DNA of 64,000 nucleotides. Source: Rugalucina vietnamica (lineage: Eukaryota > Mollusca > Bivalvia > Lucinida > Lucinidae). The translations under genes were made by a program, and so were the position numbers. The stretch lies in the NCBI GenBank assembly GCA_964017185.1, contig OZ024869.1, positions 55,516,761-55,580,760 of the forward strand. The letters are read 5' to 3'. The notes under the pieces were generated by a model, which was given only the letters and a program-made list of their open reading frames with translations, had not been told where the DNA came from and made no database searches. Below, piece after piece: positions 1 through 64,000 of the stretch (position 1 is its first letter; the number at the start of each line of letters is the position of its first letter).

Positions 1-1576
1 AGATTTCCATATTTTCTAATATCCAAAAAAAGGCAACTAGAAGCAAGCCTAAAATGTCAGAATCAATGTCTATATAGGTCAATCATCTAACAGCATCAGA
101 GCGATGCTGATGTCGTAAGATCAATGACACTGTCTCTCGGATTTATTTTTTCACGGCATCAACATGATAGGCCACAGATCAGACAAACTGCTCAGTAGGT
201 TTGGTGATGTTTATAAAGCCAAGGTCCCCTGTATGTCACTTGTAGTGAAAAATCAGAACAAAACTAGTGAAAAGTCCAAGCAAACCTTCCAAGAACCATT
301 CCGTTCACTGTGAAAACTTTGTATTTACTTGATCAAAATGAACCTACAGTTCACAAAAAAATCTCTGCTGTAATCTCAAATGTCAGGTGAATAAGTGTGG
401 TCAAACATTTCATTCATATATAATCATATCTGAATTTCTCTATGACACGGACAACGACACTTACGGCCAAACACACTAAGTCTTGTAATATACATGTACA
501 CATCACATCTAGATCCTGGTCTCATCTAGTGTTCTCCCAAACATTTCAATTTTTTTTATCCATCCACCCAAATGTTTGATCCACACTTTGTACCCTGTTC
601 ACAAGTGACTGAGAATCTAAATTATCAGCATGATAATGGTGCGGCCAAGGTCAACAAGCGTCAACCCTTATCATTATTAACACAGGCATGTATTTACTAT
701 CCTCGGACAATGGGAACAAACAGATGGGTGTATTCTCTATACTTGACTTGTATTGTCACTTGTCAAGCCCAGAGCCCAGACTGAAGCATTCAATCAAACT
801 GTATGTATACAGGTCATGCGTCAAAGACCAACATTGCACATCTTTGCCTGACGTAGGTAGGTACCATGACAATTTTGCTAGCTATTTTGTCAAGACTGAA
901 GGTTATTATGTGCCTAACATAGTACAAGGTTTTTAGATGAGAGTAAACATTTTGACAAAATGGTGCCAAAACACCATGAATTATATGCTGAAAATGGCTT
1001 TCAAGCATCATCAACTTCTTCAAGAAGGTGTTATTGCTTAACTCAGTCATATGTTTTTCAGTTATGTCAAGTGGGAGCCATCTTACCAATCTGAAATGTG
1101 GAGTAAATGTGTAAAATAAGACACTGAAATACAGAAGATGTAGTGGTTCAAATTAAAGGACCTCTCCATTCAGAGTTTTTATAATGCCCAAAATCCAGAG
1201 AGTGAGACAAGGTTCTGACAGTGATGCCATTACAAGTATCTCTTCCATCATAATCAGCTGTCCTGAAGAATTTATCCAGACACCAGACTGAATTATCTCA
1301 TAGATCTAAAGACAGACTTGATGAATGGCCATCTGAGATATTGAGAAGTAACTTGACATTATTTGTATGGGACAATAGTCAAAGACAAAGGAGCCAACAA
1401 ACCTTCCCCTCAATTCTGGTTTGGTCCATGAATATTATAAAACAAGAACTTTTTCTCTGCTTCTCTGTTAAGATTTTAAATTCAATGTTCAATTTTGTTA
1501 TTTTATTGTACATGTACAAAGTTAGTACAATATCTAACAGCGTGTATCAAAGCATTTACAGGTTACGTACATCTAT
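1..1576. other. Non-coding stretch, no supported gene
   Basis: AT-rich sequence without recognisable exon, RNA gene or repeat boundary. A 91-codon open frame on the minus strand (814-1089) follows a pyrimidine-rich AG, but open frames of this length are expected several times by chance in 64 kb of such AT-rich DNA and no family is recognisable. If the minus-strand gene ends near 3.5-3.9 kb, this would be its 3' untranslated or downstream DNA. Confidence 0.5.
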
Positions 1577-1580
1577 ATTT

Positions 1581-1794
1581 GAGCCGTCTCGTGGGAAAAC
1601 CAACAATGTGGTTTCCGAACAGGTCCAACACAAACCGGACTGTACAGCCACAGATGACAGCTAGATGCTTGAAATTTCGGATTTAAGAAGAAGAGGGATT
1701 GTACTATCCGTGTAGCGAAAACAAAGGCGCTGATCAGCTTCGCAGTTACTTGTTTTCGCATATGCAGATTGTTGGTTTTCCCATGCGGCGGCTC
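1581..1794 (+). mobile_element. Palindromic MITE family A, copy 1
   Basis: First of fourteen copies in the window. Ends are inverted repeats starting GAGCC and ending GGCTC, followed inward by a GGAAAACCAACAA-type motif and its complement. The interior has a tract beginning GTCC.ACACAAAC and, in most copies, a large central hairpin. The insertion is flanked by ATTT on both sides (1577-1580, 1795-1798), which reads as a 4-bp target duplication. This copy has lost one arm of the central hairpin. It encodes no protein and must depend on a transposase elsewhere. Confidence 0.85.
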
Positions 1795-1993
1795 ATTTCA
1801 ATTCCTCAAGATTTATTGTCATCTAAAGACTACTCACTGGTTTTAAAGAAAAAAATCTTTCAAATCAAGTTTGCTGTCTAAAATTTAAGAGTTCGTAAAA
1901 AGTTCAATTTTAATTTTTATCATTTACATTTGGCACCTGTTGAATATATACTGTAAAATGTATGGCCTATCACCCAAACTTACAGAAGTCTTA

Positions 1994-2737
1994 AGTCCAA
2001 TTCGCATGCGCAAAAAATACACGCGTGTAAATATACTCCGGTGTGTATTTATACTCCGGTGTGCAAATCAACCTGAGAGTAAATTTAAATTGCGTTCGCA
2101 TGGGTTTTATCGCCAGGAGTATTTTTGTAGGTAAATTTATCATTTCTGGATTAAAACCTGTTCATTTAAGTTTTCTGTATTTGCAAAACAAGAAGAGGCT
2201 GCTTCAAGGTGTTCATGTAGACTTTGGCAGCAGAGGGGAATCATGGAATTGTCAGGCATAACCTTAGCAGTTATACAGTTCCCTTTAGTTTTTCATCCTT
2301 TCGCAAGGAATTACTATTAAAATGCCCCAAGAATCCTAACCAAGAATGATGAAGAAATAGTGTGGCTGTTGGCACTCCATATGTTTTAAAATGTCATGAA
2401 TGGCAATAAACTCTTATTTAGCAACCATGTCCACAGTTTCAGCAACTGTCATATAATCAGGAACAAAAAATGTGAAAACTTGATATCTAAAAGCAGAATA
2501 TTGACTTGAAATAAAAATACTCATGGGTAAATTTTACTTTGCGTTCGCATGGGACATAATAGTAAATTTACATGTGTGTATTTGTAAAAATAAAATTTAC
2601 ATCTGGTCAGACCCAGGAGTAAATTTACCCATATGTAAATATACTCCGGTGTGTATTTGCGTTCGCATGCACCATTTACTTACCCTGAATAAAATTATAT
2701 TTACACGTGTGTATTTTTGGCGCATGCGAATTGGACT
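1994..2737. mobile_element. TTA-flanked inverted-repeat element (PIF/Harbinger-like MITE)
   Basis: Both ends carry the same inverted sequence, starting AGTCCAATTCGCATGCGC and continuing through an ATACACGCGTGTAAATAT-like motif, about 42 bp with few mismatches. TTA lies directly outside each end (1991-1993, 2738-2740). A 3-bp TTA duplication is typical of the PIF/Harbinger superfamily; that assignment is inference. A subterminal CTCCGGTGTGTATTT motif is repeated near both ends. The middle (about 2150-2500) resembles neither end and holds no usable open frame. Confidence 0.75.
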
Positions 2738-3213
2738 TTATTAGCTGTTTTAGAAAACACCAATATCATTTCAGTTTTCTTTGTATTTCTTCAACTTATA
2801 TGCAACAGGCAATGAAACAGTCACATATTAGTTGTTAACATTATACACAATTTAACCAAATTCAGTTCAGCAAGTCAGTCCATAAAATTATATGCAATTT
2901 TGCTGCTTATGGTAATTTGGTGTATATAATTTCTTATTTTCCCCCACAAAAAGTATTTTTATAGTTTAATATGATGAATAATATGTCAGTTACAGGCCTG
3001 TGGCGTAACCAAGTATATCTATGACCAAACAGTGGTATAATGAGGCAAAACCATACAGAAAATACAAGTATGAATTGGTATGCATTTTCATTGAACTTCA
3101 TTAAATTGTTGGGTACACCAGCTCAAAAGTGTATAGAGTAACATACAGTGTATATAGGTGGTAGATCTGGTTTTGCAATGTTATGATCCAATTTCAAAAC
3201 CTGTTATATATAT

Positions 3214-3432
3214 GAGCCGCCTCGTGGGAAAACCAACAATGTTGTTTCCGAACAGGCCCGACACAAACCGACCTGTACGGTAAGAGAAGCAGGCTAGAAG
3301 CTTTAAGTAGAAGAGGAATTGTAACTATCCGAGTAGCGAAAACAAAGGCGCTGATCAGCTTCGCAGTTACGAAGCTGATCTTCGCCTTTGTTTTCGCCTA
3401 TGCAGATTGTTGGTTTTCTCATGTGGCGGCTC
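3214..3432 (+). mobile_element. Palindromic MITE family A, copy 2
   Basis: Same orientation as copy 1, with GAGCCGCC / GGCGGCTC ends and flanking ATAT on both sides (3210-3213, 3433-3436). The central hairpin is partly collapsed: GCTTCGCAGTTACGAAGCTG retains a short stem. It lies just downstream of the last putative exon of the minus-strand gene. Confidence 0.85.
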
Positions 3433-3515
3433 ATATATACTCTAACATTCTTTCCCTATATAGATTCACTATCCTGCTGGGAATATGAATAAGGCTTGAA
3501 ATTGAAATAAAATCC

Positions 3516-3697
3516 TCATGCAAATGAAGATGAAAAATCACTGTTTAATTTCTTTAGTTCATACATACAACAGTTAAGTTGAGGACTCTGAAGCTGAGTG
3601 ACTTGTAACCATTTGACAAAATACTCAAGACTGAGCAGACTTCCTATGCTAGAAGTAATCTTAAAACTCTCTGATATGTGTTCCCATTTGCACTGAT
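3516..3697 (-). CDS. Candidate alternative last exon (soluble C-terminus) of the large minus-strand gene
   Basis: On the minus strand a strong acceptor (a T-rich tract ending CCTTTGCTTATAG) is followed by about 60 open codons and a TGA stop at 3518-3516. The frame enters in phase 1, so it can join the phase-1 donor at 7829 with the junction codon reading Asp. The peptide begins QCKWEHISESFK, contains SLLSLEYFVKWLQVTQL, and ends in a serine-rich SDFSSSFA. It has no transmembrane segment. The exon at 3881-3972 is also phase 1 and ends in its own stop, so the two would be mutually exclusive C-termini. The peptide is not recognised. The open frame is short enough that chance cannot be excluded. 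Confidence 0.45.
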
Positions 3698-3880
3698 CTA
3701 TAAGCAAAGGAAATAAAAAAATCTTGTAAAGTACAATGTACATGCAGTATAATTATGTTTTTCACGTTGCAACCATAAAAGAAGCATCAGCAGCATTAGG
3801 AAATACATCATGATGTATAATGGATGTTTCTTAACCCACAAAAAGATGGAAAACTTGACAGAAGACATGAAATACAAGCA

Positions 3881-3972
3881 TCATGATTTACACTGAGAAT
3901 GGGGGCATCTAGATAGCAAAAGTGAAACCAAAGCTAAAACCATTGCTAAAACCACAAGTCCAATACTGATCA
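3881..3972 (-). CDS. Candidate last exon encoding a C-terminal membrane anchor
   Basis: A very good acceptor on the minus strand (CCCCTTCTGCCTCACATTCAG) opens a phase-1 exon that runs 30 codons to TGA at 3883-3881. It encodes ISIGLVVLAMVLALVSLLL, an uninterrupted hydrophobic helix of about 19 residues, then a short polar tail SRCPHSQCKS. This is the layout of a tail-anchored membrane protein with about ten residues on the far side. It joins the phase-1 donor at 7829 with a Val junction codon. The segment is only 29 residues, so the call rests on the acceptor, phase match and hydrophobic pattern. Which membrane is used cannot be told from the sequence. Confidence 0.55.
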
Positions 3973-4110
3973 CTGAATGTGAGGCAGAAGGGGATTAGTT
4001 GTCATGGTTAGCAAGCTTCACCCTGGAAGTATCTGGTCATTACAAATCAGAACATTTACTGACAAAAACCCTGTCAAGTCTTCATCCTAAACATAAATCA
4101 TGCATGCTCT

Positions 4111-4515
4111 TTAAGTAAGGTAAAGCACCCTCAATGATCTGATGAAGAATGATTTTGCAATCACAATTTTAAGTTTAAATGACATAGATGCATCAAATAG
4201 AAACCTCAATTTAGCCTTTTCCAGTGAGTGACAGAGTAAATCGTTGATAGATATAGAAACTTGACATAAAAAGTCTGGACAGTGAAAATTCAAGTGCTTA
4301 ACAGCAGTCAGCTGACTACAGTCAGTTGACCTTTGCTTCTCAGATACACAGAAAGCACTTTTTTCGCATGATAAGACTAAATATGGTCTGATGATGGAGG
4401 TCTTCCACAAGAATTTGATATACAACGTTCGAAAATACTGAAGACTCAAAGTCGCCTTTGTAGCCAATGAAGCGTAAGACATGATAACCAAATCAAACCT
4501 AATCGAAAAATTCAA
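4111..4515 (-). CDS. Unrecognised 134-codon open frame, doubtful
   Basis: A minus-strand open frame of 134 codons in AT-rich DNA, somewhat longer than expected by chance. It contains Cys-containing stretches (LVLSCEKSAFCVSEKQ, HLNFHCPDFLCQ) and ends SLRVLYLT. No domain is recognised, and no convincing donor or acceptor places it in the surrounding gene. It lies between candidate exons at 7829-7946 and 3881-3972, so it could be an unrecognised exon or simply intron. Confidence 0.2.
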   Translation of the reverse strand: MNFSIRFDLVIMSYASLATKATLSLQYFRTLYIKFLWKTSIIRPYLVLSCEKSAFCVSEKQRSTDCSQLTAVKHLNFHCPDFLCQVSISINDLLCHSLEKAKLRFLFDASMSFKLKIVIAKSFFIRSLRVLYLT

Positions 4516-4921
4516 ATTCTTTATCTAGCTTAAAAACATCTTTTAATGTTACGCTTTTTGAATGTTATGCTTAAAGCCTGGTTATAATGTTTTACTCATA
4601 CAGTCATAACCAAAATACTGCTGAAATGGGACATGTATCAAATATTCAACAGCCAAATTTACAATGTACAGCAAAAGACCAAATCTAAGAAAAAAAAAAC
4701 AAGAACAGATTTTATTGAAGGTCTCTATAACACCCTTACATCTAAAACCGCAAAATAAATAACTGAGTACAAAATAAAACAAAAATTGCTTAAAAAATTG
4801 GAATATGATCAAACAGTGATGCAGTAATTTTCAACATTTATATCATTATTTCTTGGGTGTCGCCCATTTTGTGGTGTTATTACCCTAATTGTAGCCAGTT
4901 GAAGCAGAAATACAAAACTTA

Positions 4922-7292
4922 GGCCAAAAAAAATAATACCATTGTTTCTCAGGCCACTTTTTGAAGAAACAGATGCGGGCGGCAGGTTTTTTATTTTAAT
5001 TTTTATTTGAACAAAAACGAATGCGGGCGGCGGCATTTTAGGGGGGATGGTGGCGAGTGAGTGATAAACGGACAATATGCTTCCGGCGATCTATGCCCGA
5101 GTCACCGTACGGTAACTCTCGTTTAATTTGTGATCGATATTTCACACCTAATTTGTGATTGTCAATTAATTTAATTTGGTTGAGCATTAGTAATTCGGAA
5201 ACAAATGAATATCATACCTATCGGTCTAACACTTAATCCGATAACAATAGATTTGAGAACATCAGTCAGCACGAGTTCCCCCCAATTATCATGATTATCA
5301 CGCTCTCTGAGTACATCTCAACACGAGTCATAATCTCCGCCCATTGGCCCATGAGATAGCGAATGACGATGTCAATTGAGTCCTCCGTCAAACCACCCAT
5401 CATTAATATTCATTTTTATATTGACCATTCAAATCAGCACATTAGCTAACGGTCAATGACGGTTAGACAACACGTGCTTTTTACAGGTACAAACAAACCA
5501 ACACGTGCTTTTTACAGGTAAAATGTAGGTGCAAAAACACAATGTTAGCGGTGGGCGTGGCTATACCTTGCTGGCGGAGGAGTCGATTAGTAATTATTGT
5601 CAAGACATTTTATAACTTGTCGGAAAAGAATCAAACTCCACTGTATCTTGTGTCAGCAAGTAACACATTCTATTCTTGTCCTTATTTTCTAATTTCACTC
5701 GAATGAAAGTTTGAACATTGTACCGATCACACATCGGTGATCATATGATAGCGAAATGATTAGAGCATTCGCTTCGGGCACGGGAGGTATCGGGTTGGAT
5801 CCCGGATCGCGTGATACCAAAAACGTTAAAAATGGTACCAAAAATACCTTGCTAGCTTGGCGCTCATCATTCATAAAGCAAGCACTGGCATCTCTTCTCC
5901 CAAAAAGATAACTTCAGTGATGGGGATACAATTATTGAGGTGGTGGTTGGTGACGGGCAGTGTAGTTCTATCATTAGACGATTAAAGTGGTGATTGCTAT
6001 ACCCTTACTCGGGGTTAAAACGATGTGTGCCGGTAAGTCAGCGGCGGAACACTATACGAACATACAACATACATGGCATGACTAATTATATTATTCCACA
6101 AAGGATTCTTGTGGATGCTCAAAACACTCATTTTCCTAGCGGGAAAGTAAAGAAATCACATTTGTTTTTCAGCGTGAACTTTTACATACCTTCCCGGACA
6201 TTACCGTTCTCAATCGCGAAATTAAATGTAGGTGTCTATAATGTTTTGGACCACAATAATTGTTGACGAAATCATTGACCAACGTGTCATCAATAGCCTA
6301 TAATAACCCAATGCTTACGGTAACGTTACGGTCTACCAATAATGCCCTAGTCACGAGTGCGATAACATGTATCGCTCGGCTCATTTTCAAAACTATTATG
6401 GATTAAATATAATTTGAGTGTCATTTACGCTTCGCGAGCAATGGATTGTGTCACCTAAACATTAGTGAGATGACAATTATCACTCACGAGTATACACGAA
6501 TTTTGAGCAGACGACATGGTTCATACACATTAGGCTATCAAAAACACAATTTTCCGTTTCAAATGTGTTTATTCATTTTTAAAGTACTTAAAAGAGAAAC
6601 TGTAAGAAAACTGCGCCTTGGCGAATGCCCGGGAAACGATATTTCATTTTTCCTCTCCGCGAGTTTTGATTTTTTACTTGCACATAAATAAATTAGTATA
6701 AAGGAACACAAGGGTAAAACGGCGCCTTGGTGCCGCCGTCGCGATATTTGGGTGGATGAAATTTTGGTTTACCAGGCTATATAGCAGTACAGGTGTCTAC
6801 ATGTTTAATACAATTATTCAGTGGCTATCCTAAACCTTATGATATAATTAACAGCTGAAACAAGCATCAGAATATTGACCGCATGTAATTTAGCCCAACT
6901 AAAGTTCGTACGTAAACTGTACATGGACAATAGAACGCGGGATTGCTACCTAGACCCTATGTGTTTTTGACTAAAAATTGAATACCTCTAACAGACATTA
7001 CCATATACTGTACCTGCACATCATGATGAAGCAGTTCGGTCCTTTAGTGAAGGCTCGAAATGTCCCGGAACCGTGTCACAACGAATACCGTGTTACTAGC
7101 CGCCATGCGCAGACTGCATGCGCAGTCGTTTTTCTGAAAACCGCGAGCGGAAAAGTGACAAGAGTGAAGGTTTCAAGACAAATGCGGTGGTTTCTGTATT
7201 TTTTTTATTTTGAGCAATAAAAAAGGGTAATGCGGTGGGTCTGAAAGAGATGCGGCGGGGCCTGAGAAACATTTATATATTTTTTTTTGGCC
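4922..7292. mobile_element. 2.4-kb PIF/Harbinger-like element, non-autonomous
   Basis: The ends are inverted repeats beginning GGCCAAAAAAAAT and continuing to TTGTTTCTCAGGCC, with related GCGGGCGG / CCGC-rich blocks further in. TTA flanks both ends (4919-4921, 7293-7295). A TTA duplication and GGCC-type terminus fit PIF/Harbinger; the superfamily is inference. The interior holds only short open frames and no visible DDE transposase or Myb-like domain. It carries a tRNA-derived SINE near 5747-5990. Confidence 0.7.
5747..5990 (+). mobile_element. tRNA-derived SINE
   Basis: The head resembles a tRNA gene: an A-box-like segment in GATAGCGAAATGATTAGAGC and a B box GGGTTGGATCCC about 35 bp on, which together would drive RNA polymerase III. 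The head is followed by a non-tRNA body including CTTGCTAGCTTGGCGCTCA. The 3' boundary is uncertain. It sits inside the 4922-7292 element and so inserted after that element did. Confidence 0.6.
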
Positions 7293-7828
7293 TTATATTG
7301 TTTTTGTCTTGCAACATATTACCATAATATGCAAATTGTTTCTTCATTAATTCTAAAACAAATGTCAAGTTATGCAAAGAGCATAAAGCTCCAGAGTGAA
7401 TGTAGACATAAAAGCATGAAGAAGCTGATCATCTGATTACAATGTGCAATACATGTATATCATACAAGTCTTCATTTTTTTGTCAATATGTCTTAAATGG
7501 GATGCAAGGTTAATATCAGGGTTGACCGAAGGTTGTTTCATCTGCAGCAGACAAATTATCCAGTAGGAGTCTCCACCATCAACATTAATACTTTGTGTGG
7601 TATTTTTGAAAGAAACAGACAGCTGACCTTACCAGATAATAGGTCAAGGTCAACCAAAGGTAATTCTTTGAATAAGTTAGAAGAATCAGTCAATCTCAAA
7701 GGCCACACATTCAAAAATGCATTTTCTTATTCTGCAGAACCTTTTAATCTCGAAGATGGCCATTTTTGGTCACATTTGTGAGCCCAGATTTGTGACTTTT
7801 GTAACCATACACACAAGAAGAATCCTAC

Positions 7829-7946
7829 CTGTTTGGACCCAAAGTTTCTCCTCTTCCACAAGGTCTGTGTCTGAACTAAACCTCACTGTTCTGTATCTCC
7901 TCTGCCCCAGGGGAATCAAAGGAGCCATCCCGGGGGGTAAATAGGT
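7829..7946 (-). CDS. Candidate internal exon with an RVxF-like motif
   Basis: The donor is a near-perfect CAG|GTAGGA (exon ends at 7829, phase 1). Two acceptors are possible: after TCGGTCCCGGGAG (start 7946, phase 0, preceded by a pyrimidine-rich run) or after CATACAG (start 7987, phase 1). The 39-residue version begins TYLPPGMAPLIPLGQRRY, passes RTVRFSSDTDL and ends EEEKLWVQT. It is much more GC-rich than its flanks. RTVRF fits the [RK]x(0,1)VxF pattern of protein phosphatase 1 docking motifs; that role is speculation. Its phase-1 donor matches both candidate last exons. Confidence 0.55.
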
Positions 7947-7987
7947 CTCCCGGGACCGAGGGGACATACAACAATACATTTTATATC

Positions 7988-8907
7988 CTGTATGTCATTA
8001 CACTGCTTATAGCGCTAAAATTCCGAATGTTATTCCGATACATGTATTATAAAACAACTTGACTGCACCACATCTCAGTCACATAGTGCAACTTCCCATA
8101 GCTCTTATGTTATATATTCCAATCAAGCCTTATAAATAATTTTTTCTCGTTTGATTTTAAAATTCATGCAGAGCTAACTGTTCTTTTCTGTCATAACTTT
8201 TAACAAAGACTAATGCTTTGTTAAAATCTTTGTAATTTTAATTCCAAATTCACAGAAAACAGCATGGATGTTGTGAAAAAGCAATCCGATTTCAACAAAG
8301 AAGCACACATATCACATAACAGACTTCTATTTCCATTTTTAGACTGAAACTGAACACAATGAAATATAATTCCAAACCAGACTCCACGAACACCTGTCAC
8401 TCGAATGAACAAATTGTTTGAACCCCTTTTTGAGATGCAAATGAACAATTACCCATACAAAATAGCAATTATGTTAAATTCAATTATCACATAAATAATT
8501 AAACAGCCCAAATAAACTAACTAACAAACATTAAAGAACATTACTTAAACTGCAAAGTTACCGTGTTGTTTAAGGCTAAGGAAAATATTCTAAATGTAAA
8601 TTTCGATCATCAAGGTGTGACGTATGGGACACTTAATATGCAAAAACGCTCAATCAAAAGGGGGAATTAGATGAAAGCAAATGTAGCGACATTGCCAAAT
8701 AGGTAGAGGAGCGTAATTGTGCTAAAGAGCATATTTGGCAAAAATCAACCGAATAATTCAGGGAATTCAGTCAAGCAGATCATTTCCCAGGTACTAACAT
8801 AGATTCTGTGAAAGAACTGATCATGGCGCTCTTGCAAAGCATAAGAATGTCCCCATCTATTGATGACAATACCATTTCAGTAATGCCCAACTTTCACAAA
8901 GAGCACT
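7988..8907. other. Non-coding stretch (presumed intron)
   Basis: AT-rich DNA without a recognisable exon, repeat end or RNA gene. It lies upstream, on the minus strand, of the 7829-7946 exon and runs up to the next MITE copy. Confidence 0.5.
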
Positions 8908-8911
8908 AAAT

Positions 8912-9145
8912 GAGCCATCACATGAGAAAACAAACAATGTGGTTTCCGAACAGGTCCAACACAAACCAAGCTATACAAGCATAGAAGATGGCTAGAGACT
9001 GGAAATTTTGGATTTAGAAAGAAGAGGCATTGTACTATCCCAGTAGCGAAAACAAAGGCACTGATCAGCTTCGCAGTAACTGCGAAGCTGATCTGTGCCT
9101 TTGTTTTCGCCTATGCAAATTGTTGGTTGTCCCATGAGACGGCTC
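8912..9145 (+). mobile_element. Palindromic MITE family A, copy 3
   Basis: Flanked by AAAT on both sides (8908-8911, 9146-9149). The central hairpin is complete, with stem arms GATCAGCTTCGCAGT and ACTGCGAAGCTGATC. Confidence 0.85.
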
Positions 9146-9149
9146 AAAT

Positions 9150-10549
9150 CAATAAACTATGAAACAAATTTGTCAAGTCACCTTAGGCAGAAAGAGAACA
9201 TTTAAATTGTCATCATCCAGGATTTGCTATATGATAATTAAATTATTTTTTCTGAGGACACTGGCTAACTATACTGTAGTGTCCGTAGGGTGTAGTGTCC
9301 GCAACATGGTATTGACAGCCTACCATACAAGGTTGAAACATTAGGGTTGGTTTATACTTGTGGTTTGCCTTAAGTTTGAGGAATTTAAAGATCTTAAAGA
9401 TTAACATGCTAAAAATACACTTGGCTCTTTTTAGCCTTACATTAATTGTTTATGAAAAAAAGATACAAAATATTTAGAGTTGGTATTTTGATGTTTTTAA
9501 CTTCAACAGTTTTGATCAATTTCGCCTCATCCTTAAATCATTAAGGAAAGAAAATAAACCACCTGAGAGGCTTGTCAATATAAATCCTTATGTTCAACAC
9601 AAAGAATTAAAATTCCTTCAATCTACAAAACAAAAACCTTTCAAATTTTGTCAACTTGGCTATTGATATGGTCAACTAGAGTCTTAACCAATTCCAGTCT
9701 ATAATTTAAATCCACAAATTTATTATTCAAAATGTTGTAAAGTTTATACACTACTTGTAGGCAAAGTAACCGTGTAGGAGCCTTTTTGAGAACTTTTGCA
9801 GACACTCATGCTCAAATCCCTTTTCTTTATTGCACTTGGGGATCATTCCAGCTATTACAGTACATATACTTAAATGTCCTTTCATAGCTTTAATTCTGGG
9901 GAATTTACATTTTCATTGTATTCAATTTTCTTAAATTTTCCCAAGTTTTCGGACTTTTAGATACTTTTGATCCATTCCCCTTTCATGTCAGTTTCTATTG
10001 TCTTTGACGGCAGTCTACGTAAGTACATAGCCCAGTGGATCGACTATCTTAAAAGAAAGGTATATGCGGGATATAGCAGTTAATATGTAGCGAGCCTCTA
10101 CAGTTAACTGTCGTTCCGGTACCCTGATGTCCATATCCACGAATCACTTACTAGGCACTCACACTCTAGGGGGTTCACCACCAGTTACACTCAACTGTCG
10201 TTCTCCCCGTGCTCGGGCCGTCATATGACAACAAGATCACGTCCGACTTCTAGATCTTACGGCAACTGACTTGAGAGGCTAACAACCAAGTGTAGCATTC
10301 TTGCTAACGATAGCTGGGTTGATTCAATATGCCAAAGAGAGGAATAAATGATATTTTGTAACCTAATGTATAGTTGTTTGTTATTTACACCCATTGCAGC
10401 TGACCATGCACACCTCTGTATAAATTGCAATTTTATAATTCAGACTTTGTTAAATCTGCAAGACCACATGCTGCAAAGTCTGAACTAAATTCTATTCAAA
10501 AGCTTTCGACAAAGGTTTCTTAAAAAAAAAAAAAAATCCCTCATTGACT
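9150..10549. other. Non-coding stretch with an unexplained GC-richer block
   Basis: Mostly AT-rich intron-like DNA. From about 10010 to 10330 composition changes to a more GC-rich block without an open frame, possibly an old repeat or solo LTR. No TG...CA ends with a target duplication could be fixed, so no element is called. Confidence 0.4.
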
Positions 10550-10555
10550 ATACTT

Positions 10556-12662
10556 CACACCGTACATACGGCTCGTCAAATTCCAACTGGTACGTCAAAT
10601 TCCAGATGTTTATGTCAGCGCGTGCGTTTTGGCGGGTAAATTATTTTTGTTGTTTTTTCTTGTTTTATTATACTTTAGCTAATGGTTTCAAAAGAAAATA
10701 ATAATCGGCAGTCTTGTGTGGACATCCATGCATCAGTACATACAGGTGTCATGGTCAGCTTATCAGTGGATTGGCGAAAACATTGCACGAAAGTCTTAAA
10801 AAGGCACGTTTTCAGAAAACATCCATACTTTTTGCCAAATATTTCCATAACTAGAAATAATTGAAAATCGCTTGCTCGAATATATATAGCTTAGTATCTA
10901 TTTAAAAGCCCGATTTAAACTTTTATTCAAATTAATCACTACTATTGATAGCGCAGCTCATTCTTTTGCACCATGTGTGATTTTACATGATACGAACCAC
11001 GACAGTCGTTTTATACTTGAAAGACCAGACGGAAAATAGCTTTTGATACGTCAAATAACAGACGTAAACATGACTTTGGAAACGTGTCGCATCAGACGTG
11101 TTGAGTGCGATTATTTCAAATACCCATGGCACCCTGGCTTTGTTTGGCCGCGGTCAACTTGGAAGTATACGTTCAAAAATGGCCACCTTTAAGACACACG
11201 GCGTTGATTTACTATATCAACATTTGCACAAAATGTTGAAAACGTAGAATCAACATTAAGACACACATTGTTAAAATAATATTAAAATAATGTTGTTTCG
11301 GTCACCTTTAAACATTGTTGAATCAATTCGATTCACTGAATCAACATTGATTCTACAACATTGTTTCAAAGTTGATTGAATCAACATTGGTTGGAAATTG
11401 TTTCAACTTTGTGTGTCTGCTGTTTTGTTTCCACTCAAACACAGTATAACTTTATGAGAGTGATATAGTGGTTGGGGTTTGAAACCTGATTGTCTCAGTT
11501 CTTGATCCTTGGTTAATCTTATATTAAAGGCGCTGATAGTCAACGACCTTAACCACGGCCTGTTGTGCGGTCGTTTGATCTAGTGGGTAATTAGTGCCCG
11601 TCATCCTCCAGAGGTTGTAAAGCATCAATTCAAACAATCAAAAACACATGTATTTGTTCCGTTGGTATAAAAATTAAATTCCATCAAAGAAGCACATTGG
11701 CAAACAAATAAAGCACAGGTTATGCCATGGTGTTTCTAGGGCGAAGACTCAACCGAGCGAATGCGTGAAGACACCTGATGCCTAACAACGCCCCTGGATA
11801 TTGGAGCATAAGGAAACCAACAATCAGTTTGAACCCTGGTATGCCCAGGCACAGACCGCAAAGTTCAGTTCCGGCCCATGCCATACTGAATTAATCAAAA
11901 TTAGGGGTATTCATATAAGTAAAGCTAGAAGCAATGCGCTATTCGTAAATAATTCCCCGTCTCATGGCGCTTATACATGTACGTGTACTGAGTCGCGTAG
12001 TGTTCTATTTGAATATTTAAAATTGATTTGCAGCAGCCATGTATCAGTTAAGTTATGTGGAATATTATCAAATGTTCACACTATCTGCTTTCATTTTTTT
12101 TCCAAACGTCTATATAGTCAAAAGTACAATCAGCTTTTTGTTCATCGACTGGCCATCCGGAGTAAAAAAAAAACAAAAAAAAACGGCATACAAAATCGTT
12201 TAAAGACAGTTGTTTCACTTTATTTCCTTTCCAAGTAATGTTTTCTTTATGCATTTTATGGTTAGTAGCGCTGCAAATTAAACCATATACTGACTATTGC
12301 ATAACAAAGAAGTGTTTTAGTAGACCCGTATCATAAAATGTTGATCTACCGTCTGGGTCATTCCGTATCGGCCGTCTGTTATTTCACTTATCATATGACA
12401 TTCGCCCGTCTGTACTTTGGCGTATTGTTTTTGTCGCCAAGCGACAGAATAAAAGGATAAATACACTGTAAAAGTTGATTATCAATGATCCTTCCGATGG
12501 AGATTGAAAAAATATAAGCCTCAATAAGATTATACCATAAAAAGTTTAGGTATTCTGTGTAAAATACAGCAAAATAACTTACCCGCCAAAACGCACGCGC
12601 TGACATAAACATCTGGAATTTGACGTACCAGTTGGAATTTGACGAGCCGTATGTACGGTGTG
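10556..12662. mobile_element. 2.1-kb DNA transposon with 6-bp target duplication
   Basis: Terminal inverted repeats of about 90 bp, nearly identical, begin CACACCGTACATACGGCTCG and include two GTCAAATTCCA repeats and a GCGCGTGCGTTTTGGCGGG block. ATACTT lies directly outside each end (10550-10555, 12663-12668). A 6-bp duplication is unusual; among known superfamilies it fits IS3EU or similar, but no transposase is visible. The longest internal frame (plus strand, 11801-12238, about 145 codons) shows no domain I recognise. Near-identity of the ends suggests a fairly recent insertion. Confidence 0.8.
11190..11420. repeat. Nested inverted-repeat segment rich in CAACATTG motifs
   Basis: Inside the 2.1-kb transposon, a segment bounded by AAGACACACGGCGTTGA-like and TCAACTTTGTGTGTCT-like inverted ends contains many ATTCAACATTG / CAATGTTGAAT motifs in both orientations. 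It looks like a small nested MITE. No target duplication was fixed. Confidence 0.45.
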
Positions 12663-14406
12663 ATACTTTCAACATTATTATGCCAAAAACTTATTGCACC
12701 ACTATTCACATATGCACCAAATTGTTAAAGGTGTGAAAGTTTCTATTTGATGTATTATTTGTGAAGTAACAGAATTATGAAGTCGGCCAAATCTGGTTAA
12801 AATAAAGTGAGATTATTCAACGTCTATTATGACTGTTAATTCTACTTTTAAGCTGTAATTTAGCTTTCAAACATTATATGTTCTTTTTAAACAACACTTT
12901 GGTCAACCAAAGATTTAATTTTTTTATAAAATTTTCTCTGTATTTGAATAACGCTTTTGTTTTAAGGTCTGCATTTTATTTGTTTCTGTGACTTTTTGCT
13001 TGTCATCATTCTGTTTGATTTGTGGCTTAATGCACATGCCTGATAAATAACGACCACTTATAATGCTTCTATGCAAACTAACTCATTTAAGGATGTTCGC
13101 TGCCAATGAAAAAGTATTCAAACTTTTTTTCTAACCACTCTTTTTTGATTCCAAAATACAACACAAGACATTTGAAAACAAAATAAATATAGGGTAGTGT
13201 GCATTTTTTCAAGCTACAGGCCTCTGAATGAGACCTCTGAGCACCATGTTTTAAATTTGGTAAAATTAATTTAATTTATGATTCTTTGAAACATACCTGT
13301 CTTGAACAAAAATACACCTAGAATGCTTTCAAAAGTCATAATATTTACGCAGCGCAGACAATTTTGTACCAAAAGCATAGACAAATTTGCAACTTGGAGT
13401 GGATGACAAAATTTTACGATTCCTTTTCTAACCCTACCCCCATACTTGAAAAGTCGGAAAAAATCAATATTTTGAAATGTACCAAACCCATATTTGTTGA
13501 TTCAAACTTTTTCTTGTATTTTCACACAACATAGAACTTGGTAATATTGTTTGAATAAAAGAAAGAAATATATAGGGTAGTGAGCATATAAGAGAGAACC
13601 AACAGCTTGAAAATCGCCAATTTTCGGCCTTTTTTCGTCTGTTTTGTTTCTAAAAGCCCATTTCATAAAACCACCTTAAATTTTAAAACCAGCACACCAA
13701 AGACACAAAGAATGGCTTAGAAGACCATGTATACATACACTGCTGCTAAAATAAACATCGAACTAGTGCAATTAATTTGAAGATGTGTAGTGGAGATGGA
13801 AGTGACATGAATCCTGCACTTCCGGATACAAGCATGAAACTTGGCAGATATGTTCATAAGCATGAACTATTTGAAATTTTCTCGTTAGCCAATCAAAATT
13901 AATCCAATTTTCAAGATGGCGGCTCGAAAATCCAAGATGGCTGCCAAAATAAATATAAAATTAGAAAATGTTGTTCTAGTCAGTGAGAAAAAAGCTTAAT
14001 AATGCTGAAAATGACATTTCTGGATTATTTTCAAATAAATAAATATTTAAATGAGTCAATGTTGCCTTTGTGAGATTTTAGAAGGGGTCCACAATAGGGA
14101 AAAGTACGGAAATTTTGTCGAAATAGCTGTTTTGCAACAAAAACTCTTCTTATACTTAACTGAAACAAAACAATTCAATTGCTATTATTGCCTTTACTCA
14201 AGTCATGAATAACATAGTTTCAGTTTTAATGGGTACTGGAAATAAGGTCTAATTTAATTATGGGGTTGCTGATGGGAAAATTTGAAACTGATTAGAATTG
14301 GCTTTTATGCAGAATCATGCAGTTTTTAACCTTTACTGGGAAATATGAAATTTATAAGGCAAATACACTTTGCTCTGCACACACATTTTGATAATACACT
14401 ATTTCT

Positions 14407-14413
14407 TCTTCAT

Positions 14414-14456
<43 letters not shown>

Positions 14457-14476
14457 TTATTATTATTATTATTATA
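14407..14476 (+). repeat. Microsatellite (CTT)n(ATT)n
   Basis: A run of CTT units followed directly by ATT units. It lies about 270 bp beyond the recognisable end of the minus-strand LINE remnant and could be a relic of its 3' tail. Its open frame on the other strand is an arginine/isoleucine run without meaning. Confidence 0.9.
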
Positions 14477-14749
14477 AAAATCTTGATAAACGATTTTAAC
14501 ATGAAATGAACTATATACAGCCAAAACGTGCTACTTAGGATTGCAATAAACTGATGCTGGCTACTGATGCTTCCAAATAGTTTTCGTTCACACCAACGAC
14601 GACAACAGAAACAACAACAAGTGCATGTACTACCAATAATATTCATCTTTCATATATCATATGCACATTTCTATGCAGCTTTTTAATCGTTAGTCATACA
14701 CCTTTGATAGTAGATGGATAGAACGATTTAAACTCTAACCTCTCCCTTG

Positions 14750-16260
14750 AAAGTTAAGGAAGTCTATTAGGAAGTTTCCAATAATTCTGGATTTCATCTA
14801 TGTGCTTGCAGCGTCACGGATGCTATTTTCTTCATGCTGTTCTGTTGGAGGAGTAGCACCAGTTTGATTGGTTCATGCAGCCTGGTCGCAAGACTCTATC
14901 GGTGTCTTTAATTCTTAATGAGGCTTTGCGTGTGTCTTTGTAGCATTTTCTCTTTTCACCTTGAGTTTGCATTCCATCTTATAAGTCTCTGTAGAAAACT
15001 GTCTTTAGATATTGCTTATCAGGCATTCCTATATAAAGTTGGTGCATCTTAGCTATGCATTTTGCGTCCATGATTTCTCCAGACCCCTGTGTCTGTAAGC
15101 TTCTTTTAACACTTGATTTTAACAGTTTTCTCAAACACCTTAAGTAGACAAAGTGATCTCTTTGAATGATGTTAACGTTGGTTTAATAGCCATGCCACTC
15201 GTGCATATAGGAGAGTTGACTGAGCCATGTAGATTTTCAGCTTGGTATCAATCTTTGTTTCATTTCGCTTATACATTTGCACATTTCTTCCAAATGCCAC
15301 ACCGGCTTTGCTGTTCTAGTCATCAATGCGCACTGTTCTGGAGAAACTGCTTCCCGGGTAGATGACTTATTGAATAAATCAGTATTTGTCCATTCACAGT
15401 TATTAGCGGATCATTGTATAGCTTTCCGGGTGCCGATTGGAGCACAACCTTTGTCCTTTTTGATGATTGAAAGATCAAAGCTATCAAAGTATAGTCAAAG
15501 TGGAACCGTTGCACCATGCATTTATGCCTATGAGCTGGGCTGGTATTCTTAGCCATTTATCTTATCTATGTCGCCTGCATGGAGTATCTTATCCAGCACA
15601 TCTATGTGCACCTTAGTTTTAGTTTTCAACTCCCGTTGGTTGAATAACTTTCCATCAAAACGGTACCTGATTGTTAAATGAGTATCACAGACTTAAATGG
15701 CATCAGTGTACATTGCAAATAATATCATATACATCAGCGTTGCCGCCATAACGCAACACTGTTTGGCATCATTTGTCATATCACAAGATTAATAAAACTC
15801 CCCATCGTCCTGTGCATGCATATCATCATTCCCACAGGATGACCAATGATTATTTTGACAGCCCATATCTTCACAAGTCTATCACAACTTTGTTTGAATT
15901 TTTGAAGAAGTTGCCAAGCGCCATATATAGGTCTGCTTTCTGTTCTTTATATACATTTCTCATCAAGTTGTCTTGCTATATGAAAATCATCTATCGTCTT
16001 CTAGTCATCTCTGAATCAGCATGGGCTTTCCGGAATAAATCATGTCTGTCGAAGACTTCAGGATTTCCTTTCTTATGATGGATGTCTTGTGGGAATTCTT
16101 CCTTCCTCCACCCAGCCACGGCGAAACAGCCCTCTCAGTCTCTGTCATGGATAGCCCCAGGACTGCGGCAGAACTTGCATTTGAGCATGGAATTGTGCCA
16201 GCTGAGACTTTGTTGATCTGCTTGAGACTCTTTTAAACTAACCGTGGTATGGCCCGTCGC
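14750..16260 (-). pseudogene. Decayed LINE ORF2 (reverse transcriptase and C-terminal part)
   Basis: Conceptual translation of the minus strand, changing frame several times, gives pieces in the order found in a common class of animal non-LTR retrotransposons. About 15600-15670: IRYRFDGKLFNQRELKTKTK, matching the RYRTDGKLFNLRRL-type segment near the catalytic YADD. About 15386-15439: QSAPGKLYNDPLITVNGQ, matching the APGKPY..P.ITVNG segment. About 14900: a GEKRKCYKDTRKASL piece, matching the GGQKKRYKDTLKASLK segment past the RT. Near 14560 a Cys-rich stretch may be the C-terminal zinc finger. Many stops and frameshifts show it is dead. Confidence 0.7.
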
Positions 16261-16806
16261 CTTTCTCATATATGTGTTCACCGCTCTTAAAGGATCTCGG
16301 GTTTAATTTTTATTCCCTTGCGTATTTGTTTCTAATTTGAAGTATATTTTTCTGGCTATCATCGCCGGCTTATAAAGGATCAGTGATGACGATTCAGTAC
16401 CCAACATTGCGCAATATGACTCATACTACCTCCCTTTAATCGTGTCTACTGCTTTCAAATGATCATTTTTTATATCTTGTAAATTTCTGTTTCAATGGCA
16501 AAGCCAACCTCCTTTATGGCTCTTCTCACTTTTGCCTCCACACTAGAAGAAGGTACAGCCGGCACCAACTCTTTTTCCATAACCTCTACAAACTAAGTCT
16601 CACCCAAAACAGCTATCTGCTAAACGTGACTGTTCTACGCTGTTGTCCAGCCGACCCAGGATTACCCATTAAGGGGCAAACATTCCTCTGCCAATATTTA
16701 ATGGTATTACTGTCATGTCAGTATTTGGGAGACAATATTGACTGCTAAATAAAGATGATTTACATAAATCCATGTTAAATATTATGTTTTCCTACAATTA
16801 TGACCT

Positions 16807-16975
16807 AGGGAGTGATGTAGCCCTGCGGTAAAGCGCCGGACTCTGCATCGAGAGGTCCTGGGTTTGGTCACCACTGGGGGCGTCGTTTGGTGTCCTTAAG
16901 CAAGACACATTAACTCACCACAGAACTGAATCATAGGTAGTTTAAGTTCAGTGGAGGCATGACTGAAAAAAAATG
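16807..16975 (+). mobile_element. tRNA-derived SINE
   Basis: The head has an A-box-like TGTAGCCCTGCGGTAAAGC and a degenerate B box (CTGGGTTTGGTCACC), followed by a tail with GTCCTTAAGCAAGACAC and a short A-rich end. The tail is shared with the SINE at 58588-58725. It lies within the nested element at 13788-17549. Confidence 0.6.
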
Positions 16976-17825
16976 ACTCAATACAAAGAGAAAAACAATA
17001 TTGACCATCCGTACATGTTGACTGTAGCTAAATATACCCCTATACTACTATGATTAAAAATAAAAAAAAATATCAGTTGTTCAACTTTTAAAGATCAGTC
17101 GAGTATATAATAAATATTTGTAATGCTTAAATCATCGTTTATCTTGTCTTTTCACACAGGGGCCAGGAATGATCCATATGAATGTGTACTTGTTGAATGA
17201 TGCTTAAATTATGGCAATTTACGGTAATATATTTTCACAAAAGCAGTTTTATGGCATTGTTGTACCCGGTGATGTCCCAGAGCAATGGTTTAAGCAATGA
17301 CCATCAGTAGTGCAATAAAATCCACCCATTTACAAATTCAAGTAGTATTATTTGTCAATTAATCGTAAAATCTAATGATTTTGACGGCCATCTTGAAAAC
17401 TGCGTTAGCCACCTTGAAAATGGAAAAATTTGAGATGGCTAACGAGAAAATATTTATAAGAAATGTTTGAAGAACATATTCTGAAAGTCTCATAATTGTA
17501 TCCGGAAGTGCAGGATTGTCTCAAAATCCTGACGTTTCCATCTCCACTAGTGTAATATTCAAGTTTAATCTACCCTACCCCCTAAATTTTACTGACAACT
17601 AAAATTTTCTGAAAAGTTGCAGAAAATGGGGTGAAAAAATGAAGTTTCTTAGATTGACAATTTTCATGGCTCATTTGATGCATATTATCGATATGTATCC
17701 AATTATAAAATATTATGAAAATATCTGCAACCGTTTACGAGATATTCAAGAAAAGAAAAACCGGAAGTTCCGAAATGTCAAATGTTAGCAGCGAACATCC
17801 TTAAGCCTGGCGTCCCTTTTATGGG

Positions 17826-17921
17826 ACATAGGCAAACAGTATAGCCCCAAATGTGACGCCGCAGAACGGGGCGTCCCATCTGGGGCTATTCTGTTTGCTT
17901 GCAGGAATTTCATCGAAAAAT
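17826..17921. repeat. Short inverted repeat (hairpin)
   Basis: GCAAACAGTATAGCCCCA and its near-complement TGGGGCTATTCTGTTTGC face each other across about 40 bp, with further GGCGTCCC / GGGACGCC-like complementarity between them. It sits just outside the TTAA element. It may be a tiny MITE. Confidence 0.55.
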
Positions 17922-17939
17922 GAGATAAAAATTAAAAAT

Positions 17940-19570
17940 GACTCCTAACACCCCTAAAAATGAAAGTGGACTCATCCAATCGATAATGATGGGAGAATCC
18001 ATTCGTCAAATAAGGGTTAACCCCTGACAATTTACCAGAATATTGTGCACAACAGAGCTGACGACTAGCAAAAGACATGACAATAGCAGGTAGGAAGAAG
18101 TGAATGAATCTACATGTACTAACTTTTGTATAAGGCCAGAGTTGTTGACCCCTGAAGTGATTAACCCCACCCTGTTATCTTTGAGAGCAGATAAATCATA
18201 TCTTTCATATCTCTTCTATCTCCTTTCTTTATCAATAGGTCAAGGGCTATATCATTTATCAATATGACAATTTTAATTCTCAATACATTGTGAACATAAA
18301 TTTAAATTTCCTCAAAGCCACTAGAGTAAGATGACACTTACCTATTATTTGAAAGTGGTTCATTCAAACAAGTGGTTCATTCAAATGTTTTCACTGTCAA
18401 AATATGTGTGCCATCAAGTGTAGTATTACACCTAAACATGTACACAAAAACAATTATTATGCATGTCATGGTAAAGGTTGCATGCCCACATTGCTTCAGC
18501 ATTTTTGTAGATGAAATGGAATGACCATGTTTCCAGTTGTAATTATTTCCAAATCTGTTACCAAATCTGTTGAATTAGAACCTGAACTACAGTGATCTGA
18601 GAATGATATTGTGCAAAATGGCTATATCAAGTCAATAAACTAATAATTCTGTGGCCCTGCATCTATAGATGCCATAAGTGAAACATAGTAAGTCTGCAGC
18701 CTCCATTTGAAGATCTTGCAGAAGCAAAATGGTCATGGCTTTACAAGAGCTACCTCAATAGTCCTGTGAGCATAAGCCTAAGCACTGGTGCACTGGTTCA
18801 AGTTTTATCAGTCCCCTTGGCCAGTGTGTGTGTGAATTGCTTGGGGGTGGGTGGGGATATAACTGAATATTAAAATTTTTATGACACCTAGATGTGTCAA
18901 TACACAAGTTTCAAGTAATCAATCATTCTATAATTAGTTTTTCATAAAGTTTACCCAGTAGGTGTGATGTGGCTGTCATTTCTGTCATGTTGAGATGTAA
19001 ACTGACACGGACCTGGACTTTTAAACCCCTTGGCTAACTGCTGTAGTTCACTTCGAACAACATGTACCTGTCAAAGCATTTTCTTGCTTTCTTAACTTCT
19101 TCCCACCTCAACGCAGTTTAAGATCAAATGATGGTAGCAATCCCGAGACAAATGGATGGCTTATAAGGCAAATATCACAAGTATAAATAGTGATGTTCCT
19201 GTTTTACATTACACTCAACAGCTATGGTCATATGGAGACACAAACTCAGTTTAAAGTCCTATCCAAAAGCTTGAGGAGACCTGATTGAACTTAAAACACC
19301 CGATTTACAAGACCAGTGGATTTAAACGACTATTGTGAGACAATTTAAAAATTTTGGCTTACCTATTATTAGCAACCACAGCAGCACGGCAACAACAGCA
19401 CATGAAAAGAGAAAGAAAAGAAAATGTTAGAATTAGCTTTGTGCCATATGCATTCCTGTCAACAACATTGAGCAAGCACTTCAAGACATGGTACCTGTGC
19501 AACCACATTGGCACAAACCAGCCTACAAGCTAGTATCACTTCAAATTACTGTATGTACTGGAAACATATT
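17940..19570. other. Non-coding stretch (presumed intron)
   Basis: AT-rich DNA without a supported exon. Near 19200-19300 is a fragment of the dispersed CAACAGCTATGGTCATA repeat. Two GTAAG donor-like sites on the minus strand (about 18350 and 19370) follow AATAATAG, but the sequence before them is stopped in all or most frames. Confidence 0.4.
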
Positions 19571-19578
19571 AAAATACC

Positions 19579-21117
19579 AGAGGTCCAATGGTCCTGTAAA
19601 CGCTCACCTGAGACCTGAGATACATACAAATAAACTTGTTTGACTAGAATGGCAATATACATGTTATACATGTATATAACCCCAGGGCAGGGTCAGAGCA
19701 ACCACTGGAGTCAATTTCTTTTTTAAATCATAAAGATTCAGTCCATTTGCCAACTTACTGCAAGTTTTGCCCTTCAAATGACATTGTAACAATTTTCCCC
19801 ATTCAAATGAGTGGGCAAATTAAGTTGACTTTGCCGTAAAAAAGGTCAAGGTCATCCTAGGGTCATGATTTAAATAACTTTGTAGAGCTTCATTGCCTGA
19901 TGCTTCATGCCAAGTTTCAAAATCGTAGGTCTTCTGGTTATGGAGAAGAAGATTTTTAAAGGTTTCTGCTATTTATAGCCATGGCGGCCATCTTGGTCAT
20001 GTGACCTTGACCATTTATACAACTTTCATTCACTCTTCCTAAGAATGCTCCTAATAAAGTTTGGCTTTGATTTGCCAAGCGGTTTCAGAGAAGAAGATGT
20101 TTGAATATTATGGTCATACACATGTATATAGCCCCGGGGCAGGGGCAGACAACCCTCTGGGCCCAAAATATTTTCATAAACATAAATCTTCTGTCCATTT
20201 GCTCATTCCTAGCAAGTTTTTTGCTATTAAATGACATTTTCCTATTTTTTCCCATTCAAATGCATGGGCGGCCAAAGTTGACCATGCTGTAAAAAAGGTC
20301 AAGGTCATCCCAGGGTCATGATTTTTATACACTTTGTAGAGCTTCATTGCCTGATGCTTCATGCCAAGTTTCAAAATCATAGGCCTTCTGGTTATGGAGA
20401 AGAAGATTTTTAAAGATTTTTGCTATTTATAGCCATGGTGGCCATCTTGGTCATGTGACCTTGACCATTTATACAAACTTTCATTCATTCTTCCTAAGAA
20501 TGCTCCACATGAAGTTTGGTTTTGATTGGCCAAGTGGTTTCAAAGAAGATGTTTGAATATTATGGTCATACACATGTATATAGCCCCGGGGCAGGGGAAG
20601 ACAACCCCCTGGGCCCAAAATATTTTCATAAACATGAATATTCTGTCCATTTGCTCATTCCTGGCAAGTTTTTGCCATTAATTGACATTTTCCTATTTTT
20701 TTCCCATTCAAATGCATGGGCGGCCTAAGTTGACCTTGCCGTAAAAAAGGTCAAGGTCATCCCAGGGTCATGATTTATACAAACTTTGTAGAGCTCTATT
20801 GCCTGATGCTTCATGCCAAGTTTCAAAATCATAGGCCGTCTGGTTCTGGAGAAGAAGACTTTTAAAGGTTTTTGCTATTTATAGCCATGGTGGCCATCTT
20901 GGCCATGTGACCTTGACCATTTATACAAACTTTTGTTCCCCCTTCCTAAGGATGCTCCACATGAAGTTTGGCTTTGATTGGCCTAGCGGTTTCAGAGGAG
21001 AAGATCTTTGAAATTGTGGACGACGGACGGACGCCGGACGGACGACGGACGCCGACGGACGCCGGAGCATGGGTATACTATAAGCTCACCTGTGAGCCTT
21101 CGGCTCAGGTGAGCTAA
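19579..21117 (+). repeat. Large dispersed repeat with about 452-bp tandem monomers
   Basis: The block starts near CCAGAGGTCCAATGGTCCTG and ends with a GCTCACCTGTGAGCC / GGCTCAGGTGAGC hairpin just after a GGACGGACG-rich tract. Inside, about three monomers repeat with a spacing near 452 bp, each carrying ATAGCCCC.GGGCAGGG, GTCAAGGTCATCC.AGGGTCA and GGTGGCCATCTTGG motifs. A related block occupies 36562-38714. Similar repeats with this terminal hairpin are common in bivalve genomes (from memory, not checked). Its short open frames are not genes. Confidence 0.8.
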
Positions 21118-21139
21118 TAGTATTATACTGTTAACTTCA

Positions 21140-21328
21140 TCATAAATGTAACATTTCTGCCAAGCAGCTAAGAACGCAGCCCTGTCTAATCAAAATGTCT
21201 ATACATCTACTAAGACATATCGATGCCCAGGCTAATTGTTGGCTTGAAGCCCCAATAATTGCTTCATCGCTACTGCTGCTGCTGACCTTGCTAGCCATGG
21301 AATCGATCCAAATGTGTGTGGTTAACCA
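21140..21328 (-). CDS. Doubtful exon-like open frame
   Basis: After a TGACTAG acceptor-like site on the minus strand, 62 codons stay open to a TGA at 21142-21140. The frame includes MASKVSSSSSDEAIIG and a Cys-containing end. The serine run comes from a GCT/AGC repeat. No donor and no family is recognised, and it has no fixed place in the phase chain. I list it only because composition is richer in GC than its flanks. Confidence 0.15.
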   Translation of the reverse strand, partial: WLTTHIWIDSMASKVSSSSSDEAIIGASSQQLAWASICLSRCIDILIRQGCVLSCLAEMLHL

Positions 21329-22154
21329 CTAGTCAGTGACCATCCTTTTAACAATACTTGAGTGTAAGTGTAGGACCATGAACTTTCTATAGAACTGGGG
21401 TTCTAACTTCTTTAAGGGTTTGGTTGTGAAAGCCTTTGTATTTCAACATCCTGCTATAACAATTCAATGGTTCTTATCTACCATGAACATTGAGAAAAAT
21501 CTGACACCTAGGTCAGAAATGAGACCCTATTCAAGTGGTGTCAAACCACAATAGGAGGGACAATATCTGGATATTAGCATACTAGCTAATAGAGCACTCT
21601 ATGTAAACAAGAAATGGCTTTTCAAATAATTCCATATTTAATGATCCCATATTGAAGATATTGGGTTAAAGGTTTAAAGTGGCTGACATCTATTGACAGA
21701 AGAATATGTTTATTGTTCAGAAAAGAGAATTCCTCCGCAGGGGGCAGTGGACTTGTTCAAAATCTAAAACTGTCCTGTCACCAATCGACCTTTGAGTTAG
21801 CTAATTATTAATTTTTTTACATGTTCTGAAGTTTCAGAATTTTGGAAAGAATAGCAGTTTTTTTACCAACACTCATTACATAGCAGCAACTGCAACAGAA
21901 AACAGCACCTTTTATATGACAGTTTTCGATCCCCGATTGTCCAACAGTACGTTTCATTGATCTTTATCTGGTATATTACAAAATAAATAATTATTTTGAA
22001 AAAACTTCAAACAACATAAAAACAACCTGCAGCAACCTGACAAAGATAGTGATCAATCTAGAGCAATGACCAGGTGCAAACAAACAAAGGTGATCAGTAG
22101 TTCAGACTCAATGTCCTGACAAAAACACCCTATATATATATATATATACCTGTG

Positions 22155-22300
22155 ATTCTTACAGTGCAGACTGATGCAACATCACACGAACATTGACCAA
22201 ATGGGGTCCAGAGGTTGGAAGCTGCATCAATTTAGCTGCAACTGACAGCATCAAGTTCATTGTCTTGCTGTAGGTTGCAGCCAAATCAATCCCTCTTTCA
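22155..22300 (+). mobile_element. MITE family D, truncated copy
   Basis: Shares ATTCTTACAGTGCA...GATGCAACATCACAC with the complete copy at 34672-34877 and continues through the GTAGGTTGCAGCCAAATC motif before diverging. The second terminal repeat is missing. Confidence 0.6.
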
Positions 22301-22744
22301 ATAACTGCAGCAATGAATGACTTATACTGTTTGAGCCACAATAAAAATGTGCAAAGGTATGGAAGGCCATGCAACCATCTAAAGTTATTTAGCATTTAAA
22401 TTGCACAAAAATAATTATCATAATAAAAATGGGTCAGATTTTAAAGCAGGCAGGTGTTGAGACTATGAAAAGTTGTCTTGTCATGAATATTAATGTAGGC
22501 TGCAGTTTAAATATTCACCCTCTGTAACCTGCCTTAAGAGAAAATGTTACCTGAAACTTTGCTGGTGTCTAATTACTAGCCAACAACTTGTGTCTATGCA
22601 TCTACATACAGAAAATGCTTTACATTTTCATGCACTTTGCATAAACTTTAATTCCATTTAAAATTCATTTCTTCTGGCACTGTTAATTTCAAGGTAGAAA
22701 TTACGAGCTTATAACGCTGATAGATCATCTGTGTATTTGATTGA

Positions 22745-22910
22745 ATTGATGTTTTATGTCCCAGTCAACAGCTAAGGTCCTGTCGGAACGTTACCTCCAT
22801 TTTATAGGACTTTTACCCAAAATGAGCCTGGTGCTTAAAATATAACCATCCAAGTAAGCCACAAAGGCTTATATACATGTATGTAAGGATGGTTTGACTT
22901 GAACCGGCTC
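22745..22910 (+). repeat. Dispersed repeat (TCCCAGTCAACAGC family)
   Basis: A moderately conserved block: TTTTATGTCCCAGTCAACAG, then TCGGAACGTTACCTCCATTT, GACTTTTACCC, AACCATCCAAG and ATGTATGTAAGGATGG. Related blocks lie at 43110-43275 and, inverted, at 49690-49915. Shorter relatives of its first part occur at 19200, 47800, 53130, 55510, 60840, 61150 (minus) and 61650. The class is unknown. Confidence 0.55.
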
Positions 22911-24592
22911 AAACAAAAGCGGTTTACCAGTAATCAGATTGTCAGTCAGTAGCGTATAAGCTTTGCCTGGAGGCACAAGCAGCCCCAATGGGCGAGGCTG
23001 TGACTAGCTAACTGGTCAGGTACAACATAACCACCCTTACAGAACTTTTTTTCATCAAAAGTGCAGTGGAATGGGGATAGGTCTTACATTAAAACAAATT
23101 TTCATTGCATGTTTAATGATCATGCAGCTAATCTCTACATATTGTTGCAGTAATGCATTTCACCCTCCTGGGCATGTCTCACTTCAAAGCTGCATTTTCT
23201 TTGATGTAGGGGTAGATTTCTATCATTCAAATGTGCAACATCATCAAATGCATATTTTCAATGATATGTAAAATGTAGTATTACAATGTTTATAATGGAG
23301 TAAGTTTACATGTGCAACAATTACATGATGGATATTACATAAAAAAAAAAACAAAAAACAAAAAAAAAAAAACACTTGTATTGACTGATTTTAAATAACC
23401 CGCAACTTAATCAAGATTAAAATATTGCAACTTATTTTCTGAACATATTTCTATCAAACATGTTGTTCGTCGTGCCGATGTCCGACTTGAGTTCATTACG
23501 TGAAAAGGAACTTGACAAAATGAGAAAACTCTCCGACCGGATTTAAGTAATTCATAAGCTAATTTGCATGACATTCCCCGAAAGCCACTGGAACCATTTT
23601 TATTTTTTAACCTTTTTATAACATAGTGCCCAGGTGCATACAACCTCCCACTCCACAAGCCGAGGCTCTTATCAGTAAGGTAGACGGACAGGTTCAAGGC
23701 AAGTGGCTTTACCATTGAACCAAGTTTTTGCCATGGTCTTAAAAGCAACTAAATTTCAAATTATGACCTTCATAATAATATACCAATTTTCACCTCTTTA
23801 CACTTTCCCTTTCATTTTTTTTGTCAAAAAAATTATGACCTAGTTAGTCATCAACCAAAGAAACTTAGTAACCTAATGACATGATCAATTTGTGGGATGA
23901 AAGTTTCGGGGCTGTATAATTTTATTGGCAATATATCGGCATCTAAATGTAATGAAAAAAACACAACTGATTCATACATATAGGAGAGGGAAAACCATAA
24001 GCAGGGACGTAGCTATGTGTACGCATATACGCATGTGCATACAGCTTGTCGCCACAAAATTGAGATTTTTTTTAGAAATCACACAATTTGTGAATATTTT
24101 TACGACTTAAAACAACCCTTAACAACTTTTCTACATCCACTGGACACAGACACAGGGTGTATTCTGAATATGTATTCTTGCAAATGCATTAATTCACATG
24201 CCCATGTGGTCCACTGCCACTTAATTGTAATTTGAAGTGCAATTTGACCATGCACCTTCATATTCATTGCCAGTATCATAAGTAAGGATGAGTTTTCCAG
24301 ACCATATTTGTTCTTATTCCTACCTTTCATCACTGCCATTGTCATTTCTACCATTGTACCCCAATCCCCCATTGTAATGCTATAATATATAATCCTCTTT
24401 CACACTTTTATTATTAAAAATCCACAGAAAGAAAATAAATCCAGATAAACATTTCACAAATTTCGCTTTTATCTCGCTCAATTTCATCCTTTATATTTTT
24501 CATTTTAAAGATCATAGTACAGCCAGATTAAGGTTAAGGTAAATGTAGATATAAAGTTACATGAGAAATGCATTGTCACGTGACAAAAAGAT
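22911..24592. other. Non-coding stretch (presumed intron)
   Basis: AT-rich DNA with an A-rich run near 23341-23372. A 113-codon minus-strand frame (23407-23748) overlaps a tRNA-SINE-like segment (minus strand about 23600-23720, AAGAGCCTCGGCTTGTGGAG) and is not a gene. Nothing else is recognised. Confidence 0.4.
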
Positions 24593-24596
24593 ATAT

Positions 24597-24830
24597 GAGC
24601 CTGTGCATGAGAAAACCAACAATTTGCATATGCGAAAACAAAGGCGCAGACCAGCTTCGCGGTAACCGCGAAGCTGATCAGCGCCTTTGTTTTCGCTACA
24701 CGGATAGTACAATTCCTCTTCTTCTTAAATCCGAAAGTGCAAGTCTCTAGCCTGCTTCTGTGACTGTACAGGCTGGTTTGTGTCGGGCCTGGTCGGAACC
24801 CAAATTGTTGGTTTTCTCACGCACAGGCTC
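24597..24830 (-). mobile_element. Palindromic MITE family A, copy 4
   Basis: Reverse orientation, flanked by ATAT on both sides (24593-24596, 24831-24834). The central stem reads GCTTCGCGGTAACCGCGAAGC, a paired change from the GCAG/CTGC form of other copies. Confidence 0.85.
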
Positions 24831-24834
24831 ATAT

Positions 24835-25904
24835 ATGATGGTATACATACACCTATAACATTATTATAGCCTAATACATTATAGTGGGGAGACTCCAATA
24901 ACAATGACACCTCGGGGTAATAAACTGTCACTTCTACCTTTTGACCATCTATGTTGGTTATTTCATACCCAAAATATCATTTAATTATAGTAAAATCTAC
25001 CATGGACTCATTTAAATAGAAACTTAATAAATTCTCCACACCATGTGGAGTTGTGGTAGCGGAAAGACCTATATCCCAAAGATTACGCTTTACGCTCCAA
25101 TGGGTATTTTATTTATTGGACCTTCCTTGAAAAATATGCTTAAATGCTCAGTTACACACCTACAGCTATTTTCTATATAATACTATGAATTTAAAAATAT
25201 GATTGCTTCAAAATATGGTTAGGTAATATAAGTGCAAAGGAAGGGAAAGAATTCAACAAAACAAAAACAACAGATGCAAACATTAACTTTTTAAGAATGT
25301 TTGGACTTTATGGTTTGCTATATGCTGCTTCTTTAATTATGGGTTAAAAACCTGCAAGTCCATTTGAAACAATTGATACTTTCACCTTTAAAGGCAGTAT
25401 GTAGAGTGGGGTCATTAAATAGTGTGAAAACTAAAACTGCCCCCTTCACTGGCTTTTTAAGGAATTATCCAACAATCTATTATTTTTTTCTAGTTGGCCT
25501 AATTAATTCTTATGGTAAGTACATGCAAATACCGGTGCTGAATAGAGTGAATAATGAGCTTAATTTCTCACAAAAGAATGTCATATTACCAAAAACCATA
25601 ATAAATAATAAAACGATAAATGATATCTCCATATATTAGATGTGGAGATTAAAGCACATAATGTGGTGTTGTGTTACTTTTTATACATCATACATAGTTC
25701 TATCCAAAAATGTCAAATGCAGCATTTCAAAACAAACATTAATGGTGTCACAAATTTTAGTAAACATCAAGTTATTTTAAACCCTGGAAAAAAATAACCT
25801 AAAAGAGAGAAAAAAAACAAAACTATCTGAAATGGGCATATGGCTGTGAAGCAATGACGGGAAGGGTAGTACTCTTATCTGGAAGACCCTTATCTAAACT
25901 TGCT
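24835..25904. other. Non-coding stretch (presumed intron)
   Basis: AT-rich DNA. A 91-codon plus-strand frame at 25364-25639 is within chance expectation and has no recognisable domain. Confidence 0.4.
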
Positions 25905-25908
25905 GAAT

Positions 25909-26133
25909 GAGCCACCTCATGGAAATACGGTTTTCGAACAGGTCCAACACAAACCGGCCTGTACAGTCACAGAAGCAGGCTAGAAGCTTGAAATTTTGGA
26001 TTTAAGAAGAAGAGGAAATGTACTATCCGTGTAGAGAAAACAAAGGCGCTGATCAGCTTCGCGGTCACTGCGAAGCTGATCTGTGCCTTTGTTTTTGCAT
26101 ATGCACATTGTTGGTTTTCTCATGGGGCCGCTC
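25909..26133 (+). mobile_element. Palindromic MITE family A, copy 5
   Basis: Forward orientation, flanks GAAT / AAAT, one mismatch from a perfect 4-bp duplication. It abuts the 28-bp minisatellite, and one reading frame of that satellite begins inside this copy. Confidence 0.8.
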
Positions 26134-26224
26134 AAATGACAGGGAATCTAACACATCACGAAAAGAGAAGCAACACCCTGAAAGAAACCAATCATTCTAC
26201 GAAGGGGAAGGAAAACCTAAGACA

Positions 26225-26850
26225 GCAACCCTTTTGAAAAGTCAAAGGGAGGCAATCCTTTCGGAAAGGTCAAAGGGAAACAACCTTTTTGGAAAGGTCA
26301 AAGAGAAGCCACCCTTTTGGAAAGGTCAAAGGGAAGCAACCTTTTTGGAAAGGTCAAAGGGAAGCAATCCTTTTGGAAAAGTCAAAGGGAGGCAACCTTT
26401 TTGGAAAGGTCAAAGGGAAGCAACCCTTTTGGAAAGGTCAAAGGGAAGCAATTATTTTGGAAACATCTATGGGAATCAACCTTTTTGGAAAGGTCAAAGG
26501 AAAGCAACCCTTTTGGGAAGGTCAAAGGAAAACAGCCTTTTTGGAAAGGTCAAAGGGAAGTAACCCTTTTGGAAAGGTGAAAGGGAAACAGCCCTTTTGG
26601 AAAGGTCAAAGGGAAGTAACCCTTTTGGAAAGGTCAAAAGCATGCAATCCTTTTGGAAATTTTAAAGGGAAGCAACCCATTCAGAAAGGTCAAAGGGAAG
26701 CAACCCTTTTGGAATGGTTAAAGAGAAGCAACCCTTTTAGAAAGGTCAAAGGGAAGCAGCCCTTTTGGAAAGGTCAAAGGGATGCAACCCTTTTGGAAAG
26801 GTCAAAGAGAAGCAACCCTTTTGGGAAGGTCAAAGGGAAGCAGTAGTAGT
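26225..26850 (+). repeat. 28-bp minisatellite, open in all three plus-strand frames
   Basis: About 22 copies of a unit close to AAGCAACCCTTTTGGAAAGG plus TCAAAGGG (28 bp). Since 28 is not a multiple of 3, each frame passes through all three phases and yields the same 28-residue period, with segments such as FGKVKGKQPFWKGQREATLL. Long open frames in each plus-strand frame (to 26563, 26580 and 26846) are a consequence of the unit lacking stops. No start context, splice site or upstream exon supports translation. Confidence 0.9.
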
Positions 26851-27479
26851 GAAGCAGTAATATCTGCAACTGAGAGAGAAGTAACACCCCTAGTAACACC
26901 ATGAAGGAATGAAATCTTTATCTGTAAATGAAACCCTATCTGAAGGGAAGCAATCTAGAAAAGACATGAAATCCTGTCTGGAACTGGGAAGTAAACTAGA
27001 GTCAGAATGTAAAAGTAACATACTAAATCTGAAGAAATGATTTCAAAGCTCAAATTTATATGGGCAAAAGGTGCACATAAAGGTGCACTATGTGCACTCC
27101 TCAATGTTTATGCAACAAAAAGCATAAGGGAAAGGGAAATCAAGTGTGCAAGCTTTGCAGTAAGACTGATCAAGTGAAATGAATCAAGCTAAAGTATTTG
27201 TTTGGTGATTGCCATACCCAGCAGCTGAATTATATAAAAGTAGCAAAGTCTTATTAATTCATATAACATTCAAAAGAATGTAAGAAACTGTAGGGTGTTG
27301 CAGTGCAGTTTACATGTGAAGTGCATCATAGGAAAATCTGGTTTTGGGTACAAATCAATATGTGGTAACTGACACAGCAACTTACTAAGCGCCCTTTTTA
27401 CAACAAAGTGGTTCTACAGATTGTCTTTGTCAGAAGTGGTCGCTGTCCTTGTGCAGCACACCATGATGAAACAAATTAT

Positions 27480-27720
27480 GAGCCACGTCATTAGAAAACC
27501 GGAATTTTGCCTATACGAAAACAAAGGCGCAGATCAGCTGTGCAGTAACTGCACAGCTGATCAGCTCCTTTGTTTTCGCTATACAGATTGTACAATTCCT
27601 CTTTTACTTAAATCCAAACTTTCAAGCTTCTAACTACATGTATTTTCAGTGACTGCACAGGCCGGTTTGTGTCAGACCTGGTCGGAAACCCCGAAGACCG
27701 GTTTTCACGCGTAGCGGCTC
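27480..27720 (-). mobile_element. Palindromic MITE family A, copy 6 (subfamily 2)
   Basis: The ends carry GAAAACCGG / CCGGTTTTC in place of the AACCAACAA motif. The hairpin reads GCTGTGCAGTAACTGCACAGC, a set of paired changes relative to subfamily 1. The flanks TTAT / AAAT do not match. Confidence 0.8.
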
Positions 27721-28248
27721 AAATGCGCCAAGGAATGGCTTAAGCCTCAGAATGACATATACCCAAATATAAAATTCATTCTATAAGAATATATGTGTTT
27801 TTGAAGGCTATTGTCAAAATTAGCTTAGAAAATAAGGACTAAACTAACAATTCCCAAAAGCTAAAACTCACTAAAAGTGGACTGACCACCTGAGCAAATG
27901 GGACCCTACTCATACTAAAAACATCTTATCAGGTTTGATATGTCATGATGCAGCTGACAGAAGTTGCAGAAACAGATGGCTTGACATTTACAAGAAAAGA
28001 TTATTCAACTTGTGTTACGTATGCAAAGCATGGTAAAAACACAACTTATTCCTAACACTGTGGCCCAAAGGGTCAGCAGTAGCTCCCTTGAAAGACAGAA
28101 ATCATGATAACTGTAACTGGACTAACTGGAATTAGGACCTCTTTAATAATTCAGTGCCAGTGAATATTCTTGGCATGAAACCTGGGGTCCATCAGTTTCT
28201 GCCTTAGGCGGCACAAATTGAACTGTGCAATTTAAACAACTGATGATA

Positions 28249-28325
28249 ATGACAATGATGATGATGATGAAGATGATGAAGAAGAAGAAGAAGAAGAAGA
28301 AGAAGAAGAAGAAGAAGAAGAAGAA

Positions 28326-28369
<44 letters not shown>
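28249..28369 (+). repeat. Microsatellite (GAT)n(GAA)n(GAT)n
   Basis: Uninterrupted trinucleotide runs: GATGAT, then about 18 GAA/AGA units, then about 15 GAT units. The Met/Lys open frame across it is an artefact. It ends 14 bp from the donor of the candidate exon at 28383-28444. Confidence 0.95.
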
Positions 28370-28370
<1 letters not shown>

Positions 28371-28382
28371 CCTATTTCTTAC

Positions 28383-28444
28383 CTTTAGTGTAGTAATAAT
28401 ATCCAGGGTTGGGATCCCCAGAAAAACAAGGGCAACTGTATCTT
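28383..28444 (-). CDS. Candidate 62-nt internal exon
   Basis: On the minus strand an excellent acceptor (GCTTATACTTTTACCCCCAAG) and donor (CTAAAG|GTAAGAAA) bound 62 nt. Two frames stay open. Entered in phase 1 and left in phase 0 it reads DTVALVFLGIPTLDIITTLK; entered in phase 2 and left in phase 1 it reads RYSCPCFSGDPNPGYYYYTK. The first fits the phase-1 microexon upstream (35069-35086) and the phase-0 acceptor at 7946. The adjacent microsatellite sits within the intron just past the donor. The peptide is not recognised. Confidence 0.45.
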
Positions 28445-29756
28445 CTTGGGGGTAAAAGTATAAGCTTATCCATTTTTACCATCTTTCATATTACCCAATG
28501 TCTATTTATATAGGTTTATTAAGTCCAGTTTCAATAGGAAACTTACAAGTTCACATATCACCAGTTGCTTCCCTTGCCAGAATATCCATTATAGGTGACC
28601 AACTAATTTTTATTTAATCTAATTTTATTTCCCATTTCATATTTTATCATGATTATTCTGATTCCAAATGTTACTTTCTGACATAATAATCACCATCAAG
28701 TCAATACCTGACAGAATTCATGTTTGTTTTCATGTAGTGAAGGAACTGATTGATTCATCAACACTCATCATCTCTCCTATTACAAACATAAAAACATTAA
28801 CATCAAACATTATGATGAGGGGGAAAATGGTGTTTGTACTGCATAACTTAAGTTTTTTTCGCTTCTTTAAGTTTTAGACTGCAAATATCATTTGGCAAAA
28901 ATGTTTTGACAAAAACCTGTTTCATTAGGGATGATACAAGAAAAATAATTATAAATAATAATTGCATGTTCAGTAAGAACAATGGTACAAACTGTTTTGC
29001 CATTCCCTTTATAATTTTGATTGTTTTGCCAAAGACAACATGCAAGTAAAACAAGTGGTAGATAAGAAGTGTTCCATAGAAATATACTGTCCAAAAATAT
29101 TTAGGACAACATGCAATGTATTTAAATTGGCCCTTGCTCTTGTAACTAACTGATTCCAAAAGCAGCAAACATGTACAAGCAAAAATGTAAATAGAAAGGG
29201 ACAAAATAATCAAAATTTGGTAGGCCTTGTGTTAAGGCAAATGAATGGTAAAGTCATCAAACAGACATGTCATGATAAACATTCTTCCCGTTTGAATAAA
29301 GCCAACGTCATGGACAGCTATCCCAGCACAACCATAGACCTAGAGCCAACCATGAGTAATTGAATGTCAGAGGGCCAAAACAGCAGAGAATCAAGGCAAT
29401 GCTGATGTGGCCCTAAGAATGATATATGCACAACCCAAAGGTGAAATATAGCATTCTGAAGTTGTTATTGTGGTTGAAAATAACAACAGATGCCAATAAT
29501 TATTGTTCTAAGGGCAATCAGTTCACATGATCTAAGTTCTCTTCAATTATCTCAGAACTTGCATTGTTATGGCAAAGGTGTGTGGCCATGCATCAGGTGG
29601 GAGGTAATTCTTCTGAAAGTCTTGCTTACTTTTGCTTAAAATGTACTGGTTTAAAAGAATAGCCCATTAAAACCAAGAAATCATGGTTATGATACCAGTT
29701 TATGATGCGCAGTCCATCACATCTAGACACTGGCGGAAAAGGATTCAGCCACTTGT
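28445..29756. other. Non-coding stretch (presumed intron)
   Basis: AT-rich DNA. A 121-codon minus-strand frame at 28848-29213 is dominated by Leu, Ile and Phe codons and has no recognisable start context, splice site or domain. Otherwise nothing is seen. Confidence 0.4.
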
Positions 29757-29760
29757 TTAA

Positions 29761-30756
29761 GGATGTTTGCTGCTAACATTTGACATTTCGGAACTTCCGG
29801 TTTTTCTTTTCTTGAATATCTCGTAAACAGTTGCAGATATTTTCCTAATATTTCGTATTTGGATACATATTGATAATATGCATCGAATGAGCAATGAAAA
29901 TTGTCAATCTAAGAAACTTCATTTTTTCACCCCATTTTCTGCAATTTAGTTGTCAGTAAAATTTAGGGGGTACTGGGTAGATTAAACTTGTATATTACAC
30001 ATCTTCAAATTAATTGCACTAGTTCGATGTTTATTTTAGCAGCAGTATATGTGTACATGGTCTTCTAAGTAATTCTTTGTGTCTTTGGTGTATGCTGGTT
30101 TAAAAATTTAAGGTGGTTTTATGAAATGGGCTTTTAGAAACAAAACAGCGGAAAAAGGCCAAAATTGCGATTTTCAAGCTGTTGGTTCTCTCTTATATGC
30201 TCACTACCCTATATATTTCTTTCTTTTATTCGATTTTCAAGCTGTTGGTTCTCTCTTATATGCTCACTACCCTATATATTTCTTTCTTTTATTCGAACAA
30301 TATTACCAAGGTCTATGTTGTGTGAAAATACAAGAAAAAGTTTGAATCAACAAATATGGGTTTGGTACATTTCAAAATATTGATTTTTTCCCACTTTTCA
30401 AGTATGGGGGTAGGGTTAGAAAAGGAATGGTAAAATTTTGTCATCCACTCCAAGTTGCAAATTTTTCTATGCTTTTGGTCCAAAATTGTCTGCGCTACGT
30501 AAATATTATGACTTTTGAAAGCATTCTAGGTGTACTTTTGTTCAAGACAGGTATGTTTCAAAGAATTATAAATAAAATTAATTTTACCAATTTTGAAGCA
30601 TGGTGCTCAGAGGTCTCATTCAGAGGCCTGTAGCTTGAAAAAATGCACACTACCCTATTTTTATTTTGTTTTCAAATGTCTTGTGTTGTATTTTGGAATC
30701 AAAAAAGAGTGGTTAGAAAAAAAGTTTGAATACTTTTTCATTGGCAGCGAACATCC
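29761..30756. mobile_element. TTAA-flanked transposon, copy 2 (complete)
   Basis: 996 bp between GGATGTTTGCTGC and GCAGCGAACATCC, with TTAA on both sides (29757-29760, 30757-30760). It is inverted relative to the copy at 13091 and lacks its insert, so it serves as the empty-site reference. A 63-bp segment at 30169-30231 is repeated in tandem at 30232-30294. There is no transposase. Confidence 0.9.
30169..30294 (+). repeat. Tandem duplication of 63 bp
   Basis: Two apparently identical 63-bp units starting GATTTTCAAGCTGTTGGTTC, absent as a duplicate from the sister copy at 31154-32097. It is a recent event within this transposon copy. Confidence 0.95.
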
Positions 30757-31153
30757 TTAAGTGTAAATATAATACCAGCATTGATACACACTCCTAAATT
30801 TAACTATGTATTATTGGTCAGTGCATCTGTAACACAAATTAAAGGGTCCATCATGGCATCTGTGACACTGAAAACACTGGGTCATGACATAATGTGTTTG
30901 AGACAGGGTTGGATTCAATTACTTTGATTTTTAATTACCCCAAGCCCGGTCCAAGATCCGTGGATCTGACACTTTCATTAAACAACTGGCTCAGAGTATC
31001 CCACACAAGCGATCAGAAAACCCTCGAGTGAACCAGCTAAATGTCTTACAGAACACGTCTTTGGCACCAGAAATAGTCCCAAGGACCAGAAACAGCCCAC
31101 TGGGCATCAAAAATAGTCCTAGAACTGAAAATCATACACAATTTACCAATTAA

Positions 31154-32097
31154 GGATGTTCGCTGCTAACATTTGACATTTCGGAACTTCCGGTTTTTCT
31201 TTTCTTGAATATCTCGTAAACGGTTGCAGATATTTTCCTAATATTTAATATTTGGATACATGTTGATAATATGCATTGAATGAGCCACGAAAATTGTCAA
31301 TCTAAGAAACTTCATTTTTTTACCCCATTTTTTGCAACTTTTCAGAAAATTTTAGTTGACAGTAAAATTTAGGGGGTAGGGTAGATTAAACTTGAATATT
31401 ACACATCTTCAAATGAATTGCACTAGTTCGATGTTAATTTTAACAGCAGTATATGTGTACATGGTCTTCTAAGTCATTCGTTGTGTCTTTGGTGTGCTGG
31501 TTTTAAGATTTTAGGTGGTTTTATGAAATGGGCTTTTAGAAACAAAACAGCCGAAGAAAGGCTGAAAATGGCGATTTTCAAGTTGTTGGCTCTCTCTTAT
31601 ATGCTCACTACCCTATATATTTCTTTCTTTTATTCAAACAACATTACCAAGTTCTATGTTCTGTGAAAATACAAGAAAAAGTTTGAATCAGCAAATACGG
31701 GTTTGGCACATTTCAAAATATTGATTTTTTCCGACTTTTCAAGTATGGGGGTAGGGTTGGAAAAGGAATCGTAAAATTTTGTCATCCACTTCAAGTTGCA
31801 AATTTTTCTATGCTTTTGGTCCAAAATAGTAAGCGTTACATAAATATTATGACTTTTGAAAGCATTCTAAGTGTATTTTTGTTTAAGACAAATATGTTTC
31901 AAAGAATTAAAAATGAAATTGATTTTACCAAATTTAAAACATGGTGCTCAGAGGTCTCATTCAGAGGCCTGTAGCTTGAAAAAATGCACACTACCCTATA
32001 TTTATTTTGTTTTCAAATGTCTTGCGTTGTATTTTGGAATTAAAAAAGAGTGGTTAGAAAAAAAGTTTGAATACTTTTTCATTGGCAGCGAACATCC
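31154..32097. mobile_element. TTAA-flanked transposon, copy 3 (complete)
   Basis: 944 bp, same orientation as copy 2 and about 400 bp away, with TTAA at 31150-31153 and 32098-32101. It is closely similar throughout to copy 2, apart from small indels and that copy's 63-bp duplication. There is no coding capacity. Confidence 0.9.
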
Positions 32098-32810
32098 TTA
32101 AAACCATCATCCGGTATTGAAAATGACGGAGTGGCTGACCACCAATGAAAGACAATTTCAACAACGATGACGAAGGTCATTTATATAGAAAAGAAAAACA
32201 GCCTTAACAGAATATATAAACAGCAGTGTGTTTGAGCTACCTATTATCATTTATTATTTATTTACCATAATAAGATCAAAGGAACGTGTACATGTTTACG
32301 ACCAAACATGGTCATAATGTGGCCATAACATCATACTTAACCATGTCCACTTTATCATTATGGGCACCATGCTCCAATTATCATATAGACCACCACAAAG
32401 AAATGTCACCATGCTTTAGAACAGACTATTCCCAAAAGACTTGAAAGCGATTAAATAAGTTTTGATGGAATTCATGAGCTGCCAACAGAGAAATTATGAT
32501 TTTATTCCATTCTAAGCTTTCACAGAGCAGATTTTCATAACATATAATACGCAACAGCTAGTGGAAAAACAAATGTTAGTAACCCCCAACAGAATGATTA
32601 TACTGCAAGTCATCACTGGGGATCATTTTCATTTCAAATAAAGTTCTGTAAGTTTTCCTCTATTTCAACTATGTCTTTCATATGGGTATATTCCCACGTA
32701 GGCAACAGCACTGACATTCAATCTTATTTTTTATTTCAACTTAATTTTATGTTCAGAGAAGTCACTAAGTTTACTTTATATTGTAAGAAATTTTCTCTAG
32801 CATTAAATAT

Positions 32811-33042
32811 GAGCCGCCTCGTGGGAAAACCAACAATGTGGTTTCCGAACAGGTCCGACACAAACTGACCTGTAGTCACAGAAAAGAGCTAGAAGCTTGA
32901 AATTTCGGATTTAAGTAGGAGAGGAATTGTATTATCCGAGCAGCGAAAACAAAGGCGCTGATCAGCTTCGCAGTTACTGCGAAGCTGATCTGCGCCTTTG
33001 TTTTCGCCTATGCAGATTGTTGGTTTTCCCATGGGGCGGCTC
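32811..33042 (+). mobile_element. Palindromic MITE family A, copy 7
   Basis: A near-consensus forward copy flanked by ATAT on both sides (32807-32810, 33043-33046). The ends are GAGCCGCCTCGTGGGAAAAC and its near-complement. The hairpin arms are GATCAGCTTCGCAGT / ACTGCGAAGCTGATC. Confidence 0.9.
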
Positions 33043-33842
33043 ATATGATACATGAAGATGACTTCGTACAATGTCAACATCCGCGATGACAAATGGTCAA
33101 CTCCGTTAAATGACAGAAAAAGTGATATTTTATATCCTTAATGACACTGAAACGACATGTTAACGTCCCACATTCACTAGTCAGAGGAAACTATCATTAA
33201 CGCTAATTATTCTGACAATGTACAAAATTAAACATTAAAGTCGCGGAAAACGTGGTCAGTTTCATGTATACTCCCGTGTTTGTTGTCTACAAATATAACA
33301 TCCTACAAGTCTGAACGCCCACTATATAACTTGGTACTATCTGTTAATAAAGTTTCCGACAACAATGTTTGCTTATGTAGTGCCATGAGTATTTAGCGAT
33401 CACCTGTTAGATTTGCTTACCCAACTTATTACACAGGTGATAACTACTTTACCATTGCTGGGACCTACGAGGTTCTCCACAACAAACTCAAATATTGTAT
33501 AAAGTTTGATTCCAAAAAATTAATCTGCGACACAAAAACTCTACCCTTTAATCATCCTGAGTTATAATGTGTGTCTGTGGGAAGAAATTAATGACAGAAT
33601 GGACAACTCAATGGCAAATGGGGCAGACATACGCCAGACTAACGCCCTACCGTGCACAAAATCTTTGGAAAATATTAAATGGCACTGATTCCAATGATCA
33701 GCCAAACATACTCATACATGTAATTACCAAGTTAAGGGAATGCAACATGGTTGTCCACCAAAAATACTTGATCAAGATTTTATTTTATTATATGGCAAGT
33801 GATGAAATATAGAGAAATATGTATTAAATATAACCAATATTT

Positions 33843-34240
33843 GAAAAAGTTATATTTTCACATGTGAAAATATAAGATTTGGGAATACGCAAATTACGAT
33901 TCCACCGTTTCATTTCTAATTTATACATAACTGAATTTTATAATCTATGCTATTGTTGACGCAATGAACGTTCACACACAATAGCGACGTAATGCGTGAC
34001 GTAATGACGTCATTTAAGATTTTGACGTCATATGCTTTAGCGCGCAACGTTACAATGACTACATGCAATATAATAAAAAGAAAATTCAAGTTTTTGTCGT
34101 GAATATGAGTTTTATTTCATCTCGTGAAGTGAAAAATTATATATTTCATTCGTGCCTTCGGCACTCATGAAATATAAAAAATTTTCACTTCACTCAATGA
34201 AATAAAACTCATATTCACCCCAAAAACTTGAATATCCTCT
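33843..34240. repeat. Hairpin-forming region with two TGACGTCA sites
   Basis: A perfect palindrome TATATTTTCACATGTGAAAATATA lies near 33851-33874. Two palindromic TGACGTCA (CRE/ATF-type) octamers lie at 34005-34012 and 34023-34030. A long inverted repeat follows: left arm 34083-34153 and right arm 34160-34233 pair almost throughout around a GTGCCTTCGGCAC loop. The region looks like part of a foldback repeat. Any regulatory role of the octamers is unproven. Confidence 0.7.
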
Positions 34241-34671
34241 ATGTATCCTCCATCAATAGGGGAGTTTCAGCAGCTTATTTCATAAATCTGTTGTTTCTGC
34301 GGGTACCACTGAATGTTCAACCCCAATTTTTATCTGGATAAAACCAAAAACTGTATGCCTAAAGTGGCCCATAAGGTAGGGTTTCACCTGATTATCAAAG
34401 CAATTAAATGTAGATTGTATAATTAATATTCTTATATTGTCTCTCCTATTATCTGTAGATAGAATCAGACATTAAGTCTGGTTAAGATTTGTATATGTCA
34501 TTCTGTAGTTGTACTTAACTATCACAAATTGACATCAACCATCTCATAAGTGGTCTATTCAAATGCCAAAGTAACAGTAACCTGGAAAATGTTCAACAGT
34601 TATCTCCACTTGTTATATGTTGATACAGGGTACACACCCCATATAAGGGTACACACACTGTATACCCGTAA

Positions 34672-34877
34672 TTCTTACTGCACCAAATGATGCAACATCA
34701 CACAACACCTGACAAAATTTTGTGCATTAAATGGAATCTGATTGGTTTGGAAACAACCTACAGCAACGAGTTCATAGACTAGCTGTAGCTTGCAGCCAAA
34801 TCGATCCGACTTCTCATCAAAGCAGTAAATTTTGCCGTTTGTCTTGTGATGTTGCATTAATCTGCACTGTAAGAAAT
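34672..34877. mobile_element. MITE family D, complete copy
   Basis: About 206 bp with terminal inverted repeats: TTCTTACTGCACCAAATGAT at the left and the complement of TTCTTACAGTGCAGATTAAT at the right, both followed by GCAACATCACA. It shares GCAGCCAAATC with the relatives at 22155-22300 and 52508-52718. It is non-coding. Confidence 0.75.
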
Positions 34878-35068
34878 TTGATAGCATCTCAGGTATACAG
34901 TAGTCAAAAATCTTACTTCAGAGAAGCCAGCCACATCGTTTAAACAAGGGAAACAACTATATATAGGACTTGAGACATTAAATTATCTCCCTTAGTACAT
35001 AAAGAGGACAATGGTCCATATTCTGATAAAGACAATGCAGAAAAGCACCAGGCATTTGTTACACTCAC

Positions 35069-35086
35069 CTACGTGTGAGGGATAGC
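35069..35086 (-). CDS. Candidate 18-nt microexon
   Basis: On the minus strand CATTCTAACATCTGTAACTCAG (branch-point-like CTAAC, then a good acceptor) is followed by GCTATCCCTCACACGTAG and the perfect donor GTGAGTG. Read in phase 1 in and out it adds a junction Gly and YPSHV; phase 0 would end in TAG. It lies 158 bp past the phase-1 donor of the exon at 35245-35412, so the phases agree. Eighteen bases carry no coding signal of their own; the call rests on the two splice sites and the phase. Confidence 0.4.
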   Translation of the reverse strand, partial: AIPHT

Positions 35087-35244
35087 CTGAGTTACAGATG
35101 TTAGAATGGTACATATTCAGTTTTACTAAAACATTTTGAAAATGGCATGCCTCTTCCGAGAAATTCTGAGTGACTTTGTTGGTGTGCCTATTGAAACAAG
35201 ACCTTTCTTAACTTCATCTAAAACTGTACATGTAGTACACTCAC

Positions 35245-35412
35245 CCTGAACTTTTTTCTTCCTGGCAGCCCTTAGCTTCACCTGTAGAGGCCCGAGACCC
35301 CAGTTCCTCATTCTCTCACTGAGGCTACGTGTCCAGGTATGGGGGTCCTGCCCTGCCCCGTCGCTGTAACTCCTACCACAGTATGGGTGGGGCGCTGGCC
35401 CTGTAGCCATTC
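35245..35412 (-). CDS. Candidate exon, basic C-terminal stretch
   Basis: A GC-rich island in AT-rich DNA with a consensus donor (TTCAGG|GTGAGTG; phase 1). The frame opens just after a TAA, so the start is either an acceptor at GTGTATAAG (start 35412, phase 1, weak pyrimidine tract) or an initiator ATG at 35410 in good Kozak context. It reads MATGPAPHPYCGRSYSDG, then SLSERMRNWGLGPLQ and a basic RAARKKKVQ end. An earlier donor (CTACAG|GTGAAG) within it could shorten the exon. The sequence looks conserved in character, but I do not recognise the family. Confidence 0.6.
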
Positions 35413-36561
35413 CTTATACACACTTTCTCACACAAAAATTATCCATTTTCAGTTTAAAATAAATGTTCTAATCCTTTAGCGTCCTGCGATTATATTCCAC
35501 AAATCCAACACAATTTTTGAAAAGTTTACTATTAAACATTCAATCAAACCAATAACACTAAATTCTGCACCAAACTTTTGTCTATATTTTATAGAATTAT
35601 TTTGCCCATATTGCATATCCGTAAAACATATTTTTTCCTCAATATAGTATACTAAATTAAGTCTGTCCACCTGGTTCAAGTGGTCACAATCTTTTAATCT
35701 CTGAATTGTAACATTTCTGTTATATCACGATTTTTAATAATGCAGATAAGATATGGTCACATTGGGATTGTACTGCGGTGCATGTGTGTGCTAAAGACTA
35801 AAAATCTTCTTAGAATATCCATTCTGCATCAAAAATTAATTTGCAAAAATTATAAAAACTGATTAAGATGTAACTAGCATGGTCTTTTTTAAAGACTGTT
35901 TGTGTTGTATTAAGACAAATTTTCTCAACTTCATCTTACAAAGTTTTTCTTAAACCTCATTTTTCACTATCTCTAAAGATTATGATAATTTAGGTCATCC
36001 ATATTATCTTAACCTTGGTTCAAAACCTTCATCTTATTCTATCCTTTGTTCAAACAAATTCCTTATTATACATTGCTGATTCAAAGAATTCCAATTTCAC
36101 ACTATTAAAATAATCCAAGTTTTCTGTTGAACATAATTTCTAAAACTTGAACATTAAGTCCAGTTATATACAAGTATCTTAACCAATGAAAATATTTGCT
36201 TTGAAAAACCAACACTCAAAAGGTCTCTAAAACCTTTTGAAAATCCAATAAGAACCTATGTCCAGTTATAATATTTGCAAAAAATAAATGACTGAATTCC
36301 TCATGATGCCAAAAATTGCAACAAAGAATCCTGGAACTCTCTAATAATTGAGCCAATACATGACAAAACAGTAATTGCTTCATGGCCACTAAATACTTAA
36401 TACATTTTGCCAGATTCAAAACTCAAGATAAAATGAATCACAATCAAATCAAGAGCCATGGAAACACTGTTCAGAGTTGTTCTTGGAAAGAACATTATGA
36501 TCAGTGTTTGTGCTGCGTATACTTTGCTTTGCCGATTTTGTAAAGTACCCTGTAAAAATAA
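35413..36561. other. Non-coding stretch (presumed intron)
   Basis: AT-rich DNA with no supported exon, repeat end or RNA gene. Confidence 0.5.
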
Positions 36562-38714
36562 GAACCAGAGGACCATTGGTCCTGAGAACGCTCACCTGAA
36601 GCCTGATCCTGCAGTATTAAGTCATCATGAAATGACCTTGACCTTGAATACTCACACACCTTTATTGAATTCATAAGTTGTCTGCATCTGCAAAGTTTCA
36701 GGTCTCAGGCTGCAATAGTTTCCAAACCCAGTGATTTATGAGAAAACCACAATTTTAATTTTGATATTTAAATGACTTTGGGTCAAGGTCAAGAAATGAC
36801 CTTGGCCTTCATTAATTACTTACCTTCATTGACTCCATTGGTTGTCTGCATCTAGCAACTTCCAGGTCTCAGACTGCAACAGTTTCCAAAATATCCATTG
36901 TTTCCGCCTTTTCCCATGTAAAAGCCTATGTTTCCAAAATTGACCTTGCCGTAAAATAGGTCAAGGTCATCATAGGGTCATCATTTGATCAAACTAGGAT
37001 GGGCTGGAGTCCCAAATGCTACATACCAAGTTTCGCAAAAATTGGCCTGCCGGTTCTGGAGAAGAAAACTTTTGAGTGGTTTTTACCATATATGGGCGTG
37101 GCGGCCATCTTGGTAATGTGACCTGGATTTCGCGATCAAACTTTCGTCTCCCCTACCCATGGATGCTCCACATAAAATTTCACTTTGATTGGCCCAGCAG
37201 TTTCAGAGAAGAAGATCTTTGAAAAGTGTGTATGGACAACAGACTGGCCAAGGTCAAGAGATGACCTTGACCTACATTAATCATAAACCTTTATCTACTC
37301 CATTGGTTGTTTGCATCTAATACTTTTCAGGCATCAGGCTGAAATAGTTTTCAAAAAATCCATAGTTTTCACTTTTTCCCATGTAAAAGCCTATGTTTCC
37401 AAATTTGACCTTGCCGTAAATTAGGTCAAGGTCATCCAAGGGTCATCATTTTATCAAAATATGATGGGCTGAATTCCATGATGCTACATACCAAGTTTCG
37501 TGGAAATCGGCCAACCGGTTCTGGAGAAGAAAATTTTTGAGTGGTTTTTACCATATATGGGCGTGGCAGCCATCTTGGTCACGTGACCTGGATTTCGCGA
37601 TTAAACTTTTGTCTCCCCTACCCATGGATGCTCCACATAAAATTTCACTTTGATTGGCCCAGCAGTTTCAGAGAAGAAGATCTTTGAAAAGTGTGTATGG
37701 ACAACAGACTGGCCAAGGTCAAGAGATGACCTTGACCTACATTAATCACATACCTTCATCTACTCCATTAGTTGTTTGCATCTACCACTTTTCAGGCATC
37801 AGGCTGCAATAGTTTTCAAAAAATCCATAGTTTTCACTTTTTCCCATGTTAAAGCCTATGTTTCCAAAATTGACCTTGCCGTAAATTAGGTCAAGGTCAT
37901 CCTAGGGTCATCATTTTATCAAACTATGATGGGCTGGAGTCCCAAATGCTACATACCAAGTTTCATGAAAATCAGCCTGCCGGTTCTGGAGAAGAAGATT
38001 TTTGAGTGGTTTTTACCATATATGGGCGTGGCAGCCATCTTGGTCATGTGACCTGGATTTCGCAATCAAACTTTCGTCTCCCCTACCCATGGATGCTCCA
38101 CATAAAATTTCACTTGGATTGGCCAAGCAGTTTCAGAGAAGATCTTTGAAAAGTGTGAATGGACGACAGACTGGCCAAGGTCAAGAGATGACCTTGACCT
38201 AAAATTAATCACATACCTTCATCTACTCAATTAGTTGTTTGCATCTACCACTTTTCAGGCCTCAGGCTGCAATAGTTTTCAAAAAATCCATCGTTTTCAC
38301 TTTTTCCCATGTAAAAGCCTATGTTTCCAAATTTGACCTTGCCGTAAAATAGGTCAAGGTCATCCAAGGGTCATCATTTTATCAAACTATGATGGGCTGA
38401 AGTCCCTGATGCTACATACCAAGTTTCGTGGAAATCGACCCACCGGTTCTGGAGAAGAAGATTTTTGAAGGGTTTTTACCATATATGGGCGCGGCGGCCA
38501 TCTTGGTCATGTGACCTGGATTTCGCGATCAAACTTGAAATGCCACTACCCAAGGAGGCTCCACATAAAATTTCAACTAGATCGGCCAAGCGGTTTCAGA
38601 GAAGAAGATCTTTGAAATTGTGGACGACGACGACGACGGACGGACGACGGACGGACGCCGGATCATGGCCATCCTATAAGCTCACCTTGTGAGCCTTCGG
38701 CTCAGGTGAGCTAA
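36562..38714 (+). repeat. Large dispersed repeat with about 465-bp tandem monomers
   Basis: A relative of 19579-21117. It starts ACCAGAGGACCATTGGTCCT and ends with a GGACGACGGACGG tract and the GGCTCAGGTGAGCT hairpin. About four monomers repeat every 464-465 bp (for example GGCCAAGGTCAAGAGATGAC near 37250, 37714 and 38178). Each monomer has ATATGGGCG.GGC.GCCATCTTG and GTCTCCCCTACCCATGGATG. Short frames in it are repeat-derived. Confidence 0.85.
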
Positions 38715-38742
38715 AAAGCATTGTTCCAGGTACTTATTACAT

Positions 38743-38974
38743 GAGCCACTGCATAAGAAAACCAACAATCTGCATATGCGAAAACAAAGGTGCAGACCAG
38801 CTTCCAGGTAACCACGAAGCTGATCAGCGCCTTTGTTTTTGCATCATAGATAGTACAATCCCTCTTCTTCCTTCATCCGAAATTTGAAGCTTCTAGCTGT
38901 CATCTGTGACTGTACATGCTGGTTTGTGTTAGACCTGGTCGGAACCCAAATTGTTGGTTTTCTCACACACTCTC
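38743..38974 (-). mobile_element. Palindromic MITE family A, copy 8
   Basis: Reverse orientation, inserted 29 bp from the end of the 465-bp repeat block. ACAT is on both sides (38739-38742, 38975-38978). The outer right end has decayed to TCTC, and the hairpin has lost a pair. Confidence 0.8.
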
Positions 38975-38978
38975 ACAT

Positions 38979-40214
38979 GTAATTCAGCATGAAAACAGAA
39001 ACAGGAGTTTTAATAAAATTTCTTAATTGAAACAATATACTGAATTATTCTTCAGTGAATCATAAAGAATGAAGTTCAACTAAAATATGCTGAAGACCGA
39101 ATTTCACATTATACCTTACACAACTGCAAAAGTACCACAAGTTAAATAATACCCATCAGTCCTGTCTTAGTCTTAATCCAACTTTGAAAAATGCTAATCA
39201 CTAACACTGCTAATTTGAACAAATACTTTGCATTTTGTCCACAATAATCAAGGTTGCAACTGCCTGCCACTGTACTTAGAATCAACAGTAAATAATGTTT
39301 TATGGCGTTAATTAAGACTTGCAAATTAAATATTAAAGAAATTTTATGATTTCATACCCATAAATTGGGATCATAAACCATCACACATTGCTGCCTGGAA
39401 TCAACTCTCATTTTTCTGTGAAATGTATGATTGAGGTTGAGAAAAAAGTAAACCAGACCTCAATGAAACTTATTCATAACTCCAATTTTACACAGATATA
39501 CTCCCAACTTCCAATTATAAACTAACAATTCCGCAATGACTTCCCAAAGAAGACAGACATGAAAATGTGCATCATTAGTTTTAAAATAAAAGTGGTCAGT
39601 GACAAAAATTGAAAACCTACAAGTACCAGTATTCCTGTCTAAAACATTTGCATCAAAAACTTATCCAAACACTGAAAGTTAACTGACCACATTAAATTGC
39701 CAACTTAAGTGGAAGGGCCATAAACTTTGGAAAAAGTATCCTATAAAACTCTCAAGTCTATATAAAAGCAAATAAAAATTAACTCAGCAATTTTAACCTT
39801 TCCCCTTCTTTCAAATTTGAAATGACCCACCTTTTAAATTTTTAATTTTTGAAATAATACATGAAGATAAACAAGTAAATATATCCACTAAAATATTGAA
39901 ATACAAATTATATTTTTCCAGCCAAAGTTTTAAAGCAAATGGTCAGTTCCAAATATACAAAGTCACACATTCTTGACCTAAACTTGGTCCAAAACTTATC
40001 CCAATTAGGTAATCTTTGAATTTATCCAAATATTTGAATTTATTAAAACAAAGCCATAAGCAAATCCTTGAGCAAGTATTCCATTACATTTTGTAAACAA
40101 TTTTAATCCTCTTTCCCCTCTGAGTTACTGTAACGGATGAGATAATGTAAGCAGGAAACCGACACTTGTTACCATGATAACACACTGCCATGAGTAGCTT
40201 TTAGGATATACCTT
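38979..40214. other. Non-coding stretch (presumed intron)
   Basis: AT-rich DNA. No exon, repeat boundary or RNA gene recognised. Confidence 0.5.
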
Positions 40215-40868
40215 ATTACTTCTCTTTAAATTCAACTTTAAATAAAACTGTGATGCCTTATTACTTCCCCTTTAAATTCAATTGTTACTGTGATGCCTTA
40301 TTACTTCCCTTTAAATTCAATTGTTACTGTGATTGCTTACTACTTCCTTTTAAATTAAATTGTTACTGTGATGCCTTATTACTTCCCTTTAAATTCAATT
40401 GTTACTGTGGTGTCTTAATACATCCCTTTAAATTCAATTGTTATTGTGATGTCTTATTACTTCCCTTTGAATTCAACAATTACTCCCTTTAAATTCAACA
40501 GTTACTGTGATGCCTTAATACTTTCCTTTAAATTCAACAGTTACTGTGATGCCTTATTACTTCCCTTTAAATTCAACAGTTACTGTGATGCATTATTACT
40601 TCCCTTTAAATTCAACAGTTACTGTGATGTCTTGTTACTTCCCTTTAAATTCAACAATTACTCCCTTTAAATTCAACACTTACTGTGACACCTTATTACT
40701 TCCCTTTAAATTCAACAGTTACTGTGATGTCTTATTACTTCCCTTTAAATTCAACAATTACTCCCTTTAAATTCAACAGTTACTGTGACACCTTATTACT
40801 TCCCTTTAAATTCAACAGTTACTGTGATGCCTTAATACTTTCCTTTAAATTCAACAGTTACTGTGATA
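40215..40868 (+). repeat. 39-bp minisatellite with shorter variant units
   Basis: About 17 units around CTTCCCTTTAAATTCAACAG plus TTACTGTGATGCCTTATTA (39 bp), with some 20-bp partial units (ACTCCCTTTAAATTCAAC). Because 39 is divisible by 3, frames are periodic, giving 13-residue repeats such as LPFKFNSYCDALL over about 70-80 codons. No splice or start signal supports translation. Left units use AATTGT and right units AACAGT, so units were spread locally. Confidence 0.9.
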
Positions 40869-42320
40869 ATTTTTTATGATTTTGTTATTTAATAACCCAT
40901 TTTCCTCTTCAATGACTATATATTTTGGAAAAATGTTAAGTTAAAAAACTGGATAGACCAGATATTTGAAATTGTATCTTTTTTTATGAAATAGAATCTC
41001 CCCAAAATGAAATAATTATATGTAAAGAGGCCATTTATCTTCTAAAGATATGACCAATAAATATGGAGGCTTTTAAACATAATGCACATGTAAACAAACA
41101 ATCCCATTCTGAATGAAAAATAAAATACAATAAGACACTGACACACCCTCAGAAATTCAAAGTGCTTAAAAACTTCTTGACCTAGTTATAAATTATTCAA
41201 AAATATTAAAAACAGCCACAAATGTTACCATATTTTTATTGCTCTAGAAACTGAATGACATATTATATGCCTATGATTATCATACCATATTTTTTGGCCA
41301 CACCACAACAAATACATATATTATATTGAAAGAATTTGTATTGAAAATGAACAAAATCGAAATCAAGAGTAAAGTGCAAAAAGGGCTTTAAACAAACATT
41401 TACCACCATAGGTTACATGTCCGAGTTTGGAACAATGACTCTCAAACCATTTCTTGGCATTATGGCATAAGGCTTATCTTGTAAAGCAGCTTTATTTATA
41501 TTTCAAGCATAAATAATGATGAAAATCATAAATTGTTGTAGAAAACTTGGTCAAATATGCCAAGCTATTTTCAGCAACATCATATCATACATAATACATG
41601 AAAGGTACAAAGAAAAATAAGATGGCACTATACAAGATCTGAAGGGGACAAATAAACATGTACTTAAACACAGTAAAAAGCTCTTAATATCATATATCAA
41701 ACTTTTAAATCATAAAGAAATAAGACCACAATTATGCATACCAGAACATTTAAGTTGTGGTTTCCATGACCTTTCAGTACATAAAACTTAAAAGGACCGT
41801 GTCATCACATCTGAGTTGGTATCTTCTCAGCCTTAACTTAATTGCCATAAATTAAAATCATGATTAATTCAGTCCTTAATTAATGACACTTTACTTCAGT
41901 CAAAAATATCTGTCTGTCTGTCTGCTTGCCTACCAGGCTAGTTTTAAACAGTAGTATACTAGCAAATAAGGAACAGCATTTTAATAATTGTATGATACAT
42001 GTATTAACAAAATGTACTTAAATGCTACATCTACTACCAGTACATACTCATTGAATTCCACTGTATTTCCAGGCTTCAAACTGCAGAAACTTGAATTTTG
42101 CCTGTTTGTATCGAATAAAGTTTTGCAGCTTATATATGCTCTCCATGATTATGATCAACAGCAATTAGTTGACGTTATTATGATGCCAAAATCAAAATAG
42201 TTCAATAAATTGATTCCAATTCAAAGGCAATTTTTGTAATGGTGACTTCAGCATTTCGATACAATTTGATTGCTGACATCATCAGAGCATCCCAGGGTAA
42301 AAGACAATGCCCTCTTTATA
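40869..42320. other. Non-coding stretch with one candidate exon
   Basis: AT-rich DNA. Apart from the doubtful exon at 41404-41452 and a short (TCTG)n run near 41910, nothing is recognised. Confidence 0.4.
41404..41452 (-). CDS. Doubtful 49-nt exon
   Basis: A small segment of higher GC content ends at a GGTG|GTAAATG donor-like site on the minus strand. One frame reads KWFESHCSKLGHVTYG, entering in phase 0 after CCAAG and leaving in phase 1, which would connect the phase-0 donor at 48726 with a phase-1 acceptor at 35412. A second frame (DKPYAIMPRNGLRVIVPNS) is also open and would use other splice sites. The acceptor is weak in both cases. Confidence 0.25.
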
Positions 42321-42324
42321 ATAT

Positions 42325-42550
42325 GAGCCCCGACACGAGAAAACCGGTCTTCAGGATTTCCCATCATGTCCGACACAAACCGGCTTGTACAGTCTCAGAA
42401 GAAAGCTAGATTTATATTCAAGTAGAAGAGAACTTGTACTATCCAAGTAGCGAAAACAAAGGCACTGATCAGCTGTGCAGCTACTGCACAGCCGATCTGC
42501 TCCTTTGTTTTCGCATAGGCAAAAAATCAGGTTTTCTCAAGACGCGGCTC
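42325..42550 (+). mobile_element. Palindromic MITE family A, copy 9 (subfamily 2)
   Basis: Forward copy with GAAAACCGGTCTTC near the left end and GATCAGCTGTGCAGCTACTG / CAGTAGCTGCACAG-type hairpin arms. The flanks are ATAT / ATCT. Confidence 0.8.
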
Positions 42551-43109
42551 ATCTGTTGTTCACAAATCTATTGACATTTTGAAAGTAACAAGTTTCTGTG
42601 AAAAGTTTTGAAAAGTTTAGAGAGTCATTGACATCTCAGTGGACATCATCCTACATACATAGCATAAAGTCAAGCTGGTCAATATCCAGCATTTTTACAA
42701 ATGTTACAGCATACAGATATATTTTGAAAAGTCTATCATGACATATACCACAAAAGATGAGTTGCAGTCATTATCACAGATGTAATGGTTTTGTTGATTA
42801 GTACCATCATATTTAAATCAAACAGAATTCTCCTTAATTTTGCTGCAAAAAATCTTGTGGCAAAGTTACAGTTTAAAATCACAGTGCATTATCAAGATTG
42901 GTGACACATAAAGGCATGTAACGGTGCATTTGAAAATCCAGACTCATTCTAGACAAATTGGACCCAATGGCAATTCCTTATTTAGACATAAAACTTGGAA
43001 AATTTACAAAAGGTTTGTGGCAAAATATATGACACAACTTCCAGCTAATGTAAGTGGTAACATATTTCATCACACCTACAGGCCCTTTGTACATGGAAAA
43101 TATCAATAT

Positions 43110-43275
43110 TGATTGAATTGGTACTTTACATCCCAACAACAATGGTCATGTCGGACGTTGCCTCCATTTCATGAGACTTTTACCCAACATTAGGATGTCA
43201 TGACACTCAAAATGCACTTCATAAATTTAACCACCCAAGCAAACCAATAAGGTTTATATTGTATGTATGGATGGC
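43110..43275 (+). repeat. Dispersed repeat (TCCCAGTCAACAGC family)
   Basis: Aligns by eye with 22745-22910: ACATCCCAACAACAATGGTC, GTCGGACGTTGCCTCCATTT, GACTTTTACCCA, AACCACCCAAGC, GTATGTATGGATGGCTTGAC. The class is unknown. Confidence 0.5.
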
Positions 43276-43299
43276 TTGACTAAACCACTTTTCCTGAGC

Positions 43300-44070
43300 C
43301 TGCTGAGACTATAGTGTACTGAAGTCCCAATCTCATACTAAAGTGTACTGAAGTCCAAATCTCAGTCTATAGTGTACTGAAGTTCCAATCTCAGTCTATA
43401 GTGTACTGAAGTTCCAATCTCAGTCTATAGTGTACTGAAGTCCAAATCTCAGTCTATAGTGTACTGAAGTCCTAATCTCAGTCTATAGTGTACTGAAGTT
43501 ACAATCTCAGTCTATAGTGTACTGAAGTTCCAATCTCAGTCTATAATGTACTGAAGCTCTAATCTCAGACTATAGTGTACTGAAGTTCCAATCTCAGTCT
43601 AAAGTGTACTGAAGTCCTAATCTCAGTCTATAGTGTACTGAAGTCATAATCTTAGACTATAGTGTACTGAAATCCTAATCTCAGACTATAGTGTACTGAA
43701 GTCCTAATCTCAGTCTATAGTGTACTGAAGTCCTAATCTCAGACTATAGTGTACTGAAGTCCTAATCTCAGACTATAGTGTACTGAAGTTCCAATTTCAG
43801 ATTATAGTGTACTGAAGTCCTAATCTCAGACCATAATGTACTGAAGTTCCAATCTCAGATTATAGTGTAATGAAGTTCCAATCTCAGATTATAGTGTACT
43901 GAAGTTCCAATCTCAGATTATAGTGTACTGAAGTCCTAATCTCAGACTATAGTGTACTGAAGTCCTAATCTCAGTCTATAGTGTACTGAAGTCCTAATCT
44001 CAGTCTATAATGTACTGAAGTTCCAATCTCAGACTATAGTGTACTGAACCTCCAATCTGAGACTAGTTTA
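43300..44070 (+). repeat. 29-bp minisatellite
   Basis: About 26 head-to-tail units close to CTATAGTGTACTGAAGTCCT plus AATCTCAGA (29 bp). Variants alternate (GTTCCAATCTCAG versus GTCCTAATCTCAG, and ACTATAG versus TCTATAG). The array has no unique spacers, so it is not a CRISPR array. Decayed copies continue to about 44185, where the broken LINE ORF1 begins. Confidence 0.95.
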
Positions 44071-44189
44071 CTTCGGTCTCAGAAAACAATGAAATGATGT
44101 ACCAAACTCAGACTATAGTGTACTGATCAGACTACATTGTACTGAAGTCATAATCTCATCAGACTACAGTGTACTGAAGTCCCAATTGC

Positions 44190-45095
44190 AGCAGACAACA
44201 ATCATGCCGTCACGCGAGAATGTATCTTTTATCAGACCAGCTTTCTTAAGCAGCCTGGTTTTGTAGTGGAGCTTATTTCTAGCTTTTGTTAGGTCTTCAC
44301 GGATAAATAATTTATTCTGATCATCTCTATGTTTATTATCCTCTCTGAGTTTCTCCATGGGATCTTTTGTTAGAATTTTTGCCTTTGATTTGTAGGACAC
44401 AAATTTCACTATGATATCTGCAGGTTTGTCAGGGACTTTACCATGTTTAGTATTTGTCTTAGGTCTATTTAGTCTATGGCATCTGTCAATGTCAGTTGGT
44501 TCAATAGGGGAAGCAACAAGATCATTTATAATATTGCATATTTGGGTTTCAGTTGATGTCTCACTATTGTCAGGCACTCCAGAGATGATGATATTGTTTC
44601 GTCTCGAATATTGTTCGAGATCATCACAGCGCTGAGTTGATGTTCGCAGTTCATCTTTGAGTTCATGAACAGCAGATGTTAGATCTTTAACTGTACTAAC
44701 CAGTGTGGCTTTAGGCTCCTCAGACTCTGCATTTTCCATAGGTTCACTAAGAGCAGCAGAGTGAATTTCACTAGATTTGATAGCTTCAACCACTTTCTGG
44801 ATTAGCTTATCTTGAATGCTGGGAATCTCAAAGAGTTGTGATATAAAGTTATCAAGTAGTTTTTCATTTTTTGTGAGACAGGTGAATATGCTGTCTCATT
44901 TTTTGTGAGACAGGTGAATATGCTGTCTATCAGTTGTTTTGGGTCCAGATCTATCATTTCAGTTTCATCGTCATCTTCGGCATGACCCTCGCTCTCCCTT
45001 TGTCGTTTAGGGGTTGGTTTATCTGTCGCTCTGCTGAACGATGATGCGGATGCTGGGGTAGATTTCCCCCCTCGGCCCTTCCCTTTTGGAGCCAT
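44190..45095 (-). pseudogene. Broken non-LTR retrotransposon ORF1
   Basis: Minus-strand frame starting MAPKGKGRGGKSTP, with a charged, low-complexity N-terminus followed by a coiled-coil-like stretch (TVKDLTSAVHELKDEL). Next come DDLEQYSRRNNIIISGVPD and FIREDLTKARNKL..TRLLKKAG, which are signatures of LINE ORF1 proteins with an RRM-like RNA-binding core. It is broken twice: a 32-bp tandem duplication (44864-44927) shifts the frame, and the 3' end stops at SRDGMIVV where the 29-bp minisatellite begins, so ORF2 is absent. About 350 bp of possible 5' UTR lie at 45096-45470. Confidence 0.8.
44864..44927. repeat. 32-bp tandem duplication disrupting ORF1
   Basis: Two apparently identical copies of a 32-bp unit starting TCATTTTTTGTGAGACAGGT (44864-44895, 44896-44927). 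Thirty-two is not a multiple of 3, which accounts for the frameshift between the two halves of ORF1. Confidence 0.95.
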
Positions 45096-45479
45096 TATTA
45101 GAGTTGAGTCCACAGATTTTGTGAGAGATTATGCTATTGCTGTAAAAGTTTCAGTATAAATGTTTCTTTGGCGATGGTAATGTTTCTATTGTGACAATCT
45201 TTGTGATAGTAATGTTTCTATTGTTTCATGTTTTTATATGATTATGAGTGATTGTCTCCCCTTGTTTGAGTTTGATGAGACTGTTGATGATCGTTTAGAA
45301 CGAAATCACCTTTCTCGGGGGTACACATTTGAGCATCAGAGGTTGTAGAAACATTAACCAAGTCCGCATAATCGTCTTTGACTATTTCATGACACTAGAA
45401 TGTCTGTGGTTCAGTGTTTAGAGAGAAAATTGCGCCAATAGAAGAAAATTAGACCGCCATTGTAGTACCACAACTCAGT

Positions 45480-45910
45480 ATACTGTTGACTGATTTATGA
45501 AAGGCAGTACATAATGCAGACTTTAATTATGAAATCAGTACACCCTGCTGACTGAAGAATTGAATTCAGTACACCATGCAGAGTGAATTATGGAACTCAG
45601 TTCCCTCTGCAGACTGAGTGCTGGACAAACTCTGGGTACCAGAATTCTGTACACTGTGTTTCATGATTCACTAGATCCAGTACATTGTAGACCAGAATGT
45701 CCTGCAGACTGAGTTCATGAATTCAGTACAGTCTGCATCCTAACTAAGGTCAGAATTGACTGAGTTCAGGACTTCAGTACACACTTCTGGAATTCAGTAC
45801 ATAGTTGACCAAGTCGAGGACTTCAGTTCAGACTGAAGACTGAGTTCTGGAATTCAGTACACTGTAGTCTGAGGTATGGAACTAAATTGTACGCTGAAGA
45901 CTCAAGTTCT
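45480..45910 (+). repeat. Degenerate tandem repeat with AATTCAGTACAC motifs
   Basis: Irregular repeats of AATTCAGTACAC, GCAGACTGAG and relatives. The GTACTGAA / TTCAGTAC core resembles the 29-bp satellite on the other side of the LINE fragment, partly in inverted sense. Units are too diverged to count. Confidence 0.6.
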
Positions 45911-46289
45911 AGAGTTATGAAGTATTTGCTTGCCATTATTTTCCACTAAATTAAACAGCATCACATAAAACAAGAAATGTTTAATCCAGTTTAAATTTCC
46001 TGAAATTCATTTTCACATCAAAGCCACATCCATATTCATAGCCCGCATTCATAGTCTGTTCAGATCCTGCCTCTTGCAACATACTGTGGGAACTTTCTGT
46101 AGCTATCCAGATTCTGTGGGGTAATCCAAACCACTCGTAGATAATTTGCAGACACAATTGAGAGGCCTATTAATGATAACAGTGCAACAGATGCAACTTA
46201 TCCTGATAACAATGTTGTCTAAGCATTATTCCATTGTTTGTTTACATACACAACACTACAGGGCTGGATCAGCGGTCAAATACCTATAT

Positions 46290-46509
46290 GAGCCGCCACA
46301 TGGAAAACCAACATTTTGCATAGGCGAAAACAAAACTGCGAAGCTGATCAGCGCCTTTGTTGTCGCTACACGGACAGTACAGTTCCTCTGCTACTTAAAT
46401 CCGAAATTTCAAACTTTTAGCTCTTTTCTGTGACTCACTCACTAACAACAGGTCGGTTTGTGTCGGACCTGATTGGAAACCATTTGTTGGTATTCCCACG
46501 AGGCGGCTC
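46290..46509 (-). mobile_element. Palindromic MITE family A, copy 10
   Basis: Reverse copy with ATAT on both sides (46286-46289, 46510-46513). One arm of the central hairpin is deleted, as in copy 1. Confidence 0.85.
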
Positions 46510-46938
46510 ATATACACAGTTTGAGAATATTCCACTTTACGGCCTTTCAGCCATAAACATAGAAAATAACACTTCAAATAAATGATAGAATGACCCATAA
46601 AATAAATTTAAATAAGGTATGCTATGTATGTCAGTCTAGTCAGTCCTAAGTTTGCCAACAGTTTAATTGATTTATTTCTATGTGCTAATTAAGGATATGA
46701 TTAATTAACACTATTTAATAAGCATACATCACACAAGTGTATATGCTAACTTAAAATGACCAAACAGCAATGGTAGCCATCATCTATCCTTTTTTGGATA
46801 TTCTTTGTGAATAATGCAAGACATTTTTGTAAATATGCACATCAAGTTTTGTCATAAGCATGAGGCTCTAAATAAGCATCACCGCTTCTCTTCTAATCCT
46901 ACATATTTCTAGTTCGACCAAAGTCTGTACATTCTAAT

Positions 46939-47174
46939 GAGCCACGTCATAAGAAAACGAACATTTTGCATTATGCAAAGACAAAGGCGCAGATCAGCTT
47001 CGCGGTAACCGCGAAGCTGATCAGCGCCTTTGTTTTAACTACACGGATAGTACAATCCATCTGCTTCTTAAATCCAAAATTCCAAACCTCAAGCTTTCTT
47101 CTCTGACTGTGCATACCGATTTGTGTCAGGCCATGTCGGAAACCCCAAAGACCGGTTTTCTTGTGTCGCTGCTT
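46939..47174 (-). mobile_element. Palindromic MITE family A, copy 11 (subfamily 2)
   Basis: Reverse copy with a GAGCCACG left end and decayed right end (GCTT). The hairpin GCTTCGCGGTAACCGCGAAGC matches copy 4. The flanks do not match. Confidence 0.75.
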
Positions 47175-47860
47175 ATATTTTTAGTATCCAGAACTGGGTC
47201 AGGTAAATATTTACAATCTCAATCTCCTTTGAACTGTAGGTAAGGTAGTATATATTTTATGAATTTTATAACATTATATATCATCCCCATTAAACATCAG
47301 AAAATATTAACATTGGCACCAGTGGAGTCAATAAAACATAATTAACCTGACATAAAAATAACAAAAGTCCTTGGAATAAGAAAACCCATACATCATCAGA
47401 AAGGAAACCCTCCATAAATACATGCACAAATTAAATGCATTTATAAAATTATCATGCACAAATTAAATGCATTTATAAAATTATAATGACACTTTTTAGA
47501 TTCAGTTAATCACTGATCTTTTAAGTTGGAATTTTTTATTTATTTTTTTTTTTTACATCAAAATACTGCAAATATTTTCCCTGGTTCCATAAAAAATTGG
47601 CACCAAATCAGGCCAATATTATTTTCTATCAACCTCCATGAAATACCAGTAATAATGTGATGCTGTGAAATGATTAGAAAATTAATCATAATTTACAGAA
47701 AACTCATTTATCATATTGATATCAACTATTTGTACAAATGCAATATTGTGCAGTGAAATAAACAGTCAGTGCTAGCTGTTGAGAATTGGAATGGTTTCGG
47801 CTGGTGGTTGTGTTCGTGTTTTATGTCCCATTCCAGCTATGATCATTGAATCTTAGTCCT
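47175..47860. other. Non-coding stretch with a 32-bp tandem duplication
   Basis: AT-rich DNA. A 32-bp unit (CATGCACAAATTAAATGCAT plus TTATAAAATTAT) occurs twice in tandem at 47421-47484. Near 47800 is a fragment of the GTTTTATGTCCCA repeat. No gene is supported. Confidence 0.6.
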
Positions 47861-47864
47861 CCTC

Positions 47865-48100
47865 ATTACGAAAACATGCCCATGCAATATACAGAGATTT
47901 TTAAAGTTGTAAAAAATGAAAAGGCGGTTCTAACGAGTACCCACAATCTATGTTTTGGAGCAAAAATAAGAAAAATAGGTATACCCCTGCATACCCCAGT
48001 TTTACAAAATAAAAGTGGGGTTTGAGGGGGTATACTTTACACGGACATGTTTTCATGATGTTTTCAAGCCTCAGTCAGAAAGACTGGAGAAGCCTGGGAT
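47865..48100 (+). repeat. Dispersed repeat, ACGAAAACATGCCCA family
   Basis: Matches 60190-60460: ACGAAAACATGCCCA, GGCGGTTCTAAC.AGTACCC, ACAATCTATG, GTATACCCC.GCATACCCCA, AAAAGTGGGGT, then ATACTTT..ACGGAC.TGT. The CCCCAGTTTTA...TAAAAGTGGGG segment forms a hairpin. There are two copies in the window and the class is unknown. Confidence 0.65.
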
Positions 48101-48725
48101 CAAACTTAACTTACAACCAAACACGATTTTCCCACTGGTTTTAATGGAATTTGATGAGAACAGTTTTGGTCCTAAAAGGAGTGATTCTTTTTGTGATACT
48201 AATATTAGCCGAGGTCTATTCCCAGAAGTCTACCAGTAGTCCCAGACATAACAAGCAAGTTTCTAATTTTGAAACAACAATGCAACCTTGAGACGCTCAG
48301 TCCTTGATACGTCAATTTTGCAGTTATACATCTGACCAAACCAGCAACTGGGAAATGATATCTCACAAAAACAAAAGCATTCTTGCCAATGCACAAATTA
48401 TTTTCATTATTTTATCATCTTATTTGCCAAAAGAATGTCCTTAATCTTTGTTAATGATAACGATAATGTCAAGTTATAAACAAGAATCTGGTTGTGCTCT
48501 TTATGAACTAAACTTTTTGCTACATTTTTTAAGAGGTACTCATAAATCATATTTAGAATCTCATTTTAGAATCCAGGAAGAAATCTTGAAGATTGGTGAA
48601 ATGTAAAGAATATCTTGAAGACTTTTATATAATGTATGGACAGCACCCATAAGCATTAGACAATATCTCTATCGGAAGCCATGTTCATATCCAACAATCT
48701 CAATCTTTTCCATTTGGAAACCAAC

Positions 48726-48837
48726 CTTGTCTTCTCTCCAGCTAAAAGCATGTGCATTATGTTCTGGTAAACTGCATCTTAAGTATTGCCCAGGAACAAA
48801 GTGATACTGGATAATACTCTGACCATCCCAATATGAT
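48726..48837 (-). CDS. Candidate internal exon
   Basis: The acceptor on the minus strand is GGTAATCTATTCAG (start 48837, phase 2). The frame reads SYWDGQSIIQYHFVPGQYLR, then CSLPEHNAHAFSWREDK, to a donor-like AAG|GTTGGT (end 48726, phase 0). Phase 2 matches the donor of the exon at 51836-51916, with Arg at the junction. The donor is weak. If unused, the frame continues VGFQMEKIEIVGYEHGFR to TAG at 48671-48669, giving an alternative C-terminus. The peptide is not recognised. Confidence 0.55.
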
Positions 48838-49268
48838 CTGAATAGATTACCATGTAAAGAAAGAAACACAGCTTTTTTCCTGCCCTAATTATTCTGACCT
48901 ATACCATCTTGGCCTATATTTCTTGCTTTCTATAAAACCCTACCAGATAAAGAAAACAAAAAAAGGCAAAAAATAAATATGTTTAATGTTGTTTGGTTAA
49001 CGATGACATTAATGGATGTATAAGGTGTGAAATATGGTCCAGCAATAACTTGTCCCATCATAGTGGTGAATTATAGTCTGTACAATATTGTTTTGTTTTT
49101 GTTTACATGACTATCCCCTTCTAATACATCACCTATATCCTAACTGTAAGCTTTTGTTTTAAGGTGCCATCACTCCTAGAGCACAGTAAATTTTTCAGTC
49201 CATTCTCGATCCATTCCAATGTATTCATTCACTGAACTTTGGGTGAAAGCATTCCTTGTCAGGTGATA

Positions 49269-51057
49269 CCCCAGTGAAAATGCAACTGAAATTTCACTGA
49301 GATTTCAGTGTTATTTCAATGAAATAACAGTGAAATCTCATTGAAAGAATTGGTCAAAATAACACTGAAATAACATTTAGATTTTCAATGAAATTTTGTT
49401 GAAATTTTGTTATTATTTCAATGAAATAACACTGAAATTTCAGCGAAAGAATTGGTCAAAATAATGCTGAAATTCAGCGAAATCTCAATGAGATTTTACT
49501 GAATTTCAGTGTTATTTTGACCATTTCTTTCACTGAGATTTCAGTGTTATTTCATTGAAATAATGAGTGAAATTTCGCTGAATTTCAGTGTTATTTTGAC
49601 TAATTCTTTCACTGAGATTTCACTGTTATTTCATTGAAATAATAATGAAATTTTCACTGACAATTGGAGAATATCCAATATGGTCACCTGCTTAATTAGA
49701 AGGACTTTTAAAGCCTGCCCAGGAGAAGTGTTGAAAGTAAAACCATCCATGCATATAAGCCTTTTTTTACTTGGATGCACTATGGTGCTTTATTGCTGCA
49801 CTTTGGAATGTCACATCATCCCAATTTTGGGTGGATGTCCCATATAAAAAAGGAGGCAATGTCCCAATATGACCTTCGCTGTTGACTGGGATGTTAAGCC
49901 ATAATTCAAACAATCAAACTACCTAGGCATTGGGTTTGACAGTAAAGATTGTCCAAATGACTCTTTAATCAAAATATGGTTCTACACTCTCACACAATGA
50001 TTTGTGTGGGTGGGGAATTGGAATGATGCAATTTAACAGAAAAAGCATCAATACAAGTCACATGATCTGAAGGAAAAGATATATACAGTTAAAATACATG
50101 TAAACATTGTACATGTCACTTACTGCATCAATCTTGAATGAAATTAACTTCTTATTATTGAGCACCTTCTCTTTAAACTTGAAAAAACATATATTGTGTC
50201 TGTTTTCTTTCCCTCCATTTTAGACAGGAAGTGATGTCATAGAGTTGCTATGAGCATGCTCAGGATTTTTTTCAGTGAAATTTCGGTGCAGTGAAATTTC
50301 AGTGAAATTTTGGTGAAAGTTTACAAGCTGATATTACACTGAAATTTCAGTGAAGTCATCAAAACAATACCAAATGATCTCTGTGGACAAAATGGTAACA
50401 AAGTGTGTTTATATGCACCTAAATAAAAACAGAACCTACGTTTCTGAACCACCAAATCTTGTAGAGCATATAGCTGAACTATACAGATATGAGCACTGAA
50501 ATATGCTGATAAATGAGACTAAAGTCATAGCAATTATGGTTGTGTACTGTACAGAAATGCTTACTTTTCATGCTTGTTGATAGTAAAAAGTACATTATAT
50601 AATCACCAGTTACTGTTATTATTATCATGTACCATGTGTTATGTAAAATGTCATTAATTTTTAGCTGAAAAAAAAAACAAAAAAACTATTTTATTTTTCT
50701 GCTGAATTTTTTCTGCTGACATCATTTTTTTTTTGAAATTTCATTGAGATCTATTTGCTGAAAATTTCAATAAAATTTCCATACTGAAATTTCAGTGAAA
50801 TCTCTAGACTGAAATTCCGTTGAAATTTCATTGAAATTTATAATTTCTATGACATTGAAATCTCAATGAAATTTCGTTGAAAATTTCATTGAAATTCCTG
50901 TGACATTAAAATTTATTGAAATCTCAATAAAATTTCACTCAAATTTTTTCAAATTTTGATCATTTCGGTGAAATTTACCAAAATATAAGGATTTCAGTGA
51001 AATTTCACTGAAATTCATCAAAATTTCACTGAAATTTCAGTTACATTTTCTCTGGGG
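49269..51057. mobile_element. Foldback element with arms of iterated TGAAATTTCA motifs
   Basis: The ends are CCCCAGTGAAAATGCAACTG and the complement of CCCCAGAGAAAATGTAACTG, each followed by AAATTTCA. TA flanks both (49267-49268, 51058-51059), which could be a 2-bp Tc1/mariner-type duplication. Two arms (about 49280-49660 and 50265-51055) consist of AAATTTCAGTGAAATTT-like motifs in both orientations and would form extensive secondary structure. The unrelated middle contains an inverted fragment of the TCCCAGTCAACAGC repeat (49690-49915). No coding sequence is seen. Confidence 0.7.
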
Positions 51058-51262
51058 TATACATATTTGTAAACTCTTATCCAAGTAAAAAAAATCAGTC
51101 GTTCCTGGAGCCAAAGCTTCCGGGATGGAGGGTAAATGTTATCTTTGCCCAAGGACAGAACCAGACAGCAGTAATGCTCAAACTCTGGACTCTTGTTTAG
51201 GTCCCACGTGCAACTCTAAGGTCACCAAGCTCCCCTTTATAACTGGGACTGTATATGTGATG

Positions 51263-51280
51263 CCCCCCCCCCCCCCCCCC
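51263..51280 (+). repeat. Poly-C tract, 18 bp
   Basis: Eighteen consecutive C on the plus strand, 20-40 bp from the end of the minus-strand SINE-like sequence. The length is likely polymorphic or subject to assembly error. Confidence 0.95.
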
Positions 51281-51299
51281 ACTTCATTTAAAACTTAAG

Positions 51300-51402
51300 T
51301 TGGTTCTGTTGCAACATCCTTTGTAAAATGGGGCTCAAACCTGGGACCTCTTGATTCCGAGACTGATGCTCTACCACTAGGCCACCACACTCTCTAAAGT
51401 CT
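51300..51402 (-). mobile_element. tRNA-derived SINE head
   Basis: The minus strand has a tRNA-like head: A box in GTGGCCTAGTGGTAGAGCAT, B box GGTTTGAGCCCC, and between them TCAGTCTCGGAATCAAGAGG. Its translation in one frame gives the familiar CGGLVVEHQSRNQEVPGLSP artefact of such SINEs, which explains part of a 136-codon open frame (51288-51698) that is not a gene. Confidence 0.7.
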
Positions 51403-51835
51403 GTCAGTTGAAATGACAGCACAATATAGTGCCAAGAAGAAGCAAAGATCAAGAACAAACATAGTGTTTCAGATAACATGGTCAGAAAACATGAACATAA
51501 ACATAACTTTTTTGCATATAAACTCAGACCATACATGGATGGCGTGAGAGAGCATGATACATACATGACAAACATGATCAGCAAAGTATAAGAGCCATAT
51601 TTTGACAAAACCACGGCCCTTGCAATCCAATGATCCAAAGCAGATCTGGCATAGCAGCCATGAGTCAAATCAGTCTTTTGATTCGACTCATGCTGCAAAC
51701 AGAATTATGCCTTAGCTTTCTTTATGTAAACCAAGTAAACTCCCAAGAGCAGACTGACTTACACATTGACTTGGTTTTGCCAGTTCTTATTATCTTTATA
51801 ATGAACAGTTAAAGACAAAAATGACAAAGACCTAC

Positions 51836-51916
51836 CTTTCTGGACCAAATTGAGATTGAGCCGAGACAGGGATCTGAACAAAGTCCTCTTCATCCCCAAA
51901 TTGTATCCTAATATTC
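51836..51916 (-). CDS. Candidate 81-nt internal exon
   Basis: On the minus strand the donor AGAAAG|GTAGGT ends an 81-nt open stretch whose acceptor is TTTCACATAGTAAG. It enters and leaves in phase 2 and reads NIRIQFGDEEDFVQIPVSAQ, then SQFGPE. The acidic GDEED core and lack of runs are protein-like. It joins the phase-2 donor at 55754 (junction Trp) and the phase-2 acceptor at 48837 (junction Arg). The length is a multiple of 3. The acceptor is weaker than the donor. Confidence 0.6.
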
Positions 51917-52046
51917 CTTACTATGTGAAACTATCCAGCATCCCCAAACAAATAGTGGCTATAATAGCACTGTCTTCTACAGACTTTGAGTATTTTATCT
52001 AAATTACTAATGTCAACCTAAAGTGAACTGACCTCTGTATCTAAAT

Positions 52047-52280
52047 GAGCCGCCACATGGGAAAACCAACAATCTGCCTAGGCGAAAACAAAGGCGCAGA
52101 TCAGCTTCGCAGTAACTGCGAAGCTGATCAGCGCCATTGTTTTCGCTACTCGGATAGTACAATTCCTCTTCTACTTAAATACGAAATTTCAAGCTTTTAG
52201 CTCTTTTCTGTGACTGTACAGGTCGGTTTGTGTCGGCCCTGGTCGGAAACCACATTGTTGGTTTTCCCACGAGGTGGCTC
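52047..52280 (-). mobile_element. Palindromic MITE family A, copy 12
   Basis: Reverse copy, near-consensus, with AAAT on both sides (52043-52046, 52281-52284). The hairpin arms GATCAGCTTCGCAGT / ACTGCGAAGCTGATC are intact. Confidence 0.9.
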
Positions 52281-52507
52281 AAATATTGCCCACATGAGGG
52301 TAAACATTGGGATATGTGGACATGGAACAAAAGTCCAAGCAGAAAGAGTAATCAAGGGACAACATATCAAATGTGAGTTGCAAGTTGTGAGCTGAAAGCT
52401 GTGAGTTGCAAGTTACAACTGCCAATTTATAGACTCACTCAATTCTCTAGGTAGGTCTACCAAGGCAGGTTAAACCATAGAATCAAAACCTTTGTGTCTC
52501 TATGTGT

Positions 52508-52718
52508 GATTCTTTTACAGAACAGACTGATGAAACACATTACACAACATGTGACAATATAATGCACAGGGATTGGAAGCTTGATTAATTTAGACAACAA
52601 CCTACAACAAAGAGTTAATTGTCTTTCTGTATGTTGCAGCCAAATATGTCTAGCTTCCAATTATCACACTCCATTTTGATTTCGCCATCGTGTGATACTG
52701 CATCAGTCTTTGTTTTCT
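52508..52718. mobile_element. MITE family D, diverged copy
   Basis: Begins GATTCTTTTACAGAACAGAC, contains TGTTGCAGCCAAATA, and ends with an inverted counterpart GTGTGATACTGCATCAGTCT. It is the same layout as 34672-34877 but more decayed. Confidence 0.55.
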
Positions 52719-53391
52719 GTCATGGGTGTACAGGATGAGTTTACAATGGCCTATTTGTCCAAAATGTTTGGACCTCTATGGTAAATATATGACTGTTGAC
52801 CACTAGACAAACATTTCTCATGCACTTTCTAAATATTATAATTTTCTAGTACCAACACCTATTTAAGAAAGCAAACAAGTTGGTTTAACAACCCAACAAT
52901 GTTATTTCCATGACAAAAGAGTTTTCTTGATTGTCATATTTGTTTTCCTCAATCAGACATCAAGGGCTCTATAAAACTAGCAAAGTTTGCTGAAAAGATT
53001 AAAAAGATTCAATTGTAGAAATTAGAAAGTGTATGGTCAAACAAACACTGGTCTCTATATGTATTTATGTCTAGTGCCTTCGTTGACTTACTACACATTT
53101 CAGTAATGATTAAGTGTTTGTTTATTTTGTGGATTAACTTCCCAGTTAACAATTTTCAGTCATGTTGGGATCAATGGAGCCACCCACTTCCTTGATTCTA
53201 GCCATGACTATGAAGATAATGTTAGATCAGTTGTACAAAGCTTCACTGTTGTTTTCACTACTTAGACGGCACACTCCATCTTCTTACTGAATCTAAAGTT
53301 TCAATCTTCTGTGGCTGTTTTTGTCAAACATGGTTGGAAATTCAAGTTTTTATACATTTTTTTAGCAATTTTACAGTATACCAGTACATAC

Positions 53392-53419
53392 CTGCATCCT
53401 CCTTTCTTGGTCCCTCATT
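53392..53419 (-). CDS. Candidate 28-nt cassette exon, possible poison exon
   Basis: Both splice sites are strong on the minus strand: acceptor AAGATTTTGTCTGTTTCAG and donor GATGCAG|GTATGT. The 28 nt between start AATGAGGG. Spliced after the phase-2 donor at 55754 the junction codon becomes TGA, an immediate stop. Read in phase 0 it gives NEGPRKEDA but then leaves in phase 1, which does not fit the exon at 51916. It could be a nonsense-decay cassette, part of an alternative path, or a chance pair of splice sites. Confidence 0.4.
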
Positions 53420-53453
53420 CTGAAACAGACAAAATCTTAGATAATGAACATTT

Positions 53454-53687
53454 GAGCCACTGCATAAGAAAACCAAAATTTTGCATATGCGAAAACAAAG
53501 GTGCAGATAAGCTTCACATTAACTGTGAAGCTGATCAGTGCCTTTGTTTTAGCTTCACAGATAGTAAAATTCCTCTACTTTCTAAATCCAAAATTTCCAA
53601 GCTCTAGCCATCTGCTGTAGCTGCATAGGCTGGTTGGTGTTGGACCTGTTCGGAAACCACATTGTTGGTTTTCTCACGACGCAGATC
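53454..53687 (-). mobile_element. Palindromic MITE family A, copy 13
   Basis: Reverse copy flanked by ATTT on both sides (53450-53453, 53688-53691), inserted 34 bp upstream (minus strand) of the 28-nt candidate exon. The hairpin reads AAGCTTCACATTAACTGTGAAGCT, with further paired changes. Confidence 0.85.
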
Positions 53688-54872
53688 ATTTATTTTTTAA
53701 ATTCCCTGCATAATGCAAAGAATTGTAAGGAAATGAATTATGCATTCTTGCAGAGATTTAAGTCTAAAGGAAGTTGAATCATAAGTGTTGATCAGCTGCA
53801 CCTTTATCTTGCTGCTGATCTCAATACACCTTCATTTCCCTGCGCAAAAGGCAGGCTACATGTAGCTCATAAAGCCAACTTTTTGTACCTTCACTTGCAA
53901 ATATTTTTCACTCAAAATGTCCTTACTTCAAGTTTCTAGAAAAATTCTGAGGTCTGTCTGTGTTCACATAGTTGGCTGCCTTCAGCTACCGCTTACCCAC
54001 CCACTACTGCCACAGGGATACCAGACTGGTTAGATTCAATGGGGGCTAGGCCTAAAATGATCTCAGACCAGCCAAAACAACCAAAGCATGCACCAATTCA
54101 AGGGAGGCTACTAGAATACAACTTTATCTATCAGGATGGCAAGATTTGTCTTTATTAAAAATTCTGTATCATATGAATAAAACATGGGATCATTCAGTCT
54201 TTGGTAGCTTGATCATGATAAACAAAATGTTTTAAATTATAGCTGATCTTTAATGGATTAGACAGATGCTTTAATCTTAAAATCTGTAATGCCCCTTAAT
54301 CCGCTTCCACCTTTTAACCTTTCTATCTTATTGCACTTAATCTTTCACTTTTAACCAAAGTTAATGAACTGATAAAAATAAATTAATGATTATTTTCCCT
54401 TTCTTTGTTCATGTGTTTAGGGTAACCCTATTTCACAACATACTTGAAATCCCATTAATGTGTGACATAAGACATTAAAAGAGCAAAATTAATTCTATTT
54501 TGGTACATTTAACAATATTTTGTCTAATCTTCCATGATGTAAATAAAGACCAACAGAGGAAGTATTTTTACAAGGTCTTGTATATCAAAACCTTTGTCAA
54601 TAGAAAGTGTTAAAGCCTCCTCACACATTAGTGAAAGTCCCTTGACTTGCATAAAAAATATGAATCTGTCATGTTTCATGTGTTGCGATTCCTGGACAAA
54701 ATCATTATCCTTCGTGTTTTTTTCTCGTTTAAAAATAAATATTATAACACACTTTCAAAACCTTTGACCAGAAATCGCAAAACATGACAGATTTACCCAC
54801 CACACGAGTCTGTGTCGAGGGACTTTCGCTAATGTATGACAAGGCCTTTAACCACTTCTTGCCCATCACTAT

Positions 54873-55111
54873 GAGCTGCGTCATGAGAAAACCAGATTAT
54901 TGCCTAGGCAAAAGCAAAGGCGCAGATCAGCTGTGCAGTAACTGCACAGCTGATCAGCACCTTTGATTTTGCTAATCAGATAGTACAATATCTCTTCTTC
55001 TTAAATTCAAAATTTCAAGCTTGTAGTCTTCTTGCCTTCTTTCTGTGACTATACAGGTTTTGTCAGACCTGGTTGGAAACCTAGAAGACCTGTTTTCTCA
55101 CGTCGCGGCTC
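54873..55111 (-). mobile_element. Palindromic MITE family A, copy 14 (subfamily 2)
   Basis: Reverse copy with GAGCTGCG left end and CGCGGCTC right end. The hairpin is GATCAGCTGTGCAGTAACTG / CACAGCTGATC. The flanks CTAT / ATAT match at three of four positions. Confidence 0.8.
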
Positions 55112-55163
55112 ATATAATATAGAGATGGAACATTATTTCAAGTGCCACCATAAAAAGACCCAG

Positions 55164-55420
55164 CAGGCCCCGTGGTCGAGCGGTTAAGAGCACTGTTTCT
55201 TAATCACTCGATCATCTCACCGCTGTGTCTGGTGCGGGTTCGAGCCCCGCACTGGCCGCATGTGAGACAAGCCAAGTTCTGCTTGCGGGTGTGCCAGGTG
55301 GTTTTTCTCGGGGTTCTCCTGTTTTTGCCCACCTACTGATTGGCCCGTCTCAAATGAGCTGAAATAATCTTGAAAGGGACTTAAAACTGAATTAAAAAAT
55401 AAATAATAGTAAAAAAAACC
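55164..55420 (+). mobile_element. Full-length SINE with class II tRNA head and 12-bp target duplication
   Basis: Identical AAAAAGACCCAG lies at 55152-55163 and 55421-55432. The head from 55164 has an A box TGGTCGAGCGG, a long variable region (class II tRNA, Leu- or Ser-like), and the perfect B box GGTTCGAGCCC (55237-55247). The body contains GGTGGTTTTTCTCGGGGTTC and a CCCGTCTCAAATGAGCTGAA segment, and ends in an A-rich tail. It is non-coding, transcribed by RNA polymerase III and mobilised by a LINE. The long target duplication shows target-primed reverse transcription. Confidence 0.9.
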
Positions 55421-55753
55421 AAAAAGACCCAGAAGCACAGGATCAAGCTCAAACCCCATCGTTTACAGGGCAATTTACAGCAATACCCTTATTGTAATAG
55501 GAATTTTGGTCAAGTTGTTTCTTAGTTTCCCAGTCAACAATTTTTCAATTACGCAGAGATGGAGCCACCTCTTCCTACCCGAAAACACGTGATTGTAAAT
55601 AGAGAAAAGCCTTAAATTGATAGCAATTTTCCCAAAATATATCAGTTATATTGCATAGCAGTTTTTCCGGAAGACACTTTCCTATCCAAGCCCTCTCCCC
55701 TCTCCCACCCCTTATCAACTCCCCTTGATGCAAAGTTCCTTAACATTCCTTAC

Positions 55754-55797
55754 CATATGGAGTTTCTTCTTGGAGGCTGCCGTTGCATGTAGAATTG
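55754..55797 (-). CDS. Candidate 44-nt internal exon
   Basis: On the minus strand the acceptor GTAAATCATTCACAG and donor CATATG|GTAAGG bound 44 nt. In phase 0 it reads QFYMQRQPPRRNSI and leaves in phase 2. This joins the phase-0 donor of the large exon (61946) and the phase-2 acceptor at 51916 without a stop. A second frame (ILHATAASKKKLHM, phase 1 to 0) is also open. Not recognised as part of any domain. Confidence 0.55.
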
Positions 55798-57100
55798 CTG
55801 TGAATGATTTACATCTCAACAAATGATAAAGTTTTTCCATTCCTTTCGAAGGCTTCTAGTATTTTATATATTGTCAAAATTCCATCATACATGTTCAGTT
55901 ATTATGCTACATTTGATGTCCTTGTTTGACACTTTCAATGGATTAATGTTTAATTTCAAGCATGATACATACATATTTGCAGAAAACATAACCTCACACA
56001 CAGATTTTGCCACTTTCAGATCATTAATATAAAATTAAATCCTTGAAGTTACAATAAAAAGCTTGTCACACAAATTCCAAAATACAGCACATAAAATAAT
56101 GTTGGCATCTAAATATAAAACTGATCCCCACCTAACAGTTAGTTGGTGATCAAAGAATGCTCAATTATCTTGAGATCAACTCTGAATAGCTGAAAATCAA
56201 GGTCAAATAACTGTTAAATCTTTATTAAACAGTTATCTTTTCAAAACTGGTGCAAGCATTTGTCAAGTGGACCAAAACTGTCAAACTGCAGTTTGCAGTG
56301 ACCCATTGTTACTAAATATAAAAATATAATCATACTATTTGTGACTGTTCCATGTATAGCTCGATTCTGACCTCAGATATGCGTCAAAAGATTGACAAGT
56401 CCATGACATAGCACGTGAAAGGTAAATCAGCATGAAATGCCTTCCTTTACACTTCGGTTGCACGCACAGTGTGTATTTGTACTGTTACAATCTGAATATC
56501 TTTTCACATGCCGTCTTTCTTTTGATGCCTCCGCCACATTTCGTTAAAAATTACATTTTTCGAAAATGTCCCCATGCCCAGACCTTTACCCTAACCCTAG
56601 TGGTTGGTGGCTCAAAATGTGGACCTATAGGCTAGTCTTCTAAAGAATAAATCTCAGAATTTTGCGGTGAATATTTTTGAAGTTACAACATTTTCGACAA
56701 AACACATTTTCGACGAAATGTCGTGCATCATCTTTTCACACATCGAGGTCAAAATCGAGCTATAGATTTTTTTTTGTTGTTTTTGCTGTTGTTTCCAATT
56801 GTTTCACTCTTTTTTTTTTCACATGTACAAAATCTCTATGCAATATGTTGTGCTGGGCTGATCCAAGAATCCATAGTCGACAATGAACAACAGTGAATGA
56901 ACAGAAAGGGAAACTGGGCACCCAATAGTCAAATTTTGGTGAAAATCCATTTAATAATGGTTATCTCCCCCTTCTTACAACTGAGATGATCAAAGGGAGA
57001 GCATGAAAGGATCATGTTATGACTTAAGAAAGATTAGCCTCCCTTTGACTTGAACCCAGGCTGAGACCACAATCATGATCTTACATGTTTATAAGAAAAT
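55798..57100. other. Non-coding stretch (presumed intron)
   Basis: AT-rich DNA with a T-rich segment near 56768-56820. A few short plus-strand frames are within chance expectation. Confidence 0.5.
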
Positions 57101-57109
57101 GACATCTTA

Positions 57110-58150
57110 ATGTGATTTTGATGAAATGGCATTTACTTAAAAAGTGCTTTCGATGAAACTGCAATTACATGTAGATGATGTGGGCTTAGATATTCATAAA
57201 ATGCCATTTAGGGGAAATGGAATATCGACAAACAATGAGATTACCTCAACTAGAGGATAGCCAATCACATTCAAAAGAAATGACTTCTAGGAGAAATGGT
57301 ATTTCAAAAACAAAAAAAAAAGTAAAGACAAAACAGCATCTTGACAAACTGTCTTTTCAATGAAAAAGCCTTTTGATAAAATGGCATTCAGAAATGGCAT
57401 TCAAATGAAATGTCCTTTCGACAAAATGGCATTTATACGAAATGGCATTTGGATGAACTGACTTTTAGTATACAATTTTGCATTTAGATGAAACAAATTA
57501 TGAAAAATTGACATCTGGACAGAATGGCATTTACGTGGTGGCATTAAGACAAATTGTGTTTAGATGAAATGGCATTTACATGAAATAGCATTTAAATTAA
57601 ATGCGTTTAGACACACTGTCCTTTCTATGAAATGACATTTACAAGAAATGGATTTAGATGAAATCTTCTTTACATGAAATTGCATTTAGACGAAATGGCT
57701 TTCAATAGATAAAAATTTTGAATTCAGACAAATTGTCATTTTGACAAAATGGCACTTATATGATATTTAGATGTCATGGCATTAAGATGAAATGAGTTTA
57801 GACAAAATGGAATTTAGATGAAAATATTTAAGGTACATTGTTATTAAATTAGATTAGATTAAATGGCATTTTAATGAAATATCCTTCAAACAAAATGACA
57901 TTTGGATGAAATTGCATTTAGATAAATTGAGTCATGATGAAATGGCATTTAGACAAAATGAGTTTAGAGGAAATGGCATGTAGAGGAAATGAGTTTAAAT
58001 AAAATGACATTTGGATGAAACTGTGTTTAGATAAAAATGGAACATATATAATGGCTTTAAACAAAATGGCATTTAGATGAAATAGAATTTAATGTTTAGA
58101 CTAAACGCATTTAGACAAAAAATTCCTTCTGAAGAAATTGCATTTTATCC
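57110..58150 (+). repeat. Degenerate minisatellite, AAATGGCATTTAGATGA motif
   Basis: About 1 kb of irregular repeats based on GACAAAATGGCATTTAGATG and AAATGGCATTT, with spacing mostly between 18 and 25 bp. Units are diverged by substitutions and indels, indicating an old array. No open frame of note. Confidence 0.8.
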
Positions 58151-58587
58151 TTGTTGAATAGCTCAAGAACAGACTAAAGCCAACAGAACAACCATAAGAC
58201 ATCCTGCCCACATACGCACACCAACAGAGAGCATTCAACTAAACTGCCTCCGTGGGGTACAAAATGAAAATGTTTTGGACTAAAAATGCATGTGTAAATA
58301 AAATAAAATCTGCATAATATTTGAACAATAAAGCCCTATGATCTTTTGAAGATTTAAGTTATCTTTTGATAGTTCAAATTATTGCCAAATTGGTATTTCT
58401 TAAGCCACAAACAAGTTTGCACCCAACTTAATGAAAGTCTGATTTCTCCCCCACAAAGGTGTTTAAGCCCTATTCTGGAATGTGGGATCAATACTACAGT
58501 TCTACAATGCTCCATTTTTGGTAGCTTGTATAATTCATATGTGAACATGTAAGCAGACCAGAGGTCAAATCTCACATTAATGGAGAG

Positions 58588-58725
58588 TGGGGATGCCAGG
58601 TGGCCTAGTAGAGTGTCGACCACAGCAAGAGAATGGGGGTTAGAAATCAACCTCAGCTTTGCAGTGTGCTTGAGCAAGACACTTTAAGCTCAGTACTATC
58701 CTTGTTCTCAAGAATGAGTGAAACT
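58588..58725 (+). mobile_element. tRNA-derived SINE, diverged
   Basis: The head contains GGTGGCCTAGTAGAGTGTCG (A-box region) and a decayed B box (GGGGGTTAGAAATCAACC), then GCTTGAGCAAGACACTTTAA, a tail shared with the SINE at 16807-16975. Confidence 0.55.
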
Positions 58726-58731
58726 GTCTAA

Positions 58732-58785
58732 TTGCCAAGAGAGAAAATTCCCTGTGATATGACAGGGAATTTTCCCTCTTGGCAA
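58732..58785. repeat. Near-perfect 24-bp hairpin
   Basis: TTGCCAAGAGAGAAAATTCC plus CTGT pairs with ACAGGGAATTTTCCCTCTTG plus GCAA across a 6-base GATATG loop, with one mismatch in 24 pairs. It directly follows the SINE. The stem is shorter than a typical animal pre-microRNA, so it is reported only as an inverted repeat. Confidence 0.85.
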
Positions 58786-59920
58786 ACTCAAGAACAGCAT
58801 AGTAGAAAAACATTTTTACAACCAGTCAATTCAAATTTTAGCAAGTCATTCAATCACATCTATTATCCCTTTCGATATTGTGGCCTATTTTTCCTACCCA
58901 TTTTGTAAGGTTATCACTTGTCTACCAAAACTGTTTGGCCAAACTGGACAAAACAACAAGATAACCTTCTTTATGAGTCACCAGAAATTATGATTACCGG
59001 TGGGCTTGTCTTAAGGAAACATCCGCTTTAAAAGTCATTTCATTCATCAGTCGGGTAGAATTCCCGATCGAGAAGCCGGAAGGATGTTGTATTTACAGGC
59101 ATGCCGGTATTGATTATATTGCATTATGGGATAGTTTGCTTCCTGTTCGGGAAGTTTTTGCACCGTATGTGGGTACCTATGTTTGAATGTACTCGCGATG
59201 TTCAGTTTTGCATTAATTTTTATATAACCTGGATATATTGATTCTAGACTAATGTTGCTACAATTCTACCGAGGCGGATTTTTTCTTGCGGCCTTTAACA
59301 AGTTTTAAATAATATTGAAACAGCGAGATTATTTTATTACCTCGTATTTTCCGACATTGCTTCCCGATGGGGAAGTTTCAAAGTCTTCAACAGCCCCTTG
59401 GATACTTACGTTTCATGAAATGTGATTACGACAGTAACGTTTGTGTTGGTATTTACATCCTACTTAGCAACATATAGCATATGGAATTTAAAGAATCGTT
59501 CGAATGACTTATGTCACTTTAGGTAAAGATCTTTGGTCGATTAATGGAAATGTGAAAGTAATGAATGATCCATAAATGTTTTATGACGCACACAGTCCGT
59601 TAATTCCACACTAAAAACCGAGGTGAAAAAGTAACTAATTTAAAAAAAAAATAGGAAATAATACAGAAAGAACATATTGCAAGCAGAGGGAGCAACTGTT
59701 TCCCTATAGGTGGCCAATCAATTACCCGGACTTAATATATGAAAACGTACATTAAAGGTGTATAAACACAACATTCAGATCCAAAACATAAAACAGTAAA
59801 TGAAATACAACAGAAGTATCGCATTGGAACGGTCAGTCATAACACGTAAGCATACCAGTAATATGTGACAATCGTACCTGAGATACATGTATGATGAATG
59901 ATGCCGGGATGAACAATGAT

Positions 59921-60112
59921 GTACACTTCAACCTCATTATAACGCGCCTCATTGTAATGCGGTTTTCAATATAACACGGCCATGTCATGGCTCCCAAGTT
60001 GATTATTTTGCTATATGTCAATAGTAAATAACCTCATTATAACACGGTTCACTTATAACACGGTCTGTTTCTATGGACCCCAAAGATAGCGTTATAATGA
60101 GGTTGACCTGTA
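59921..60112. mobile_element. Small MITE with AACCTCATTATAAC ends
   Basis: The left end GTACACTTCAACCTCATTAT and the complement of the right end (GTACAGGTCAACCTCATTAT) differ at two positions. Internal TATAACACGG / TATAACGCG motifs repeat. It is nested in the foldback element. Confidence 0.75.
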
Positions 60113-60184
60113 CTTCCTTGGACTTAATTTATATTCCAGAATTCATGATTAGCTCAATACAGTCTATAAAGGCAACCTTTGTCT

Positions 60185-60460
60185 AACATTACGAAAACAT
60201 GCCCAATGTAATATACATATTTTTTTCTAAGTTGAAATTATTGAAAAGTATCAATAGTAAAAACAAACAAACAAAACAACACACACATAAATTGTGGGTT
60301 CACGATCAGACTGCGGTTCTAACAAGTACCCACAATCTATGCTTTTTAGCAAAAATACGCAAAACAGGTATACCCATGTATACCCCAGTTTTACTGTATA
60401 AAAGTGGGGTCAACGTGGTATACTTTTCATGGACTTGTATTCCTGATGATGCATGCCTAT
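60185..60460 (+). repeat. Dispersed repeat, ACGAAAACATGCCCA family (second copy)
   Basis: The same ordered blocks as 47865-48100, including TATACCCC.GTATACCCCAG and TATAAAAGTGGGGT. It lies within the foldback element. Confidence 0.65.
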
Positions 60461-61945
60461 ATTCCAACACAAATCAAAACTAACAGTTTTTCGAAATAAA
60501 TCCATGCCACTTTGATCAATGAATAAAACACTTCTGCTAGAATGACTAAACTTTGTTGTAGTAAGGCTATTTTGGAGAGTGTAACCCGAGATGGATACCA
60601 TCTTGGCGTTTTCTTCTCTATTTTTATATTCATTTATCTAAAAGATCTAATCTGTTTCATTTTGTAACTTTATGTGACAAATTATTTGGTCAATATTTTT
60701 ATAGCTTTTTTAAAAGTGGGGCGTCCTTTGCTCAAAGGCAGATTGCAAATTAAGTATTCATTCTTTTTGACATTAAGTGGCATTTGGGTCGAACACGGGG
60801 TCAATGTCGGGTCCGCTTCAACACGATTTGGTTGCACGGTTGGTATAAGCATTATTGTTATACGTCCTACTCAGCAGCTATGATCAAATTGAGACGGGAC
60901 CTCGATTTAAAGTCTCACCTGATGATAAGCATGGGAAAAGCCTCACGACAAGGCAAACTTGGCTTAAACCACTTAAGCTATTGAGGCTTCGGCGTACGAA
61001 TTGGAATTGAGACCTAGACAAATACTTATGATAAAAAAGGCACTCTCTTCTCATAAATGCAACAGTGTTTTTGTTTTCTTGCTTTGTTCCCTTCTTTCGG
61101 CATTGATAACTCTGGTTTGCCATATGTTTAGCCAGTTTTGATGCTAGACCAGCATACAGGAAGAGACTTTAAACCGAGGTCCTGTCTTAATATGACATAT
61201 AGCTGTTTGGTGGGACGTAAACACCAACACAACAACAAATAAACTTTTTGAAATGTGAAAATCCGAGGCGTTGCAAGACTTTAAACTTCCCCATCGGGAA
61301 GTAATGTTGGAAAACTATGATGAGACAGTAAAAATGCTCGCTGTTTCGATATTATTTAAAAAATGTTAAAGGCCGTAAGAAAAAATCCGACTCGGTAAAA
61401 TTGTAGCAATATTAGTCTAGAATCAATATATCCAAGTTATTTAGAATTTAATGCAAAACTGTGCATCGCATGCACATTTAAACACAGGTACCCAAATACG
61501 CTGCAAAAACTTCCCGAAGGGGAACCAAACTATCCCATAATGCAATATAATCAATACCGACATGCCTGTAAATACAACATCCTTCCGACTTCTCCTTCGA
61601 GAATTCTACCCGACTGTTCATTGTTTCAGTCAAATCATATCTTATAAGTTTTGTGGTTTCACATCCCAATTAAAAAAATTTCAGTCATATCAGGATGGAG
61701 CCACTGTTTTCTGGGTGCTCCATCTCTAAATCAGAGAAGCTTCTTGCTACTTTCTGTTGCTGCATAGCTTGTTTCATGCCTTGACAAGGTCAGAGATCGG
61801 CACTTGTTTCGTATTAAGGTATGTTGACCATGATAAGAAACTGCAGTATGTGAGCTGGTCTGACCCAAGTTTCCACTATGTCCATGTAAATAGAAAGAAG
61901 ACCTTAAAATGAGGGTTAAATACAAGGGAGACAACAAATACTGAC

Positions 61946-63589
61946 CTGTTTCAGATCTTTAGACAGCAGTAGTGGCTCAGGAATTTTCTCCCTTGTGGTC
62001 CTGCTTGGTTTGGTCGGATACTGCATCCTTGGACTGGTCTTGATGTGTTTTCTCTCAGACCATCTCGGCAGCATCGGCGATGATTCTGACGAGCCTGGTG
62101 TACCAGCTGTTCCCATTTTGATATGAAAGCTGGCACTTCGTTTTGAAGTGGGAACACCCAGTCTGTCCATTCTTACCGGTTTGTTAGATTTCATGCGTAG
62201 TAACACTAACGCCCTTGCCATTTCAGTTTCTGTTAGATTATGAATGTACTGATCTGCACATAATCTTTTATGCATTTGATCTAACAGTGACTTTGAGCTA
62301 GGTAATGTTTTAGACCCCTCTTCAAAATGTTTATCTGCAAGGGCAGCATCTACATCATCAGAATTTTCATCATTTAGTTGCCTCATCATTTCTCTCATTT
62401 GAGGTCCATAAATTTGAGACCAGTTCGCACTGGTAGCACCATGCCAAGTCTGGGTCATTTTAGGATCCATGAATAACGATTCTGATGGTTTATCCTCTGT
62501 AGATGCATTTCTACCCTTCTCTGACACAAGCAAATGAGGATCCAACATAGTTTGTTGACTACCTGAGTGTTTTTTCTTTTCAATTTCAGGACTACTTTCA
62601 ATAGAATCATTGCCAATCTTTCTGTTCATCTTTTTACCTGTATTTCTCCTCTGCAGTACAGGACTTAATGAATTGATCATGACCTGCATTTCTGGTGAAA
62701 CATCATGTTCTAAAGCTTTAATCACAGGTTTGTTTTCTGCTTTTGCAAATGGAACCTTTTTTGTCACTTGTCGATAAATATCCTTACTTTTTGAATGCTG
62801 AACAGTATTTTCCACCTTATCCTTTTTAGTAATATCACTGAATGGACCAGACTCAACTTCAGCACTTTTCACATTATTTGGAATCATATCATCCACATTT
62901 AGGCTTGGTGCTTTTATCTGAATTTTTGGAATCCTTTTCAAAGAATCTGAAGTATTTGTTGAAATAGTAGCATACTTCGGCACATGAATACCATTGCATG
63001 ATGGCAGTCCTTTCTGTGAAGCTGTAGGTTCTTCCTTGCTTTTATTCACATCGGTTACTTTTTCTGGATAAGATTTAAAGTTTCTATTTTCATCATGTTT
63101 TGAATGGCCCTTATTTTTATGTTTAATACTTTTCATACTGTCTACATTTTCTTTATTGTTATCCATATATAGCTGGTCCTGATTTTTCTGAAATGCATTT
63201 GAAATAGCACCACATTTCTTTAAATCCTCAATGACTGAACCAGATTTCCTGTTTAATTTTGAATCAATAATAATATCATCTAATCCATTTTCACTATATG
63301 CAGCGAAATCAGCGCTTTTCCGACGAAAGTTTTCATTTTTACGAAAATGCTGCGATTCGTGAGAGTTCTCAATAATCCCTGAGCCGGGTTCTCTATGGCG
63401 ATTCAATGTGTCACTGATCAGTAGCTCTGTACTGTTCACCGAGGGAGGGGGTGGGGTGACTGGATGTTTCATGATCTTGTCCAGAGTTATACGCTCTTTT
63501 CTGTCCAAGGATTCTGCGATAGCAGGAGGGTCAAGGTCATTTGGAGGGTGACTGAAGATGTTGGTGCTCTCTTTGTTCATCTTCTCCGC
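61946..63589 (-). CDS. Large internal exon of an unrecognised, low-complexity protein
   Basis: A 1,644-nt exon (548 codons, phase 0 at both ends) bounded on the minus strand by acceptor TTTTGTTTGTTACAG and donor AACAG|GTCAGT. The first residues are AEKMNKESTNIFSHPPNDLD. The first three-quarters are rich in Lys, Ser, Asn and Glu with a proline run (TPPPPS) and no visible domain, suggesting disorder. The last 130 residues look more constrained: MTQTWHGATSANWSQIYGPQ, SLLDQMHKRLCADQYIHNLT, MARALVLLRMKSNK, then basic Ser/Pro-rich sequence ending LLLSKDLKQ. Its length is far beyond chance. The start codon may be Met-4 of this exon or lie beyond 64000. Function is unknown. Confidence 0.85.
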
Positions 63590-64000
63590 CTGTAACAAAC
63601 AAAATTGATCAAAATAAATTAGAATTCATACATTTGGGCCAGAAAATGTCTAGACTCTACATGCAGTAAAAAGAGCTGGCTACACTGGCTTAATTAACAA
63701 ATCATGCAAAGAGTAGACTATACATAGTGGTACAGTTATGCTGGACGAATGCAGAGACACATGCTGAGTTTAGGTGGGGCTATATCCGCGGCTATAGCCA
63801 CATCCACATAGCCGCTGTTCCATTATTTGGTATTCTCCTCCGATATCAATCAATCTGCAATGTTGTATCAAAACTAGTCGCGGAAATCCAAAGGAGCCTT
63901 CTCAATATTCTTCATCTGGGCATTTCTTGGCTATAGCCACAAAAGTGCTTCTTAGCATGGTCGCGGTTATATCTACAAGGAACTCAGCCACAAGTTATAA
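63590..64000. other. Upstream intron with GCTATAGCC repeats
   Basis: Presumed intron before the large exon. From 63775 the palindromic GGCTATAGCC motif recurs with variants (GGCTATATCC, GGTTATATC), separated by unique DNA, as in the end of an unidentified repeat that runs off the window. Confidence 0.5.

Follow-up and report, generated by a model that had tools for sequence, protein, structure and literature searches.

Founder variants and CpG decay as likely sources of paired arm changes in the internal palindrome of a MITE family from Rugalucina vietnamica

Multiple copies of one inverted-repeat element lie within the 64-kb stretch of Rugalucina vietnamica DNA analyzed here (the window), and the two arms of an internal hairpin appear to change together from copy to copy. 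A sequence-only reading of the window took this as pairing maintained while sequence changes, and proposed either selection on the folded structure or correction of one arm from the other. Does the pattern reflect such a process, or can apparent covariation among repeat copies have other origins?

The element, its ends and its copies

The element is a MITE, a short noncoding DNA transposon with terminal inverted repeats. As the sequence-only reading had claimed, 14 copies of a single family occur between positions 1581 and 55111 of the window (nhmmer, 180 to 274 bits; Table 1). They are 216 to 243 bp long and share the termini TGAGCC...GGCTCA with few variants. None of the stop-to-stop frames of at least 110 amino acids is contained in any window copy, and three overrun into copies (1254-1664, 26006-26563, and 53266-53607). 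Pfam searches with two window open reading frames and a PDB search with one of those two returned nothing useful, and an Rfam scan of the window found no match at the gathering score. Relatives of the element were absent from viral contigs (0 matches), and among genome contigs a single bacterial contig matched, of which the profile covers just 26 nt. No paper was found to contain any of six sequence strings of the element, and no description of it appeared in the literature listings and abstract openings searched.

Table 1. Copies of the element and their palindromes in the window
Feature	Position	Strand	Observation
Copy c1575	1580..1795	-	nhmmer; about 20 nt of one hairpin arm gone
Copy c3208	3213..3433	-	nhmmer; one arm short by 3 nt
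Copy c8906	8911..9146	-	tip GCTTCGCAG/CTGCGAAGC; pair 18 is A-T
Palindrome of c8906	9046..9110	-	counted from string positions
Copy c24592	24596..24831	+	tip GCTTCGCGG/CCGCGAAGC
Palindrome of c24592	24632..24696	+	counted from string positions
Copy c25903	25908..26134	-	pair 3 mismatch, A/C
Copy c27475	27479..27721	+	tip GCTGTGCAG/CTGCACAGC
Palindrome of c27475	27515..27579	+	65-nt palindrome
Copy c32805	32810..33043	-	tip GCTTCGCAG/CTGCGAAGC
Palindrome of c32805	32943..33007	-	counted from string positions
Copy c38738	38742..38977	+	stem mismatches at pairs 4 and 5
Copy c42319	42324..42551	-	tip GCTGTGCAG/CTGCACAGC
Copy c46285	46289..46510	+	about 20 nt of one arm gone
Copy c46934	46938..47175	+	tip GCTTCGCGG/CCGCGAAGC; remaining sequence places it among GTGCAG copies
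Copy c52042	52046..52281	+	tip GCTTCGCAG/CTGCGAAGC
Palindrome of c52042	52082..52146	+	A.A at pair 16; A/A also at pair 22
Copy c53449	53453..53688	+	GCTTCACA/TGTGAAGC (mirrored CpG hit); pair 2 mismatch
Copy c54868	54872..55112	+	tip GCTGTGCAG/CTGCACAGC; pair 30 is A-T
Decayed partial copy	53238..53343	+	36.5 bits
Decayed partial copy	53770..53862	-	16.9 bits

To extend the comparison beyond the window, we used 182 copies from the same 1.09-Gb genome, of which 156 carry both arms; the other 26, with more than 4 hairpin columns absent, were left out of pair counts. Copies were the best nonoverlapping hits running from profile position 40 or below to 200 or above, with identical copies excluded, as were hits from L002 and L010, which overlap the window; bases with no counterpart in the alignment of the 14 window copies were discarded. 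The 156 copies are a nonrandom set: queries from the right part of the element picked 30, 30, and 27, and a query including the hairpin picked 7, while the 62 that were not query-picked come from random stretches (21), the neighborhood of other hits (29), and the window (12). The extraction profile includes the hairpin for all copies and may favor those with good hairpins. Random stretches totaling 120 kb hold 25 full copies, and the copy number extrapolates to about 2 x 10^5 (0.2 million) for the genome.

Target duplications were assessed in the copies with both ends found (99 of 182; ends were not found in 83). A 2-bp direct match flanks 79 of the 99, versus 20.3 expected, and 10 of the 14 window copies alone, versus 4.0 expected. 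These 79 duplications are W-rich, within an A|WW|T context, and include TA (26), AA (21), TT (17), and AT (7). Tc1/mariner elements duplicate strictly TA, PIF/Harbinger elements a 3-bp TWA, and hAT elements 8 bp. The element departs from the Tc1/mariner rule in that only 26 of the 79 duplications are TA, from the PIF/Harbinger rule in that a 3-bp match occurs in 1 of 99 copies (4.6 expected), and from the hAT rule in that an 8-bp match occurs in none of the 99. Like known MITEs, it is short and noncoding, has terminal inverted repeats and a target duplication, reaches a high copy number, and shows founder variants common to many copies. It differs from them in its 2-bp duplication, for which none of the three rules tested accounts, and in an internal palindrome that is more conserved than its terminal repeats.

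Mostly unpaired change in the palindrome arms

The palindrome is longer than the central stem first described, comprising 65 nt in which a single central base separates two arms of 32 nt each. As single-stranded DNA, the palindrome of c52042 folds at -35 kcal/mol (z = -13.6), and z ranges from -6.3 to -13.6 across five folded copies (DNA parameters), with a central loop of 3 to 5 nt. The loop reads GTAAC in 137 of the 156 copies and is inverted to GTTAC in 4. An A.A mismatch at pair 16 is present in all 12 window copies with both arms there and is retained in 155 of the 156 genomic copies.

The arm strings reported for the copies at 24597, 46939, 27480, 42325, 54873, and 53454 are all present. 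However, GCTTCGCAG/CTGCGAAGC, said to occur in most copies, is found with both strings together in only 3 of 14 (8906, 32805, and 52042). Paired changes do exist, but a paired 8- to 9-mer is present in only 9 of the 14 copies; the five without a paired 9-mer (1575, 46285, 3208, 25903, and 38738) had gone unmentioned. Both-sided change affects 6 of the 32 pairs among the window copies, a number reached in 7 of 500 shuffles. When independent evolution of the sites was simulated on a tree with CpG effects taken into account, the mean was 1.9 to 2.3 both-sided pairs (P = 0.002 to 0.012) over two root states, for one of which the rate scale lay at the edge of the grid. On a first tree, parsimony counted 28 changes that break a pair and 7 that are compensated; a second tree, built from the right part alone, gave 28 and 9, respectively. 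Five of the six compensated pairs (3, 5, 6, 18, and 30) show transitions at CpG sites that the two arms mirror, which for pair 3 requires an ancestral G-C; pair 7 is the exception.

CpG decay is a property of methylated DNA, and the sequence of the window is consistent with it: CpG observed/expected is 0.49, TG (1.29) and CA (1.27) are in excess, and CpG columns are the most changeable in the hairpin, with 1.92 steps per column versus 0.43 for other columns, a ratio that falls to only about 2 elsewhere in the element. Because the palindrome mirrors each CpG, independent decay yields paired-looking doubles half the time. Among the 156 copies, unpaired CpG doubles occur at expectation (5 versus 4.4), but paired doubles at two dyads number 11 versus 4.6 expected (P = 0.005), a paired-to-unpaired ratio of 11:5 that differs from the independent-decay expectation by being somewhat higher. 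We therefore rejected chance alone or CpG decay alone as the whole signal, since the tree null and the CpG doubles both leave a residue.

Across the 156 copies, the bulk of arm change is unpaired. Outside pairs 3, 6, 7, and 16, the remaining 28 pairs contain 282 one-sided, 9 two-sided unpaired, and 18 two-sided paired changes, so that 291 of 309 changed cells are one-sided or unpaired, the very pattern that the sequence-only reading had named as refuting structure-preserving change. The 22 plain pairs, at which neither CpG sites nor subfamily variants occur, hold 165 one-sided and 4 both-sided unpaired changes, with 2 compensated versus 2.4 in the shuffle. At non-CpG pairs, the arms thus mutate independently after insertion. 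Any excess of paired change is confined to pairs 3, 6, and 7 and the CpG dyads, which falls short of the covariation that marks a structured RNA. Shared changes can also remain unpaired: the left G of pair 20 has become A in 26 copies, of which 23 show an unpaired A/C, and the left A of pair 26 has become C in 8 copies, none paired.

Founder variants and conservation of the palindrome

Three tip haplotypes account for 103 of the 156 copies (44, 43, and 16). The founder variants are A-T/G-C at pair 3 and CG,TA to TA,GC at pairs 6 and 7. The left base of pair 3 is A or G in 29 and 19 copies with class A ends and in 22 and 25 with class B ends, classes called from short motifs that leave 71 of 182 copies uncalled on one or both sides; the tip variants probably came to lie on both end classes through recombination or conversion between copies. 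Arm-to-arm r2 is 0.92 at pair 3 and 0.81 at pair 7, values that reflect allele frequency as well as exchange. This strong association was rejected as special in itself, as nearby columns of the element are often associated: outside the hairpin, r2 is at least 0.5 in 25 to 44% of column pairs 3 to 16 bp apart. Copies changed on the left only (TGTGCAG/CTGCGAA) number 3 of 156, and no right-only counterpart was seen.

Pair 3 requires 24 changes on the tree, which makes recurrent paired switching possible, but the unpaired pair 20 site also requires 24, indicating that the tree is noisy; we therefore rejected the scatter of pair 3 as proof of recurrent paired mutation. Only 5 independent contrasts at pair 3 fall on supported branches, with the right base changing the same way in a mean of 4.4 and never the opposite way; other pairs provide 2 to 3.

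Shared and rare alleles differ in their distribution along the element. Shared non-CpG alleles per 1,000 cells number 13.8 in the hairpin (counted without the pair 3 columns), 176 in the left end, and 99 in the right part. Rare non-CpG alleles are nearly even, at 17.9, 19.6, and 20.2, respectively. The 62 copies that were not query-picked give shared values of 41.8 (pair 3 included) versus 178 and 113, and rare values of 16.8 versus 20.4 and 26.5; rare values in the 21 random copies are 31.6 versus 51.4 and 42.2. Rare alleles thus depart from exact evenness, which may reflect a degree of constraint or repair within individual copies. Conservation at the founder level fits selection on the palindrome during mobility, of its sequence at least and perhaps of its fold.

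Origins of the paired changes and their meaning

These results are probably best explained by a MITE palindrome that is conserved while the element is mobilized and whose arms decay independently later. The few shared changes show conservation of the palindrome while a lineage is mobilized, presumably because it serves a function in cis, perhaps by binding a protein or by extruding as a hairpin; after insertion, each copy decays and its two arms mutate independently, as seen at non-CpG pairs. The apparent covariation would then combine two founder variants near the tip, carried by many copies, with paired transitions at CpG sites mirrored in both arms and a small residue, maybe including rare arm copying. 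The 14-copy signal stays above the CpG-aware tree null, and pair 7 is not a CpG site; both count against a full explanation by CpG hits and shared descent.

Selection on the folded hairpin in mobile lineages, partly compatible with the preferred account, is possible though rather unlikely. A source copy altered in one arm would move less well until a matching change arose in the other, and subfamilies that succeed would thus come to bear paired changes. Both of the most common founder variants are paired across the arms, the palindrome is conserved at the founder level, and left-only tip copies exist although no right-only copy was seen. That part of the original proposal survives, but the unpaired founder-level changes at pairs 20 and 26 have also spread, the pair 16 mismatch is kept, and two paired founder events suffice where high r2 is common at such distances elsewhere in the element. 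Arm-to-arm correction, in which template switching or conversion inside the palindrome copies the sequence of one arm onto its partner, is improbable, and as a general process it is unsupported. Template-switch mutations that perfect hairpins are described for RNA genes (PMC8794818); such events would carry changes from one arm over to the other, several at once, and the four mirrored substitutions at pairs 6 and 7 would then be one event. In our element, by contrast, most arm changes are unmatched, the pair 16 mismatch stands unrepaired and thus argues against general correction, 23 copies still carry the shared change at pair 20 without correction, the 22 plain pairs lack a compensation excess, and inverted loops are rare next to GTAAC. 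The excess of paired CpG doubles and one old copy (L012:1863-2034), whose right arm reads as rewritten from the left and which was not among the 182 copies, as its match stops at profile position 174, may leave room for rare correction.

An RNA role, with the hairpin conserved as a microRNA-like precursor or editing substrate, seems very unlikely: the predicted hairpin is strong in the five folded copies, but its loop is short, the window has no Rfam match at the gathering score, and copies decay. We also entertain, as a speculative and on balance doubtful extension, that the palindrome is obligatory for mobilization and keeps both sequence and pairing, with escape through coupled tip changes supplied by rare arm copying, and that the two end classes must match while interiors swap freely.

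Most likely, then, the palindrome is a putative cis-acting part of the MITE that is conserved in active lineages and decays after insertion. Covariation among repeat copies can mislead, as shared descent and CpG decay within a palindrome mimic compensation. Separating founder-level change from later change offers a practical way to ask which part of a MITE is important in its movement, and here that test ranks the internal palindrome ahead of the terminal repeats.

Element copies, ends and target sites

A search with nhmmer, using a profile built from seven copies, found 14 full copies of the element in the window, on both strands, each 216-243 bp long and bounded by TGAGCC and GGCTCA or near variants. 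In every intact window copy, two 32-nt arms flank one central base to form a palindrome, with the majority sequence GCGAAAACAAAGGCGCAGATCAGCTTCGCAGT-A-ACTGCGAAGCTGATCAGCGCCTTTGTTTTCGC. Numbered from the tip outward, pair 16 is an A.A mismatch, and pairs 2-10 form the stem described in the sequence-only reading. The host genome spans 1.09 Gb in 47 contigs, and random stretches of it hold 25 full copies in 120 kb (0.21 per kb, compared with 0.22 in the window). The window is thus typical, and about 2e5 copies are expected genome-wide. The element is an abundant MITE whose internal palindrome is unusually conserved. Further window features are tabulated below; neither open reading frame has a Pfam match, and the shorter one may be a LINE ORF1.

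Other repeats and open reading frames in the window
Feature	Position	Strand	Remark
Decayed element fragment	53238-53343		
Decayed element fragment	53770-53862		
28-bp tandem array	26120-26951		begins where element copy c25903 ends
29-bp tandem array	43187-44211		
Tandem units, about 465 bp	36781-38473		related to the 453-bp units; motif AGGTCAAGGTCA
Tandem units, about 453 bp	19791-20996		related to the 465-bp units; motif AGGTCAAGGTCA
530-550 bp repeat	13084-13634		three copies, 94-97% alike; orientation opposite to the other two
530-550 bp repeat	30231-30763		
530-550 bp repeat	31554-32102		
Open reading frame	44164-44895	-	243 codons
Open reading frame	61916-63625	-	569 codons

We collected 182 non-overlapping copies from the genome, 156 of which retain both arms. 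Terminal repeats fall into two classes, and left and right classes match in 105 of the 111 copies called (A/A, 56; B/B, 49; mixed, 6), with the remaining 71 uncalled on one or both sides. The association between the ends reaches an r2 of 0.81 at distances above 200 bp. By contrast, column pairs 31-120 bp apart, taken outside the hairpin, mostly show none (means, 0.07 and 0.11), and the link between end class and interior is only loose. It appears that the ends must match each other and that interiors are exchanged between copies.

A 2-bp direct repeat flanks 79 of the 99 copies with both ends found (20.3 expected). These duplications are mostly TA, AA, TT or AT in the context A|WW|T, preceded by A in 95 of 99 copies (position -3) and followed by T in 97 (+3). 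Tc1/mariner elements use a strict TA target and PIF/Harbinger elements a 3-bp TWA; by these general rules the target site differs from both, as the duplications include AA, TT and AT and are 2 bp long.

Paired and unpaired changes in the arms

The sequence-only reading held that the hairpin arms covary across the 14 window copies, through selection on the fold or arm-to-arm correction. The stem strings it cited are present, but the picture was selective: 5 of the 14 copies lack a paired 9-mer, and the supposed main form, GCTTCGCAG/CTGCGAAGC, occupies both arms in only 3, with a GCGG form in 2, a GTGCAG form in 3 and a CACA form in 1. The covariation itself is real in part. Changes on both sides occur at 6 of 32 pairs, a count attained in 7 of 500 shuffles, and simulations of independent change on the 14-copy tree yielded a mean of 1.9-2.3 such pairs with CpG hypermutability (P, 0.002-0.012) and a P of 0.0003-0.0007 without it. 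It is nevertheless composed of a few founder variants, that is, changes common to many copies, together with CpG effects, and most arm changes are unpaired. On one tree, parsimony counts 28 changes that break a pair, 27 of them terminal, and 7 that are compensated, of which 4 are terminal; another tree gives 28 and 9.

The 156 genome-wide copies include 87 found by right-part queries, for which the hairpin was no selection criterion, and 7 found by a query that took in the hairpin. Outside pairs 3, 6, 7 and 16, their changes are one-sided in 282 instances, two-sided and unpaired in 9, and two-sided and paired in 18. The 22 pairs free of CpG or subfamily variation have 165 one-sided changes and no compensation above chance in shuffles within age classes (paired doubles, 2 versus 2.4 expected; unpaired, 4 versus 1.5), and 155 of the 156 copies have A.A at pair 16. 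These results indicate that the two arms of a copy change independently; CpG dyads, treated below, depart from this by an excess that is modest and unexplained.

Low CpG with an excess of TG and CA is the usual signature of methylation decay, and the window shows a CpG observed/expected ratio of 0.49, with TG at 1.29 and CA at 1.27. Each CpG in the palindrome lies opposite another CpG, so that when both decay independently a pairing (TG/CA or CA/TG) is as likely as a mismatch (TG/TG or CA/CA). Mirrored CpG transitions account for five of the six compensated window pairs, pair 3 being counted only if G-C is ancestral; the other is pair 7 (T-A to G-C). Among the 156 copies, the dyads at pairs 18-19 and 30-31 have 11 paired doubles versus 4.6 expected (P, 0.005) and 5 unpaired versus 4.4 expected, and comparing 11 with 5 directly gives no significance (binomial, about 0.1).

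Three tip haplotypes make up 103 of the 156 copies: TTCGCAG/CTGCGAA (44), TTCGCGG/CCGCGAA (43) and TGTGCAG/CTGCACA (16). The two tip founder variants are paired on both arms; a left-only intermediate, TGTGCAG/CTGCGAA, occurs in 3 copies, and no right-only intermediate was seen among the collected copies. Other shared variants are unpaired, including G>A on the left at pair 20 in 26 copies (23 A/C, 2 A/G, 1 A-T) and A>C on the left at pair 26 in 8 copies, all with T opposite. Pair 3 requires 24 changes on the tree, as does the unpaired pair 20 site, and pair 3 states have similar frequencies on both end classes; we read this as exchange between copies combined with a weakly resolved tree, repeated paired mutation being the less likely reading. 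Arm copying has one possible case, L012:1863-2034, an old copy (92 bits) in one collected stretch, outside the final 182, with a nearly perfect palindrome. By eye, its right arm agrees with the left at pairs 13, 16, 18, 20 and 30, both arms depart from the family at these pairs other than 16, and pair 16, mismatched in the family, is healed, so its right arm seems to have been rewritten from the left. PMC8794818 describes template switching, including compensatory mutations, and the process described there would explain both this copy and the cluster at pairs 6-7.

Conservation of the palindrome

Excluding CpG, and with rare alleles defined as those in 4 copies or fewer, the 156 copies have rare alleles at 17.9 per 1000 cells in the hairpin, 19.6 in the left end and 20.2 in the right part, and shared alleles at 13.8 (without the pair 3 columns), 176 and 99, respectively. 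The 62 query-independent copies give 16.8, 20.4 and 26.5 for rare alleles and 41.8, 178 and 113 for shared alleles with pair 3 included; the 21 random-stretch copies give 31.6, 51.4 and 42.2 for rare and 31.6, 153 and 106 for shared alleles. The hairpin shortfall is therefore 3- to 13-fold in shared changes and at most 1.6-fold in rare ones. Gaps of 10 nt or more interrupt the palindrome in 21 of 182 copies, versus 5, 3 and 9 in three equal-length segments (two overlapping); material loss is commoner in palindromes than in such segments.

A strong shortfall in shared changes beside a slight one in rare changes indicates that the palindrome was kept in the lineages that produced copies. It is probable, though slightly less so because rare changes are imperfectly even between the hairpin and the rest, that the palindrome is conserved in mobile lineages, that copies decay after insertion, and that the covariation consists mainly of founder variants and CpG decay. 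This pattern suggests that the palindrome has a role for the element.
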